A DNA stretch of 48,206 nt from an uncultured Clostridia bacterium (GTDB lineage Bacteria; Bacillota; Clostridia; Christensenellales; UBA1242): positions 1-48,206 of the forward strand of contig CALVTD010000003.1 of NCBI GenBank assembly GCA_944359935.1, read 5' to 3'. The translations under genes were made by a program, and so were the position numbers. Positions 1 to 48,206 of the stretch are shown piece after piece (the first letter of the stretch is position 1; each line of letters starts with the position of its first letter). The notes beneath the pieces are model-generated. The model ran no database searches. It saw only the letters and a list, made by a program, of their open reading frames with translations, and was not told the DNA's origin.

Positions 1-179
1 GTAGCGATGTATGGAAGGGATAAATGCTGAAAGCATCTAAGCGTGAAGCCCACCTCAAGATGAGATATCCCATAACACAAGTTAGTAAGACCCGTTGTAG
101 ACTACAACGTTGATAGGTCGGAGGTGTAAGCACAGTAATGTGTTCAGCTGACCGATACTAATAGGTCGAGGGCTTGATC
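1..179 (+). rRNA. rrl: 23S ribosomal RNA, 3' end (partial)
   Basis: The window opens inside the last domain of a 23S rRNA. The conserved stretch ending in GACCGATACTAATAGGTCGA and GGGCTTGAT lies at about 150-177, the usual 3' end of bacterial 23S. The 5' part is outside the window. About 100 bp with no tRNA separates it from the 5S gene. The exact 3' end is estimated from the family pattern, not measured. Confidence 0.95.
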
Positions 180-275
180 ACGGATTTGGCATTAAGTTCT
201 GTTATGTAGTTGTCAGAGTTCTATCCAAGGCTCTGTTAGAGAGATAATTTCAGGCAAAACCTGTGATTATACCAT

Positions 276-393
276 ATCTGGTGGCGATAGAGAGAAGGTT
301 CCACCTGTTCTCATTCCGAACACAGAAGTTAAGCTTCTCATCGTCGAAAATACTTGGCTGGTAACGGCCCGGGAAGATAGAACACTGCCAGAT
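276..393 (+). rRNA. rrf: 5S ribosomal RNA
   Basis: A 118-nt gene with the conserved loop sequence CCGAACACAGAAGTTAAG (about 316-333). The terminal helix pairs TCTGGTGGC at 277-285 with ACTGCCAGA at 384-392. It follows 23S directly, as expected for the end of an rRNA operon. The 3' strand (369-398) is copied several times downstream in both orientations, so only this first copy belongs to a complete 5S. Confidence 0.95.
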
Positions 394-403
394 AACAACA
401 TTA

Positions 404-429
404 AAGCAACCTTAAAAGGTTGCTTTTTT
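404..429 (+). terminator. Intrinsic terminator of the rRNA operon
   Basis: AAGCAACCTT (404-413) and AAGGTTGCTT (416-425) form a 10-bp stem with a 2-nt spacer, followed by T residues. It lies just after the 5S 3' end and is the first of three similar terminators in this tract. Confidence 0.85.
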
Positions 430-542
430 GATTTTAATTTTTGCAGTGTTCTCTCTTCCCGGAAGGGAAGATATCGCCAAGTCAAAGAAGTATGCGTGGC
501 GATGCGGGCAAGCCCTAATGAACACTGCCAGATAACAAAAAA

Positions 543-569
543 ACGCACCCGCAAGGGTGTGTTTTTTTT
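543..569 (+). terminator. Second terminator hairpin in the 5S-tail array
   Basis: ACGCACCC, loop GCAA, GGGTGTGT and a run of seven T. It follows the second direct copy of the 5S tail, just as the first terminator follows the real 5S. Confidence 0.75.
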
Positions 570-580
570 CTGGCAGTGTT

Positions 581-616
581 GTGCGTCTTTGACGCACTGC
601 ACAATTTAAATTGTGC
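581..616 (+). repeat. Double-hairpin insertion inside an inverted 5S-tail copy
   Basis: These 36 bases consist of GTGCGTC-TTT-GACGCAC (581-597), one T, and the perfect palindrome GCACAATTTAAATTGTGC (599-616). They interrupt CTGGCAGTGTT (570-580) and CTATCTTCCCG (617-627), which together are the uninterrupted reverse complement of 5S positions 370-391. This is the clearest sign in the window that hairpin modules enter a pre-existing sequence. Confidence 0.8.
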
Positions 617-694
617 CTATCTTCCCGCACGGAAAGATATCTTCGATGCGAAAAACTGCGTTTTTCTAATGAACACTGCCATATAATTTCATTA

Positions 695-728
695 AAGCGA
701 CCTCGTAAGGTCGCTTTTTATTTTTTTT
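695..728 (+). terminator. Third terminator hairpin in the 5S-tail array
   Basis: AAGCGACCT, loop CGTA, AGGTCGCTT and a T-rich tail, after the third direct 5S-tail copy. Its stem resembles the first terminator (404-429), with compensating differences. Confidence 0.8.
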
Positions 729-756
729 CTATCGGCAAAAAAATTATTACTTGTGT

Positions 757-785
757 TTGACTTTTTGCCGATAAATGCGTATAAT
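757..785 (+). promoter_or_regulatory. Sigma-A promoter of the Fic gene
   Basis: TTGACT (757-762), a 17-bp spacer and TATAAT (780-785). Transcription should start near 792, giving a leader of only about 10 nt that contains the GAGG ribosome-binding site. Confidence 0.75.
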
Positions 786-801
786 AATGTTGAGGTAAAA
801 T

Positions 802-1668
802 ATGGAGTTTGTAGGTGTAAGTGAAATCGCCAAGAAATGGGGCGTTAGTGAACGGACAGTGCGAAATGATTGCGCCACTGGCAAAGTGCCGGGTGCATTT
901 TTGCAGGGGAAAACTTGGAAAATTCCTGTTGATGCAGTTAGGCCTGTTCACAAAAAAAATAAATTGCTTGAAATTTTAAAGCAGCAAAAAGAAAGCCATT
1001 TAAAGGGCGGAATTTATCATAAAATTCAAGTGGCATTTGCATATAACTCAAATCATATTGAAGGAAGCACTTTGACGGAAGAGCAAACTCGATTTATTTA
1101 TGAAACCAAAACTATCGGTGTGCAAAAACATTCAGTGAATGTGGATGACATTATTGAAACAATCAACCATTTTAAATGCGTTGATTATGTTATTGATAAC
1201 GCATTAAAGCCATTAACTCAAAAGTTTATAAAAAAACTGCATTATATTTTGAAATCTTCAACAACAGATTCTCAAAAAGCTTGGTTTAATGTGGGAGTGT
1301 ATAAAAAATTGCCAAATGAAATAGGTGGAGAGCAAACTTGCTTGCCTGAAAATGTTGAACAAGAAATGGAAAATTTATTGCGTAAATATTCATCAATCAA
1401 AAATAAAAAACTTGAAGATATAGTTGAATTTCATCAAAAATTTGAAAAAATTCACCCATTTCAAGATGGCAATGGCAGAGTTGGGCGATTAATAATGTTT
1501 AAGGAATGTTTGGCAAACAATATTGTGCCGTTTATTATTGATGACAAATATAAAACATATTATTATCGCGGGCTTAAAGAATGGGGTAGTGAACGCGGCT
1601 TTTTGCTTGAAACATGCTTGTTTATGCAAGATAATTTTAAGAAATGGTTGGAATATTTTAGAATTTAA
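802..1668 (+). CDS. Fic family protein with N-terminal helix-turn-helix
   Basis: A 288-aa Fic-domain protein. The Fic motif HPFQDGNGRVGR is at residues 218-229 and has the catalytic His and the Gly/Asn/Arg phosphate loop, so it is probably an active AMP transferase or a related nucleotidyl transferase. Residues 83-88 (SNHIEG) match the (S/T)xxxE(G/N) autoinhibitory motif of class II Fic proteins, N-terminal to the catalytic loop. Residues 1-48 look like a small MerR/excisionase-type DNA-binding helix-turn-helix (VSEIAKKWGVSERTVRND). Such HTH-Fic proteins are usually monocistronic and may self-regulate. The target is unknown. The start is set by GAGGT eight bases upstream. No partner antitoxin gene is adjacent, consistent with the built-in inhibitory helix. 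Confidence 0.9.
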   Translation: MEFVGVSEIAKKWGVSERTVRNDCATGKVPGAFLQGKTWKIPVDAVRPVHKKNKLLEILKQQKESHLKGGIYHKIQVAFAYNSNHIEGSTLTEEQTRFIYETKTIGVQKHSVNVDDIIETINHFKCVDYVIDNALKPLTQKFIKKLHYILKSSTTDSQKAWFNVGVYKKLPNEIGGEQTCLPENVEQEMENLLRKYSSIKNKKLEDIVEFHQKFEKIHPFQDGNGRVGRLIMFKECLANNIVPFIIDDKYKTYYYRGLKEWGSERGFLLETCLFMQDNFKKWLEYFRI

Positions 1669-1763
1669 AAACTCTTTCGTAACTGAATTTGTTTTAAATT
1701 GTTGTAATCTTGCAACTTTGAGGTGTTTGCATCATATTTTCCTCTAAAAATTTAAAAAAGGTA

Positions 1764-1792
1764 TTGAAATTATTTTAATTTCGTGGTATACT
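1764..1792 (+). promoter_or_regulatory. Promoter of the surface repeat protein gene
   Basis: TTGAAA (1764-1769), a 17-bp spacer and TATACT (1787-1792). A strong AGGAGGG ribosome-binding site follows at 1833-1839. Confidence 0.7.
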
Positions 1793-1844
1793 AAGGCATA
1801 AGAAAATGATTTCAAGCATTTAATCATTATTTTAGGAGGGACAC

Positions 1845-3572
1845 ATGTCTAATAAACTTACTAAAATTTTAACTTATTGCAGTTTGGTTTTGGTTATTTT
1901 GGCCGTTGTGATTACAACCGCTATTTGTTTGACAACCGCGCTTTCTTATAAAGTTACAGTTGACGTTGTTATTCAAAACATTGTGCCAGAAGAAGCAACC
2001 GATGCCAATGTTACTGTAAATATCAACGGAACAGAAGTTTCAACTCAAAGAGAGAACACCACTCTTACAGTTAACGCTCAAAAAGATAGGGAAGTTACAA
2101 TTACTTTTAACATGACCGACTATAACTATGTTGGCTTGTATAATGGAACAAAAGACACATATCAAGGCACCGACAGCATTTTGGCTGAGCCAACCGAATA
2201 TGTTTACAAGTTCACCGTTACACAAGACACCAACTACACTCTTGTTGTGGATGCTGCATCCTTCTATCAGGTGAGTGTTGGATACAATGCTGACAAACCT
2301 GTTGACGAAGTTGAGGGTGGGGCAATCGCAGTCACTGCATCAGGCGCCGGCGTTTATGCAGATGGTGACACAGCCAACTCTTATATTGTAAGAGAGGGCG
2401 CAGAGGTTAGCGTTTCATATGAGGCAAGTGAATATACTTTCACAGGCTGGACAAATGGCGATGCAACTTCAACTGACAGCGTTTACACATTCGTTGCAAA
2501 CGGCAACACAACAGTTACTGGAAATTTTGAAGCATATGTTTATTATGATGTTAGAGTAAATTACGCTTTTGACGAGCAAGCAATTGGCGGAAACATTGCG
2601 GTTACTGCAAATGGCCAAGAGGTTACACAAGAAGGCATTACACTTAAAATTCGTGATGGCGCAAATGTTACTCTCAGCGTAGTGAGCGGAACAGGTTATG
2701 ATTTCACAGGCTGGACAAATGTCACAGACAATGCCACATCTGCAACTGTTAATATTGCTGTTTCAGCAAACGCAGAATACACTGCAAACTTTAATGTAAT
2801 TAAATATGATATTGAATATGTTGATGGTGAGGAGTCGACAACTGTGCAAGATGTGGTTTATGGCTCAACACTTCAAGCGGGTCCAGAAGACATCTACGCA
2901 AACGGCTGGAATAAATTCCTTGGCTGGACGCTTAATGGAAGAACATATACGCAAGCAATTTTTGACGGGAATAACAGGGAAATCACTTTAACAGCATCAT
3001 ATAGAAACCAAAGTGAAATCAACTACACTTTTGATGCGGCAGCAACCGATTTTAGCACTGCTGGAACAATTTCTTACAACACAGCAAATGGCCTTGACCT
3101 TGCAAATGCCCCAACAAGAGATTACTACAACCTTATTGGAATAAGCATCAACGGCACACAATATCTTTTCAATGAAGAAAAAACTGGTTTCGCTGACGCG
3201 CAAAACACAATCGACCAATATTTGGTTAATCAAAGTGCCTCAACACTTACAGTTACTCCAATTTGGGAACTTGATGGTGCACCTATAACAGTAAACTTAC
3301 CAAGCGACTCTGATTTCAGCGGAAACATGGATAATGAAGACCAAATTACAGCAGATGCGAACATCGAAACATTGATGGTTACAGAATTCTTTGGAATTGA
3401 CGCTTCGCAAATTGCAAGTTTCAAGATTCAATATAACAGCAGAACTTACACAGTTTCTAGAACAACCGCCGATGCTTATGCAACAATCTCATTTGCAGAT
3501 GTGTTTGACACAATCGGGTTTGATGCAAGTGCATCAACAGAATTGACATTCATCTTTACAAGCAATGTTTAA
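1845..3572 (+). CDS. Membrane-anchored surface protein with InlB-like (Listeria-Bacteroides) repeats
   Basis: A 575-aa predicted extracytoplasmic protein. Residues about 12-35 form one hydrophobic segment after a short basic N-terminus, acting as an uncleaved anchor or signal peptide. The rest is rich in Thr, Asn, Ala and Tyr. It contains repeated beta-strand units with the pattern FTGWTN...(T/A)xxx(F/V)xxN...TxxFE, for example near residues 198-230 and 286-315, and a variant with KFLGWTLNG near 353. This resembles the InlB B-repeat/Flg_new family found in adhesins and surface proteins. I see no LPXTG or other C-terminal sorting signal, so the N-terminal helix is the likely anchor. It is monocistronic, with its own promoter and terminator. 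The binding partner is unknown. Confidence 0.75.
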   Translation: MSNKLTKILTYCSLVLVILAVVITTAICLTTALSYKVTVDVVIQNIVPEEATDANVTVNINGTEVSTQRENTTLTVNAQKDREVTITFNMTDYNYVGLYNGTKDTYQGTDSILAEPTEYVYKFTVTQDTNYTLVVDAASFYQVSVGYNADKPVDEVEGGAIAVTASGAGVYADGDTANSYIVREGAEVSVSYEASEYTFTGWTNGDATSTDSVYTFVANGNTTVTGNFEAYVYYDVRVNYAFDEQAIGGNIAVTANGQEVTQEGITLKIRDGANVTLSVVSGTGYDFTGWTNVTDNATSATVNIAVSANAEYTANFNVIKYDIEYVDGEESTTVQDVVYGSTLQAGPEDIYANGWNKFLGWTLNGRTYTQAIFDGNNREITLTASYRNQSEINYTFDAAATDFSTAGTISYNTANGLDLANAPTRDYYNLIGISINGTQYLFNEEKTGFADAQNTIDQYLVNQSASTLTVTPIWELDGAPITVNLPSDSDFSGNMDNEDQITADANIETLMVTEFFGIDASQIASFKIQYNSRTYTVSRTTADAYATISFADVFDTIGFDASASTELTFIFTSNV

Positions 3573-3580
3573 TAACAACA

Positions 3581-3612
3581 AAAAGCCTTGAAAAAATTCA
3601 AGGCTTTTTTAA
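3581..3612 (+). terminator. Terminator of the surface protein gene
   Basis: AAAGCCTTGAA, loop AAAA, TTCAAGGCTTT and a T run. An 11-bp stem just after the stop codon. Confidence 0.9.
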
Positions 3613-3630
3613 TTTTTTTATTAAAATTTG

Positions 3631-3659
3631 TTGACAAAGTTATTTTACTTTGGTATATT
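3631..3659 (+). promoter_or_regulatory. Promoter of tRNA-Val
   Basis: Perfect TTGACA (3631-3636), a 17-bp spacer and TATATT (3654-3659), about 20 bp before the mature tRNA start. Confidence 0.85.
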
Positions 3660-3678
3660 TATCTTGCATCCTTTATTT

Positions 3679-3754
3679 GGGAGTTTAGCTCAGCTGGGAG
3701 AGCATCTGCCTTACAAGCAGAGGGTCATAGGTTCGAGCCCTATAACTCCCACCA
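3679..3754 (+). tRNA. tRNA-Val (anticodon TAC)
   Basis: A 76-nt cloverleaf. Acceptor GGGAGTT pairs with AACTCCC, the anticodon loop is CTTACAA (TAC) and the T loop is GTTCGAG. ACCA ends the gene with CCA encoded. It has its own promoter and terminator. Confidence 0.97.
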
Positions 3755-3756
3755 GC

Positions 3757-3787
3757 AAAAAAGCACACGCATGTGTGCTTTTTTATT
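3757..3787 (+). terminator. Terminator of tRNA-Val
   Basis: AAGCACAC-GCAT-GTGTGCTT flanked by A and T runs (stem at 3761-3780). Confidence 0.85.
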
Positions 3788-3846
3788 TTGCCTTTGGCAA
3801 AATTGCATGGCTTTGCCATGCGCTGGTGGGAGATATATCTGCGCTT

Positions 3847-3871
3847 GGCTCACTCTTGCAAGCAAGTTCGC
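3847..3871 (+). repeat. Motif D copy 1
   Basis: A 25-bp motif beginning GGCTCACTC and ending GCAAGCAAGTTCGC. It differs at one position from the copy on the minus strand at 21639-21663, more than 17 kb away. Confidence 0.75.
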
Positions 3872-3929
3872 CTGCGCTTGATATAACTCCATTAGTTGCG
3901 TTTGCATGGTGGGAGATATATCAGCGCGT

Positions 3930-3954
3930 GGCTCACCATTGCAAGCAAGTTCGC
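3930..3954 (+). repeat. Motif D copy 2
   Basis: Second copy of the 25-bp motif, beginning GGCTCACCA. It differs at one position from the 21639-21663 copy and sits in the second inverted/direct tRNA-tail pair. Confidence 0.75.
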
Positions 3955-3981
3955 TTATGCCTTGATATAACTCCCACCAAA

Positions 3982-4013
3982 AAAAACGGTCATCGCAAGA
4001 TGGCTGTTTTTTT
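3982..4013 (+). terminator. Terminator hairpin at the end of the tRNA-Val element
   Basis: ACGGTCATC, GNRA-type loop GCAA, GATGGCTGT and a T run. It directly follows the exact direct copy of the tRNA tail, mirroring the tail-terminator order at the real tRNA. Confidence 0.85.
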
Positions 4014-4061
4014 CACACTTTTTTGCCAAAAAGAATATGTAAAGCAAGGAGGTTTTTTAAA

Positions 4062-4571
4062 ATGCCTATTATTTGTAATGATAACACAAATGGATGCTTT
4101 ACTGGGCCTTACTATCCGCGCCCGATTTTTCAATGCTGCTCGGGTGGTTCGTGTGGTGGCCCGAACACGATTGTAAATCCTACGCGTTCGGAAGAGTGGG
4201 GCTTTTTTGTGGGGGCGAGCGCAACGGTTGCTCAAAATCAGGCCTTGCCACTTACGCTGAATGCCAGTGCGGGTACTGCCGTTACGCAAAGTGATGCCAC
4301 AACCGTGGGACTGACGGCGGGTTCTTACCAAGTTTCGTTTAATGTAACCGCATCTTCTGCCGCCAACCCAATGGAGTTTGCCCTTGAACTTAACGGCACG
4401 GTGCTGCCTTATTCTATCGTTACTGCCACTGGTGACAGCACCAACAAAACCCTTTCAAATTCGGTGATTATTTCAGTGCCAACAAATGCCACGCTGAGGA
4501 TAGTTAACCTAACGGCAGGAAATGCCACGGCCACGCGCAGCAATTTGGCGGCGACAAAACTTTTGACATGA
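4062..4571 (+). CDS. BclA C-terminal-like jellyroll protein
   Basis: A 169-aa protein. The first 40 or so residues are rich in Cys, Pro, Gly and Tyr (for example FQCCSGGSCGGPN). The rest is a beta-rich domain with the pattern AGSYQVSFNVTAS, MEFALELNGTVLPYS and SVIISVPTNATLRIVNLTA. That pattern resembles the trimeric TNF/C1q-like C-terminal domain of exosporium collagen-like proteins (BclA type). No collagen Gly-X-Y stretch and no signal peptide are visible, as is usual for spore-layer proteins made in the mother cell. The start is fixed by AGGAGG about eight bases upstream. I see no convincing sigma-A promoter between the preceding terminator and the gene, so a sporulation sigma factor is possible. 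Role in spores is inferred, not shown. Confidence 0.6.
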   Translation: MPIICNDNTNGCFTGPYYPRPIFQCCSGGSCGGPNTIVNPTRSEEWGFFVGASATVAQNQALPLTLNASAGTAVTQSDATTVGLTAGSYQVSFNVTASSAANPMEFALELNGTVLPYSIVTATGDSTNKTLSNSVIISVPTNATLRIVNLTAGNATATRSNLAATKLLT

Positions 4572-4607
4572 TGCTAAAATTCCCTTTCATTTTTATTTCG
4601 AATGGCG

Positions 4608-4613
4608 TATAAT
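4608..4613 (+). promoter_or_regulatory. Probable -10 box for yqzL-recO
   Basis: A perfect TATAAT, but no good -35 box at the right distance. A strong AAGGAGGGGG ribosome-binding site follows at 4641-4650. Confidence 0.45.
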
Positions 4614-4655
4614 AATTATAGGGATGGCGCAGGCTAAAAAAAGGAGGGGGAAAGC

Positions 4656-4811
4656 ATGAAAAAAGATTTTGTAAATGACGAGCAACGGCTTTACTGGGAG
4701 CTTTTTAGCAAAGGTCCAAAGGGGCTGAAAGGCAACCCTCTGCTTATTACCGAGTTTATGGAAATGGAAAAAGAGCGCACAAAAATTAAAACTGAGGAGA
4801 TGTCAAGATAA
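4656..4811 (+). CDS. YqzL-like small protein
   Basis: A 51-aa protein with the pattern YWELFSKGPKG...YLL-like...EFMEMEKE. This resembles the short YqzL proteins (WxxFxxTG...YLLYKE) encoded just before recO in many Firmicutes. It has a very strong ribosome-binding site and ends four bases before the recO start, so the two are surely cotranscribed and probably translationally coupled. The function of the family is unknown to me. The assignment rests on position and the aromatic/acidic pattern and is tentative. Confidence 0.6.
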   Translation: MKKDFVNDEQRLYWELFSKGPKGLKGNPLLITEFMEMEKERTKIKTEEMSR

Positions 4812-4814
4812 CAA

Positions 4815-5525
4815 ATGTCTACAAAAGTTAAGGCTTTCGTGCTGGAAGCAAAAGATAGCAAAGAAAAAGATAAACTTGCCACCCTTTACACGCTTGAAAA
4901 TGGCAAGTTTTTTGTTAATTTTAGGGGAGTGAGGGGCGCAAAAGCAAAACTGAAAGCGGCAAAAGAAGTTTTTACTTTTGGCGAGTATGTTATTGAGCAA
5001 ACCAAGGCTGGCAACATTGTAACCGAAGCCAACATTATTGATAATTTCATGCCGCTTAGAAATGATTTGGACAAGTTCTATGAGGCATGTTCGATTTTTG
5101 ACATAGTTAAAAAACTTGGTGCGCAAACGCCAGACCCGGCACTCTTTATTGAAATTTTAAAGGCGATGAAAGCCATATGTTATGACGGGGCGCCAAAATA
5201 TTATGTTGTGATTAAGTTTTTGCTTAACATATTTGAAAACATGGGCTACAAACTTAACTTTGATAAATGTGCAAGTTGCGGCGCAGTGCTCACAGGAAAG
5301 AAATACTTGAATCTCGATTACGGCGAAATTGTCTGTGCAAATTGCAGGCAGATGACCTCAATCGAGGTTGCGCCTGCCACAATTGGCGCGCTTAAAATAA
5401 TCAAACAAACGCCTTATGAAAAACTTAAAACCGTCAAACTTGGCGGCGGAGGTGAGATTAAAGCGCTAAATCTTTTGTGTGAAAACTTTGAGTGGCGCTT
5501 TGGTAGTAAGTTTTTTATTGATTAA
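4815..5525 (+). CDS. recO: DNA repair protein RecO
   Basis: A 236-aa protein of usual RecO length. The N-terminal OB-fold (residues 1-80) starts with KVKAFVLEAKDSKEKDKLATLYT, the place where RecO binds DNA and SSB. The C-terminal helical part has a zinc site with CASCG and CANC pairs. RecO anneals SSB-coated strands and, with RecR, loads RecA at gaps. It follows the YqzL-like gene and ends in a terminator that overlaps its stop codon. In many Firmicutes recO lies near era, but here it precedes the S10 operon. Confidence 0.9.
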   Translation: MSTKVKAFVLEAKDSKEKDKLATLYTLENGKFFVNFRGVRGAKAKLKAAKEVFTFGEYVIEQTKAGNIVTEANIIDNFMPLRNDLDKFYEACSIFDIVKKLGAQTPDPALFIEILKAMKAICYDGAPKYYVVIKFLLNIFENMGYKLNFDKCASCGAVLTGKKYLNLDYGEIVCANCRQMTSIEVAPATIGALKIIKQTPYEKLKTVKLGGGGEIKALNLLCENFEWRFGSKFFID

Positions 5526-5549
5526 AAGGTTGCGTGGCAGCCTTTTTTT
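5524..5549 (+). terminator. Terminator of recO
   Basis: AAAGGTTGC-GTG-GCAGCCTTT plus T run, overlapping the recO stop codon. Confidence 0.85.
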
Positions 5550-5584
5550 ATTTGAAAAAATTTTAATTTTCTTTTGAAAAATGC

Positions 5585-5613
5585 TTGACTTAAAAGGCGT
5601 TATTGTTTATAAT
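5585..5613 (+). promoter_or_regulatory. Main promoter of the S10-spc-alpha superoperon
   Basis: TTGACT (5585-5590), a 17-bp spacer and a perfect TATAAT (5608-5613). It is the only strong promoter I see before rplQ, about 220 bp ahead of rpsJ. Confidence 0.85.
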
Positions 5614-5619
5614 TACTAT

Positions 5620-5829
5620 GCTGTGAAATATGGGTTGATGCCTAAGGTTACTTTGGTTACCGGCAATCAAAGAGAACTTGGGCGGACAAGTTCGTGGCAA
5701 GACCGCGAGCGGCTGACCTTAATCCACATTTTTTATTGCTCAGCAGCATGAAACACACGGATGCGTGTTCGAGGGTTTCAAAAAGCAAGTGGGGCAAGGC
5801 AGTTTAGCCAAAACTAGGAGGAAAATTAA
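5620..5829 (+). promoter_or_regulatory. Structured 5' leader of the S10 operon, possible attenuator
   Basis: About 210 nt of untranslated leader. The closing helices are GGGTT (5632-5636) with AATCC (5721-5725) and TAAGGT (5643-5648) with ACCTTA (5716-5721). Inside are three hairpins: CTTTG/CAAAG (5651-5655, 5668-5672), GAACTTG/CAAGTTC (5674-5680, 5687-5693) and CCGC/GCGG (5703-5712). A T-rich run follows the closing helix (5729-5734), as in an intrinsic terminator. A further stem-loop (GAAACACAC...GTGT...GTTTC, about 5750-5779) comes before the AGGAGG site. In E. coli, L4 controls this operon through its leader; an analogous role here is inference. This region accounts for the gene-free stretch 5550-5829. 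Confidence 0.65.
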
Positions 5830-6138
5830 ATGGCAACAAAGAAAATCAGGATTAAACTTAAAGCGTTTGAGCACTCACTCATCGATGAGGCTTGCAAAAG
5901 AATCATCCTTGCTGCTGAGAAAAACGGCGCCAAAGTTGCTGGTCCAATTCCACTTCCAACTGACAGGGAAGTAGTTACGGTTATCCGTTCACCACATATG
6001 CACAAAGATAGCCGTGAACAATTTGAGTCTAAGACTCACAAAAGACTTATCGATATTATTAGTCCATCCACTAAGGTTGTAGACGCTATGATGAAACTCG
6101 ACCTTCCAGCAGGCGTGGACATCCAAATCAAACTGTAA
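5830..6138 (+). CDS. rpsJ: Ribosomal protein uS10
   Basis: A 102-aa S10, the first gene of the superoperon. It belongs to the 30S head, and in other bacteria S10 (NusE) also joins NusB in antitermination. Diagnostic stretches are [14 protein letters not shown] at the N-terminus and the [14 protein letters not shown] loop. AGGAGG precedes the ATG at good distance. An unusual point is what lies before it: recO, not the str operon (rpsL-rpsG-fusA-tuf), which often sits just upstream in Firmicutes. Confidence 0.98.
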
Positions 6139-6149
6139 GGAGGCACTTC

Positions 6150-6782
6150 GTGAAAAAAGCAATACTAGGCAAAAAACTTGGCATGACACAAGTATTCAGT
6201 TCTAACGGAACTGTTATTCCTGTTACTGTTATTGAAGCAGGCCCTTGCAGTGTCGTTCAAGTAAAAACAAAAGATAATGATGGTTATGAGGCTGTGGTTG
6301 TGGCTTATGGCAAACAAAAAGAGCACAGACTTAACAAACCAAAACTTGGCGTGTTCAAAAAGGCAGGCGTTGAGCCTTGCAGAATTTTAAAAGAATTCAA
6401 ATTTGACAACAGCGCCGATTACACCGTTGGGCAGGTGATTGATTGTGGAATTTTTGCTGAGGGTGATAAGGTTGACGCAATCGGCATCACAAGAGGCAGA
6501 GGTTTTACAGGTGTTATTCAAAGATGGAATAACCACCGTCTTAAAATGAGCCACGGAACAGGCCCTGTTCACAGAGAGGTTGGCTCTATGGGTGCAAACT
6601 CCACCCCATCCAGAGTTTTCAAAAACAAACATATGCCGGGACACTATGGATGTGAAAGAGTTACAATTCAAAACCTTGAAATAGTTAAAGTCGATGCAGA
6701 AAGAGGTGTTCTGCTTGTCAAAGGATGTGTTCCTGGACCTAAGGGCTCAGTTGTTACCATTCGTGAGGCAATTAAAGCATAA
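6150..6782 (+). CDS. rplC: Ribosomal protein uL3
   Basis: A 210-aa L3, an early assembly protein whose extension reaches the peptidyl-transferase centre. It begins KKAILGKKLGMTQVF, and the conserved central loop has HGTGPVHREVGSMG followed by MPGHYG. The start is GTG, placed by AAGGAGG eight bases upstream; the first in-frame ATG would cut into the conserved N-terminus. Spacing to rpsJ is 11 bp. Confidence 0.98.
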   Translation: MKKAILGKKLGMTQVFSSNGTVIPVTVIEAGPCSVVQVKTKDNDGYEAVVVAYGKQKEHRLNKPKLGVFKKAGVEPCRILKEFKFDNSADYTVGQVIDCGIFAEGDKVDAIGITRGRGFTGVIQRWNNHRLKMSHGTGPVHREVGSMGANSTPSRVFKNKHMPGHYGCERVTIQNLEIVKVDAERGVLLVKGCVPGPKGSVVTIREAIKA

Positions 6783-6796
6783 AGGAGTTAATGAAA

Positions 6797-7423
6797 ATGG
6801 CAAAAGTTAAAGTTTATGACATGTCGGCTAAGGTTGTTGGCGAAATTGAACTTAATGACGAACTTTTTGCTCTCCCTTATAACCAGCCTTTAATTCACGA
6901 GGCAGTGGTGGCATATCAGGCTAACCAAAGACAAGGGAACAAGAGCGCTCTCACAAGAAGCGAAGTTAGAGGTCACGCTAAAAAACCTTGGAGACAAAAG
7001 AAAACAGGTCGTGCAAGACACGGCTCAACAAAATCTCCTGAATACACTGGCGGCGGAGTTGTGTTCGCACCAAAACCAAGAGATTTCTCTAAGAAAATGA
7101 ACAAAACTGCAAAGAGACTTGCACTTCTCACTGCTCTTTCAAGAAAACTTGAACTGGGACAACTTGTTGTTCTTAAAGATTTTGAAATTGCAAGCGGAAA
7201 AACCAAAGACGCAAACGCTTTCCTTAAAGCATTTGGCCTTAAAGGCAGAACACTTGTTGTTGGAAAGCAAAATTCTCGAAACACTCTGCGTGCTTCGGCA
7301 AACATTAAGTCTCTTACCACAGAGAATATTGCAACACTTTCAACCTATGAAGTTGTTGCAAACAAAAATGTTCTTATTACATGCGACTCAATCAAATCAA
7401 TAGAGGAGGCTTACGCAGAATAA
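6797..7423 (+). CDS. rplD: Ribosomal protein uL4
   Basis: A 208-aa L4 that lines the peptide exit tunnel. The conserved loop GNKSALTRSEVRGHAKKPWR followed by the Lys/Arg/Gly-rich tunnel segment is present. Two ATG codons in frame (6791 and 6797) are possible. GGAG at 6784-6787 is only 3 nt from the first and 9 nt from the second, so I use 6797. Its stop overlaps the rplW start (TAATG). As the S10 regulator of E. coli, L4 is the natural candidate ligand for the leader upstream, but that is inference here. Confidence 0.97.
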   Translation: MAKVKVYDMSAKVVGEIELNDELFALPYNQPLIHEAVVAYQANQRQGNKSALTRSEVRGHAKKPWRQKKTGRARHGSTKSPEYTGGGVVFAPKPRDFSKKMNKTAKRLALLTALSRKLELGQLVVLKDFEIASGKTKDANAFLKAFGLKGRTLVVGKQNSRNTLRASANIKSLTTENIATLSTYEVVANKNVLITCDSIKSIEEAYAE

Positions 7424-7725
7424 TGGAAGCATATGAAATTATTAAAAAACCACTCTTAACAGAAAAAAGTTATGCTGGAATACAAGCGAAAGTGTATTCA
7501 TTTGTGGTTGACAAAAGGGCAACTAAAACCGAAATTAAAAAAGCGGTTGAAAGCATTTTTGGAGTGGAAGTAGAAAAAGTTAACACTATGGTTGTTAAAG
7601 GCCACAAAAAAGTTCAAAACACTAAGGCTGGAAGAACAGTAGGCAAAACCAGCGATTACAAAAAAGCAATCGTTACTTTGACTGAAAAATCAAAACCTAT
7701 TGCATTCTTCGAAAGTTTGTCTTAA
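7423..7725 (+). CDS. rplW: Ribosomal protein uL23
   Basis: A 100-aa L23 at the tunnel exit, the docking site for trigger factor and SRP in bacteria. It starts MEAYEIIKKPLLTEKSY, the family's N-terminal signature. The ATG shares one base with the rplD stop, and GAGGAGG lies at 7403-7409 inside rplD. A longer reading frame from 7381 exists, but it lacks family similarity and overlaps rplD. Confidence 0.97.
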   Translation: MEAYEIIKKPLLTEKSYAGIQAKVYSFVVDKRATKTEIKKAVESIFGVEVEKVNTMVVKGHKKVQNTKAGRTVGKTSDYKKAIVTLTEKSKPIAFFESLS

Positions 7726-7741
7726 TTAAAAGGAGGAAATC

Positions 7742-8569
7742 ATGGCTATTAAAAAATCTAAACCAACATCAGCCGGCAGAAGATTTTATTCTTCACTCGT
7801 GTTTGATGAAGTTACAAAGAAAACGCCTGAAAAATCTCTCCTCGCTGTTAAGAAAAAACATGCTGGAAGAAATGCTCAGGGCAAAATCACAGTTCGTCAT
7901 CAAGGTGGCGGAAACAGACAAAAATATCGTATCATCGATTTCAAACGCAATAAGGATAACATCCCAGCAAAAGTTGTTGGAATTGAATACGACCCAAACA
8001 GAACCGCTTACATCGCTCTGCTTTCATATGCTGACGGAGAAAAAAGATACATCATCGCTCCACTTGGCCTTAAAGTTGGCGACAGCGTAATGAGCGGCGA
8101 AAACGTTGAAATCAAAGTTGGAAACTCTCTTCCAATTTCATCCATCCCAGTTGGTTCAGTTATTCATAACATTGAACTTCAACCTAAAAAGGGTGCTCAA
8201 CTTGGAAGAAGCGCAGGCAGCGCAGTTCAACTTATGGCAAAAGAGGGCAAGTATGCAACACTCAGGCTTCCAAGCGGAGAAATGAGAAAAGTTTTAACCT
8301 CTTGCCGTGCAACCATTGGAACAGTTGGCAACCTTGACCATGAACTTGTTTCTCTTGGCAAGGCTGGAAGAAAACGCCATATGGGCGTTAGACCAACAGT
8401 TCGTGGTGTTGTTATGAACCCTAACGACCACCCACACGGCGGTGGTGAAGGAAAGAGCCCAGTCGGCATGGCGTCTCCAATGACCCCATGGGGCAAACCT
8501 GCACTTGGTCTTAAAACCAGAAAGCACAAAAAAGCATCTAACCGCTTGATGGTTAAGAGAGTTAATTAG
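7742..8569 (+). CDS. rplB: Ribosomal protein uL2
   Basis: A 275-aa L2 needed for subunit association and peptidyl-transferase assembly. Visible signatures are [27 protein letters not shown], the conserved [15 protein letters not shown] containing the critical His, and the C-terminal basic tail. Length is normal. AGGAGG precedes the ATG. Confidence 0.98.
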
Positions 8570-8580
8570 GAGAAATAATT

Positions 8581-8865
8581 ATGCAGAAAGAAATTAAAAA
8601 ACCTTATGTGCACCCATCTCTTGTTAAAAAAGTTAGAGAGATGCAAGAGTCTGGCACAAAGAAACCTATCAAAACTTGGTCTCGTGCTTCAACAATCTAT
8701 CCAGAGTTTGTAGGCTTTACTTTTGCTGTTCATAATGGTAAAAAACATGTTCCAGTTTACTGCACAGCCGATATGGTTGGTCATAAACTTGGCGAATTTT
8801 CTCCAACAAGAACTTATAAAGGCCATGCTGCTAAAAAAGCAGCCAAAGGCGCTGGCAAGAAGTAA
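8581..8865 (+). CDS. rpsS: Ribosomal protein uS19
   Basis: A 94-aa S19 of the 30S head. Family features include [31 protein letters not shown] and [18 protein letters not shown], followed by a short Lys/Ala tail. It lies 11 bp after rplB. Confidence 0.98.
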
Positions 8866-8878
8866 GGTGAGGTGAATT

Positions 8879-9265
8879 ATGGCTACAAGAATTAGACAAA
8901 AAGCAGAAAAAAGGGCTAAGGAAAAAGATATTCGTCCTTTTGCTAAGGCTAGATACATTAGAATGAGCCCTTCAAAAGTTAGAATTGTGCTTGACCTTAT
9001 TAGAGGCAAGAACGCTAAGGAAGCGGCTGCAATTCTTGCAAACATGCCAAACGCTGCGGCTGAGGCATCTTTAAAAGTTTTAAACAGCGCAATCGCAAAC
9101 GCTGAAAACAACAAAGGTATGAATGGTGACAACCTTTTTGTTGCAGAAGCATATGTTTGCCAGGGCCCAATTCTTAAAAGAATTATGCAAAGAGGCAAAG
9201 GCTCGGCTGACAGAATTTTAAAGAAAACATCGCACATCACTATTGTGCTTGATGAAAAAAGATAG
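8879..9265 (+). CDS. rplV: Ribosomal protein uL22
   Basis: A 128-aa L22 whose beta hairpin lines the exit tunnel. The segment AKARYIRMSPSKVRIVLDLI and the later hairpin with GPILKRIMQRGKGSADRI are typical. A basic extension of about 20 residues (RIRQKAEKRAKEKDIRP) precedes the usual start and makes it a little longer than the 110-113 aa common in Firmicutes. GGTGAGGTG serves as the ribosome-binding region. Confidence 0.97.
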   Translation: MATRIRQKAEKRAKEKDIRPFAKARYIRMSPSKVRIVLDLIRGKNAKEAAAILANMPNAAAEASLKVLNSAIANAENNKGMNGDNLFVAEAYVCQGPILKRIMQRGKGSADRILKKTSHITIVLDEKR

Positions 9266-9274
9266 GAGGGCAAA

Positions 9275-9943
9275 ATGGGACAGAAAGTTAATCCAATTGG
9301 ATTCAGGCTTGGTGTAAACAAAGAATGGAACTCAACTTGGTATGCAAAGAAACAAGATTTTGCTCCAAATCTTTTGGAAGACCAAAAAGTTAAAAAGCAC
9401 ATTAAATCAAAATATTATGCTTGTGGAATTTCAAAAATCACCATTGAAAGAACCGAAAACAAACTTGTTATCAACATTTTCACTGCTAAACCTGGCATGA
9501 TTATCGGTTCAAAAGGCACAGGCATTGAAAACATCAAAAAAGAAGTTTCAAAAATTATCAGACCTGTTAAATCTTTAATCATCAATGTTAAAGAAGTTAA
9601 AAAACCAGACCTTGACGCTGTTTTGGTTGCAGAAAGCATCACAGCACAACTTGAAAAGCGTATTCAATGGAGAAGAGCACTTAAAATGGCTTTGCAAAGA
9701 GTTATGAAAGCGGGTGCTAAGGGCTGCAAGGTTCAGGTTAAGGGTGTTATTGACGGCGCAAGTTCTCTTCACAGAACAGAGCATTATATGGAAGGCACAC
9801 TTCCTCTTCACACTCTCAGGGCTGATATTGACTACGGCACTGCCGCTGCTTACACAGATTATGGCAAACTTGGCGTAAAGTGCTGGATTTATAAGGGAGA
9901 TATCCTTCCTGCAAAGTCGTCTGAGAAAGGAGGACAAGAATAA
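9275..9943 (+). CDS. rpsC: Ribosomal protein uS3
   Basis: A 222-aa S3 at the mRNA entry channel. It starts [21 protein letters not shown], contains the KH domain loop [13 protein letters not shown] and the conserved C-terminal [18 protein letters not shown]. Its stop overlaps the rplP ATG (TAATG), pointing to translational coupling. Confidence 0.98.
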
Positions 9944-10386
9944 TGTTGATGCCAAAGAGAGTTAAAAGAAGAAAGGTTTTTAGAGGCAGAATGAAAGGCA
10001 AAGCAACCCGCGGCAACACCGTTGCTTACGGACAGTTTGGCCTTATGGCATTGGAGCCATGCTGGATTAAATCTAACCAAATTGAAGCAGCCAGAATTGC
10101 TATGACTCGTCATATCAAGCGTGGTGGTAAAGTTTGGATTAAAATTTTCCCAGACAAACCTGTTTCTAAGAAACCTCTTGGAACGCGTATGGGTTCAGGA
10201 AAAGGCGCACCAGAATTTTGGGTTGCAGTTGTTAAACCAGGCAGAATTCTTTTTGAAATTGAAGGTGTTTCGGAAGAACTCGCACGCGAAGCAATTAGAC
10301 TTGCTGGGCACAAACTTCCTTGCAAAACTAAGTTTGTAAAGAAGGAAGAGGCTCCGGTAGAAGGTGGTGAGAAAGATGAAAATTAG
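9943..10386 (+). CDS. rplP: Ribosomal protein uL16
   Basis: A 147-aa L16 near the A site. It begins [20 protein letters not shown] and contains the conserved [19 protein letters not shown]. The ATG overlaps the rpsC stop. The 3' end overlaps rpmC by 11 bp. The C-terminus has a short acidic tail ([13 protein letters not shown]). Confidence 0.97.
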
Positions 10387-10594
10387 TGAAATCAAATCAT
10401 TAACTCAAACTGAACTTAATGCAAGATTAAAAGAGTTAAACATGGAACTATTCAATCTTCGTTTCTCAAACGCTTCTAGAAATCTTGCAAATCCTGTTCA
10501 AATTAGAAATGTTAAAAGAGAAATAGCAAGAGTCAAAACAGTTATAAGAGAAAAAGAATTGGCTGGCGCAAATGGAGGAAACGATGGAAAATAG
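10376..10594 (+). CDS. rpmC: Ribosomal protein uL29
   Basis: A 72-aa L29 made of two helices beside the tunnel exit, next to L23. The start [20 protein letters not shown] and the motif [17 protein letters not shown] are typical. I place the start at ATG 10376, preceded by GGTGGTGAG. A GTG at 10364 would add four residues without family support. It overlaps rplP by 11 bp and rpsQ by 11 bp. Confidence 0.95.
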
Positions 10595-10844
10595 AAATTC
10601 AAGACTTACAAGAATTGGTCAAGTTGTAAGTGCTGGAAAAATGGATAAAACCATTGTTGTTTCAGTAACTTCAAGAGTTAACCATCCAATTTACAAAAAA
10701 GTCGTTCATAAAACAAAAAAATTCAAAGTTCACGATGAAAAGAACGAGTGTGGAATTGGCGACACCGTGTTAATCATGGAAACCAGACCACTTTCAAAAG
10801 ATAAATATTATCGTCTCGTTAAAATCATCGAGAAAGCAAAGTAG
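10584..10844 (+). CDS. rpsQ: Ribosomal protein uS17
   Basis: An 86-aa S17, an OB-fold protein of the 30S body. Signatures are [19 protein letters not shown] and the later [20 protein letters not shown]. The start is ATG 10584, seven bases after GGAGG. An upstream ATG at 10572 lies before that site. It overlaps the end of rpmC. Confidence 0.95.
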
Positions 10845-10853
10845 GAGGGCAAT

Positions 10854-11222
10854 ATGATTCAACCTCAAACAAGATTAAAAGTTGCCGACAACACCGGCGC
10901 AAAAGAAATCATGTGCATAAGAGTGCTTGGGGGTTCATTTAGAAGAAGTGGCAATATTGGCGACATTATCGTTGCTTCTGTTAAAAAGGCTATCCCTGGT
11001 GGCTCTGTTAAGAAAGGGGACGTTGTTAAAGCAGTTATTGTGCGCTCCTCAAAGGGCCTTCGCAGACCAGACGGCTCTCATATTAGATTTGATGACAATG
11101 CCGCTGTTATCATTGATAATCAAAAACAACCAAAAGGAACACGTGTTTTCGGGCCTATCGCTAGGGAACTTCGTGATAAGGGATATATGAAAATTATTTC
11201 TCTTGCTCCTGAGGTTATTTAA
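10854..11222 (+). CDS. rplN: Ribosomal protein uL14
   Basis: A 122-aa L14 of exact family length. It begins [20 protein letters not shown] and contains [19 protein letters not shown] and [20 protein letters not shown]. It is located at the subunit interface, where it also binds the silencing factor RsfS in other bacteria. AGGAGG is upstream. Confidence 0.98.
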
Positions 11223-11233
11223 AGGAGAAAGTC

Positions 11234-11731
11234 ATGAAAATGAACATCAAAAAAGGTGACAATGTTTTAGTTATAACCGGTAAAGAAAAAGGCAAGGTTG
11301 GAAAGGTTATGGAAACCAGCCCTAAAACTGGCAAAATAACAGTTGAAAACATCAACATGGTTACTAAACATAAAAAACCAAGATCTCAACAAGACAAAGG
11401 CGGCATTATTAAAAAAGTTGCTCCTATCGATGCATCAAACGCTATGGTTGTGTGCCCAACTTGTGGAAAAGCAACCAGAGTAAGCCACAAAGAAATTGAT
11501 GGCAAAAAAGTTCGCATCTGCAAAAAATGCGGGGCAAGCCTTGATAAAGAACATGTAAAAACTGTTAAAAAAGAGGCTAAAAAAGCAGAAAAAACAGCAA
11601 AAAAGGCTGAAAATGCTGAAAAAATTCAAAAAACCGATGCTGAGGTTAAAGAAACCAAGGCTGAGGCAACACAAGAAAAAGCAGTTAAAACTGCACCTAA
11701 AAAGTCGAAAACAACCACACAAGGCAAGTAA
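11234..11731 (+). CDS. rplX: Ribosomal protein uL24 with long basic C-terminal tail
   Basis: L24 starts assembly of the 50S subunit. The KOW domain (KKGDNVLVITGKEKGKVGKV) and the segment NINMVTKHKKP are standard. A zinc-ribbon-like pair CPTCG and CKKCG (residues about 74-99) occurs in many bacterial L24 proteins. At 165 aa it is longer than the usual 100-110. The extra 60 or so residues (11560-11728) are almost only Lys, Ala, Glu and Thr and probably disordered. The reading frame is continuous into rplE, so the tail is not a frameshift artefact. Confidence 0.95.
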   Translation: MKMNIKKGDNVLVITGKEKGKVGKVMETSPKTGKITVENINMVTKHKKPRSQQDKGGIIKKVAPIDASNAMVVCPTCGKATRVSHKEIDGKKVRICKKCGASLDKEHVKTVKKEAKKAEKTAKKAENAEKIQKTDAEVKETKAEATQEKAVKTAPKKSKTTTQGK

Positions 11732-11743
11732 GAGAGGTTCGTT

Positions 11744-12298
11744 ATGGCAAAGAAAGAACAAAACAGAATGGTTAAACTTTACAGAGAACAGGTTGTTCCA
11801 GCGCTTACCGCTGAATTTGGTTACAAGAATGTTAATGAAGTTCCAAAACTCGTTAAAATTGTTGTCAACGCAGGCCTTGGTGATGTAAAAAGCAACTCAA
11901 AGAGTTTCAACACTGCTCTTGAAGAACTTGCTTTAATCACTGGTCAAAAACCTGTTGCAACCCTTGCTAAAAAATCAATTTCTAACTTCTCTCTTAGAGA
12001 AGGTCAAAAAATTGGCGCAAAGGTTACTCTTAGAGGGGATAAAATGTATGAATTTTTTGACAGACTTATCTCTATCGCTCTGCCAAGAGTGAGGGACTTC
12101 CATGGTGTGCCTGACAAAGCCTTTGATGGCAGAGGAAATTATTCCCTTGGCATTAAGGAACAACTTATCTTCCCTGAAATTTCATACGACAAAATTGAAA
12201 AAGTAAGAGGATTTGATATTGTTTTTGTTACCACTGCAAAAACAAATGCAGAGGGCAAGGCACTGTTAAAGGCACTTGGAATGCCTTTCAGTAAGTAA
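11744..12298 (+). CDS. rplE: Ribosomal protein uL5
   Basis: A 184-aa L5 that binds 5S rRNA and contacts the P-site tRNA. Signatures are [37 protein letters not shown] and [20 protein letters not shown]. The gene is 12 bp after rplX. Length and motifs are normal. Confidence 0.97.
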
Positions 12299-12308
12299 GA
12301 GGTGAAGT

Positions 12309-12494
12309 ATGGCAAAGAAAGCACTTATTCAAAAACAACAAAAACCAGCAAAATATAAAACCAGAGAATACACTCGTTGCAGTTTGTGTGGCAGACCTCA
12401 TGCAGTGCTTAAAAAATATGGCATTTGCAGAGTTTGTTTTAGAGAACTTGCAAACAAAGGTGAAATCCCTGGCGTTAAAAAGGCTAGTTGGTAA
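12309..12494 (+). CDS. rpsN: Ribosomal protein uS14, zinc-binding type
   Basis: A 61-aa S14 of the short zinc type (RpsZ/type Z), with CSLCG and CRVC pairs. Short S14 proteins with this Cys4 site are the usual form in Gram-positive operons. It sits in the standard position between rplE and rpsH. The start is fixed by AGAGGTG. Confidence 0.97.
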
Positions 12495-12505
12495 GGAGGA
12501 GAAAG

Positions 12506-12907
12506 ATGTTATTGACAACAGATTCAATCGCAGACATGCTTACAAGAATCAGGAATGCGCTTAAAGTTAAGCACGCTGATGTTGTGGTTCCTGCGTCAAA
12601 AGAAAAAACAGAAATAGCAAAAATTCTCCTTGAAGAGGGTTACATCAATGCTTTTGAAATTAAAAGCAATGGAAAATACAACGACATCATCATCACCTTG
12701 AAATATGATGATGAAGGCCAAAGTGTTATTCAAGGCTTGAAAAGAATTTCAAAGCCAGGCCTTAGAGTTTATGCTCAGGCTGACAAAATCCCATATGTTA
12801 TCAGTGGTCTTGGAATTGCAATAATCTCAACAAATAAGGGCATCGTTACTGACAAAGTTGCAAGAAAACTTAATGTCGGCGGCGAAGTGCTTGCATTTGT
12901 TTGGTAA
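12506..12907 (+). CDS. rpsH: Ribosomal protein uS8
   Basis: A 133-aa S8, a primary 16S binder and the spc operon regulator in E. coli. It starts [15 protein letters not shown], and the C-terminus has [20 protein letters not shown]. The ATG at 12506 follows AAGGAGGAG at good distance. An upstream GTG (12488) lies inside rpsN and adds six basic residues without family support. Confidence 0.97.
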
Positions 12908-12917
12908 GGAGGGCAAA

Positions 12918-13466
12918 ATGTCAAGAATTGGAAATAAACACATTTTAATCCCACAAGGAGTTACTGTAACATATGCAGACGGAGTTATAACTGTTAGTGG
13001 CAGCAAAGGCACATTAACTCAGGTTATTGACAAAGTTATCACTCCAAAGATTGAAAACAATCAAATTACATTCGTAAAAAATAACGCTGAACAAGAAACC
13101 GATGCTAAACAAGGGCTTTACAGAGCGCTTGTTGCAAACATGGTTAAAGGCGTTAGTGAAGGTTTTGAGAAAACAGTTGTCATCAACGGTGTAGGTTACA
13201 AAGCACAAGTTAATGGCAAGAAAATTGTTTTGAATGTTGGATTTTCACATCCAGTTGAAATTGAAATTCCTCAGGACCTTAACGCAGTTTGTCCATCAAT
13301 AACTGAAATTAAAATCACAGGAATTGACAAGCAAAGAGTTGGACAATTTGCATCAAATATTCGCGACATCAGGCCTGTTGAGCCATATCACGCATATGGA
13401 ATTAGATACAGCGATGAAGTCGTTATAAGAAAAGTCGGAAAAGCCGCAGGTAAAGGCAAGAAATAG
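12918..13466 (+). CDS. rplF: Ribosomal protein uL6
   Basis: A 182-aa L6, two related domains near the factor-binding site. It starts [16 protein letters not shown], and the conserved C-terminal [25 protein letters not shown] region is present. The start at 12918 follows AAGGAGGGC. An earlier in-frame start at 12858 falls in rpsH. Confidence 0.97.
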
Positions 13467-13477
13467 GGGGAAGGGCA

Positions 13478-13846
13478 ATGATTAACGTAAAAGATAAAAA
13501 CAGCGAAAGAAAAGTTCGTCATGCAAGAGTTAGAAAAAACCTTTCTGGCACAAGTGCAAAACCAAGACTTTGTGTTTACAGGTCTTTAAACAAAATCTAT
13601 GCTCAAATTATTGATGACGAGCGCAGAGTTACACTTGTAAGCGCTTCTTCTCTTGATAAAGAACTTGCTCCTACTCTTGCTGGTAAAACCAAAACCGAGC
13701 AGGCTAAAATGGTTGGCGAAGCAATTGCTAAGCGCGCTAAAAAAGTAAAAATCACCGAAGTTGTTTTCGACAGAGGTGGCTACATCTACACAGGCAGAGT
13801 TGCAGCACTTGCTGAGGGCGCTAGAAGCGCTGGCTTGAAATTTTAG
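13478..13846 (+). CDS. rplR: Ribosomal protein uL18
   Basis: A 122-aa L18 that binds 5S rRNA with L5. Signatures are [27 protein letters not shown] and the C-terminal [20 protein letters not shown]. The basic N-terminus is as expected. It lies 11 bp after rplF. Confidence 0.97.
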
Positions 13847-13857
13847 GAGGAAGGGAA

Positions 13858-14400
13858 ATGGAAGAAGTTAAAAAAGACAAAAAATTTGAACCAAAATCCA
13901 GAGAAAACCGCCGTAGCCCAAGAGACGATGGAGGGTTTGAAAACAAACTCGTAACCGTTAGAAGAGTTACAAAGGTTGTCAAAGGTGGAAGAACACTTCG
14001 TTTCTCTGCTCTGGTTGTTGTTGGTGATGGCAAAAACAGCGTGGGAATTGGTGTTGGAAAAGCAGCCGAAGTTCCTGCTGCAATTGATAAAGCCGTTGCT
14101 GCGGCAAAGAAAAATATGCATTTAATTCGTGTTGTTGATGGCACAATCCCTCATGAAGTTGTTGGAAAGTTTGGTTCTTCAAACATCATCATGCTTCCTG
14201 CTAAACAGGGTACTGGTGTAATCGCTGGTGGCTCTGCTCGTGCCGTTTTGGAACTTGCTGGAATTAAAGATATTGTTACTAAAATTCACGGCTCAACCAA
14301 CAAAATCAACGCGGTTAAAGCAACTATGAACGGGCTGATTGCTCTTCGCACTCGTGAAGAAATCGCCGCTCGTCGTGGTAAAAACCCAGAGGAAATTTAG
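13858..14400 (+). CDS. rpsE: Ribosomal protein uS5
   Basis: A 180-aa S5 important for decoding accuracy. It has the DRBM-like N-domain (LVTVRRVTKVVKGGRTLRFS), the GDGKNSVGIGVGKAAEVP loop where spectinomycin-resistance changes map in other species, and the C-terminal GVIAGGSARAVLELAGI. AGGAGGAAGGG precedes the start. Confidence 0.97.
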   Translation: MEEVKKDKKFEPKSRENRRSPRDDGGFENKLVTVRRVTKVVKGGRTLRFSALVVVGDGKNSVGIGVGKAAEVPAAIDKAVAAAKKNMHLIRVVDGTIPHEVVGKFGSSNIIMLPAKQGTGVIAGGSARAVLELAGIKDIVTKIHGSTNKINAVKATMNGLIALRTREEIAARRGKNPEEI

Positions 14401-14409
14401 GAGGGCGCT

Positions 14410-14595
14410 ATGGCAGATAAAACTATAAAAGTAACTTGGGTTAAGTCCACAATTGGATATAACAAAAAACAAGCAAAAATAGTCGAAGCATTGGGCTTTA
14501 AAAAACTTGGTCAAACAAGGGTTTTGCCTGACAATGCAAGCATTAGAGGAAGCATCTTCCATGTTAAGCACTTGCTTAAAGTGGAAGAGGAGTAG
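14410..14595 (+). CDS. rpmD: Ribosomal protein uL30
   Basis: A 61-aa L30 with the usual IKVTWVKSTIGYNKKQAKIV start and GLKKLGQ-like central turn (LGFKKLGQTRVLPD). Small 50S protein in standard order between rpsE and rplO. Confidence 0.95.
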   Translation: MADKTIKVTWVKSTIGYNKKQAKIVEALGFKKLGQTRVLPDNASIRGSIFHVKHLLKVEEE

Positions 14596-14604
14596 GAGGA
14601 TATT

Positions 14605-15051
14605 ATGCAGATAGGAGATCTTAAACCTGCACAGGGCGCGACCACTAAAAAGGTGAGAGTTGGTCGTGGCATCGGCAGTGGCATTGGCAAAACAAGTGGC
14701 AGAGGCCACAAAGGTCAAAATGCCAGAAGTGGTGGAGGAGTTAAGGCTGGATTTGAAGGCGGAAATATTCCTCTTATTCGCAAAATCCCAATCAGGGGCT
14801 TCAACAACAAAGACTTCAAGAAAGTTTACTCAACAATCAATGTTGGCGAGTTAGACGTGCTTGACGCAAACACAGAAGTTGACATCAACTTCCTTTATGA
14901 AAACAGATTCATTGGCAAAATTCAGCCATATGGATTAAAAATTCTTGGAAATGGGGAACTTACAAAGCCTCTTATTATCAAGGCTAAAAAAGTTACCGCT
15001 GCTGCAAAAGAGAAAATCGAAAAGGTTGGCGGAAAAATTATTGAGGAGTAA
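14605..15051 (+). CDS. rplO: Ribosomal protein uL15
   Basis: A 148-aa L15, a late-assembling 50S protein. The glycine-rich N-terminus (GRGIGSGIGKTSGRGHKGQN, then RSGGGVKAGFEGGNIPLIRK) and the IPIRGFNN motif are typical. It ends 3 bp before secY, the usual neighbour. Confidence 0.97.
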   Translation: MQIGDLKPAQGATTKKVRVGRGIGSGIGKTSGRGHKGQNARSGGGVKAGFEGGNIPLIRKIPIRGFNNKDFKKVYSTINVGELDVLDANTEVDINFLYENRFIGKIQPYGLKILGNGELTKPLIIKAKKVTAAAKEKIEKVGGKIIEE

Positions 15052-15054
15052 GGT

Positions 15055-16362
15055 ATGTTTAAAACCCTTTATAACGCTTTCAAGATAAAAGATGTTAGAA
15101 GAAAGTTACTTTTAACCCTTCTTCTTCTTTTCATATATAGGCTTGGATGTTGGCTTCCTATTCCAGGTTTTGACATCAGTGCCATTTTAGAGCAAGATAA
15201 CAATCTTTCCAGCGGAACAAGCATTTTCGGCTTAATGAACATGCTTAGCGGAAATGCGCTGCAAAATTGTTCGGTGCTGGCGCTTGGCGTTTCGCCGTAT
15301 ATCACGGCAAGCATTGTAATTCAACTTTTAACAGTTGCAATTCCTGCTCTTGAAAGGCTTTCAAAACAAGGCGAAGATGGCAGAAGAAAAATCAATCTTT
15401 ACACCAGAATTGCCGCGCTTGTGCTTTCAATCGCGCAGGCAGTTGGCATTGTTGTGGCATACAGCGACGGGCTTGATGTAGGCAACGCTCTGTGGGCTGG
15501 CGCACCAACATGGCTTATTGGCATGGGTGTTGTGATTATTCTTGTGGCAGGCGGCATGTTCACAGTATGGATTGGTGAAAGAATCACTGATTTGGGCGTT
15601 GGAAACGGCATGAGTTTGTTGATTTTCGTGGGAATTCTTTCTTCAAGCATGAGTTCAATTGCTCAGGGAATTGCTCTTGCAACGGAAGACATCACCGTGG
15701 TTTGGACAATCGTGCTTTACATTGTTGCAGTTGTTTTAATTTTCGGTTTGATTGTTTTTGTGGATAGCGCAGAAAGAAAAGTGCCAATTCAATATGCAAA
15801 ACAAATCAAAGGCAGAAAGATGTATGGCGGGCAGAGCACATTCATTCCAATTAAGGTGAATGGCTCGGGCGTTATTCCAATCATCTTTGCAAGTGCACTT
15901 TTAACTTTCCCACAACTGATTATTTCAATCTTCGCACCAGAGTCAACTTGGTATCAACAATGGCTGGGAACAAACTCTTGGCTTTATATCGTTCTGCTTG
16001 CACTTTTAATTTTGGCATTCTCGTTCTTCTATGCTCAAATCACATTCAACCCAGAGGATGTAAGCAAGCGAATTCAACAGCAAGGTGGCTTCATCCCTGG
16101 CATAAGGGCTGGAAAGCCAACGGCAGAATATTTAAAGAAAATTTCAAGAAGAATCACGCTTTTCGGTGCTATATTCTTGGCGCTGATTGCTCTTATTCCA
16201 TCACTGGCATTTAAGGCAATAGGTGATTCCATAAGTTGGGGAGTGCTGATTAACGCATTCAGTGCAACTGGGCTTATGATTCTTGTTAGCGTGGCGCTTG
16301 AATTTGACAAGCAACTTGAAGCGCAAATGCTTATGAGAAACTATAAAGGTTTCTTAAACTAA
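15055..16362 (+). CDS. secY: Preprotein translocase subunit SecY
   Basis: A 435-aa integral membrane channel with about ten transmembrane segments, the core of the Sec translocon. The plug region follows TM1 (WLPIPGFDISAI), then SALALGVSPYI-type (SVLALGVSPYITASIVIQLL). The loop with RITDLGVGNGMSLLIFVGI and the cytosolic C5 loop (FNPEDVSKRIQQQGGFIPGI), which contacts SecA and the ribosome, are intact. It overlaps nothing; only 3 bp separate it from rplO. A hairpin and a 93-bp gap separate it from adk. Confidence 0.98.
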   Translation: MFKTLYNAFKIKDVRRKLLLTLLLLFIYRLGCWLPIPGFDISAILEQDNNLSSGTSIFGLMNMLSGNALQNCSVLALGVSPYITASIVIQLLTVAIPALERLSKQGEDGRRKINLYTRIAALVLSIAQAVGIVVAYSDGLDVGNALWAGAPTWLIGMGVVIILVAGGMFTVWIGERITDLGVGNGMSLLIFVGILSSSMSSIAQGIALATEDITVVWTIVLYIVAVVLIFGLIVFVDSAERKVPIQYAKQIKGRKMYGGQSTFIPIKVNGSGVIPIIFASALLTFPQLIISIFAPESTWYQQWLGTNSWLYIVLLALLILAFSFFYAQITFNPEDVSKRIQQQGGFIPGIRAGKPTAEYLKKISRRITLFGAIFLALIALIPSLAFKAIGDSISWGVLINAFSATGLMILVSVALEFDKQLEAQMLMRNYKGFLN

Positions 16363-16370
16363 GGCTATTT

Positions 16371-16395
16371 CAATGGGAGGGGTTCCCTCCCGTTG
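16371..16395 (+). promoter_or_regulatory. Strong intergenic hairpin between secY and adk
   Basis: CAATGGGAGGG (16371-16381), GTT, CCCTCCCGTTG (16385-16395). An 11-bp GC-rich stem with no T run after it, so not a classical terminator. It could be an mRNA processing or stability element that sets adk-map levels. A weaker hairpin GTGAAAGCAATTTCAC follows. Confidence 0.6.
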
Positions 16396-16455
16396 TGAGC
16401 AATAGTGAAAGCAATTTCACAAAAACACGGGCAACGCCTAAAAAAGGAGAAAATC

Positions 16456-17088
16456 ATGAAATTAGTGCTTTTAGGGGCAGCAGGCAGTGGCAAAGGCACA
16501 CTCGCAAAAAAAATCACCAGAGATTTTGGCATTCCACAAATATCAACTGGCGACCTTTTTAGAGAGATTGTGAAAACTGGCTCAACCTTAGGAGAACTTG
16601 TGAAAGGTTATCTCGACAAAGGCGCACTTGTTCCAAATGAAGTGACTTTTGACGTTCTTAAAAACAGAATTTCACAACCAGACTGCAAAAAAGGGTTTAT
16701 TTTGGACGGCTTCCCACGTTCATTAGACCAAGCCAAAATGCTTAGTCAAGTAACCGATATTGATGCAGTAATCAGTGTGGAACTTGGGTTTGAGGAACTT
16801 GAAAAAAGGCTTGTTTCAAGAAGAACTTGCCCAAAATGTGGCGACATTGACAATGCAAATTATGAAGGTTTCACCGGATATTGCAGAAAATGTGGCACAA
16901 AACTGTTTCAGCGTGATGACGATAAACCTGAGGCAATAAAGGCTCGTCTGGAAGTTTATAAAAACAACATAACACCACTTATAAACTTCTACGGTGATAA
17001 GGTGTTTACTGTTTCAAGTGCAGGTTCGCCTGACGAAACATACGCACCAGTAAAAACTTTTTTGGTTAAATTGGAGGCAAAAATTTGA
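16456..17088 (+). CDS. adk: Adenylate kinase
   Basis: A 210-aa enzyme that interconverts ATP + AMP and 2 ADP. P-loop GAAGSGKGT is at residues 7-15, the AMP-binding region has STGDLFRE, and the GFPR motif is in LDGFPRSLDQA. The LID domain has a zinc site (CPKCG...CRKCG), typical of Gram-positive adenylate kinases. Note GAAGSGKGT in place of the common GPPGAGKGT. The ATG at 16456 follows AAGGAG; a longer frame from 16405 has no support. It overlaps the map start. Confidence 0.97.
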   Translation: MKLVLLGAAGSGKGTLAKKITRDFGIPQISTGDLFREIVKTGSTLGELVKGYLDKGALVPNEVTFDVLKNRISQPDCKKGFILDGFPRSLDQAKMLSQVTDIDAVISVELGFEELEKRLVSRRTCPKCGDIDNANYEGFTGYCRKCGTKLFQRDDDKPEAIKARLEVYKNNITPLINFYGDKVFTVSSAGSPDETYAPVKTFLVKLEAKI

Positions 17089-17828
17089 ACCATTTAACGC
17101 CAGCAGAAATTGTTTTAATGAAAAAGGCAGGGGCTTTAACCAGAGATGCCCTTAATTATGCTGAAACGCTTATAAAACCAGGCGTTTCAACATTAGAACT
17201 TGACAACTGCGTAAAAAAGTTTATAATAAATAGTGGTGGTCAGCCGTCTTTTTTGGGCTATGAGGGTTTTCCGGGAAGCATCTGTGCTTCCGTCAACGAA
17301 ATGGTTGTGCACGGAATTCCATCAGCAGACATTATTTTAAAAGAGGGCGACATAATCAGCATTGATGTTGGGGTTATTTATAAAGGCTACAATGGCGATG
17401 CTGCAAGAACCTTTCCTGTGGGAAAAATTTCTCCTGAGAAGGCTAGGCTTATTGAAGTTACTAAACAAAGTTTCTTTGAGGGCATTAAAGAGTTGAAAGT
17501 GGGAGAAAGACTTGGCAAGGTTTCGCACGCCATACAAACCTATGCTGAAAAGCATGGTTACAGCGTGGTGCGTGAACTTGTTGGGCATGGCATCGGCAGA
17601 AAAATGCACGAGCCGCCAAACATTCCAAACTATGGCAAGCCAACTGATGGGCCGATTGTTACTGACGGGGCATGCCTGGCGATTGAGCCTATGATTAACA
17701 TGGGCAAAAAAGAGATTGCAATGCTTAGGGATGGATGGGGCATCGTCACACGAGACCATATGCCATCCGCCCACTATGAAAACACTGTTTTTGTTACCAA
17801 AGATGGTGTGGAAATTCTAACTTTGTAG
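17085..17828 (+). CDS. map: Methionine aminopeptidase, type I
   Basis: A 247-aa enzyme that removes the initiator Met from new proteins after deformylation. The five metal ligands are recognisable in IDVGVIYKGYNGDAARTF (two Asp), GHGIGRKMHEPP (His), AIEPMI (Glu) and HYENTVFV (Glu). The catalytic His is in VVHGIPS. The start codon is TTG, overlapping the adk stop, with GGAGG eight bases before it. Its partner def lies at 46479. Confidence 0.96.
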   Translation: MNHLTPAEIVLMKKAGALTRDALNYAETLIKPGVSTLELDNCVKKFIINSGGQPSFLGYEGFPGSICASVNEMVVHGIPSADIILKEGDIISIDVGVIYKGYNGDAARTFPVGKISPEKARLIEVTKQSFFEGIKELKVGERLGKVSHAIQTYAEKHGYSVVRELVGHGIGRKMHEPPNIPNYGKPTDGPIVTDGACLAIEPMINMGKKEIAMLRDGWGIVTRDHMPSAHYENTVFVTKDGVEILTL

Positions 17829-17835
17829 GTGAAAC

Positions 17836-18102
17836 ATGCAAGTTGGAGATATTGTTGTTGCAACAAAGGGAAAGGAAAAAAATGACATCTTTGTGGTTGT
17901 AAAAATTGAAGGTGGCTTTGCTTACATTGCAAATGGAAAACGCGTTTCGGTTTTTAAACCAAAAAAGAAAAATGAGAAACACATTCAAAAAGTTTCAAAA
18001 CAAAGATTTTTGCTTAGCGATGAAAAGGATATTAAAGTCGATGCCGCTGTGCGAAAATATCTAAAAACCCAAAAGGAGAGGATATGTCAAAAGAAGATGT
18101 AA
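17836..18102 (+). CDS. KOW-domain RNA-binding protein
   Basis: An 88-aa basic protein. The first 40 residues have the KOW pattern ([25 protein letters not shown]), like L14e/L24-type RNA-binding domains, followed by a Lys-rich tail. Small KOW proteins in this position between map and infA are common in Clostridia; their role is thought to be ribosome-linked but is not established. The 3' end overlaps infA by 19 bp, which suggests coupled translation. Confidence 0.8.
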
Positions 18103-18305
18103 TTGAATTTGAAGGTGTGGTGGAGGAATTATTGCCTAATTCCACATTTAAAGTTCGCCTCATCAACGGGCATGTCATTATCGCTTACATCTCTGGCAAA
18201 CTTAGGGTGCACTGCATCAGGGTTGTGGAAGGAGATAAAGTAAAAGTCGAAATGAGCCCTTACGACCTTACAAAAGGCCGAATTACATGGCGAGACAAGG
18301 GCTAA
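18084..18305 (+). CDS. infA: Translation initiation factor IF-1
   Basis: A 73-aa OB-fold factor that occupies the 30S A site during initiation. It begins [19 protein letters not shown] and contains [11 protein letters not shown] and [20 protein letters not shown] precedes the ATG inside the end of the KOW gene. Confidence 0.97.
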
Positions 18306-18318
18306 GAAGGAGTAAATT

Positions 18319-18435
18319 ATGAAAGTAAGAGCATCCGTTAAACCTATTTGCGATAAATGCAAGGTTATTAAAAGAGACGGGAAAGTTATGGTTATTTGCC
18401 CAAAAAGTGCTAAGCACAAACAAACTCAGGGCTAA
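18319..18435 (+). CDS. rpmJ: Ribosomal protein bL36
   Basis: A 38-aa L36 with the zinc ligands CDKC, a later Cys (VICPKSAKH) and His, i.e. the zinc-containing form. [16 protein letters not shown] is the family start. GAAGGAG is upstream. Standard order infA-rpmJ-rpsM. Confidence 0.97.
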
Positions 18436-18453
18436 AATTAAGGAGATAAAAAT

Positions 18454-18831
18454 ATGGCAAGAATTGCAGGTGTAGACCTTCCAAGAGAAAAAAGATTAGA
18501 GATAGGACTTACCTATATCTATGGTATCGGCCAAGTTACAGCCGGTAAAATTTGTGCTGAAACAAAAATCAGCCCAGATATTAGAGTTAAAGATTTGACT
18601 GATGACCAAATCGCTAAACTTCGTTCTTACATCGAACACAACGTAACCGTTGAAGGAGACCTTAGAAAAAAAGTTAGCCTTGACATTAAAAAATTAAATG
18701 AAATGGGCTGCTATCGTGGCATTCGTCACCGCAAAGGGCTTCCTGTTCGTGGACAAAACACACGTAACAATTGCAGAACAAGAAAAGGACCAAGAAGGGC
18801 TGTTGCTGGCTCATCTAAGAAGGGTAAATAA
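18454..18831 (+). CDS. rpsM: Ribosomal protein uS13
   Basis: A 125-aa S13 of the 30S head that contacts the P-site tRNA and bridges to the 50S. It starts [13 protein letters not shown], and the C-terminal [20 protein letters not shown] motif is intact. Confidence 0.98.
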
Positions 18832-18842
18832 GGAGATAAACA

Positions 18843-19256
18843 ATGGCAACAAAAACTAACACAAAAAATAAAAAAACAACAACCAGAGTTAGAAAGAGAG
18901 TTTCTAAAAACATTTCTAATGGACAAGTTCACATTAAAACCTCTTTCAACAACACCATTGTAACCTTCTCGGATGCAGAGGGCAATGTTATTTCATGGTG
19001 CAGTTCTGGTAAACTTGGGCTTAAAGGCTCAAAGAAAAGCACACCTTTTGCTGCTCAAACATGCGTTGAAGAGGCTGCAAAGGTGGCAAAAGAACATGGC
19101 CTCAACTCTGTTGAAGTATATGTTAAAGGCCCAGGCAGCGGAAGAGAGGCTGCAATCAGGGCTCTTCAAAATTGTGAACTCAATGTAACTCTTATCAAGG
19201 ATGTTTCTCCAATCGCACACAATGGATGCAGACCTCCTAAGGTTAGAAGAGTTTAA
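18843..19256 (+). CDS. rpsK: Ribosomal protein uS11
   Basis: A 137-aa S11 at the 30S platform. After a Thr/Lys-rich N-terminal extension, the family core begins at [34 protein letters not shown] and the C-terminal [18 protein letters not shown] are present. Confidence 0.98.
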
Positions 19257-19270
19257 AAGGAGAAAAACTT

Positions 19271-19897
19271 ATGGCAAGAACTATTGAACCTGACTGCCGT
19301 CAGTGTAGAAGAGAAGGGTGCAAACTTTTCCTTAAAGGCGAAAGATGCACCACTAAAAAATGTGCTATGGAAAGGCGTCCAGTTATTCCTGGCCAACATG
19401 GCAATTCACGCAGAAGAGTTACATTCACTGAATACGGCTCACAACTTCGTGAAAAACAAAAAATTAAAAGAATTTATGGCTTGTTAGAAAACCAGATGCG
19501 CGCTTACTATGAAGAGGCTGAAAGAATGAAAGGCGTAACTGGTGATAACATGCTTTCCCTTATTGAAAGAAGGCTTGATAACGTTGTTTACCGCATGGGC
19601 ATTGGTGCAAGCAGAAAGCAAAGCCGCCAAATGGTTAACCATGGTCTTATAACAGTTAATGGCAGAAGAGTTGACATCGCATCTTATCTTGTTAAAGCAG
19701 GGGATGAAATTGCTGTTAAAGAAAACAAACTTGAAAAAACAATGATTAAAGCAATCAAAGGCATGAAAATTGTTATGCCAAAATGGCTTGAATTTAACAG
19801 TGAAACTTTGAAAGGCAAAATTCTTGCTCTTCCTCAAAGAGATGATATTGATGCCGACATTAAAGAACGTCTTGTAATCGAGCATTATTCGAGATAA
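19271..19897 (+). CDS. rpsD: Ribosomal protein uS4
   Basis: A 208-aa S4, a primary 16S binder and alpha-operon regulator in E. coli. The N-terminus keeps a Cys-rich zinc site (CRQCRREGCKL...CTTKKC). The S4 RNA-binding domain is about residues 97-160 (LDNVVYRMG...SRKQSRQMVNHGLITVNGRR). In some Firmicutes rpsD has moved elsewhere; here it stays in the alpha operon between rpsK and rpoA. Confidence 0.97.
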   Translation: MARTIEPDCRQCRREGCKLFLKGERCTTKKCAMERRPVIPGQHGNSRRRVTFTEYGSQLREKQKIKRIYGLLENQMRAYYEEAERMKGVTGDNMLSLIERRLDNVVYRMGIGASRKQSRQMVNHGLITVNGRRVDIASYLVKAGDEIAVKENKLEKTMIKAIKGMKIVMPKWLEFNSETLKGKILALPQRDDIDADIKERLVIEHYSR

Positions 19898-19913
19898 TTG
19901 GAGGGATAAAATT

Positions 19914-20867
19914 ATGATGGAAATGGAAAAACCAAAAATCGTTTGTGAAGAAACCGAAGGCGGCGCATATGCTAGATTTACAGTTGAGCCACTTGAAAAA
20001 GGTTATGGAATCACGCTTGGCAACTGCATGAGAAGAACACTTCTTTCTTCGCTTCCTGGCTCAGCACCAATCGCTGTTAGGATTGCTGGTGTGCCTCATG
20101 AATTTTCAACAATAAGAGGTGTTACAGAAGATGTTGTAGACATCATCTTAAACCTTAAAACATTGTTTGTTAAAGTTAACAACAAAGACAGAAACTTTAT
20201 CACATTTTTAAGGCTTAAAAAGCAAGGTGCAGGCGAAGTTACTGCAAAAGACTTTGAGCCAAACGATGAAGTTGAAATTCTTAACCCAGACCTTCACATC
20301 TGCACAATGGACGATGGCGCTGTGCTTGATATGGATGTTATGATTGGCAATGGAAGAGGCTATGTTCCAAGTGCTCAAAACAAAACAAAATTTGACAACA
20401 TCGATTTCATCGCGATGGATTCGCTTTTCTCACCAGTAAAAAAGGTGAATTTCAGCGTGGAAGCAACTCGTGTTGGACAAAGCGTGGATTTTGACAAACT
20501 TGTTTTGGAAGTTGAAACAAACGGAACTGTAAAAGCAACAGAAATTGTTTCTCTTGCAGGCAAAATCATGATGGAACATGTTGGATTGTTTGTTGAACTT
20601 TGTGAAGATATGGCAAACGAACAAATTTTGGTTTCTAAGGAAGAAGACAAACAAGTTAAAATTTTGGAACTTCCAATAGAAGAGATGGACCTTTCAGTTA
20701 GGTCTTATAACTGCCTCAAACGTGCAGGCGTTAACACTGTTGAGGACATTGTGAAGAAATCAAGAGCCGATATGCTTAAAGTTAAAAACCTTGGAATTAA
20801 ATCTATTGACGAGGTTATTCAAAAACTTGAAAGTTATGGCCTTTCACTTCGCAAAGATGAAGAATAA
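19914..20867 (+). CDS. rpoA: RNA polymerase alpha subunit
   Basis: A 317-aa subunit. The N-domain that dimerises and binds beta/beta' has GYGITLGNCMRRTLLSSLPG, and the C-domain (from about residue 250) has MDLSVRSYNCLKRAGVNTVE and MLKVKNLGIKSIDEV, which bind UP elements and activators. Start at ATG 19914 after GGAGGG; ATG 19917 is the alternative. Its omega partner rpoZ is at 44037. Confidence 0.98.
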   Translation: MMEMEKPKIVCEETEGGAYARFTVEPLEKGYGITLGNCMRRTLLSSLPGSAPIAVRIAGVPHEFSTIRGVTEDVVDIILNLKTLFVKVNNKDRNFITFLRLKKQGAGEVTAKDFEPNDEVEILNPDLHICTMDDGAVLDMDVMIGNGRGYVPSAQNKTKFDNIDFIAMDSLFSPVKKVNFSVEATRVGQSVDFDKLVLEVETNGTVKATEIVSLAGKIMMEHVGLFVELCEDMANEQILVSKEEDKQVKILELPIEEMDLSVRSYNCLKRAGVNTVEDIVKKSRADMLKVKNLGIKSIDEVIQKLESYGLSLRKDEE

Positions 20868-20879
20868 AAGGAGAGAACA

Positions 20880-21389
20880 ATGGCTAACGATAAACTTGGT
20901 AGACCATCCAAAGAGAGAGCAGCAATGCTTAGAGGTTTAGTAACCGATCTTCTTTGGTACGGAAAAATTCAAACAACCCTTGCAAAAGCAAAGTCTGTTC
21001 GTTCTGAGGCCGAGAAACTTTTAACCGCAGCAATCAAAACATATAAAGATACTGTAACTGTAACAAAGGAAATCAAAGATGACAAAGGCGTTAAAGTTAA
21101 AACCGAAGTTGTCAATGATGGTCCTAAAAAACTTGCTGCAAGAAGAAAAATCATGGCTTATGTTTATGATAAGCAAGAACAACGCGCAGACAAAGAATCT
21201 AAAACTGCTTTCCAAGCAAGAACAGAGGGCATCAATCATCCTCTTCTTGAAAAGATTTTCAACGTGTATGCTCCAAAATATGCAGAGCGCGCTGAAAAAC
21301 TTGGACAGGGCGGCGGATACACTCGCATCATCAAACTTGGTATGCGTAGGGGAGATGCTGCTGAGATGGCAGTGATTGAACTCATCTAA
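20880..21389 (+). CDS. rplQ: Ribosomal protein bL17 with internal insertion
   Basis: The last gene of the superoperon. The N-terminus (LGRPSKERAAMLRGLVTDLL) and the C-terminal GGGYTRIIKLGMRRGDAAEMA are standard for L17. At 169 aa it is about 50 residues longer than the 112-120 usual in Firmicutes. The extra residues lie in the middle, about residues 57-95, and are charged (VTVTKEIKDDKGVKVKTEVV). Such insertions in L17 occur in some Clostridia, so this is probably lineage-specific and not an error. A hairpin-rich tract follows directly. Confidence 0.95.
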   Translation: MANDKLGRPSKERAAMLRGLVTDLLWYGKIQTTLAKAKSVRSEAEKLLTAAIKTYKDTVTVTKEIKDDKGVKVKTEVVNDGPKKLAARRKIMAYVYDKQEQRADKESKTAFQARTEGINHPLLEKIFNVYAPKYAERAEKLGQGGGYTRIIKLGMRRGDAAEMAVIELI

Positions 21390-21480
21390 TCGTGGGGGCA
21401 AACAAAAAATTAACGCGGGCACGCCTAACGGCTAACCGCTTTTTTTGTTTTCTCCCACGAACCCTCGGGCGAATTGCAAC

Positions 21481-21517
21481 TTAATGCTTGTTTTCGCCTT
21501 TTGGCGAAAATCTGCGC
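21481..21517 (+). repeat. Motif A copy 1
   Basis: TTAATGCTTG, stem TTTTCGCC, loop TTTT, stem GGCGAAAA, then CTGCGC. The second copy at 30644-30680 keeps the flanks but has stem CGCT/AGCG in place of CGCC/GGCG, a compensatory pair change. Confidence 0.8.
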
Positions 21518-21540
21518 GCGAGCAGTTGAATTCGCCCTCT

Positions 21541-21588
21541 CGCGGCCAAACGAAAATCGCGCTAACGCTGGCGATTTTGCCGCGACTT
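21541..21588 (+). repeat. Motif B copy 1
   Basis: Hairpin CGCGGC...GCCGCGACTT with inner stem AAAATCGC/GCGATTTT. The asymmetric bulge contains CCAAACG, which is kept in all three copies. Confidence 0.8.
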
Positions 21589-21638
21589 AAAGAGGAAGTG
21601 GTTAAAAATGGACGCGGCTGGCGCATTAGACGAGAAAG

Positions 21639-21663
21639 GCGAACTTGCTTGCAAGGGTGAGCC
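21639..21663 (-). repeat. Motif D copy 3 (inverted)
   Basis: On the minus strand this reads GGCTCACCC...GCAAGCAAGTTCGC, 24 of 25 identical to each copy after tRNA-Val. Confidence 0.8.
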
Positions 21664-21763
21664 TGCCGAAGTCGCATTCTCTCGCAGAGAGAATTAGAGG
21701 TGACAGCAAATTTTCATGAACAGGCACAGCCTTTGCCTCATGAAAATTTGGCTCCAATGTTTT

Positions 21764-21791
21764 AAAAAGATAGGGAAACCTATCTTTTTTT
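21764..21791 (+). terminator. Terminator after the rplQ element
   Basis: AAAAGATAGG-GAAA-CCTATCTTTT plus T run. Probably the real end of the ribosomal superoperon transcript. Confidence 0.85.
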
Positions 21792-21818
21792 ATTAAAAAA
21801 TGAATAATTAAAAAATAA

Positions 21819-21847
21819 TTAACAAAATTAAATTTTTTTCATATTTA
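21819..21847 (+). promoter_or_regulatory. Probable promoter of murB, giving a leaderless mRNA
   Basis: TTAACA (21819-21824), a 17-bp spacer and TATTTA (21842-21847). The predicted start of transcription falls at or next to the ATG at 21853. No Shine-Dalgarno sequence is present. The region is very AT-rich, so the boxes alone are weak evidence. Confidence 0.45.
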
Positions 21848-21852
21848 TTTAT

Positions 21853-22710
21853 ATGAAAATAAAAATAAAAAAGGTTAAAAATGCAGATTTAAAAAATTAT
21901 TGCTCTTTTAAAATTGGTGGGAGAGCAAAATGCATTTATTTTCCTGAAAATATCGGGCAAATAAAATACTTAATAAATGCTTTAAAAAACAAAAATAAAG
22001 AATATTTAATTCTGGGAAATGGCACAAATATATTATTTCCTGATAAAAAATTAAAAAAGATAATAATTTGTTTAAAAAAATTAAATGAAATTCAAATAAA
22101 TGGTGAAGAAATTGTTTGTGGTGCGGGTGCAAACCTCTTTAATCTTAACAGCGCGTGCGCACAAAACAGTTTAGAGGGGTTGGAGTTTACATATGGTTTG
22201 CCAGGAAGCGTTGGTGGAGCAGTGGCTATGAACGCTGGTGCATTCGGTGATGAAATTTGCAATCATCTTTTTGAGATTGTGGTGTGTAAGGATGGTGAAA
22301 TTTACTCTCGCCAAAACTTAAAATTTCGCTATCGCAAAGGTCCTCTTGAAAAAGGCGAGATATTGTTGTTTGCAAAATTTAAATTAAAAAAGGGTGAAAA
22401 ACAAAAAATAATTCAACTTCAACATGATTTTTTGCAAAAACGGCGAGACACTCAACCATATGGAGAGTGTAGCGCAGGCAGCGTGTTTAAAAGAGGGGAA
22501 AACTTTATTCCTGCAAAACTTATTGACGAGTGGGGGCTTAAAGGTTTAAAAATCGGCGGCTGCGAAATTTCAAAAAAGCATGCGGGGTTTATTGTCAGCG
22601 CCGGCAAGGCTAGGCAGAGTGATGCTTTGGCGCTTATTGAACTTATCGAGTGGGTGGCAAAAGCAAAGGGATATATTTTCGAAAGAGAAATTGTGGTTGT
22701 AACCAATTAG
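21853..22710 (+). CDS. murB: UDP-N-acetylenolpyruvoylglucosamine reductase MurB
   Basis: A 285-aa flavoenzyme that reduces UDP-GlcNAc-enolpyruvate to UDP-MurNAc, the committed precursor of peptidoglycan. FAD-binding features are LGNGTNILFPD and the GLPGSVGGAVAMNAGAFGDE stretch. The catalytic Ser lies in ECSAGSVFKRG, and the C-terminal Glu region is GYIFEREIV. The first 80 residues are very Lys/Ile/Asn-rich and use mainly AAA/ATA-type codons. No ribosome-binding site precedes the ATG, and the promoter boxes sit right against it. murB next to PHP-whiA-dnaE is typical for Clostridia. Confidence 0.95.
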   Translation: MKIKIKKVKNADLKNYCSFKIGGRAKCIYFPENIGQIKYLINALKNKNKEYLILGNGTNILFPDKKLKKIIICLKKLNEIQINGEEIVCGAGANLFNLNSACAQNSLEGLEFTYGLPGSVGGAVAMNAGAFGDEICNHLFEIVVCKDGEIYSRQNLKFRYRKGPLEKGEILLFAKFKLKKGEKQKIIQLQHDFLQKRRDTQPYGECSAGSVFKRGENFIPAKLIDEWGLKGLKIGGCEISKKHAGFIVSAGKARQSDALALIELIEWVAKAKGYIFEREIVVVTN

Positions 22711-22750
22711 GCAAACTGCGCTTTTTCTGCAAATTACTTTTTCGCTATGC

Positions 22751-22779
22751 TTGCAAAAATTGGGGTAAATTGCTATACT
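22751..22779 (+). promoter_or_regulatory. Promoter of the PHP-whiA-dnaE-pfk operon
   Basis: TTGCAA (22751-22756), a 17-bp spacer and TATACT (22774-22779). The ribosome-binding site AAGGAG follows at 22786-22791. Confidence 0.65.
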
Positions 22780-22796
22780 TAAACTAAGGAGTTAGC

Positions 22797-23558
22797 ATGA
22801 TACTTTATGGTGATTATCATACACACACTGTGTATTCAAAACATAACCACGGCAAAGGCACGGTTTTGCAAAATGCCACGGTTGCCGCTGAAAAAGGTTT
22901 GAAGCAAATTGCTGTTACAGACCACGGCTTTAATCATGAGTTTTTTGCAGTAAAAAGAAAAGAATTGCCGCAAATCCGTGAGGAAATTTTGAACGCGAAG
23001 GAAATAACCGGCGTGGATATACTGCTGGGCGTTGAGGCAAATTTGATTTCGCTTTCAGGTGAGGTGGACTTAAAGGAAGAGGACTATGAAAAACTGGACA
23101 TCATCCTCATGGGTCATCACAAACTTGTTAAAACCCCAACTTTGCGGGACAAGTTTAAACTTATGTATGCCAACATGACAGGTTCGCCTTACAAGGCTAG
23201 TGCGGACAGGCTTGCGCGCAACACCACAGCATTTTTGAAAGCGCTGGATAAATATCCAATCGATGTGATTACTCATCTTAACTATGGCTGCCCAACTGAC
23301 ACTCTGGCAGTGGCAAGGCTTGCTAGGCAAAAGGGCGTGCTTGTGGAACTTAACGGCAAGCGCATCAATTTCACTGATGAAGAGGTGCTTACAATGGCGG
23401 AAGAGGGCGTGAAGTTTATCATCAACTCGGATGCTCACGCACCGCAGCAAGTTGGGGAATGCAACAGGGCGATAAACCTTATTTACAGGCTTAACATTCC
23501 ACCACATTTGATTGTCAATCTTGACAAAGAGCCAAATTTTCAAAAGAAGAGGGGCTGA
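22797..23558 (+). CDS. PHP-domain phosphoesterase
   Basis: A 253-aa protein of the polymerase-and-histidinol-phosphatase (PHP) superfamily. Metal-binding motifs are YGDYHTHTVYS (residues 4-14), VTDHGFNHEF, a Glu in LLGVEANL, the MGHHK motif and NSDAH near the C-terminus. It probably hydrolyses a small phosphorylated substrate; histidinol phosphate is possible, but no other his genes are near. A PHP protein between murB and whiA is a recurrent arrangement in Clostridia. The next gene starts 2 bp after its stop. Confidence 0.85.
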   Translation: MILYGDYHTHTVYSKHNHGKGTVLQNATVAAEKGLKQIAVTDHGFNHEFFAVKRKELPQIREEILNAKEITGVDILLGVEANLISLSGEVDLKEEDYEKLDIILMGHHKLVKTPTLRDKFKLMYANMTGSPYKASADRLARNTTAFLKALDKYPIDVITHLNYGCPTDTLAVARLARQKGVLVELNGKRINFTDEEVLTMAEEGVKFIINSDAHAPQQVGECNRAINLIYRLNIPPHLIVNLDKEPNFQKKRG

Positions 23559-23560
23559 AT

Positions 23561-24523
23561 TTGAGTTTTTCCAAGGATGTTAAAATTGAATTGCTTACTG
23601 GCAGCGAGGAAACGGCAGACACCGCTTTTGCATTTTTGTCGGGGCTTTTGCATGGCGCGGGCGAGATTGAAAAAAGCGCCCAGGGCCTTAAGGCTTACAT
23701 CGTAACCGATTTAAATGAGTTATATCAAAAGGTCAACAACATTGTGCATGCTTTGTATGGCGACTACTTGGAACTTGAAATTGAAGACGACTATGTTATC
23801 AACAAAACCACCTATTATCGCATTACTTTCCCAGTCAGCATTGCTCAAAGTGTGCTGCTTGACGCGGGAATTATATATTTGCAAGACGGCGGTTATCAGT
23901 TAAATTATGGCGTTGACAGCAACATTGTTGCATCAAATGAGGAGAAAATTGCGTTTTTAAGAGGGGCGTTTTTGGGTTGCGGAACTTCATCGATAAGGTT
24001 GAGTGAGGCCGAGAATGTTAAAACATCCTCTGGCTACCATTTGGTACTTTCCTCTCTCAGCCATGAGTTTTTAACAGACACGGCTGGGTTGCTTAGTGAA
24101 TTTGGAATTTTTTCTAAACTTGTTGAAAGAAAAAACCTTTATGTCTTATATCTAAAAGAGGCGGAGGCGATTAAGGATTTTCTTGCGCTGATGGGGGCAA
24201 ACCAAAGCGTGCTTGCGCTTTCAAACGAGATGATTAGGCGAGAAAAACGCAACCAAATCAACCGCGAAGTGAATTGCATCAATGCCAATATTTCCAAAAC
24301 CGTTGATGCCAGCATGAGGCAAATTGACGCAATAAACACAATAATTTCCACGATTGGGCTGGATAGCCTTGAAGATGAACTGCAAGAGGTGGCTATGCTA
24401 AGGCTTGCCAACCCAGAGGAGAGTTTGGAGGGGCTACTAAATTTAAGCACAATAAGCCTTTCAAAAAGCGGGCTTAACCACAGGCTTAAAAAACTTATTA
24501 GAATTGCTGATGAATTAAAGTAA
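23561..24523 (+). CDS. whiA: DNA-binding protein WhiA
   Basis: A 320-aa WhiA. The N-terminal part has the degenerate LAGLIDADG fold (FLRGAFLGCGTSS...YHLVLSSLSHEF), and the C-terminal helix-turn-helix includes NREVNCINANISKTVDAS and LSKSGLNHRLKKLI. In actinobacteria WhiA drives sporulation genes; in Firmicutes it affects cell division and chromosome segregation. The start is TTG, with AGAGGGG just upstream. Two related genes, rapZ and yvcK, usually between PHP and whiA in Clostridia, are missing here. Confidence 0.94.
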   Translation: MSFSKDVKIELLTGSEETADTAFAFLSGLLHGAGEIEKSAQGLKAYIVTDLNELYQKVNNIVHALYGDYLELEIEDDYVINKTTYYRITFPVSIAQSVLLDAGIIYLQDGGYQLNYGVDSNIVASNEEKIAFLRGAFLGCGTSSIRLSEAENVKTSSGYHLVLSSLSHEFLTDTAGLLSEFGIFSKLVERKNLYVLYLKEAEAIKDFLALMGANQSVLALSNEMIRREKRNQINREVNCINANISKTVDASMRQIDAINTIISTIGLDSLEDELQEVAMLRLANPEESLEGLLNLSTISLSKSGLNHRLKKLIRIADELK

Positions 24524-24532
24524 GGAGAAATC

Positions 24533-27500
24533 ATGAAACAATTTGTGCACTTGCATGTCCACACCGAATACAGTTTGCTTGATGGACTGGCTCGTATTGA
24601 AAAATTGATTGAAATAACCAAAGAGCGTGGGTGGAAAGCCGTGGCCATTACAGACCATGGCAACATGTTTGGTGTGCTTAAATTTTATGAGGCTTGCATC
24701 TTAAATGGCATCAAGCCAATTATTGGCTGTGAGTTTTACATAGCGCGCGACCACAAAGTTAAAAACACCAAAGAGGATATTGGACACCTTATCTTGCTGG
24801 CAAAAAATAATGAAGGCTATCACAATCTGTTAAAACTCATTTCAATTGCGCACGTTGACGGAATGTATTACAAACCAAGAATTGACTATGAACTTTTGAA
24901 AAAATATTCCAAGGGCGTGATTTGCCTTTCCGCGTGCCTGGCAGGCCATGTGCAGAAACTAATTTTGCAGAGGCGCTTTGACGAGGCTGAAAAGTGCGCG
25001 CTTTGGCATAAGGAAGTGTTTGGAGATGACTACTATCTTGAATTGCAAAACCACTATTTGCCAGAGGACAAAGAGGTGATTTTGCACTTGACCGAACTTT
25101 CCAAAAAACTTGGCATTAAACTTGTTGCCACCAACGACGTGCACTATCTCAACAAAGAGGATGCCGAACTTCAAGACGCGCTGATGTGTGTGCAGATGCA
25201 TAAGTTTGTGGATGACAACGACAGAATGAAGTTTGAAACAAACGAGTTTTACTATAAAACCTATGAAGAAATGTTGGAGGCGCTGCCAGGATATGAGGAG
25301 GCGCTGGACACAACTCTTGAAATTGCCGACAAATGCGAGGTTGTGCTTAAAACCAAATCACTGGGCGAAATTGCCAGTGTGGACGAAAAATACAAACTTC
25401 CAGCGAATAGAAACTATATCCCTCAATATGTGCCAGAAACAGGCGAAACCACCTTTGACTATTTAAAGCGCATGGCGTATGAGGGCCTTGAAAAACTATA
25501 TCCTGAAATCACCGATGAACTTAAAGAGCGCATGGAGATGGAACTGCAAACCATTAAAGAGCAAGGGTTTGTGGAATACTTTTTGGTTGTGTGGGACTAC
25601 ATCAATTATGCAAGGCAAAATGACATACCTGTTGGGCCGGGGCGTGGCTCTGGCGCAGGCAGTTTGGTGGCGTACTGCATTGGCATCACCAAAGTTGACC
25701 CAATGAAATATCATTTGTTCTTTGAGCGCTTTATCAATAAAGAGCGTGTGTCCATGCCCGATTTCGACGTGGATTTTTGTATGGATAGGCGCGGCGAGGT
25801 TATTGAATATGTTAAGCGCAAATACGGCCCTGACCATGTGGCAGGTATTGTTACATTTGGATCAATGAAAGCCAAAAACGCCATTCGTGATGTTGGCAGG
25901 GTGCTTAGGCTTCCAATAAGCGTGGTGGATAAACTTTGCAAAGATATTCCAAACTTTCCACCTGATGGACTTAAAAAAGATAAGCCGGTTTTGAAATATT
26001 ATTTTGGCAGAACCAAAGACCCGGCGAATGATAAATTCATCATTCCAGATTTAAAAAAGGCATATGAAGAGGATGAACTTGTCAAGAAGGTTGTTGACAT
26101 GGCAATCAAACTTGAAGGCGTGCCAAGAAACACATCCATGCATGCGGCAGGTGTGTTGATTGCTCCACAACCTGCATCCGATTTTGTGCCACTTGCACGA
26201 AACGGCGAGGATATTGTTACTGAATATGACATGATTGAAATTGAGCATCTTGGGCTTTTGAAGATGGACTTTTTGGGGCTTAGAACACTTACCGACATCA
26301 AGAAAGCGCAGGATTATATCAAAGAAAACCATGGCGTGGACATTGATTTCTACAACATGGAATATGACGACCCAAAAGTTTTTGAACTGATAAGTTCGGG
26401 CAACACCGATGCCGTGTTCCAACTTGAAAGCGCGGGCATGAAGCGGTTCATGAAGGATTTGGGGCCAACCTGCATGGACGACATCATTGCGGGGATTTCG
26501 CTTTACCGTCCAGGACCAATGGATTCCATTCCGCAGTTTGTCAAGTGTAAAAAAGACCCTTCTGCCGTTGTGTATGACGACCCATGCTTGGAAGATATTT
26601 TGGATGTTACTTACGGGTGCATTGTCTACCAAGAGCAGGTTATGAAAATCACTCAGGTTATGGCAGGATTTTCACTTGGTCAAGCGGATAACATCCGCCG
26701 TATCATGGGCAAAAAGAAGGTTGATAAAATTGCAGCCGAAAAAGTTAAGTTTGTGGAAGGCTGGGAGGACCCAACCGGCAAAGCCTCAATTCCAGGTGCC
26801 GTAAAACTTGGGCACAAAAGGGAAGTGGCAGAAAAAGTGTTCGACCGCATGGCTGAATTTGCAAAGTATGCCTTCAACAAATCTCACGCTGCGGCATACG
26901 CATATGTGGGCTATCAAACCGCCTATCTTAAAACATACTATGAAGTTGAGTTTTTGACCGCTGTTTTAAATAACCGAATAACCAACGCGGATGAAATTAA
27001 AAAATATGTTACATATGCTAAAAAAGAGGGCTTTGAGGTGTTGCCGCCAGACATCAACAAATCTGGCACATATTTCAAAACCGAGAACGGCAACATCCGT
27101 TTTGGGCTTGCCGCACTTAAAGGCGTTGGCGCAAGCGTTATTGATTTGATTATCAACGAGCGCAACAAAGGCGGCGAGTTTAAAAGTTTTGAAGACTTTG
27201 TTTCAAGGGTGGATACTCAGGCGCTTAACAAAAGAGTGCTTGAAAGTTTGATTGTAAGCGGTGCGTTTGACACCTTTGGAAAATATCGCTCACAACTTAT
27301 GGCAGTTTATTCCATTGCCGTTGACAGGGCTGTAAAAGATAACAAAAATAAACAAACAGGGCAGTTTAGCATGTTTGATAGTTTTGAGCCGCTAAAAAAT
27401 CAATTCAACACACTAGATTATCCAAATATAAAAGAATACAACAAAGAGTCGCTGCTCAAATTTGAAAAAGAGGTGGTGGGAATTTATCTTTCAGGCCATC

Positions 27501-28150
27501 CGCTTAATGACTATCTCGACTATTACGACAACTTCAATTTGACAAGCGACATGATGAAACCTGCCGAGGATATGGACGAAGAATTGGAAGAAGAGGGCGG
27601 CGAGCAAGATGCCGTTTACGACCAAATTTATGACGGCATGCCTGTAACTTGCGGCGGAATTATCGTTGATAAAAACAAAAAATTGGGTAAGGATGGCAGA
27701 GAGTTTGCCTTTCTTAAAATTGAAGATTTATACGGGACTTTTGAAGTTTCGCTGTTTGGAAATGTTTATCCAAGGTTTAAAAATATTGTGGATGAGGATG
27801 CACTGGTTACGGTTAAGGGCAAAATCTCGCTGAGAAACGGCTCGCCAAGCGTCAATGCGCAAGAGATTATACCTTGGAAAAAGCGTGGCGAGCAGGCACA
27901 AGTTGACAACACTTCAAGCAAACTTTACCTTCGTTTTGACACTAAGGACATTGACATTTACAACAAGGTGTGCTCTTCGCTCAATGCCTATCCTGGCGAG
28001 GCGGAGGTGATTATCAAATGCACCTCATATAACAAGGCGTTTATGTATAACGCCAAAGTTGAGTTAAACAACTATCTTCTAAATGAACTATACGGCATAA
28101 TTGGCTATGATAATGTAAAAACTAATCAAGTTAAAAAGGAGAACGCATGA
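24533..28150 (+). CDS. dnaE: DNA polymerase III alpha subunit DnaE
   Basis: A 1205-aa replicative polymerase of the DnaE1-like type. Domains in order: PHP (HLHVHTEYSLLDG at 5-17, ITDHGNMFG), palm with GPGRGSGAGSLVAY and the catalytic Asp pair in MPDFDVDFC, fingers with KYAFNKSHAAAYAYVGYQT, tandem helix-hairpin-helix (GLAALKGVGASVIDLI), an OB-fold domain (TVKGKISLRNGSPSVNAQEI) and a short C-terminal part. No exonuclease insertion is seen, so it is not PolC. The PHP His residues look intact, so PHP-type proofreading is possible. Firmicutes usually also have PolC elsewhere. An acidic linker (EDMDEELEEEGGEQD) precedes the OB-fold. The start of the next gene overlaps its stop. Confidence 0.97.
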   Translation: MKQFVHLHVHTEYSLLDGLARIEKLIEITKERGWKAVAITDHGNMFGVLKFYEACILNGIKPIIGCEFYIARDHKVKNTKEDIGHLILLAKNNEGYHNLLKLISIAHVDGMYYKPRIDYELLKKYSKGVICLSACLAGHVQKLILQRRFDEAEKCALWHKEVFGDDYYLELQNHYLPEDKEVILHLTELSKKLGIKLVATNDVHYLNKEDAELQDALMCVQMHKFVDDNDRMKFETNEFYYKTYEEMLEALPGYEEALDTTLEIADKCEVVLKTKSLGEIASVDEKYKLPANRNYIPQYVPETGETTFDYLKRMAYEGLEKLYPEITDELKERMEMELQTIKEQGFVEYFLVVWDYINYARQNDIPVGPGRGSGAGSLVAYCIGITKVDPMKYHLFFERFINKERVSMPDFDVDFCMDRRGEVIEYVKRKYGPDHVAGIVTFGSMKAKNAIRDVGRVLRLPISVVDKLCKDIPNFPPDGLKKDKPVLKYYFGRTKDPANDKFIIPDLKKAYEEDELVKKVVDMAIKLEGVPRNTSMHAAGVLIAPQPASDFVPLARNGEDIVTEYDMIEIEHLGLLKMDFLGLRTLTDIKKAQDYIKENHGVDIDFYNMEYDDPKVFELISSGNTDAVFQLESAGMKRFMKDLGPTCMDDIIAGISLYRPGPMDSIPQFVKCKKDPSAVVYDDPCLEDILDVTYGCIVYQEQVMKITQVMAGFSLGQADNIRRIMGKKKVDKIAAEKVKFVEGWEDPTGKASIPGAVKLGHKREVAEKVFDRMAEFAKYAFNKSHAAAYAYVGYQTAYLKTYYEVEFLTAVLNNRITNADEIKKYVTYAKKEGFEVLPPDINKSGTYFKTENGNIRFGLAALKGVGASVIDLIINERNKGGEFKSFEDFVSRVDTQALNKRVLESLIVSGAFDTFGKYRSQLMAVYSIAVDRAVKDNKNKQTGQFSMFDSFEPLKNQFNTLDYPNIKEYNKESLLKFEKEVVGIYLSGHPLNDYLDYYDNFNLTSDMMKPAEDMDEELEEEGGEQDAVYDQIYDGMPVTCGGIIVDKNKKLGKDGREFAFLKIEDLYGTFEVSLFGNVYPRFKNIVDEDALVTVKGKISLRNGSPSVNAQEIIPWKKRGEQAQVDNTSSKLYLRFDTKDIDIYNKVCSSLNAYPGEAEVIIKCTSYNKAFMYNAKVELNNYLLNELYGIIGYDNVKTNQVKKENA

Positions 28151-29019
28151 AGATTTTGCTGATTGCAAGTGGTGGCGATGCACCTGGCATGAACAAGTTT
28201 ATTGCACAAATGTATAAAAGGTATGGCAGCAGCCTTTACGCTTGCAAGGGCGGTTTTGAAGGGTTGTATAACGCAGACATTGTGCCTGCAAGGTTTTTTG
28301 AGCCGTTCAAAGTTGCAAATAGTGCAGGATGCTGTATTAAAAGTGGAAGATTTCCGCAATTTAAACAAAAAAAATATTTTAACAAAGCACTTGAAAACGC
28401 CAAGAATTTCGACTTTGTGGTTGTCATGGGCGGGAATGGTTCAAAGAAGGGCGTTAAAGAACTTGCAGAGGGCGGCGTAAAAGCAATTTTTGTGCCTGCA
28501 ACCATCGACAATGATGTTGAGGGCACAAATTACTCCATTGGCTTTCACACCGCTGTTGCCATGGTTTGCTACGCCGTTAGAAATGTTATGCCAAGCATGC
28601 AATCACACTCTCGGGCGTGCGTGTTTGAGGTGATGGGCAGGCACTCGGGCGAGATTGCACAAAACGCAGCAAAAATTTTGCAGCCGCAATTTTTGATTAC
28701 TCAGCCATCTCAGTTAAACATACCTGAAATGGCAAGCGAAATTTTAAAACGCCACAAAAAAGACCAAGCCACATCAATCATCATTCGTGAAAACATCATA
28801 GATTGCGATGATTTAACAAAAAAATTAAATGATGAAATTGGCCAGAGACTTGTGAAAAATTTTGTGGTTGGGCATCTTCAAAGAGGGGGAAAGCCAACAA
28901 AGGCAGAACTTAAAATGTCTGCCGCTTTTGCCTATGCAACCATTAAAGCGATAGGCAAAAATCAAAGTGGCGTGGCAATAGAGTTTGTTGACGGCAAAAT
29001 GCGCATACAAGAAATATGA
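28147..29019 (+). CDS. Divergent 6-phosphofructokinase-like protein
   Basis: A 290-aa member of the PfkA superfamily (about 320 aa is usual). Recognised motifs: GGDAPGMN (9-16), SGRFPQF, PATIDNDVEGT with the catalytic Asp, EVMGRHSGEIA and GHLQRGG. The phosphate-donor motif GGDGS reads GGNGS here (residues about 96-100), so the Asp that binds Mg-ATP in PfkA is Asn. PATIDND also lies between the ATP form (PGTIDND) and the PPi form (PKTIDND), and the segment after QRGG is divergent and short. It may use another donor, another sugar phosphate or be regulatory. It overlaps dnaE by 4 bp; dnaE-pfkA is a standard Clostridial pair, but the usual pyruvate kinase gene does not follow. Confidence 0.8.
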   Translation: MKILLIASGGDAPGMNKFIAQMYKRYGSSLYACKGGFEGLYNADIVPARFFEPFKVANSAGCCIKSGRFPQFKQKKYFNKALENAKNFDFVVVMGGNGSKKGVKELAEGGVKAIFVPATIDNDVEGTNYSIGFHTAVAMVCYAVRNVMPSMQSHSRACVFEVMGRHSGEIAQNAAKILQPQFLITQPSQLNIPEMASEILKRHKKDQATSIIIRENIIDCDDLTKKLNDEIGQRLVKNFVVGHLQRGGKPTKAELKMSAAFAYATIKAIGKNQSGVAIEFVDGKMRIQEI

Positions 29020-29059
29020 TAAATAAAATGAGACAAAATGGTTTTTTTTGGTTAAATCG

Positions 29060-29088
29060 TTGACAAAAAGCGCAGGTTATGATATATT
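29060..29088 (+). promoter_or_regulatory. Promoter of the tRNA cluster
   Basis: Perfect TTGACA (29060-29065), a 17-bp spacer and TATATT (29083-29088), 20 bp before tRNA-Gly. Confidence 0.85.
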
Positions 29089-29108
29089 TACATAGTCGCT
29101 TAGCGCGC

Positions 29109-29182
29109 GCGGGTGTAGTTCAGTGGTAGAACCCCAGCCTTCCAAGCTGGTTGCGAGGGTCCGATTCCCTTCACCCGCTCCA
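29109..29182 (+). tRNA. tRNA-Gly (anticodon TCC)
   Basis: A 74-nt cloverleaf with acceptor GCGGGTG/CACCCGC, anticodon loop CTTCCAA (TCC) and T loop GGTCCGATTCCC. CCA is encoded. First gene of the cluster. Confidence 0.96.
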
Positions 29183-29187
29183 TTCGG

Positions 29188-29264
<77 letters not shown>

Positions 29265-29270
29265 TAATAT

Positions 29271-29347
29271 GGTGGTCGTAGTTCAGTTGGCAGAACGCCA
29301 GATTGTGGCTCTGGAGGTCAAGGGTTCGATCCCCTTCGATCACCCCA
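29271..29347 (+). tRNA. tRNA-His (anticodon GTG)
   Basis: Acceptor GTGGTCG/CGATCAC with an encoded extra G at position -1 (29271) facing discriminator C, the His identity element. Anticodon loop TTGTGGC (GTG). CCA encoded. Confidence 0.96.
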
Positions 29348-29361
29348 TATTTACTTTTCGG

Positions 29362-29436
29362 TGGGGTGTCGCCAAGCGGTAAGGCATTGGACTCTGACTC
29401 CAACATGCGTAGGTTCGAATCCTACCACCCCAGCCA
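29362..29436 (+). tRNA. tRNA-Gln (anticodon CTG)
   Basis: A 75-nt cloverleaf with acceptor TGGGGTG/CACCCCA, anticodon loop CTCTGAC (CTG), T arm GTAGG/CCTAC and encoded CCA. Parts of its 3' half are copied inverted and direct just downstream. Confidence 0.96.
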
Positions 29437-29589
29437 AGTTGGTTCGTCAGGCTGCTTTATTGGCAGGATTCGAACCTACGGTTCGCCCCTTCGGGCGGGG
29501 AACAAAGCAAGTTTGTTCCCGTTTTGACTGAAAAACAAGCACACCGGCTTGTTTTCCCGAGCGTCAAAACTTTTGCCACCCCAGCCAAT
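29437..29589 (+). repeat. tRNA-Gln(CTG) tail satellite element
   Basis: The T arm of the adjacent tRNA (29409-29426) is present as an inverted copy at 29462-29479, with 17 of 18 bases matching. It is followed by core hairpin CGCCCCTTCGGGCGGGG (29484-29500), AACAAA-GCAAG-TTTGTT (29501-29517), and a nested hairpin GTTTTGAC...GTCAAAAC with inner AAAACAAGC/GCTTGTTTT (29521-29570). The tract ends in a direct copy of the acceptor end, CCACCCCAGCCAA (29576-29588, identical to 29425-29437). A complete tRNA is not rebuilt. Confidence 0.85.
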
Positions 29590-29611
29590 AATTACGCAAA
29601 AAAATCAACAC

Positions 29612-29687
29612 GGTTCACTAGCTCAGTCGGTAGAGCACTTGACTTTTAATCAAGGGGTCCCGGGTTCGAGCCCCGGGTGAGCCACCA
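29612..29687 (+). tRNA. tRNA-Lys (anticodon TTT)
   Basis: A 76-nt cloverleaf with acceptor GGTTCAC/GTGAGCC, anticodon loop CTTTTAA (TTT) and encoded CCA. Last gene of the cluster. Confidence 0.97.
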
Positions 29688-29713
29688 AAAAACTCCTTTT
29701 TGGGAGTTTTTTT
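29687..29713 (+). terminator. Terminator of the tRNA cluster
   Basis: AAAAACTCC-TTTTT-GGGAGTTTTTTT right after tRNA-Lys. Confidence 0.85.
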
Positions 29714-29745
29714 ATTTAATCAAAAATTCTGGGTTAAAATCGTTA

Positions 29746-29774
29746 TTGACTTTGTGTTATAAATAATTTATAAT
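29746..29774 (+). promoter_or_regulatory. Promoter of the 226-aa protein gene
   Basis: TTGACT (29746-29751), a 17-bp spacer and TATAAT (29769-29774). An AAAGGGTGGG ribosome-binding region follows. Confidence 0.75.
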
Positions 29775-29795
29775 TCATTTATCAAAGGGTGGGAA

Positions 29796-30476
29796 ATGGA
29801 AGATTTTGTTAAAACAACGCTGAAAAAATATTTGGATGAAGGCAAAACATTGATTGAATGCAGAAAGTTGGGATTGGACATAAGTCAATTACCAGATAAA
29901 AATTTTGATTATTTTTGTTTGTCCACGCAAAGGTTTCCAGACAACTATTTTGAAGAGGAGAAAAATGGCGTTACATATGTCACTCCTGATAAAATTAAAA
30001 ATTCCCGCTTGCCGCACATGGGAATCATTCTTAAAGACGGAACAATTTTTAGAGTTGACACCTTTCATGCCGAAGTTGCTTTGTGGCTTAAATTCAACAA
30101 GCGCAACCCACAAGATAAAGAGTACATTGATTTGCGCGGCAGTTTAAGATATGTGCATTTTCCTCATTCTAAAAAATTGAGTGTGGTGCAAGGCTATGAT
30201 TATTCTAAAAAATTTGAACAAACAAACTTATATGATTTGATACATGCTTGGACAACTTACTATGACTGCACAAAGCATGACACTGATATTTTGCTAACTG
30301 AAAATCAAGTTATCACGCTTTTTAGGTTGTGTAAAGTGTATGATGTTGATTTTGAAGATATGCTAAACAGCAATGTTGGCTTTTGCATGGAGAGCGTTAA
30401 TCCTGAGCAAAGAAAAAAGGCAAATCAAAACAACAGTTTGATTAACGCAACTTTAAGTAGAATTCGCGATTTTTAA
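29796..30476 (+). CDS. Protein of unknown function between tRNA genes
   Basis: A 226-aa soluble protein I do not recognise. It has no signal peptide or membrane segment. Notable stretches are MGIILKDGTIFRVDTFHAEVALWLKF (residues about 70-95), where FHAEVALW recalls the HAE motif of zinc-dependent deaminases. However, the PCxxC partner motif of that fold is absent, so I do not assign it. The C-terminal third is helical and ends RKKANQNNSLINATLSRIRDF. It has its own promoter and ribosome-binding site and lies alone between tRNA-Lys and tRNA-Gln, a typical place for acquired genes, yet base use is like its neighbours. Confidence 0.7.
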   Translation: MEDFVKTTLKKYLDEGKTLIECRKLGLDISQLPDKNFDYFCLSTQRFPDNYFEEEKNGVTYVTPDKIKNSRLPHMGIILKDGTIFRVDTFHAEVALWLKFNKRNPQDKEYIDLRGSLRYVHFPHSKKLSVVQGYDYSKKFEQTNLYDLIHAWTTYYDCTKHDTDILLTENQVITLFRLCKVYDVDFEDMLNSNVGFCMESVNPEQRKKANQNNSLINATLSRIRDF

Positions 30477-30506
30477 TTTATTGTGCAAAGTTTTTTGCCA
30501 ATTTTG

Positions 30507-30535
30507 TTGACTTATTGGCCATGTTTTGATAAAAT
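30507..30535 (+). promoter_or_regulatory. Promoter of the second tRNA-Gln
   Basis: TTGACT (30507-30512), a 17-bp spacer and TAAAAT (30530-30535). Confidence 0.7.
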
Positions 30536-30553
30536 ATCTTTGCACTTAAATAT

Positions 30554-30628
30554 TGGGGTGTCGCCAAGCGGTAAGGCACAAGACTTTGACTCTTGCATGC
30601 GCAGGTTCAAATCCTGCCACCCCAGCCA
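30554..30628 (+). tRNA. tRNA-Gln (anticodon TTG)
   Basis: A 75-nt cloverleaf with acceptor TGGGGTG/CACCCCA, anticodon loop CTTTGAC (TTG), T arm GCAGG/CCTGC and encoded CCA. Very similar to the CTG tRNA-Gln except in the T arm and anticodon stem. These differences are mirrored in the two downstream inverted copies. Confidence 0.96.
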
Positions 30629-30643
30629 AATGAAAAAACTGCG

Positions 30644-30680
30644 TTAATGCTTGTTTTCGCTTTGCAGCGAAAAGCTGCGC
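30644..30680 (+). repeat. Motif A copy 2
   Basis: TTAATGCTTG, stem TTTTCGCT, loop TTGC, stem AGCGAAAA, then GCTGCGC. Same flanks as the copy at 21481 with a compensatory change in the stem. Confidence 0.8.
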
Positions 30681-30702
30681 TCTTTTACTTGTTTTTTCAT
30701 TT

Positions 30703-30742
30703 CGCGACCAAACGCAAGTCGACGAGCGACTTGGTCGCGACT
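30703..30742 (+). repeat. Motif B copy 2
   Basis: CGCGACC...GGTCGCGACT with inner stem AAGTCG/CGACTT and the conserved bulge CCAAACG. Outer-stem pairs differ from the other copies in a compensatory way. Confidence 0.75.
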
Positions 30743-30853
30743 GCCGTCCGCAGCTGAAATTCTAAGTAATTTTGGGCTATGATAAACTGCGCTTGTGTTC
30801 TGTCTGTGCTTGCAGCCCGGCGATGAACGCTGGCGCTTGTTTTTTTTGTAATG

Positions 30854-30894
30854 CGCGGCCAAACGAAAATGCCAAAGGCATTTTGCCGCGACTT
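30854..30894 (+). repeat. Motif B copy 3
   Basis: CGCGGCCAAACGAAAAT, a short inner stem GCC-AAA-GGC, then ATTTTGCCGCGACTT. Outer and lower parts are identical to 21541-21588; only the tip differs. Confidence 0.8.
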
Positions 30895-30990
30895 GAATTT
30901 GTTAAAATAAAACCCGTTTTTTTATTCTCGGCAGGATTTGAACCTGCGACCCGCCTCTTCGGGCGGGAAAAACAATATGCAATTTTTGCA

Positions 30991-31019
30991 TTGACATACA
31001 GCCTTGTTAATGATATATT
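30991..31019 (+). promoter_or_regulatory. Promoter giving a leaderless phosphodiesterase mRNA
   Basis: Perfect TTGACA (30991-30996), a 17-bp spacer and TATATT (31014-31019). The expected transcription start, about seven bases after the -10 box, coincides with the ATG at 31026. Confidence 0.75.
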
Positions 31020-31025
31020 TAAGAC

Positions 31026-32132
31026 ATGAAAGGATTTATAAAGCCAGACTTTAAAAATTGTGTTTTAAACATTTCAGCCACTCTTGCTGAATTTTTAGGC
31101 GCGCCAAATAAAAATGCAACCTTGCCAATTTTAAAACAAGCATTACAAAGTGATGCCAAAAATGTGGTTTTTATGTGTTTTGACGGGCTGGGCTTGCATC
31201 CTTTAAAATTAAATGTGCAAAAAGATGATTTTTTGATGAGGAATATAAAACAAACGCTGACTTCTACTTTTCCTTCAACCACAACCAACGCCACAACCTC
31301 GCTGCTCACAAACCAGTGTCCTTTGGAACATGGCTGGTTTGGTTGGAGCATGTATTTTCAAAATATGCACAGCAATGTTGACATCTTTTTGGGCACAGAC
31401 AGCATTAGCGGCGAAAAAGTAGGCGATTATAAAAGCCAACTTGGGCAGTTGAATTATTATTTTGATAACGCGAAAACCGACTATCAAATAAACACTGTTT
31501 TTCCAAAATATGTTGAGGTTGCTCATCCCGAACGCAACAATGTTTGTATGTCGCGCGAACAATTTTTTGGCTGCATTCAGCAAATTTGCGAAAGGGAAGG
31601 CAAACAGTTTATCTACTCGTATTATCCAGAGCCTGACTCAATCATGCACAAGCACGGCGTAACCAGCGAGCAAGCCAAACAGGAAATTCAAAACATTTCA
31701 AAATCTTGTGAAGAACTGTTTAACAGCACAAGCGACACGCTTTTTGTAATCTCGGCCGACCATGGCCAGATAGATGTCGAAGGCTATATTGATTTTTATG
31801 ACGACGACGAACTTATGGATATGCTTGAAATTTATCCGTTTTTAGAGCCTCGCGCAGTTGCATTTAAGGTAAAAAATCAAAAATTAAAGCAATTTGAACA
31901 ATATTTTAATTTGGCATACTCACAAGATTTTGAATTACATAAATCAAGTGATTTGGTTAAACAGGGGTATTTTGGCGAATGTGGCGATAAGCAAGATTTG
32001 CTGGGTGATTACATTGCAATATGCAAAACAAACAAACTTGGCATTTTAAATCCATTTTCGCCAGCCTTTAAGGGGCATCACACAGGGCTGACGCAAGAGA
32101 TGCAGGTGCCGTTGATATTATTACGAAATTAA
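31026..32132 (+). CDS. Alkaline-phosphatase-superfamily phosphodiesterase
   Basis: A 368-aa soluble enzyme of the type I phosphodiesterase/nucleotide pyrophosphatase branch. Metal and nucleophile positions visible: CFDGLG (Asp53), the Thr-rich STFPSTTTNATTS segment (nucleophile, about 80-92), SADHGQ (about 243-248) and GHHTG (about 351-355). It probably cleaves a phosphodiester or pyrophosphate; the substrate is not clear. No signal peptide is seen, so it acts in the cytoplasm. No ribosome-binding site precedes the ATG; AGGA lies after it. It has its own promoter and terminator. Confidence 0.8.
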   Translation: MKGFIKPDFKNCVLNISATLAEFLGAPNKNATLPILKQALQSDAKNVVFMCFDGLGLHPLKLNVQKDDFLMRNIKQTLTSTFPSTTTNATTSLLTNQCPLEHGWFGWSMYFQNMHSNVDIFLGTDSISGEKVGDYKSQLGQLNYYFDNAKTDYQINTVFPKYVEVAHPERNNVCMSREQFFGCIQQICEREGKQFIYSYYPEPDSIMHKHGVTSEQAKQEIQNISKSCEELFNSTSDTLFVISADHGQIDVEGYIDFYDDDELMDMLEIYPFLEPRAVAFKVKNQKLKQFEQYFNLAYSQDFELHKSSDLVKQGYFGECGDKQDLLGDYIAICKTNKLGILNPFSPAFKGHHTGLTQEMQVPLILLRN

Positions 32133-32155
32133 AAAGCCGATATGGCTTTTTATTT
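32131..32155 (+). terminator. Terminator of the phosphodiesterase gene
   Basis: AAAAGCC-GATAT-GGCTTTT followed by T-rich sequence. Confidence 0.8.
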
Positions 32156-32236
32156 TTTGTGAAATTTTTTTGTTTTTGTAACAAACTATGATAGAATTAT
32201 ATAAGCCAGGTTGGCTTTAAGATTTACGGAGGAAAA

Positions 32237-34546
32237 GTGAACTACATATTCTTAGGAGTAATCATTGTTCTATTCATAGCATTGTATTTCATATTTCGTA
32301 AACAAATCAACAAGAAATTGTCTTTTGTGATGAAAGGCGTGTCGTTATTTCTTGCAGTTTGCTTTTTCATTCGTTACTTTTCTTCAAGCCATTCAATTTT
32401 TCAAGATGTTTCAGCATTGTCTGGCAGCCCATTTTCGCCGTTTGTAACTTTTATGACCGCGCTTATGGTTTGGCTGTCGGTTGCCAGCGTTATAATTTTA
32501 ATGATGTTGCCATTTTTTAAATTTGATGTGCTTAAAAACTATGCAAAAACCTTTTGTTTGGTTGTTAGCATTTTAAACATTGGCTTCATGTCGCAAATTA
32601 TTTATTCTTTCACCGGCACTTATGACCTTTCGCTTGGCGGAGGGTTTTACGCGATTGAGGTGGGAATAAGTTTTGTTTACAGTTTATACATATTCTTAAC
32701 AAATGGTTATTTTAAAATTTCAAAAAAGCAAGGGCTTGAAATGCTTGCATGCTTGCCGATTGTTTTGTTGTTTTCAATTCCGCCGTTTATTCCTCAAACT
32801 TTTTTTGGAAACATAGGCAGCCTTGCGAGCAAAGATTTTGCGTTATATCACAGGCTATATCTATACCTATGTTTTATTGTGTTGTTTGGGCTGTATTTTC
32901 TTTTGCGAAACCGCAACAGGGAATACATTCGAATGGCGCTGCTATATATTTCACTGGTGACACTGGTTTCATACTGCTTTGATTATGATTTCCACAGATT
33001 TATAGAGCCAACAAGATGGCCGCTACATCTATGCAACACCGCAATGTTCATCACGCCAATTTGTTTGATGTTTAAGGTGGAAAAGGTTTTTTATTTCACG
33101 CTGTTTATAAACGTTTTGGGCGCACTGCTTGCAATGTTTATGCCAAACTATGGCGACACCCTCGGCGCGTTAAGCCCAACCGTGGTTAGATTTTGGACCA
33201 ACCACATCATGGCGTTTGCTATGCCGCTGCTAATTATTTTGCTAGGGATTTATCAGCGGCCAAAACTTAAACATTTTTACTATTCTATGGTGGGCTTTTT
33301 AATTTATTATGTTTTCGTGCTTATTATTAACGCTTGGTTTACAAACTATGACGCTTCGGTTGACTTCTTCTTTATCAACAGCGATTTTGTGGCAGAAAAA
33401 CTTGGAACTTGGGCGGAAAATCTGCGAGTGCCGTGGTCGTTTAATATCGGCTCGCTTACATTCACTTTCTATCCGCTGTATCAATTTTTGTATTTTCTGG
33501 TTTACACGGTTTTGGGCTTGGGCGTTTGGTTTGTGTATGTGTGGATATTTCAAATGCAAGATTTCTACAACATGGTTAGAGGCAAAAACAAAAAAATTAA
33601 ATTGGATAGTTTGGCATTAAAGCAAAAATATAATCAAAAGGAGGTTGATAAGTGCATGAATGAGGCAAGCAAAGACAAGTTGGTTATCAGTGGCGTGTAT
33701 AAGCAGTATGGCAACAATAAGCGTTACTCAGCCGAAAATGTCAGTCTGCAAGTTAAGGCGGGTGAAATTCTTGGCTTCTTAGGGCCAAACGGCGCTGGCA
33801 AAAGCACAATCATTAAATGCGTTGTTGGAATTCAGCCAGCCACTAAGGGTAGCATTGAAATTAACGGCTATGACATTCAAAAACAACCAGAAATGGCGAA
33901 AGCACAATTTGGGTTTGTGCCAGATCACTATGCACTTTATGAAAAACTCACCGGCAGAGAATACATCAACTACATAGCAGATTTATACAATGTTGAAAAA
34001 CAGGATAGGGACAAAAGGCTTGCAAAACTTTTAAAATCACTTAACATGGAGCATGCTATAGATAACAAAATTGCAACATATTCACATGGTATGAAGCAAA
34101 AGATTGCAATTATGTCGGCGCTTGTGCACAATCCAAAACTTTGGATTTTGGACGAGCCTTTAACAGGGCTTGACCCAACATCTATTTACGAAGTAAAAGA
34201 ATGCATGCGAGAGCATGCAAAGGCAGGAAACATTGTTTTCTTTTCCAGCCATATAATTGACGTGGTTGAAAAAATTTGCGACAGAATTGTTATAATCAAA
34301 AACGGCAGAATTGTTAAATCAGTAACAATGAAAAAACTGCAAAAAGACAACATCAACTTGGAAGAATTTTATTTAAACATTATAAATCAAAAAGATGTTT
34401 TGCCAGGCGAAGTTGAAATTCCGCAAGAAAACGCGCAGCCGCCTGAAAGTAAATTTTTTGAAGAAAAACCTAAAAAAGACGGTTGGATTAAAAAAATAAT
34501 TAAAAAAATTAAATTAAAAAAACAACAAAAAAAATCAAAAAAATAA
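32237..34546 (+). CDS. YwaF/TIGR02206-like membrane protein fused to an ABC ATPase
   Basis: A 769-aa two-part protein. Residues 1 to about 445 are a polytopic membrane domain with a dozen or so hydrophobic segments. The stretch EPTRWPLHLCNTAMF (about 258-272) recalls the HLC signature of the YwaF/TIGR02206 family. After a basic linker, residues about 475-700 are an ABC-type ATPase of the ABC-2 exporter class: Walker A GPNGAGKST (about 515-523), signature YSHGMKQK (about 614), Walker B WILDEPLTGLDP, and a switch His in FFSSHI. The tail is Lys-rich (KKIIKKIKLKKQQKKSKK). The separate permease gene that follows suggests that both form one exporter. TAGAAT at 32192-32197 is a plausible -10 box. 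Substrate unknown. Confidence 0.8.
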   Translation: MNYIFLGVIIVLFIALYFIFRKQINKKLSFVMKGVSLFLAVCFFIRYFSSSHSIFQDVSALSGSPFSPFVTFMTALMVWLSVASVIILMMLPFFKFDVLKNYAKTFCLVVSILNIGFMSQIIYSFTGTYDLSLGGGFYAIEVGISFVYSLYIFLTNGYFKISKKQGLEMLACLPIVLLFSIPPFIPQTFFGNIGSLASKDFALYHRLYLYLCFIVLFGLYFLLRNRNREYIRMALLYISLVTLVSYCFDYDFHRFIEPTRWPLHLCNTAMFITPICLMFKVEKVFYFTLFINVLGALLAMFMPNYGDTLGALSPTVVRFWTNHIMAFAMPLLIILLGIYQRPKLKHFYYSMVGFLIYYVFVLIINAWFTNYDASVDFFFINSDFVAEKLGTWAENLRVPWSFNIGSLTFTFYPLYQFLYFLVYTVLGLGVWFVYVWIFQMQDFYNMVRGKNKKIKLDSLALKQKYNQKEVDKCMNEASKDKLVISGVYKQYGNNKRYSAENVSLQVKAGEILGFLGPNGAGKSTIIKCVVGIQPATKGSIEINGYDIQKQPEMAKAQFGFVPDHYALYEKLTGREYINYIADLYNVEKQDRDKRLAKLLKSLNMEHAIDNKIATYSHGMKQKIAIMSALVHNPKLWILDEPLTGLDPTSIYEVKECMREHAKAGNIVFFSSHIIDVVEKICDRIVIIKNGRIVKSVTMKKLQKDNINLEEFYLNIINQKDVLPGEVEIPQENAQPPESKFFEEKPKKDGWIKKIIKKIKLKKQQKKSKK

Positions 34547-34590
34547 TTAAAAAATCAAAAAAATAATTAAAAAATCAAAAAAATAATTAA
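34531..34590 (+). repeat. Three tandem 20-bp repeats between transporter genes
   Basis: Three exact copies of AAAATCAAAAAAATAATTAA (34531-34550, 34551-34570, 34571-34590). The first contains the stop codon of the fusion gene. The repeats end just before the AAGGA ribosome-binding site of the next gene. The period is not a multiple of three. Confidence 0.9.
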
Positions 34591-34604
34591 AAAATGAAGG
34601 AAAA

Positions 34605-36302
34605 ATGCAAAAAAATAAGGCTGAAAAATTAAAAAATAGCAAAATAAATTTAAATAAATTTAAAACGCTTTTCTTAATGCAATTAAAAGAACGGCTTAAT
34701 CTTTCATTCTTAAAAAATAAAAAGCAACTTCTTTTTAAAGTTATTTTTGCAATTTTGGGTTTTGTGGTTGTAACGGCGGTGGCATATTTGGTGCTTTGGC
34801 TGTGTCAATTTTTAAACATTTTTTCAGCCTTAAACAGAATTCCAATTTCTGTTATGGCGGTTGTGTTTTTTGTAATTTTTGTTTTGAATTTGTTCACCTG
34901 CACGGTTGGGTTAAGCAAAACGCTTTTCTATTCCAAAGACAATCAAATGCTTGTAACTTTTCCTGTAAACGGCAATTTGATTTATCTTTCCAAAATGCTT
35001 GTTTACTACATAAATGAAATAAAAAGAACATTCACTTTTGTCATTCCAATCTTTTTTGCATATGGGCTTTTGTCGGCGTTGCCATTTATGTATTTTATTT
35101 GGATGCCAATCATGTTGGTTATTTTTGCAGCAATTCCAGTTTTGATTGGCGGGCTGCTGTCTTTTCCAATGCACTATGTGTTGAAATTTTTAAGAAGATT
35201 TCCACTTGTGAAAACAATCTCTGCGCTAATTTTGGTTGGCGGATTGGTGGTTGGGGCAGTTTTCCTTATTGAGGCAATTCCTGAAAACATCAACTTGATT
35301 GAAAGTTGGACTGCTGTTTCACGAGCGATGCGAAGTTTTCTATCTTGGTTTAGTGATGCTTTTTACATCTTCTATGCATTCACGATATTTTTGTGCGGCA
35401 AGTTTGAAAACTTGCAGTCGGTTTTGTTCACGGAATATTCTTGGATTGTGCTGCTTATCATGCTTGCAGTGATATTGGTTTTAGTGGGATTAAACTATCT
35501 CATTTCCAGACCGCTGTATCTGCGCAGCATCTCAAAACAATTTGAGTTTGATGTGAAAAACAAAAAAGTTAAGCACTTTAACATCAAGCGCAACAGTTTT
35601 GTTTCCACAAGCATCTATGAAAGCAGAAGGCTGGTTAGAGATAATGGCGTGCTTTCCACAGCGATTGCAACGCTTGTTATCACTCCAATTGCCATACTTT
35701 TGCTGTGCTCCATCTATGCGGCAATCAACACCAGGGCGATGGGCGATTTCTTTGTGATAGGTTTTAATATTTTAATATTATTATTGTTCATCATGGCGTC
35801 AAACATTGGCGTTTCATCCATTTACAGCAGGGATGGTGAGGCAATGTTTTTAAACAAAACCAAGCCTCAAAAACCATATAAAATTTTGTTTCCAAGGTTG
35901 TTTTTTAACTCAGTTGTCAGTGTGATTATTTTAACAATTTCGGCGCCAATATTTTTTGTAAACTCTACTTTAAGCGCAGGAAACGCAATTTTAGCGTATT
36001 TTATGATGCTTTTTCTTATTCTGGCGCACATATTATGGAGCGCGGAACTAGATTTCCTCAATCCGCAAACGGTTAGAATGCGCACAGAGGGAATACTTTC
36101 TGGAAACCCTAATGAAGTCAAATCCACAATACTGGCGTTTGCTTTAAGCGCGGTGGCGTTTGGGCTGATTTTATTCTTCCTCATGGACGGAGGAAACTTT
36201 GTTTGGTTTAAGCTTTTCTTTATTGCGCTGGCGCTGTTGCTGCTTAGAGGGTGGATGTTCTACTACAAAAGCAAAGTGTTGTTTAAGGAGATGCAATCAT
36301 GA
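34605..36302 (+). CDS. ABC-2-type exporter permease
   Basis: A 565-aa membrane protein with about 12 hydrophobic segments. It begins with a Lys/Asn-rich cytosolic stretch followed by FKTLFLMQLKERLNLSF, typical of ABC-2 permeases. The element SKTLFYSKDNQMLVTFPV (about 103-120) is typical of the bacterial permease family that pairs with a stand-alone ATPase. It directly follows the YwaF-ATPase fusion, which carries the only ATPase domain nearby. Its 3' end overlaps the next gene by 4 bp. Substrate unknown. Confidence 0.75.
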   Translation: MQKNKAEKLKNSKINLNKFKTLFLMQLKERLNLSFLKNKKQLLFKVIFAILGFVVVTAVAYLVLWLCQFLNIFSALNRIPISVMAVVFFVIFVLNLFTCTVGLSKTLFYSKDNQMLVTFPVNGNLIYLSKMLVYYINEIKRTFTFVIPIFFAYGLLSALPFMYFIWMPIMLVIFAAIPVLIGGLLSFPMHYVLKFLRRFPLVKTISALILVGGLVVGAVFLIEAIPENINLIESWTAVSRAMRSFLSWFSDAFYIFYAFTIFLCGKFENLQSVLFTEYSWIVLLIMLAVILVLVGLNYLISRPLYLRSISKQFEFDVKNKKVKHFNIKRNSFVSTSIYESRRLVRDNGVLSTAIATLVITPIAILLLCSIYAAINTRAMGDFFVIGFNILILLLFIMASNIGVSSIYSRDGEAMFLNKTKPQKPYKILFPRLFFNSVVSVIILTISAPIFFVNSTLSAGNAILAYFMMLFLILAHILWSAELDFLNPQTVRMRTEGILSGNPNEVKSTILAFALSAVAFGLILFFLMDGGNFVWFKLFFIALALLLLRGWMFYYKSKVLFKEMQS

Positions 36303-36724
36303 AAAAGACGATTATTTTCTCCATTGCAATAATTTATTTGGTTTCCATTATTGTGGTAACATTCTTTGGCATGCAGTCAAGGCTTGACCAATTTCAGGTG
36401 TATATGACGGACATTGAAATCACTTCCTTTGACCAAGAGGTTAATGGCAACAAGTATTTGTTTGTGGATTTTAATGATGAAGAGGGTTATGCCAGCGTGT
36501 TTATTGATTATGACTATGCTCCTGACAATGCCACACATCCAGACAGGGTTTCTTTCAGCCTTACTGGCAACACTTACACCGATGACAACGGCGAAACCGC
36601 TTATTATGCCGAGGTTTCGGCTAACGGCGAGGTTGTTTTCTATTCGCGCAAAGCGGTGGTGCTTACAATAAGAACCACCGACGGGTCAAGTCTGGCAGAT
36701 TCGGTTACAATAATTTGTAGGTAA
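36299..36724 (+). CDS. Small membrane-anchored protein of the exporter operon
   Basis: A 141-aa protein with one N-terminal hydrophobic segment (residues 4-23, IIFSIAIIYLVSIIVVTFF) and a beta-rich extracytoplasmic part of about 115 residues. I do not recognise a family. The ATGA overlap with the permease gene shows that they are cotranscribed and coupled, so it is probably an accessory component of that exporter. Confidence 0.7.
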   Translation: MKKTIIFSIAIIYLVSIIVVTFFGMQSRLDQFQVYMTDIEITSFDQEVNGNKYLFVDFNDEEGYASVFIDYDYAPDNATHPDRVSFSLTGNTYTDDNGETAYYAEVSANGEVVFYSRKAVVLTIRTTDGSSLADSVTIICR

Positions 36725-36730
36725 AATTGT

Positions 36731-36759
36731 TTGGGCAAAAAAGAATAATGTGCTAGAAT
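36731..36759 (+). promoter_or_regulatory. Likely promoter of the large lipoprotein gene
   Basis: TTGGGC (36731-36736), a 17-bp spacer and TAGAAT (36754-36759). The -35 box is weak. Confidence 0.5.
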
Positions 36760-36797
36760 GTGACTAATACTAAGATGAATAAGTAAAAGGAGTGCAT

Positions 36798-39026
36798 ATG
36801 AAAAAATTAGCAATTGCTTTTTGCGGAGCGCTTTGCGCTTGTGTTGCTGCATTTGGGGTGGCTTGTTCATGTTCAACCGAGGATGATAAAACTATTTCCA
36901 GTGTAAGCACATCATCTTTTAAAAACTATTATCACGTTACTGAAACCATCGACTTTAACAATGTAAAACTTGATGTTAAATATGAAAATGGGACGTCTGA
37001 AACTTTAACATATGCAGAGTTTGATATACCAGTGGAAGATGCCGCTGAACAAACGCAGTTTATTGTTTATACAGATGGGTTATATGCTCAAACAGCGGGA
37101 GAACTTCAAACTGGGGAATATACCATCACATGTCAAATAATAGGTAATGATACTGTATATAATCTCGGGAAGATAAATGTTTCTGAAAATATGAATTTGA
37201 TTTATGACCTCGTTTTGTATTCCGAGCCTAGTTTTATTACCACATATAAAAATAACATAGCATCTGTTTCAGCAACCAACGAAGACGCTTTCTATTTGGA
37301 CAACTCTGATAACGAGTATGTTGTAGGTGATGATAATGCATTTATTTTTAAGCCAACGCTTTCATTGATTAGTAAAAGTGCAAGTGAAATAGTTGAAGCA
37401 GATGAATATGATGTAAATGTTGAAGTTTACATAATGCAAAATGGTGAATGGTCAAAAATAGAAGATGAAACTTATTACTCATTTCAAAATTTTAAATTCG
37501 ATTTTACTGATGCAGCAATAGGGCAATCTTTCAAAATTGAAATGACACCTGCTGATTTTGAAAAAGATATGTATGGTAATCCTGTTGAGCCAGTTACTTT
37601 TAGTTTTACAGTTCAAGATGGTTGGAATGCTTATACGGCAGATGATATTGCAAGAATCAATTTGGTTTCTGATGAAGTTAAAAGTTTATTGCAACAAAAC
37701 AAATTTTCTCGTTCACAATCACAAGCGATTTTCTATGAAAATGGAAAATATGTAAAAAAGTATTATTACGATATTTGGGAAAATTATCTTGCTAGTAAAG
37801 GATATTCAGCAGAAAATTTGGTGGACGTCAATGCTGTATATATGCATAATGATATAGAAGTTAAAGTTGAAGATTTGCCAAGTGATTATTTTGTAACAAC
37901 AGGTGAGGCTGGCGCTTATACAAAGGCTGATGGTTCTCTCAGGGATTATAGTTTCTTATATACACATTATTTAAATGAAGATTTCACATTTAATGGAAAT
38001 TATTTTAAACTTGATGTCAGTGATATACCTCTCGGTTATTCTGATTCTGGTAAGATTTTTACAAGTGATGCAGATATTATCCCAGGACATTCAACCGTGT
38101 TTGTGTTCTCTGGTTTATTAGATAATACAACAACGGAAAGGGCATATTTTAAAAATGTTAACACCGTTGGAAATACTGGCGAAGTTCAATCTGGCGCAAC
38201 TGAATCTGCGGAAGATGCTGCTGGTGGACTCATTCTTTTAAAATCAATTCATGTCACGACAGAAATAAGCAACAGTATTGCAAAACAATACATGATTGCA
38301 TGGTATGCAGAAAGCAGTCAGTTGGATGTAAACAACACAACAGACAGGGGAAATGTTTATATTGATTATGTAAAAACTTACGATTGCTTTAATAGCGCTT
38401 TCTTTGCGTATGCTTCCGAAAAAAATGAAATCGCAAACAGCGAAATGAAGCGTTTTGGTGGACCAATAATGTTCTTAATCAGCGAAGCGGAAAATTCAGA
38501 AGGGACTACTGTGGGCAAAAGGAGAGGCGGAATTTCAATAGATGAAAACACAATTCTCGAAAATTATGTCACAGGAGAGGAGCCTTGGTTTTCTGTAATG
38601 AACGCTAATAAAATTGCTACTCAACTCAAAGGCCTAAATGATTTATTAAACGGATATACAGAGTCAAATATTGTATATAACAATATACCAAATAAAGAAG
38701 GCGAATACTTGAATTTGATTATGGTTGCTATGGACCAAGATTATTTAGGCTCGCAAGAAAGAAATATTTATTCTGATTATGTTTATGGAAACGACGTGCC
38801 ATTTAATACTGATAATACAACATTAAATGGAATTATCGCAGATTCTAGTTATTTAAGCCCAGCATTTATGACAAGCAATGGTGAAATTGCGTATATAACT
38901 GGTAACGACAGCATGGCATTTTATCCAGGCGCCGGCTCATCATTTACAGGCGATTACCTTTACATGATGTATCCAGCTGACGGGACGATGATTGGTGCGG
39001 TTCTAGGAATGGAACAGATTGCTTAA
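36798..39026 (+). CDS. Large putative lipoprotein of unknown function
   Basis: A 742-aa exported protein. The N-terminus MKKLAIAFCGALCACVAAFG is a signal sequence; GVAC near residue 25 could be a weak lipobox, and several other Cys lie close by, so the lipidation site is uncertain. The mature part is acidic, Asn/Tyr/Asp-rich and beta-like, with an early segment (VTETIDFNNVKLDVKYENGT) resembling bacterial Ig-like domains. I recognise no enzyme motif. The start is ATG 36798, preceded by AAAGGAG; a GTG two codons earlier is less likely. Own promoter and terminator. Confidence 0.7.
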   Translation: MKKLAIAFCGALCACVAAFGVACSCSTEDDKTISSVSTSSFKNYYHVTETIDFNNVKLDVKYENGTSETLTYAEFDIPVEDAAEQTQFIVYTDGLYAQTAGELQTGEYTITCQIIGNDTVYNLGKINVSENMNLIYDLVLYSEPSFITTYKNNIASVSATNEDAFYLDNSDNEYVVGDDNAFIFKPTLSLISKSASEIVEADEYDVNVEVYIMQNGEWSKIEDETYYSFQNFKFDFTDAAIGQSFKIEMTPADFEKDMYGNPVEPVTFSFTVQDGWNAYTADDIARINLVSDEVKSLLQQNKFSRSQSQAIFYENGKYVKKYYYDIWENYLASKGYSAENLVDVNAVYMHNDIEVKVEDLPSDYFVTTGEAGAYTKADGSLRDYSFLYTHYLNEDFTFNGNYFKLDVSDIPLGYSDSGKIFTSDADIIPGHSTVFVFSGLLDNTTTERAYFKNVNTVGNTGEVQSGATESAEDAAGGLILLKSIHVTTEISNSIAKQYMIAWYAESSQLDVNNTTDRGNVYIDYVKTYDCFNSAFFAYASEKNEIANSEMKRFGGPIMFLISEAENSEGTTVGKRRGGISIDENTILENYVTGEEPWFSVMNANKIATQLKGLNDLLNGYTESNIVYNNIPNKEGEYLNLIMVAMDQDYLGSQERNIYSDYVYGNDVPFNTDNTTLNGIIADSSYLSPAFMTSNGEIAYITGNDSMAFYPGAGSSFTGDYLYMMYPADGTMIGAVLGMEQIA

Positions 39027-39048
39027 AAATATTGGTTGTTTAAATATT

Positions 39049-39077
39049 AAAGTTTAGCATTAGTGCTAAACTTTTTT
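39049..39077 (+). terminator. Terminator of the lipoprotein gene
   Basis: AAGTTTAGCA-TTAG-TGCTAAACTT plus T run. Confidence 0.85.
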
Positions 39078-39078
39078 A

Positions 39079-39107
39079 TTGCGTTTAAGGCAACCTTGTG
39101 TTATAAT
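39079..39107 (+). promoter_or_regulatory. Promoter of the M16 peptidase gene
   Basis: TTGCGT (39079-39084), a 17-bp spacer and perfect TATAAT (39102-39107). AAGGAGGAGG follows at 39117-39126. Confidence 0.65.
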
Positions 39108-39127
39108 TTTTTCAACAAGGAGGAGGT

Positions 39128-40396
39128 ATGTCAAAAGTAAAAGTATATCGCTACCCAAACGGAGCAAAAATTATTTATGTGGAAGATAAGGACGCCGAGT
39201 TTACATACTTTACTGGTGAGTTTAAAGTTGGAGCCGTGGATGAAGAGAAGGGCAAAGAGGGCGCAGCGCACTTTTTAGAGCACATGGCATTTAAAAGCAC
39301 TACGAATATGAGCGAATATGAAAGAAGAAAAACACTGAATATAATGTGCGTAAACAATAATGCTTATACAGGTCCATATTCAATTAGTTTCGTTTGTTCG
39401 TCTTTGAATGAGTTGTTTAATGAGGGCTTTAAAATTTACATAGATGGGGTTACAAATTGCAAATTTGATAAAGGTGAAGTAAACAAAGAAAGAAAAGTCA
39501 TTTTGGAAGAATATAAAAGAGGTTTGTCAAATCCAAATCGTATTGCAGGAAGACTGGGTTATAGAAAAATGTATAAAAATAGTGAATTTTCTCATGACAT
39601 AATAGGCACAAAAACATCAATTCAAAAAATTTCTGTAAATGATTTAAAAGAGTTTTATCAAAAATTTACGCCAGATAAATTTACTATTTATGGCGGTGGA
39701 AAAATGAGAGCAAGCCAGTATAAAAAATTGATGGAAAAATATCTTGGTAAGTTTTTGTTTATGAAAGATTTTAAAAGTATTCCACAACCTATCGAAGAGC
39801 CAATAGAAAAGCCAAAGTTTTATGCTTTAAATAAAGATAATGCTCAAACGCAAGTAGTGTTGCAGATGAACATATTTAATTTTTATGATTTAAGAAAGGC
39901 TGCGTTAACTTATATAGATGCTGCAATGAATGATGTGGGAGGAAGGCTGTATGTTGAAGCGCGTGATAAACAGGGGTTGCTGTATGATATTGGCACAAAT
40001 CATGGTTTAAACGAAAATTGTGGTTGGCTTGCACTGGGTTTTGGGTGCATTAGTGATAATGTGCCAAAAGTTTTAGCGATATTTAAAAACTGTTTAAAAG
40101 ATATAGCAACAAACGGTTTGGACAAAGATGAATTTCAAAAAATTAAGAACACAATAAAAGTTCGTTTGGCAAATGCCAAGATTAGTTTGAACAGAAAAAT
40201 AAACAATGCTTATCATGATGTAAGATTTAATGGATGTTTGCTTACTGACAAAGAAAGATACGCAGAACTTGAAAACGTTACTAATGAAAACATTAAACAG
40301 GTGGCGCAATATCTTTTAGATAACCAAAGTTATGTGATTGTTGGCGTTGGAAAAGGCATTACACAAAAACATCTTGAAAGTTACAAAAAGGCTTAA
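39128..40396 (+). CDS. M16-family zinc peptidase
   Basis: A 422-aa insulinase-like metallopeptidase. The inverted zinc motif HFLEH is at residues 48-52, and the third ligand Glu lies in KERKVILEEYKR about 75 residues later. The second half (DNAQTQVVLQMN...) is the related non-catalytic M16 domain. This is one M16 repeat pair of about 45 kDa, as in bacterial processing-peptidase homologues. No signal peptide, so cytoplasmic. A strong ribosome-binding site precedes the ATG. A typical Clostridial M16 pair (YmfF/YmfH) would have two adjacent genes; here only one is present. Confidence 0.9.
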   Translation: MSKVKVYRYPNGAKIIYVEDKDAEFTYFTGEFKVGAVDEEKGKEGAAHFLEHMAFKSTTNMSEYERRKTLNIMCVNNNAYTGPYSISFVCSSLNELFNEGFKIYIDGVTNCKFDKGEVNKERKVILEEYKRGLSNPNRIAGRLGYRKMYKNSEFSHDIIGTKTSIQKISVNDLKEFYQKFTPDKFTIYGGGKMRASQYKKLMEKYLGKFLFMKDFKSIPQPIEEPIEKPKFYALNKDNAQTQVVLQMNIFNFYDLRKAALTYIDAAMNDVGGRLYVEARDKQGLLYDIGTNHGLNENCGWLALGFGCISDNVPKVLAIFKNCLKDIATNGLDKDEFQKIKNTIKVRLANAKISLNRKINNAYHDVRFNGCLLTDKERYAELENVTNENIKQVAQYLLDNQSYVIVGVGKGITQKHLESYKKA

Positions 40397-40413
40397 AAAA
40401 TAAGCCTTTTTTT
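40386..40413 (+). terminator. Terminator of the M16 peptidase gene
   Basis: AAAAGGCTTA-AAAAA-TAAGCCTTTT plus T run, overlapping the stop codon. Confidence 0.85.
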
Positions 40414-40459
40414 GTTGCAAAAAAATTAAAATTATTTTTAAAAAACACCTTATTTTATT

Positions 40460-40487
40460 TTGAAAAAAATCGCCTTTTTTGTATACT
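40460..40487 (+). promoter_or_regulatory. Promoter of ppdK
   Basis: TTGAAA (40460-40465), a 16-bp spacer and TATACT (40482-40487). Confidence 0.6.
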
Positions 40488-40516
40488 TATCTCGTATCGA
40501 AAAAAAGGAGAAATGC

Positions 40517-43144
40517 ATGAAAAAATTTGTTTACGCTTTTAAAGAAGCAGACGGAAAAAACAAAGCACTTTTTGGTGGTAAAGGTGCAAACCTTGCAGAG
40601 ATGACTCGCCTTGGCATGCCTGTTCCACAAGGGTTTATCGTAACCACTGAGGCTTGCACTCAATATTATGCAGATGGAAGAAAAATCAATGACGGCATTA
40701 TGAAACAAATTGAAACTAAACTTGCCGAACTTGAAAAAATTACAGGAAAGAAATTTGGCGACAGCAAAAATCCTCTTCTTGTTTCAGTTCGTTCAGGCGC
40801 AAGAGTTTCTATGCCTGGTATGATGGATACAATTTTAAATCTTGGACTTAATGATGAAGTGGTTGAAGGCTTGGCAGGACTTTCTAACAACCCAAGATTT
40901 GCTTACGATTCTTACAGAAGATTTATTCAAATGTTTTCTGATGTTGTTATGCAACAGGACAAATCTAAATACGAAAGAATTTTAGACGAAATTAAAGAAA
41001 AGAAAGGCGTTAAATTTGATAAAGACCTTTCTGCTGACGATTTAAAAGAAATTGTTAAACTCTTTAAATCACTTTATAAAAAAGGTCTTGGCGAAGAATT
41101 CCCACAAGACCCAAAAGTTCAACTTATGGAAGCAGTTAAGGCTGTGTTCAGATCTTGGGATAACGACAGAGCAAACGTTTACAGAAGAATGCACGACATT
41201 CCATATGAATGGGGCACTGCTGTAAATGTTCAGTCTATGGTGTTTGGTAACCTTGGCGATGATTCTGGAACAGGCGTTGCGTTCAGCCGTAACCCTGCAA
41301 CAGGTGAGAACCAATTATATGGTGAGTATTTGATGAACGCTCAGGGAGAAGACGTGGTGGCTGGAATTAGAACTCCACTTCCTATTTCAACCCTTAAAGA
41401 ACAAAATCCAAAGGTTTATGACGAATTTGTAAAAATCGCAAAAACTCTTGAAAAACACAACCATGATATGCAAGATATGGAGTTCACCATTGAAAAAGGC
41501 AAACTTTACATGCTTCAAACAAGAAACGGCAAGAGAACCGCTAAGGCCGCATTAAAAGTTGCCGTTGACCTTGTTAAAGAAAAAATGATAACCGAAAAAG
41601 AAGCACTTCTCATGATTGACCCTAAACAACTTGATGCGCTTTTGCACCCTCAATTTGAGGCGTCTGCACTCAAAAAAGCACAGGTTATTGCCGAGGCACT
41701 TCCTGCTTCACCAGGGGCTGCTTGCGGAAAAATCTGCTTCACAGCAGAAAAAGCCAAGGCTATGGCTGAAAAGAAAGAGAAAGTTGTGCTTGTAAGGCTT
41801 GAAACCTCGCCAGAAGATATTGAAGGCATGGCCGCTTCACAAGGCATTTTGACTGCAAGAGGAGGAATGACTTCTCACGCTGCCGTTGTTGCAAGAGGCA
41901 TGGGAACTGCCTGCGTTGCTGGCTGCTCAGCAATCAAGTTTGCCCCAGACGGCAAATCATTCTCAATCAAAAACAAAACCTTTAAAGAAGGCGACGTTAT
42001 AGCATTCGATGGTTCTACTGGAAAGATTTATGCTGGCGCTGTTGCAACTGAGCCTGCAAAAATTTCTGGTGAATTTGCCACAATTATGGAATGGGCAGAC
42101 CAAAACCGCAAACTTCAAGTTAGAACAAATGCCGACAATCCAAAAGACGCAAAGAATGCGTTTGAATTTGGGGCAGAGGGCATTGGCCTTTGCAGAACCG
42201 AGCATATGTTCTTTGAGGCTGACAGAATTATGGCTATGAGAGAAATGATTGTTGCTTCAACTGTTGAAGAGAGAAGAAAAGCACTTGCAAAACTTCTTCC
42301 TATGCAGAAAAAAGACTTCAAAGGTCTTTACACAGCAATGAAAGGCCGCCCAGTTACAATTCGTTTCTTGGATCCACCTCTTCATGAGTTCCTTCCTCAC
42401 ACCGACGAGGAAATCAAGGCTCTTGCAAAAGAGATGAACATTTCTGCTGCATCACTTAAACAAACAGTTGCAGACCTTCATGAGTTCAACCCAATGATGG
42501 GCCACAGAGGTTTGAGGCTTGCAGTAACATATCCTGAAATTGCTGAGATGCAAACCCAGGCTGTTATTGAGGCCGCTATTGAAGTTAAAAAATCACATGG
42601 CTATGACATCGTTCCTGAAATTATGATTCCTCTCACTTGCGACGCAAAAGAATTTAAGTTTGTTCGCGACATTGTTGCAAACAAAGCAGACGAAATCATT
42701 GCTAAGAAGAAAGCAGATTTGAAATACAAAATCGGCACAATGATTGAAATTCCTCGTGCAGCGCTCACTGCTGACGAAGTTGCAAAATATGCAGAGTTCT
42801 TCTCATTTGGAACAAACGACTTAACACAAATGACCTATGGTTTCAGTCGTGATGATGCTGGCAAATTCCTTGATGTTTACTATCAAAAGAAGATTTTTGA
42901 AAGCGACCCATTTGCAAGACTTGACCAAAACGGCGTTGGCAAACTTGTTAAAATGGCTGCTGACCTTGGCAAAAGCACTCGCCCAGACATCAAACTTGGC
43001 ATATGCGGTGAGCATGGTGGAGACCCATCAAGTGTTGAATTCTGCCACAACGCAGGGCTTAACTATGTTTCATGCTCTCCATTCCGTGTGCCAATTGCAA
43101 GGCTTGCGGCTGCTCAGGCAAACATCAAAAACCCAAGAAAATAA
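40517..43144 (+). CDS. ppdK: Pyruvate, phosphate dikinase
   Basis: An 875-aa PPDK, which interconverts PEP, AMP and PPi with pyruvate, ATP and Pi. Domains: N-terminal ATP-grasp (ALFGGKGANLAEMTRLG; SVRSGARVSMPGMMDT), the swivelling His domain with GGMTSHAAVVARGMG (catalytic His about 455) and the C-terminal TIM barrel with QMTYGFSRDD and ICGEHGGD (catalytic Cys about 830). Length is normal. The ATG at 40517 follows AAGGAG. In anaerobes PPDK often works towards ATP in glycolysis and can replace pyruvate kinase; no pyk is in this window. Flanked by its own promoter and terminator. Confidence 0.97.
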   Translation: MKKFVYAFKEADGKNKALFGGKGANLAEMTRLGMPVPQGFIVTTEACTQYYADGRKINDGIMKQIETKLAELEKITGKKFGDSKNPLLVSVRSGARVSMPGMMDTILNLGLNDEVVEGLAGLSNNPRFAYDSYRRFIQMFSDVVMQQDKSKYERILDEIKEKKGVKFDKDLSADDLKEIVKLFKSLYKKGLGEEFPQDPKVQLMEAVKAVFRSWDNDRANVYRRMHDIPYEWGTAVNVQSMVFGNLGDDSGTGVAFSRNPATGENQLYGEYLMNAQGEDVVAGIRTPLPISTLKEQNPKVYDEFVKIAKTLEKHNHDMQDMEFTIEKGKLYMLQTRNGKRTAKAALKVAVDLVKEKMITEKEALLMIDPKQLDALLHPQFEASALKKAQVIAEALPASPGAACGKICFTAEKAKAMAEKKEKVVLVRLETSPEDIEGMAASQGILTARGGMTSHAAVVARGMGTACVAGCSAIKFAPDGKSFSIKNKTFKEGDVIAFDGSTGKIYAGAVATEPAKISGEFATIMEWADQNRKLQVRTNADNPKDAKNAFEFGAEGIGLCRTEHMFFEADRIMAMREMIVASTVEERRKALAKLLPMQKKDFKGLYTAMKGRPVTIRFLDPPLHEFLPHTDEEIKALAKEMNISAASLKQTVADLHEFNPMMGHRGLRLAVTYPEIAEMQTQAVIEAAIEVKKSHGYDIVPEIMIPLTCDAKEFKFVRDIVANKADEIIAKKKADLKYKIGTMIEIPRAALTADEVAKYAEFFSFGTNDLTQMTYGFSRDDAGKFLDVYYQKKIFESDPFARLDQNGVGKLVKMAADLGKSTRPDIKLGICGEHGGDPSSVEFCHNAGLNYVSCSPFRVPIARLAAAQANIKNPRK

Positions 43145-43170
43145 TCAAAAAAATAAAGAAAAAATTAAAA

Positions 43171-43200
43171 AAAAACGACCATTTTTGGGTCGTTTTTTTT
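43171..43200 (+). terminator. Terminator of ppdK
   Basis: AAAACGACC-ATTTTTG-GGTCGTTTT plus T run. Confidence 0.85.
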
Positions 43201-43298
43201 GTTTTTTCCACAAAAATTAAAATTCGATGAAAAGTTTTTCCACATCTTTCTTTAAAAAGATAAAAAGAAAATTTAGACAAAAAAGTTAATTTGAGGGC

Positions 43299-43327
43299 TT
43301 GACAGAGTGAGTGAGTGCGTGTATACT
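43299..43327 (+). promoter_or_regulatory. Promoter of the repeat protein gene
   Basis: Perfect TTGACA (43299-43304), a 17-bp spacer and TATACT (43322-43327). Confidence 0.75.
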
Positions 43328-43414
43328 TGTTTTTAACGAAAGGTTACAACCCGCTTTAAATTCTTCCACACAAGCGAATTTTTGCCTTTTAATTTATCCA
43401 CAGGAGAAGAAATT

Positions 43415-43987
43415 TTGGAAATCACAAGTTACGGCAAAGCAAAAAAAATGTTGGAGCAAGATGGAGCAAACATTAGGTTCGTTGCACCAAGCATATTGGA
43501 TGAAGCGCTTTGTTTGATTGCAGTTGAGCATTCAAACGATGCATTATCAAAAATTCCAAGAAGTTTGCGCACGGATGTGGTTTGTTTGGCAGCAATGAAA
43601 AATGGCAACTATTTAGGGGACGTGCCATTTCTTAACAGAACAGAGGATATTTGCAGAGAGGGCGTAAAAAATCAAAGTAAGGCTAGTTTGGTTTGTGTGC
43701 CAGAGGAACTGCTAGATGTTGACATTTGCAAGGATGCTGTTGCGGCAAACGGATACAACATTAAAGATGTGCCAGAAAAGTTTATAACAAAAGAGATGTG
43801 CAGGGCCGCTGTAAGCAAAAATCCAATGTCGCTTGAATATGTGCCAGTTAAGTTTAGAACTGATGAAATTTGTCAAATTGCTGTTGATGGCAATAAAAAT
43901 GCCGCAGCATTTGCCTCTCCAAAGTTTCAGGAAATTTTAAAAGTTTCAAAAAAGCCAAAAAGTGGGTTTTTGCGCTTTACAAAATAA
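43415..43987 (+). CDS. DUF4116-like repeat protein
   Basis: A 190-aa cytoplasmic protein made mostly of five or six units of about 23-25 residues. The pattern is (V/I)P..(L/F).T...C..AV..N, as in VPEKFITKEMCRAAVSKNP then VPVKFRTDEICQIAVDGN. This resembles DUF4116-type helical repeats; each unit keeps one Cys. The function is unknown, perhaps a protein-binding scaffold. I place the start at TTG 43415, eight bases after AGGAG; an upstream TTG at 43382 adds 11 residues without a ribosome-binding site. It has a good promoter with a leader of about 80 nt. Confidence 0.7.
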   Translation: MEITSYGKAKKMLEQDGANIRFVAPSILDEALCLIAVEHSNDALSKIPRSLRTDVVCLAAMKNGNYLGDVPFLNRTEDICREGVKNQSKASLVCVPEELLDVDICKDAVAANGYNIKDVPEKFITKEMCRAAVSKNPMSLEYVPVKFRTDEICQIAVDGNKNAAAFASPKFQEILKVSKKPKSGFLRFTK

Positions 43988-44004
43988 AAGATTTGTGCTA
44001 TACT
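43976..44004 (+). promoter_or_regulatory. Promoter of rpoZ
   Basis: TTTACA (43976-43981), a 17-bp spacer and TATACT (43999-44004). The -35 box lies in the end of the preceding gene. Confidence 0.65.
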
Positions 44005-44036
44005 TAGCCATGAAATTTATTTAGAGGTGAAGTGTT

Positions 44037-44231
44037 ATGATGAATTATCCGCCAATTGATGAACTTGTAGCAAAAGTAGGCAATGTTTATGTGCTTTGCA
44101 ACTTGATTACTAAGCGTGCTAAGCAAATTGCAACCGTAAGAAGGGCAGAACTTGCAGGCAGCGATAAAAAAGAAATCAGCATCGCTTGTGAAGAAATCTA
44201 TCAAGGCAAAGTGGTGCCAAGCGACTTTTAA
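44037..44231 (+). CDS. rpoZ: RNA polymerase omega subunit
   Basis: A 64-aa omega subunit, which helps beta' fold and assemble. Core pattern is NYPPIDELVAKVGNVYVLCNLITKRAKQI and the later KKEISIACEEIYQGKV. Rather short but complete. ATG 44037 or 44040 may be used; GAGGTGAAG precedes. rpoZ before priA-def-fmt is a normal Firmicutes order (gmk is absent here). Confidence 0.92.
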   Translation: MMNYPPIDELVAKVGNVYVLCNLITKRAKQIATVRRAELAGSDKKEISIACEEIYQGKVVPSDF

Positions 44232-44259
44232 TTGAAAAATTTTAAAAGTGTGATATAAT
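44232..44259 (+). promoter_or_regulatory. Promoter of the priA-def-fmt-rlmN operon
   Basis: TTGAAA (44232-44237), a 16-bp spacer and TATAAT (44254-44259). Confidence 0.65.
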
Positions 44260-44260
44260 T

Positions 44261-44288
44261 CTATTGCAAAACGCAATAGAATTTTTTT
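44261..44288 (+). terminator. Hairpin with T run before priA (rpoZ terminator or priA leader)
   Basis: CTATTGC-AAAAC-GCAATAG, then AATTTTTTT. It lies directly after the priA -10 box, so it could end rpoZ transcripts and also form in the first bases of the priA mRNA, next to its AAGGAG site. Confidence 0.6.
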
Positions 44289-44298
44289 AAGGAGTGTC

Positions 44299-46470
44299 AT
44301 GTTCGCGTCAGTGATTATCGACCAAGATGTTAAAGCGCTTAACAAAGTGTTTGAATATCTTGTTCCGGATGGAATAGATGTGCAGGTTGGGGCAAGGGTC
44401 TGCGTGCCATTTGGGCAAAGAACCTTGCAGGGCTTTGTTATTGCGCTTAAAGAAAATTGCGACTATGACGCGGCAAAAATAAAAAAGATTTATGGCGTTA
44501 TGGATGATTTTGCACTTATAAAGGGCGAACTAATCAAATTGATGGGCTTTATGTGCGATGAATTTCATTTAAGGCAAACCTCTGTTTTAAGATTGTTGGT
44601 GCCAAGTGAAATTCGTGAAGGCAAGGTTAAAGAACTGTTCGAAAAGTATGCAGTTTTGGGAGATTATGACCTTCAAAGTTTAAGCAGGGCAAAAAAGCAG
44701 CAACAAATCATTCAAAAATTGCAAACTGAGCAAAGGATGCTTATTAGCGACATTAAACAGCAATTTGGCGAGAGCGCAGTTAAGGCGCTTATTGACAAGA
44801 ATTTTATCGTGGTTGAAAAACAAAAAATAAACCGCACTCCACTTTGGCTGGGCAGGGACGATAAGGCGGTTACTTTAAACGCGCAACAACTTAACGCAAT
44901 AGAAACCATTCAAGGGAATAAAACCTTTCTATTACATGGCGTAACCGGCAGTGGAAAAACCGAGGTTTACATGCACCTGATTTCGCGCGCACTTGAAAAT
45001 GGCAAAAGTGCGATTATGCTTGTGCCTGAAATTTCACTCACGCCGCAAGTGGTTTCGCTGTTTAGGGCGCGCTTTGGTGAAAAAATTGCGCTTCTTCACA
45101 GTTCGCTTTCGGCGGGAGAAAGGTTTGACGAGTGGCGCAGGATTTTTAGCGGTGAGGCTCAGGTTGTTGTGGGGGCGAGGTCGGCCATCTTTGCACCATG
45201 CGAAAATGTGGGGATTATAATAATCGATGAAGAGCATGAGCAATCTTACATAAGCGAAGCCAATCCTCGCTATAACAGCCAAGAGGTGGCAGCGTTTAGG
45301 GCAAGGTTCAATGGATGTCCGCTTGTGCTTGGAAGTGCAACGCCAAGCATTGACGACTATCAGCGCGCGATGGATGGTGAAATCCAACTGGTGGAGATGC
45401 CTGTTCGCGCCAACGGCAGGCCGCTTCCTAAAATTCAAATCATTGACATGATGAATGAACTGCGCGCAGGCAACAGCGGAATATTTTCAACGCAACTGCT
45501 CTGTGATCTGGCAAAAGTCATCAATCAAAAAAAGCAGGCCATGATTTTTATAAATCGCAGGGGATATTCCTCGTTTATGATGTGCAGAGAGTGTGGATAT
45601 GTGGCAAAATGCAACGATTGCGATGTGAGTTTGGTGTATCATAGAGAGGACAACAGGCTTAAATGTCATTATTGCGGCAAGCAGTATAAGGTTTTGGATG
45701 TTTGCCCAAATTGCGGCTCGGCGCGCATTAAGCAGGGCGCAGTTGGCACGGAAAAGATTGTAAGCGAACTAAAAAATCTTTTTCCAGATGTGAAAATTTT
45801 GCGCATGGATAATGACACAACGTCAAAAAAGAACGCACATCAAAAACTGCTGCAAGAGTTTGCGTCCACTAAGCCAGCCATTTTGGTTGGCACGCAGATG
45901 ATTGCAAAGGGGCATGATTTTGAAGATGTTACGCTTGTTGGAATTATAGATGCCGACCAAAGTTTGTATCGCGCCGACTATCGCAGCGCTGAGCGCTGTT
46001 TTCAACTTATCACTCAGGTGAGTGGCCGCGCTGGACGAAGCGTAAGTGAAGGCAAGGTGGATTTGCAAACCTACTCGCCGCGGCACTATGTTTATAAATT
46101 TGCAGCCAACTATGATTACAAATCATTTTTCAAAAAAGAGGCGAATATTCGAAAAACCGCCGCTTTTCCACCTTTTTCAAAAATCATCCGCATACTTTTT
46201 TGTCATAGTGATGAAAATGTGGTGAAAGATGAGTTAAAATCATGTTATAATAAACTGTTGAAAGTGCGTGAAAAACATTTTGATGACATCATCTATATGG
46301 ACGCCATGAAATCGCCAATCAAGCGAATTAAAAATTTGTATAGATATCAAGTTATCATTCGCATGCGCCTTGAAAACAGCAGGGCAATAGAAAATGAAAT
46401 TTATGATTGCACCTTAGATGCGTTAAAATCCAGCGTGTTTTTTGAGGTCAATCCAGAAAATATGTCATAG
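44299..46470 (+). CDS. priA: Primosomal helicase PriA
   Basis: A 723-aa helicase that restarts stalled replication forks. The N-terminal part is the 3'-DNA-binding domain (FASVIIDQDVKALNKVFEYLVP). Helicase motifs: Walker A GVTGSGKTEVY (about 214-224), DEEH (Walker B), GSATPS. The zinc region has paired Cys motifs (CRECGYVAKCNDCD; CHYCGKQYKVLDVCPNCG). The C-terminal helicase core has GTQMIAKGHDF and QVSGRAGR. First gene of an operon with def, fmt and rlmN. Confidence 0.96.
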   Translation: MFASVIIDQDVKALNKVFEYLVPDGIDVQVGARVCVPFGQRTLQGFVIALKENCDYDAAKIKKIYGVMDDFALIKGELIKLMGFMCDEFHLRQTSVLRLLVPSEIREGKVKELFEKYAVLGDYDLQSLSRAKKQQQIIQKLQTEQRMLISDIKQQFGESAVKALIDKNFIVVEKQKINRTPLWLGRDDKAVTLNAQQLNAIETIQGNKTFLLHGVTGSGKTEVYMHLISRALENGKSAIMLVPEISLTPQVVSLFRARFGEKIALLHSSLSAGERFDEWRRIFSGEAQVVVGARSAIFAPCENVGIIIIDEEHEQSYISEANPRYNSQEVAAFRARFNGCPLVLGSATPSIDDYQRAMDGEIQLVEMPVRANGRPLPKIQIIDMMNELRAGNSGIFSTQLLCDLAKVINQKKQAMIFINRRGYSSFMMCRECGYVAKCNDCDVSLVYHREDNRLKCHYCGKQYKVLDVCPNCGSARIKQGAVGTEKIVSELKNLFPDVKILRMDNDTTSKKNAHQKLLQEFASTKPAILVGTQMIAKGHDFEDVTLVGIIDADQSLYRADYRSAERCFQLITQVSGRAGRSVSEGKVDLQTYSPRHYVYKFAANYDYKSFFKKEANIRKTAAFPPFSKIIRILFCHSDENVVKDELKSCYNKLLKVREKHFDDIIYMDAMKSPIKRIKNLYRYQVIIRMRLENSRAIENEIYDCTLDALKSSVFFEVNPENMS

Positions 46471-46478
46471 GAGGAGAA

Positions 46479-46952
46479 ATGGCAAAAAGAAAAGTTTTAA
46501 AATTTCCCGATGAAAGGCTTAGAAAAGTTTCAAAAAAAGTCACCGAATTTGACGATGAACTTGCCGAACTTTTGGATGACATGCGTGAAACTATGTATGC
46601 CAATGACGGCATGGGCTTGGCCGCTCCACAGGTTGGCGTGCCAATCCGCGCAGTGATTATGGATATTTCAGGCAACTTTTTTGAATTTATCAATCCTGAA
46701 ATCGTGCATGCCGAAGGTGAGCAGGAAGACGAAGAGGGCTGCCTCAGCGTTGGCAATTTTAATGATGTGGTTAAAAGGCCGCTTAAAGTTACCGTGCGCG
46801 CTCAGGATAGGCTGGGATATAAGTATGAAATAACCGGCGAAAAATATTTTGCCAGGTGCGTTTGTCATGAATTAGACCATCTTGACGGCATTTTGTTCAT
46901 CGACAGAAGCAAAAATGGCAAAGAATACATCAAAAAGTATGGTAAAAAATGA
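46479..46952 (+). CDS. def: Peptide deformylase
   Basis: A 157-aa enzyme that removes the formyl group from new proteins. Motif 1 is GMGLAAPQVG (44-53), motif 2 EEGCLS (85-90, metal-ligand Cys) and motif 3 HELDHLDG (130-137, two His ligands and catalytic Glu). GGAGGAG precedes the ATG. It overlaps fmt by 4 bp, pairing the formylating and deformylating enzymes. Confidence 0.97.
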   Translation: MAKRKVLKFPDERLRKVSKKVTEFDDELAELLDDMRETMYANDGMGLAAPQVGVPIRAVIMDISGNFFEFINPEIVHAEGEQEDEEGCLSVGNFNDVVKRPLKVTVRAQDRLGYKYEITGEKYFARCVCHELDHLDGILFIDRSKNGKEYIKKYGKK

Positions 46953-47854
46953 AAATATTGTTTTTAGGTTCTCCAAATTTCGCAAAAATTGTGCTGGAAG
47001 GCATATTGCAGGCAGGGCATGAAGTCGTGGCTGTGATTTGTCAGCCAGACCGTCCTGCAAGCAGAGGGCATAAAATCACAATGCCAGCCGTAAAACCTTT
47101 TGCGCTTGAAAAGGGCATCCCTGTTTTGCAGTATGAAAAAGTTAATGCGCATGTGGAAGAAATTGGCAAATTGAAATTTGATTTGTTTGTCACTGCCTCT
47201 TTTGGGCAAATTCTTTCACGCGAATTTTTGGGATTAGGGCTGGGCGTGAACGTGCATCCATCACTTCTTCCGCAACTGAGAGGGGCAACGCCAATTCAAA
47301 CCGCGCTGCTTGAAAATATGGATAGCACGGGTGTCACCATTCAGCGAATGGTTTATGAAATGGATGCAGGCGATGTCATCTTGCAGCAAAAAGTTGAAAT
47401 CGCTCAGGATGACGATTATTTGTCGCTTGAAAACAAACTTGCAAAAGTAAGCGTAGGGCTTTTAAACGAGGCGCTTAGGCAAATTGAAAATGGCAGTGCG
47501 TCGTTCACTCCGCAGAAAGGAAAGCCAACTTTCACAAGACTGATTCAAAAGCAGGACGGCAAATTGGATTTTAATCAATCGGCGCTTGAAAATGTTTGCA
47601 AAGTTAAAGCGCTTTCAAGCAATCCTGGCGTGTATTTTGAAATAAACGGGCAGCGCATAAAAGTGCTTAAAGCGGCTGTGGCGGCAGACAACCTTTTATA
47701 TCAACCTAAGGATATTATTAAAGATAAAAACCAATTTTTAATTAAATGCAACAATTCGGTTTTGCAAATTTTGTCTTTAATCAGCCCGTCTGGCAAGGTC
47801 ATGGATGGCAAGGCTTTTTTAAACGGGCTTAGGGACGCTGAAAAGGTGGACTGA
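46949..47854 (+). CDS. fmt: Methionyl-tRNA formyltransferase
   Basis: A 301-aa enzyme that transfers formyl from 10-formyl-THF to initiator Met-tRNA. It starts KILFLGSPNFAKIVLEGI, has HPSLLPQLRGATPIQ (catalytic region; usual form has RYRGAAPI), and the C-terminal OB-like tRNA-binding domain begins near residue 205. ATGA overlap with def and a 1-bp overlap with the rlmN ATG show tight coupling. Confidence 0.96.
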   Translation: MKILFLGSPNFAKIVLEGILQAGHEVVAVICQPDRPASRGHKITMPAVKPFALEKGIPVLQYEKVNAHVEEIGKLKFDLFVTASFGQILSREFLGLGLGVNVHPSLLPQLRGATPIQTALLENMDSTGVTIQRMVYEMDAGDVILQQKVEIAQDDDYLSLENKLAKVSVGLLNEALRQIENGSASFTPQKGKPTFTRLIQKQDGKLDFNQSALENVCKVKALSSNPGVYFEINGQRIKVLKAAVAADNLLYQPKDIIKDKNQFLIKCNNSVLQILSLISPSGKVMDGKAFLNGLRDAEKVD

Positions 47855-48206
47855 TGATTTTAGATTATTCATTGCAACAAATTGAAGAATATGCTGTAAA
47901 AAAAGGCTTTCCTGCGTTTAGAGGAAAGCAAATTTTTGATGCGGTTATGAACGCCAAGCAATTAAATCAAACCAATCTGCCAAAGCAAGTTTTGCAGCAG
48001 ATTGAAGAGGATTATCCAAACTTTGAAATTGTGAAAAAACTAACATCCAAAGACGGCACAATCAAATATGCCTTGCGCATGAAAGACGGGCAGGTGGTGT
48101 AAAGCGTGCTGATGAGCCATGACTATGGCAAAACGCTGTGCGTTTCATCACAGGTGGGTTGTGCGATGGGCTGTAAGTTTTGCGCTTCTTCGCTAAACGG
48201 ACTGAT
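47854..48206 (+). pseudogene. rlmN: rlmN with an in-frame stop (truncated by window end)
   Basis: The start of the radical-SAM enzyme that methylates A2503 of 23S rRNA and A37 of tRNA. The N-terminal accessory domain (QIEEYAVKKGFPAFRGKQIF, SKDGTIKYALRMKDG) is normal. At 48100-48102 the codon is TAA where the family has Glu in the (I/V)ESVLM motif; a single G-to-T change from GAA would explain it. After the stop the same frame continues with [13 protein letters not shown] and the cluster motif CAMGCKFC, so the frame itself is intact to the end of the window. As read, translation ends after 82 residues and lacks the catalytic domain. This could be a nonsense mutation, a sequencing error or a read-through codon. 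The rest lies beyond the window. Confidence 0.85.

What the first reader, a model, noticed from the sequence alone, without database searches (positions are those of the whole stretch)
369..30985. A dispersed family of hairpin elements that carry copies of the gene end they sit behind
Five intergenic tracts (after 5S, tRNA-Val, rplQ and two tRNA-Gln genes) share one architecture. Each has inverted copies of the end or flank of the gene immediately upstream; three (5S, Val, Gln-CTG) also have direct copies. These alternate with hairpin modules, several of which recur between loci (motifs A, B, D and the CGCC-CTTCGGGCGGG core). The captured part is local: the tRNA-Gln(CTG) tract copies GTAGGTTCGAATCCT, while the tRNA-Gln(TTG) tract copies GCAGGTTCAAATCCT, each matching its own tRNA. 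A family simply containing a fixed tRNA fragment would not do this. Two models fit: a REP-like mobile hairpin moved by a Y1-type (RAYT-like) transposase that targets RNA 3' ends, or snap-back template switching at terminator hairpins that repeatedly copies upstream sequence in reverse. I know of no described family with this behaviour.
Basis: partly seen in the sequence, partly recalled or inferred. Interest (0 to 1): 0.85.

Follow-up and report, generated by a model that had tools for sequence, protein, structure and literature searches.

The report
RtT-like star repeats beside RNA genes
Next to many tRNA genes and the 5S rRNA gene, this gut bacterium carries short hairpin-rich repeats, each built around a flipped and a straight copy of that gene's own end; they are laid out like the old, little-understood RtT repeats of E. 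coli, which suggests such repeats are more widespread than catalogued.

Summary
In this genome 15 of 34 tRNA genes have in their flanks a copy that matches them better than any tRNA of another anticodon (0.9 expected), on both sides of genes, not only behind them. On the 3' side the usual order is gene, terminator-like hairpin, inverted copy (mostly of the T-arm), hairpins, direct copy to the gene's 3' end. In 15 of 17 hand-chosen units the two copies pair in the predicted fold, in 12 around two or more hairpins. Copy number behind 5S runs from zero to several among 11 related genomes.

Two tracts differ. rplQ holds a dispersed hairpin element, not gene copies. The Gln(TTG) inverted copy matches a tRNA-Met slightly better than its own tRNA.

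The layout is not unknown: E. coli tyrT/tyrV, lysQ and lysV have it, and Rfam names these RtT. The Clostridial units tested do not match RtT by sequence. No Y1/RAYT transposase was found here. Best explanation: hairpin-guided template switching (tandem inversion duplication) at structured RNA genes, then tandem growth. Mechanism and any function are inferred.

The parts
277..393 (+). 5S rRNA gene, source of the copies in the first tract
   Evidence: Rfam RF00001
403..429 (+). first terminator-like hairpin after 5S
   Evidence: sequence
443..533 (+). star unit 1 behind 5S: inverted 5S end 443-462, hairpins, direct 5S end from 521; predicted fold z -5.3
541..569 (+). second terminator-like hairpin
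569..684 (+). star unit 2 behind 5S: inverted copy 570-580 and a further inverted piece at about 617-627, hairpins, direct copy from 671; predicted fold z -6.8
694..719 (+). third terminator-like hairpin
3679..3754 (+). tRNA-Val(TAC)
3824..3892 (+). Val unit 1: inverted 3' end, antisense B core (3847-3872), partial direct copy
3907..3979 (+). Val unit 2: inverted 3' end, B-like core, direct copy GATATAACTCCCACC at 3964-3978; folds as one long hairpin, z -5.9
21390..21460 (+). H hairpin directly after the rplQ stop codon; part of a dispersed element, not a gene copy
21467..21749 (+). rest of the rplQ composite element (modules 21467-21537, 21541-21584, B core 21638-21663, 21708-21749); similar DNA on other contigs of the genome
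21764..21791 (+). terminator-like hairpin; in related genome G020 rplQ is followed by a short terminator-like hairpin and no such insert (by eye)
29362..29436 (+). tRNA-Gln(CTG)
29461..29587 (+). star unit behind Gln(CTG): inverted T-arm 29462-29480, hairpins (one at 29484-29500), direct 3' end at 29576-29587; predicted fold z -4.7
30554..30628 (+). tRNA-Gln(TTG)
30639..30967 (+). Gln(TTG) tract: dispersed modules 30639-30679, 30703-30739, 30854-30890, then an inverted T-arm 30930-30948 and hairpin 30950-30967; no direct copy found

Best explanation
The 5S, Val and Gln(CTG) tracts are RtT-like units beside structured-RNA genes. Each unit is an inverted copy of the gene's 3' part (in most tRNAs the T-arm, about 30 to 8 nt before the gene end; in Val the last 14 nt), hairpins, and a direct copy running through the gene's 3' end, often followed by another terminator-like hairpin. 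Shown: layout, locus specificity, enrichment at tRNA genes, variable copy number at 5S. Inferred: they arise by hairpin-guided template switching. The growing strand folds back on the gene end, copies the T-arm in reverse, and returns to its template because the T-stem is self-complementary, giving direct-inverted-direct structures (tandem inversion duplications). Mirror-image events at the anticodon or D arm would make the upstream copies. Units then multiply in tandem and gather hairpins, some from dispersed repeats. By analogy with the annotated E. coli rttR RNA, units may be released from precursor transcripts as small RNAs ending in the copied 3' end; this is untested here.
For: Locus specificity: 15 of 34 tRNA genes (0.9 expected) here, and 11 of the 52 examined in three related genomes of the genus (about 1.5 expected). 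tRNA genes rather than protein genes at score 12 (5 of 11 against 4 of 171; see caveats in the observation check). Inverted copy first in 24 of 29 preselected 3' tracts; 28 of 34 direct copies reach the gene's last base. Over 15 hand-chosen units, inverted copy equals gene but not direct copy at 39 positions, direct equals gene but not inverted at 14, the two copies equal each other but not the gene at 4, all three agree at 177, all differ at 6: the inverted arm looks copied from the gene. Five or more pairs between the two copies in 15 of 17 chosen units. 5S in 11 genomes: no copy in three (G020, G003, G005), one unit in two, two in three, several in one, incomplete in two. Same layout behind E. 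coli tyrT/tyrV, lysQ and lysV.
Against: The inverted copy usually starts about 8 nt before the gene end and does not continue the terminator, so a plain snap-back at the terminator needs a skip. 5 of 29 tracts begin with a direct copy. Two of 17 units do not form the closing stem (Ser-tga, G022 Thr; z 0.6 and 0.2), and three (Val, L195 Val, Met) are one long hairpin, not a star. In E. coli lysQ/lysV the inverted arm pairs locally in the predicted fold, not with the direct copy, and the other lys spacers and the arg spacers have a direct copy with only a short closing stem. tmRNA, which has a T-arm and CCA end, shows no inverted-direct unit in 12 genomes (one weak inverted match, score 12, in G019). 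Hairpins shared between tRNAs need an extra spreading process. The excess of own copies at protein genes at score 16 (3 against 0.27) is only partly explained. No event was observed; apart from E. coli the genomes are drafts.
Confidence: 0.52

Rival explanations
1. A mobile hairpin element of REP/MITE type, moved by a transposase in trans, inserts beside RNA genes and captures the flank.
For: The B core has a dispersed, often tandem carrier of about 137 bp; by crude ORF of 88 canonical copies lie between genes, with no orientation bias to the 5' neighbour (42 same, 39 opposite). The rplQ element has many partial copies in the genome. The hp hairpin lies within 400 bp of a tRNA at all 9 matches (6 loci).
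Against: No Y1 transposase (PF01797) in this genome; a fixed element does not predict copies specific to each tRNA; E. coli shows the layout with different hairpins. Other transposase types were not searched.
Confidence: 0.2
2. Purely functional structured trailer RNA: selection builds and keeps the closing stem, and likeness to the gene follows from function (processing, backup termination, sponge or decoy RNA).
For: Closing stem between the copies in 15 of 17 chosen units, E. coli tyr among them; closing stem of the B core covaries (position 2: CG 39, TA 15, GC 13, AT 11; 94% paired against 45% shuffled, 84 flank pairs); Val units of L176 differ from the others by paired changes in the stem (by eye); E. 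coli rttR is annotated as an RNA.
Against: The inverted arm matches the gene where the direct arm does not (39 against 14 positions); no copies behind 5S in three related genomes; copies also occur 5' of genes.
Confidence: 0.17
3. Remnants of serial site-specific integration at tRNA genes (att-site arrays).
For: Direct copies run from inside the tRNA to its 3' end, as integrase att sites do (recalled).
Against: Does not explain the inverted copies; the 17 units folded are 72-196 nt, too short for an integrase gene (one E. coli unit holds the annotated 90-nt tpr frame); 5S is affected too. Integrase genes were not searched for.
Confidence: 0.07
4. Assembly artefact of metagenome bins.
For: Some copies of the dispersed element lie near contig ends (C35, C46, C50).
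Against: Related tracts recur at Val and 5S in several separately assembled genomes, and the layout is present in the complete E. coli K-12 genome.
Confidence: 0.03

Closest known systems
RtT RNA (Rfam RF00391) and the E. coli tyrT 178-bp repeats (repeat literature recalled, not read)
   Same: Behind a tRNA; direct copies of the tRNA 3' end with hairpins between; inverted T-arm at tyrT/tyrV, lysQ and lysV; tandem; closing stem at tyr; the model matches units at two tRNA species (Tyr, Lys), each with its own tRNA end.
   Different: No match to RF00391 in the window or in 7 Clostridial loci tested; other hairpin modules; here also at 5S and on the 5' side.
Tandem inversion duplication / inverted triplication (Kugelberg 2010 seen only as a reference in PMC4689423, of which passages were read)
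   Same: Direct-inverted-direct order, attributed to template switching (recalled).
   Different: Here very short units at RNA genes, retained and amplified; no experimental evidence.
REP/BIME elements with RAYT transposases (recalled)
   Same: Dispersed intergenic hairpins.
   Different: No Y1 transposase found in this genome; the gene-end sequence is locus specific.

Membership tests
RtT (RF00391) | sequence and structure match to the Rfam model at its gathering score | tested here: not met
   window; 7 Clostridial loci: none
RtT (RF00391) | lies 3' of a tRNA gene and ends in a copy of its 3' end | tested here: met
   for Val and Gln(CTG); also at 5S; not met by the rplQ and Gln(TTG) tracts
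RtT (RF00391) | hairpins enclosed by a closing stem | tested here: met
   15 of 17 chosen units pair, 12 of them around two or more hairpins by eye (one of the 17 is E. coli tyr)
RtT (RF00391) | released as an RNA from the tRNA transcript | not testable with these tools
   no transcript data; E. coli rttR annotated
Tandem inversion duplication | direct-inverted-direct order | tested here: met
   24 of 29 preselected 3' tracts start with the inverted copy; 19 of the 29 show inverted then direct, 5 inverted only, 5 direct only
Tandem inversion duplication | junctions at palindromes | tested here: inconclusive
   15 of 34 direct copies begin 18-22 nt before the gene end, near the T-loop, but the first junction is not at the terminator itself
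REP/RAYT | Y1 transposase in the genome | tested here: not met
   0 in G000, 3 of 25 genus genomes
tRNA integrative element remnant | linked integrase | not tested
   no integrase search made

The most novel reading that the evidence does not exclude
RtT of E. coli and the Clostridial tracts belong to one recurrent, cross-phylum class of trailer repeats that arise again and again, without a transposase, wherever a structured RNA gene offers self-complementary arms for strand fold-back, so that each gene manufactures its own trailer element.
Probability: 0.45. Interest if true: 0.75.

Novelty: new variant of a known kind. Interest (0 to 1): 0.58.

Why it matters
It would turn an E. coli oddity (RtT) into a recurrent product of how replication handles structured RNA genes, and give a lineage with copies at many genes, copy-number variation and sites without copies in which to test how inverted-direct repeats arise. 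It also warns that direct copies of tRNA ends are not always integration scars.

Tried and rejected
Y1/RAYT transposase: 41 genomes searched, none in this genome. Loss of the palindrome nuclease SbcCD as the cause: SbcD-like matches in 27 of 41 genomes, over the curated cut-off in 5; in this genome one partial match on contig C36; not supported, not excluded. SbcC was not searched. A tRNA-like minihelix with a full acceptor stem as the rule: rejected, because in Glu, Leu, Met and Gln the inverted arm covers the T-arm, not the acceptor end. Viral origin of the B core: 0 exact matches in viral contigs. hp pattern (one exact form): 5 of 151 genomes of the order, 9 matches, reversed-pattern control 0; in a phylum draw of 398 genomes only this genome itself. 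Rfam scan of the 5S tract at a loose threshold: 16 matches, all below their gathering scores. Literature: nine searches; no paper in the rows listed describes such arrays by title or start of abstract; three of the searches listed only the top rows of 196, 133 and 449 papers, two found none, and the library holds open-licence papers only. Passages read: PMC4689423; PMC2658671, a table row giving rtT RNA a 175-bp and tRNA-Gly a 220-bp repeat-number difference; PMC7657543.

Limits: the own-copy tests in the three related, four order and three phylum genomes used only the tRNAs lying in loci fetched (52, 76 and 75 genes). The E. coli test used 13 fetched regions (51 ARAGORN genes, one a spurious antisense call; 13 with own copy, 1.0 expected, all Tyr, Lys or Arg and mostly in the same clusters); a fourteenth region without tRNA (L362) was dropped. 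The 17 folded and 15 compared units were chosen by hand, mostly; Ser-tga and G022 Thr were folded but not compared. Gene calls for context were crude ORF calls.
Full report
What is there. The window is contig C3 of an 867-kb metagenome bin. tRNA and rRNA positions come. The 5S tract runs: gene end, terminator-like hairpin, inverted 5S end, hairpins, direct 5S end, second terminator-like hairpin, inverted, hairpins, direct, third terminator-like hairpin. Val and Gln(CTG) have inverted and then direct copies too; Gln(CTG) has no clear terminator before the inverted copy. The rplQ tract is another thing: a composite of hairpin modules between the stop codon and a terminator-like hairpin, with partial copies on many other contigs of the genome; the outer stem of its first hairpin resembles the stems of six other copies. 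The Gln(TTG) tract mixes such modules with one inverted T-arm and no direct copy; an inverted T-arm also follows Gln(TTG) in the related genome G020.

Is it more than chance? For every tRNA gene I asked whether its own sequence is found in its flanks (500 bp downstream, 300 bp upstream, tRNA genes masked) with a score of at least 12 and better than any tRNA of another anticodon. In this genome 15 of 34 are positive, 0.9 expected. G015, G020 and G022 of the same genus gave 3 of 17, 5 of 17 and 3 of 18 (0.1, 0.6 and 0.8 expected). Four genomes of other families of the order gave 0 of 20, 2 of 13, 2 of 22 and 4 of 21 (0.4, 0.2, 0.2 and 0.9 expected). Three other genomes of the phylum gave 1 of 32, 0 of 25 and 0 of 18 (about 0.8 expected in all). 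In 210 kb of this genome, 5 of 11 tRNA genes and 4 of 171 protein genes were positive at score 12 (0.17 and 1.94 expected); at score 16 it was 3 of 11 and 3 of 171 (0.03 and 0.27 expected). Two of the four protein genes flank an A-rich simple repeat, one runs into the dispersed element, one is unexplained. So the effect is local and tied mainly to RNA genes; of the genomes tested it is strongest here and not above chance in the three other genomes of the phylum.

Anatomy. Of 29 tracts with a clear 3'-side signal (preselected; two are E. coli tyr genes), the first copy after the gene is inverted in 24 and direct in 5. In most tRNAs the inverted copy spans about 30 to 8 nt before the gene end; in Val it is the last 14 nt. 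Of 34 direct copies scoring at least 12, 28 reach the last base of the gene and 15 begin 18-22 nt before it, in or near the T-loop. On the 5' side 13 of 23 direct copies begin at the first base of the gene; their inner ends scatter, with groups in the D-loop and anticodon-loop regions. Seventeen hand-chosen units were folded: in 15 the inverted and direct ends pair (5 to 20 pairs), in 12 of these around two or more hairpins by eye; Val, L195 Val and Met are one long hairpin; Ser-tga and G022 Thr do not close. In 15 units the inverted copy agrees with the gene against the direct copy at 39 positions, the direct with the gene against the inverted at 14, and the two copies with each other against the gene at 4. 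The inverted arm therefore looks copied from the gene and not merely matched to the direct arm.

Gain and loss. Behind 5S, 11 genomes of the genus show no copy in three (G020, G003, G005), a direct copy only in G002, inverted copies only in G022, one unit in G132 and G147, two in G000, G052 and G010, and several in G015; a twelfth, G019, gave no 5S match. Behind rplQ, G020 has only a short terminator-like hairpin (by eye). Val tracts recur in several genomes with one to three or more units. tmRNA shows no unit in 12 genomes, with one weak inverted match in G019.

Hairpin modules. The core GAACTTGCTTGCAAGRGTGA was found in at least 117 stretches of genome contigs; the 80 titles listed are all uncultured Clostridia, Eubacteriales, Firmicutes or Christensenella bins. 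No viral contig matched. Its usual carrier is a repeat of about 137 bp, often in tandem, with a closing stem that covaries. Another hairpin, GGGGTCCCYNAAAAT...ATTTTTNGGG, was found 9 times in 5 of 151 genomes of the order, the reversed pattern never; all 9 lie within 400 bp of a tRNA gene, at 6 loci.

Comparison with the known. In E. coli K-12 the region behind tyrT and tyrV has the order inverted T-arm, hairpins, direct 3' end, repeated. lysQ and lysV have terminator, inverted T-arm, hairpins, direct 3' end and a copy of the terminator, though in the predicted fold the inverted arm pairs locally. The other lys spacers and the argV cluster have a direct copy with hairpins and a short closing stem. 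Rfam RtT matches the tyr units (4 matches) and the units of lysT, lysW, lysY, lysZ, lysQ and lysV, and not the arg cluster at its gathering score. The Clostridial units tested are thus organised like RtT without matching it in sequence; I do not file them as RtT.

Mechanism. The pattern is what hairpin-guided template switching would leave, as in tandem inversion duplications: fold back on the gene end, copy the T-arm in reverse, return through the self-complementary T-stem and copy the gene end again. It would also explain why tRNA and 5S genes are hit far more than protein genes. It is an inference, and the absence of units at tmRNA and the direct-only cases do not follow from it. A transposase-driven element remains possible for the dispersed modules, though no Y1 transposase was found here. 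A function as processed trailer RNA is possible by analogy with rttR and is untested.

Noticed in passing
L075 1040-1460; also L173, L193, L227: Tandem repeats carrying the B core (about 137 bp in L075, L173 and L227; about 150 bp behind tRNA-Val in L193). The 137-bp form is spread between genes in many related bins without orientation preference; looks like an undescribed MITE-like family.
   Followed up: partly
L106 1840-1960 (G022): A tRNA-Met-like sequence whose 5' part appears replaced by a hairpin, perhaps a broken tRNA gene.
   Followed up: no
L356 (E. coli argV-argY-argZ-argQ): Direct copies of the tRNA end with hairpins like those of the lys tRNA spacers, not matched by Rfam RtT at its gathering score.
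   Followed up: partly
window 802-1668: ORF with a HPFQDGNGR motif, as in Fic proteins (read by eye; name from recall).
   Followed up: no
window 34463-34623: Short-period A-rich tandem repeats around the end of one ORF and the start of the next.
   Followed up: no
G000 C2 30845-49546: One open reading frame of 6233 codons.
   Followed up: no
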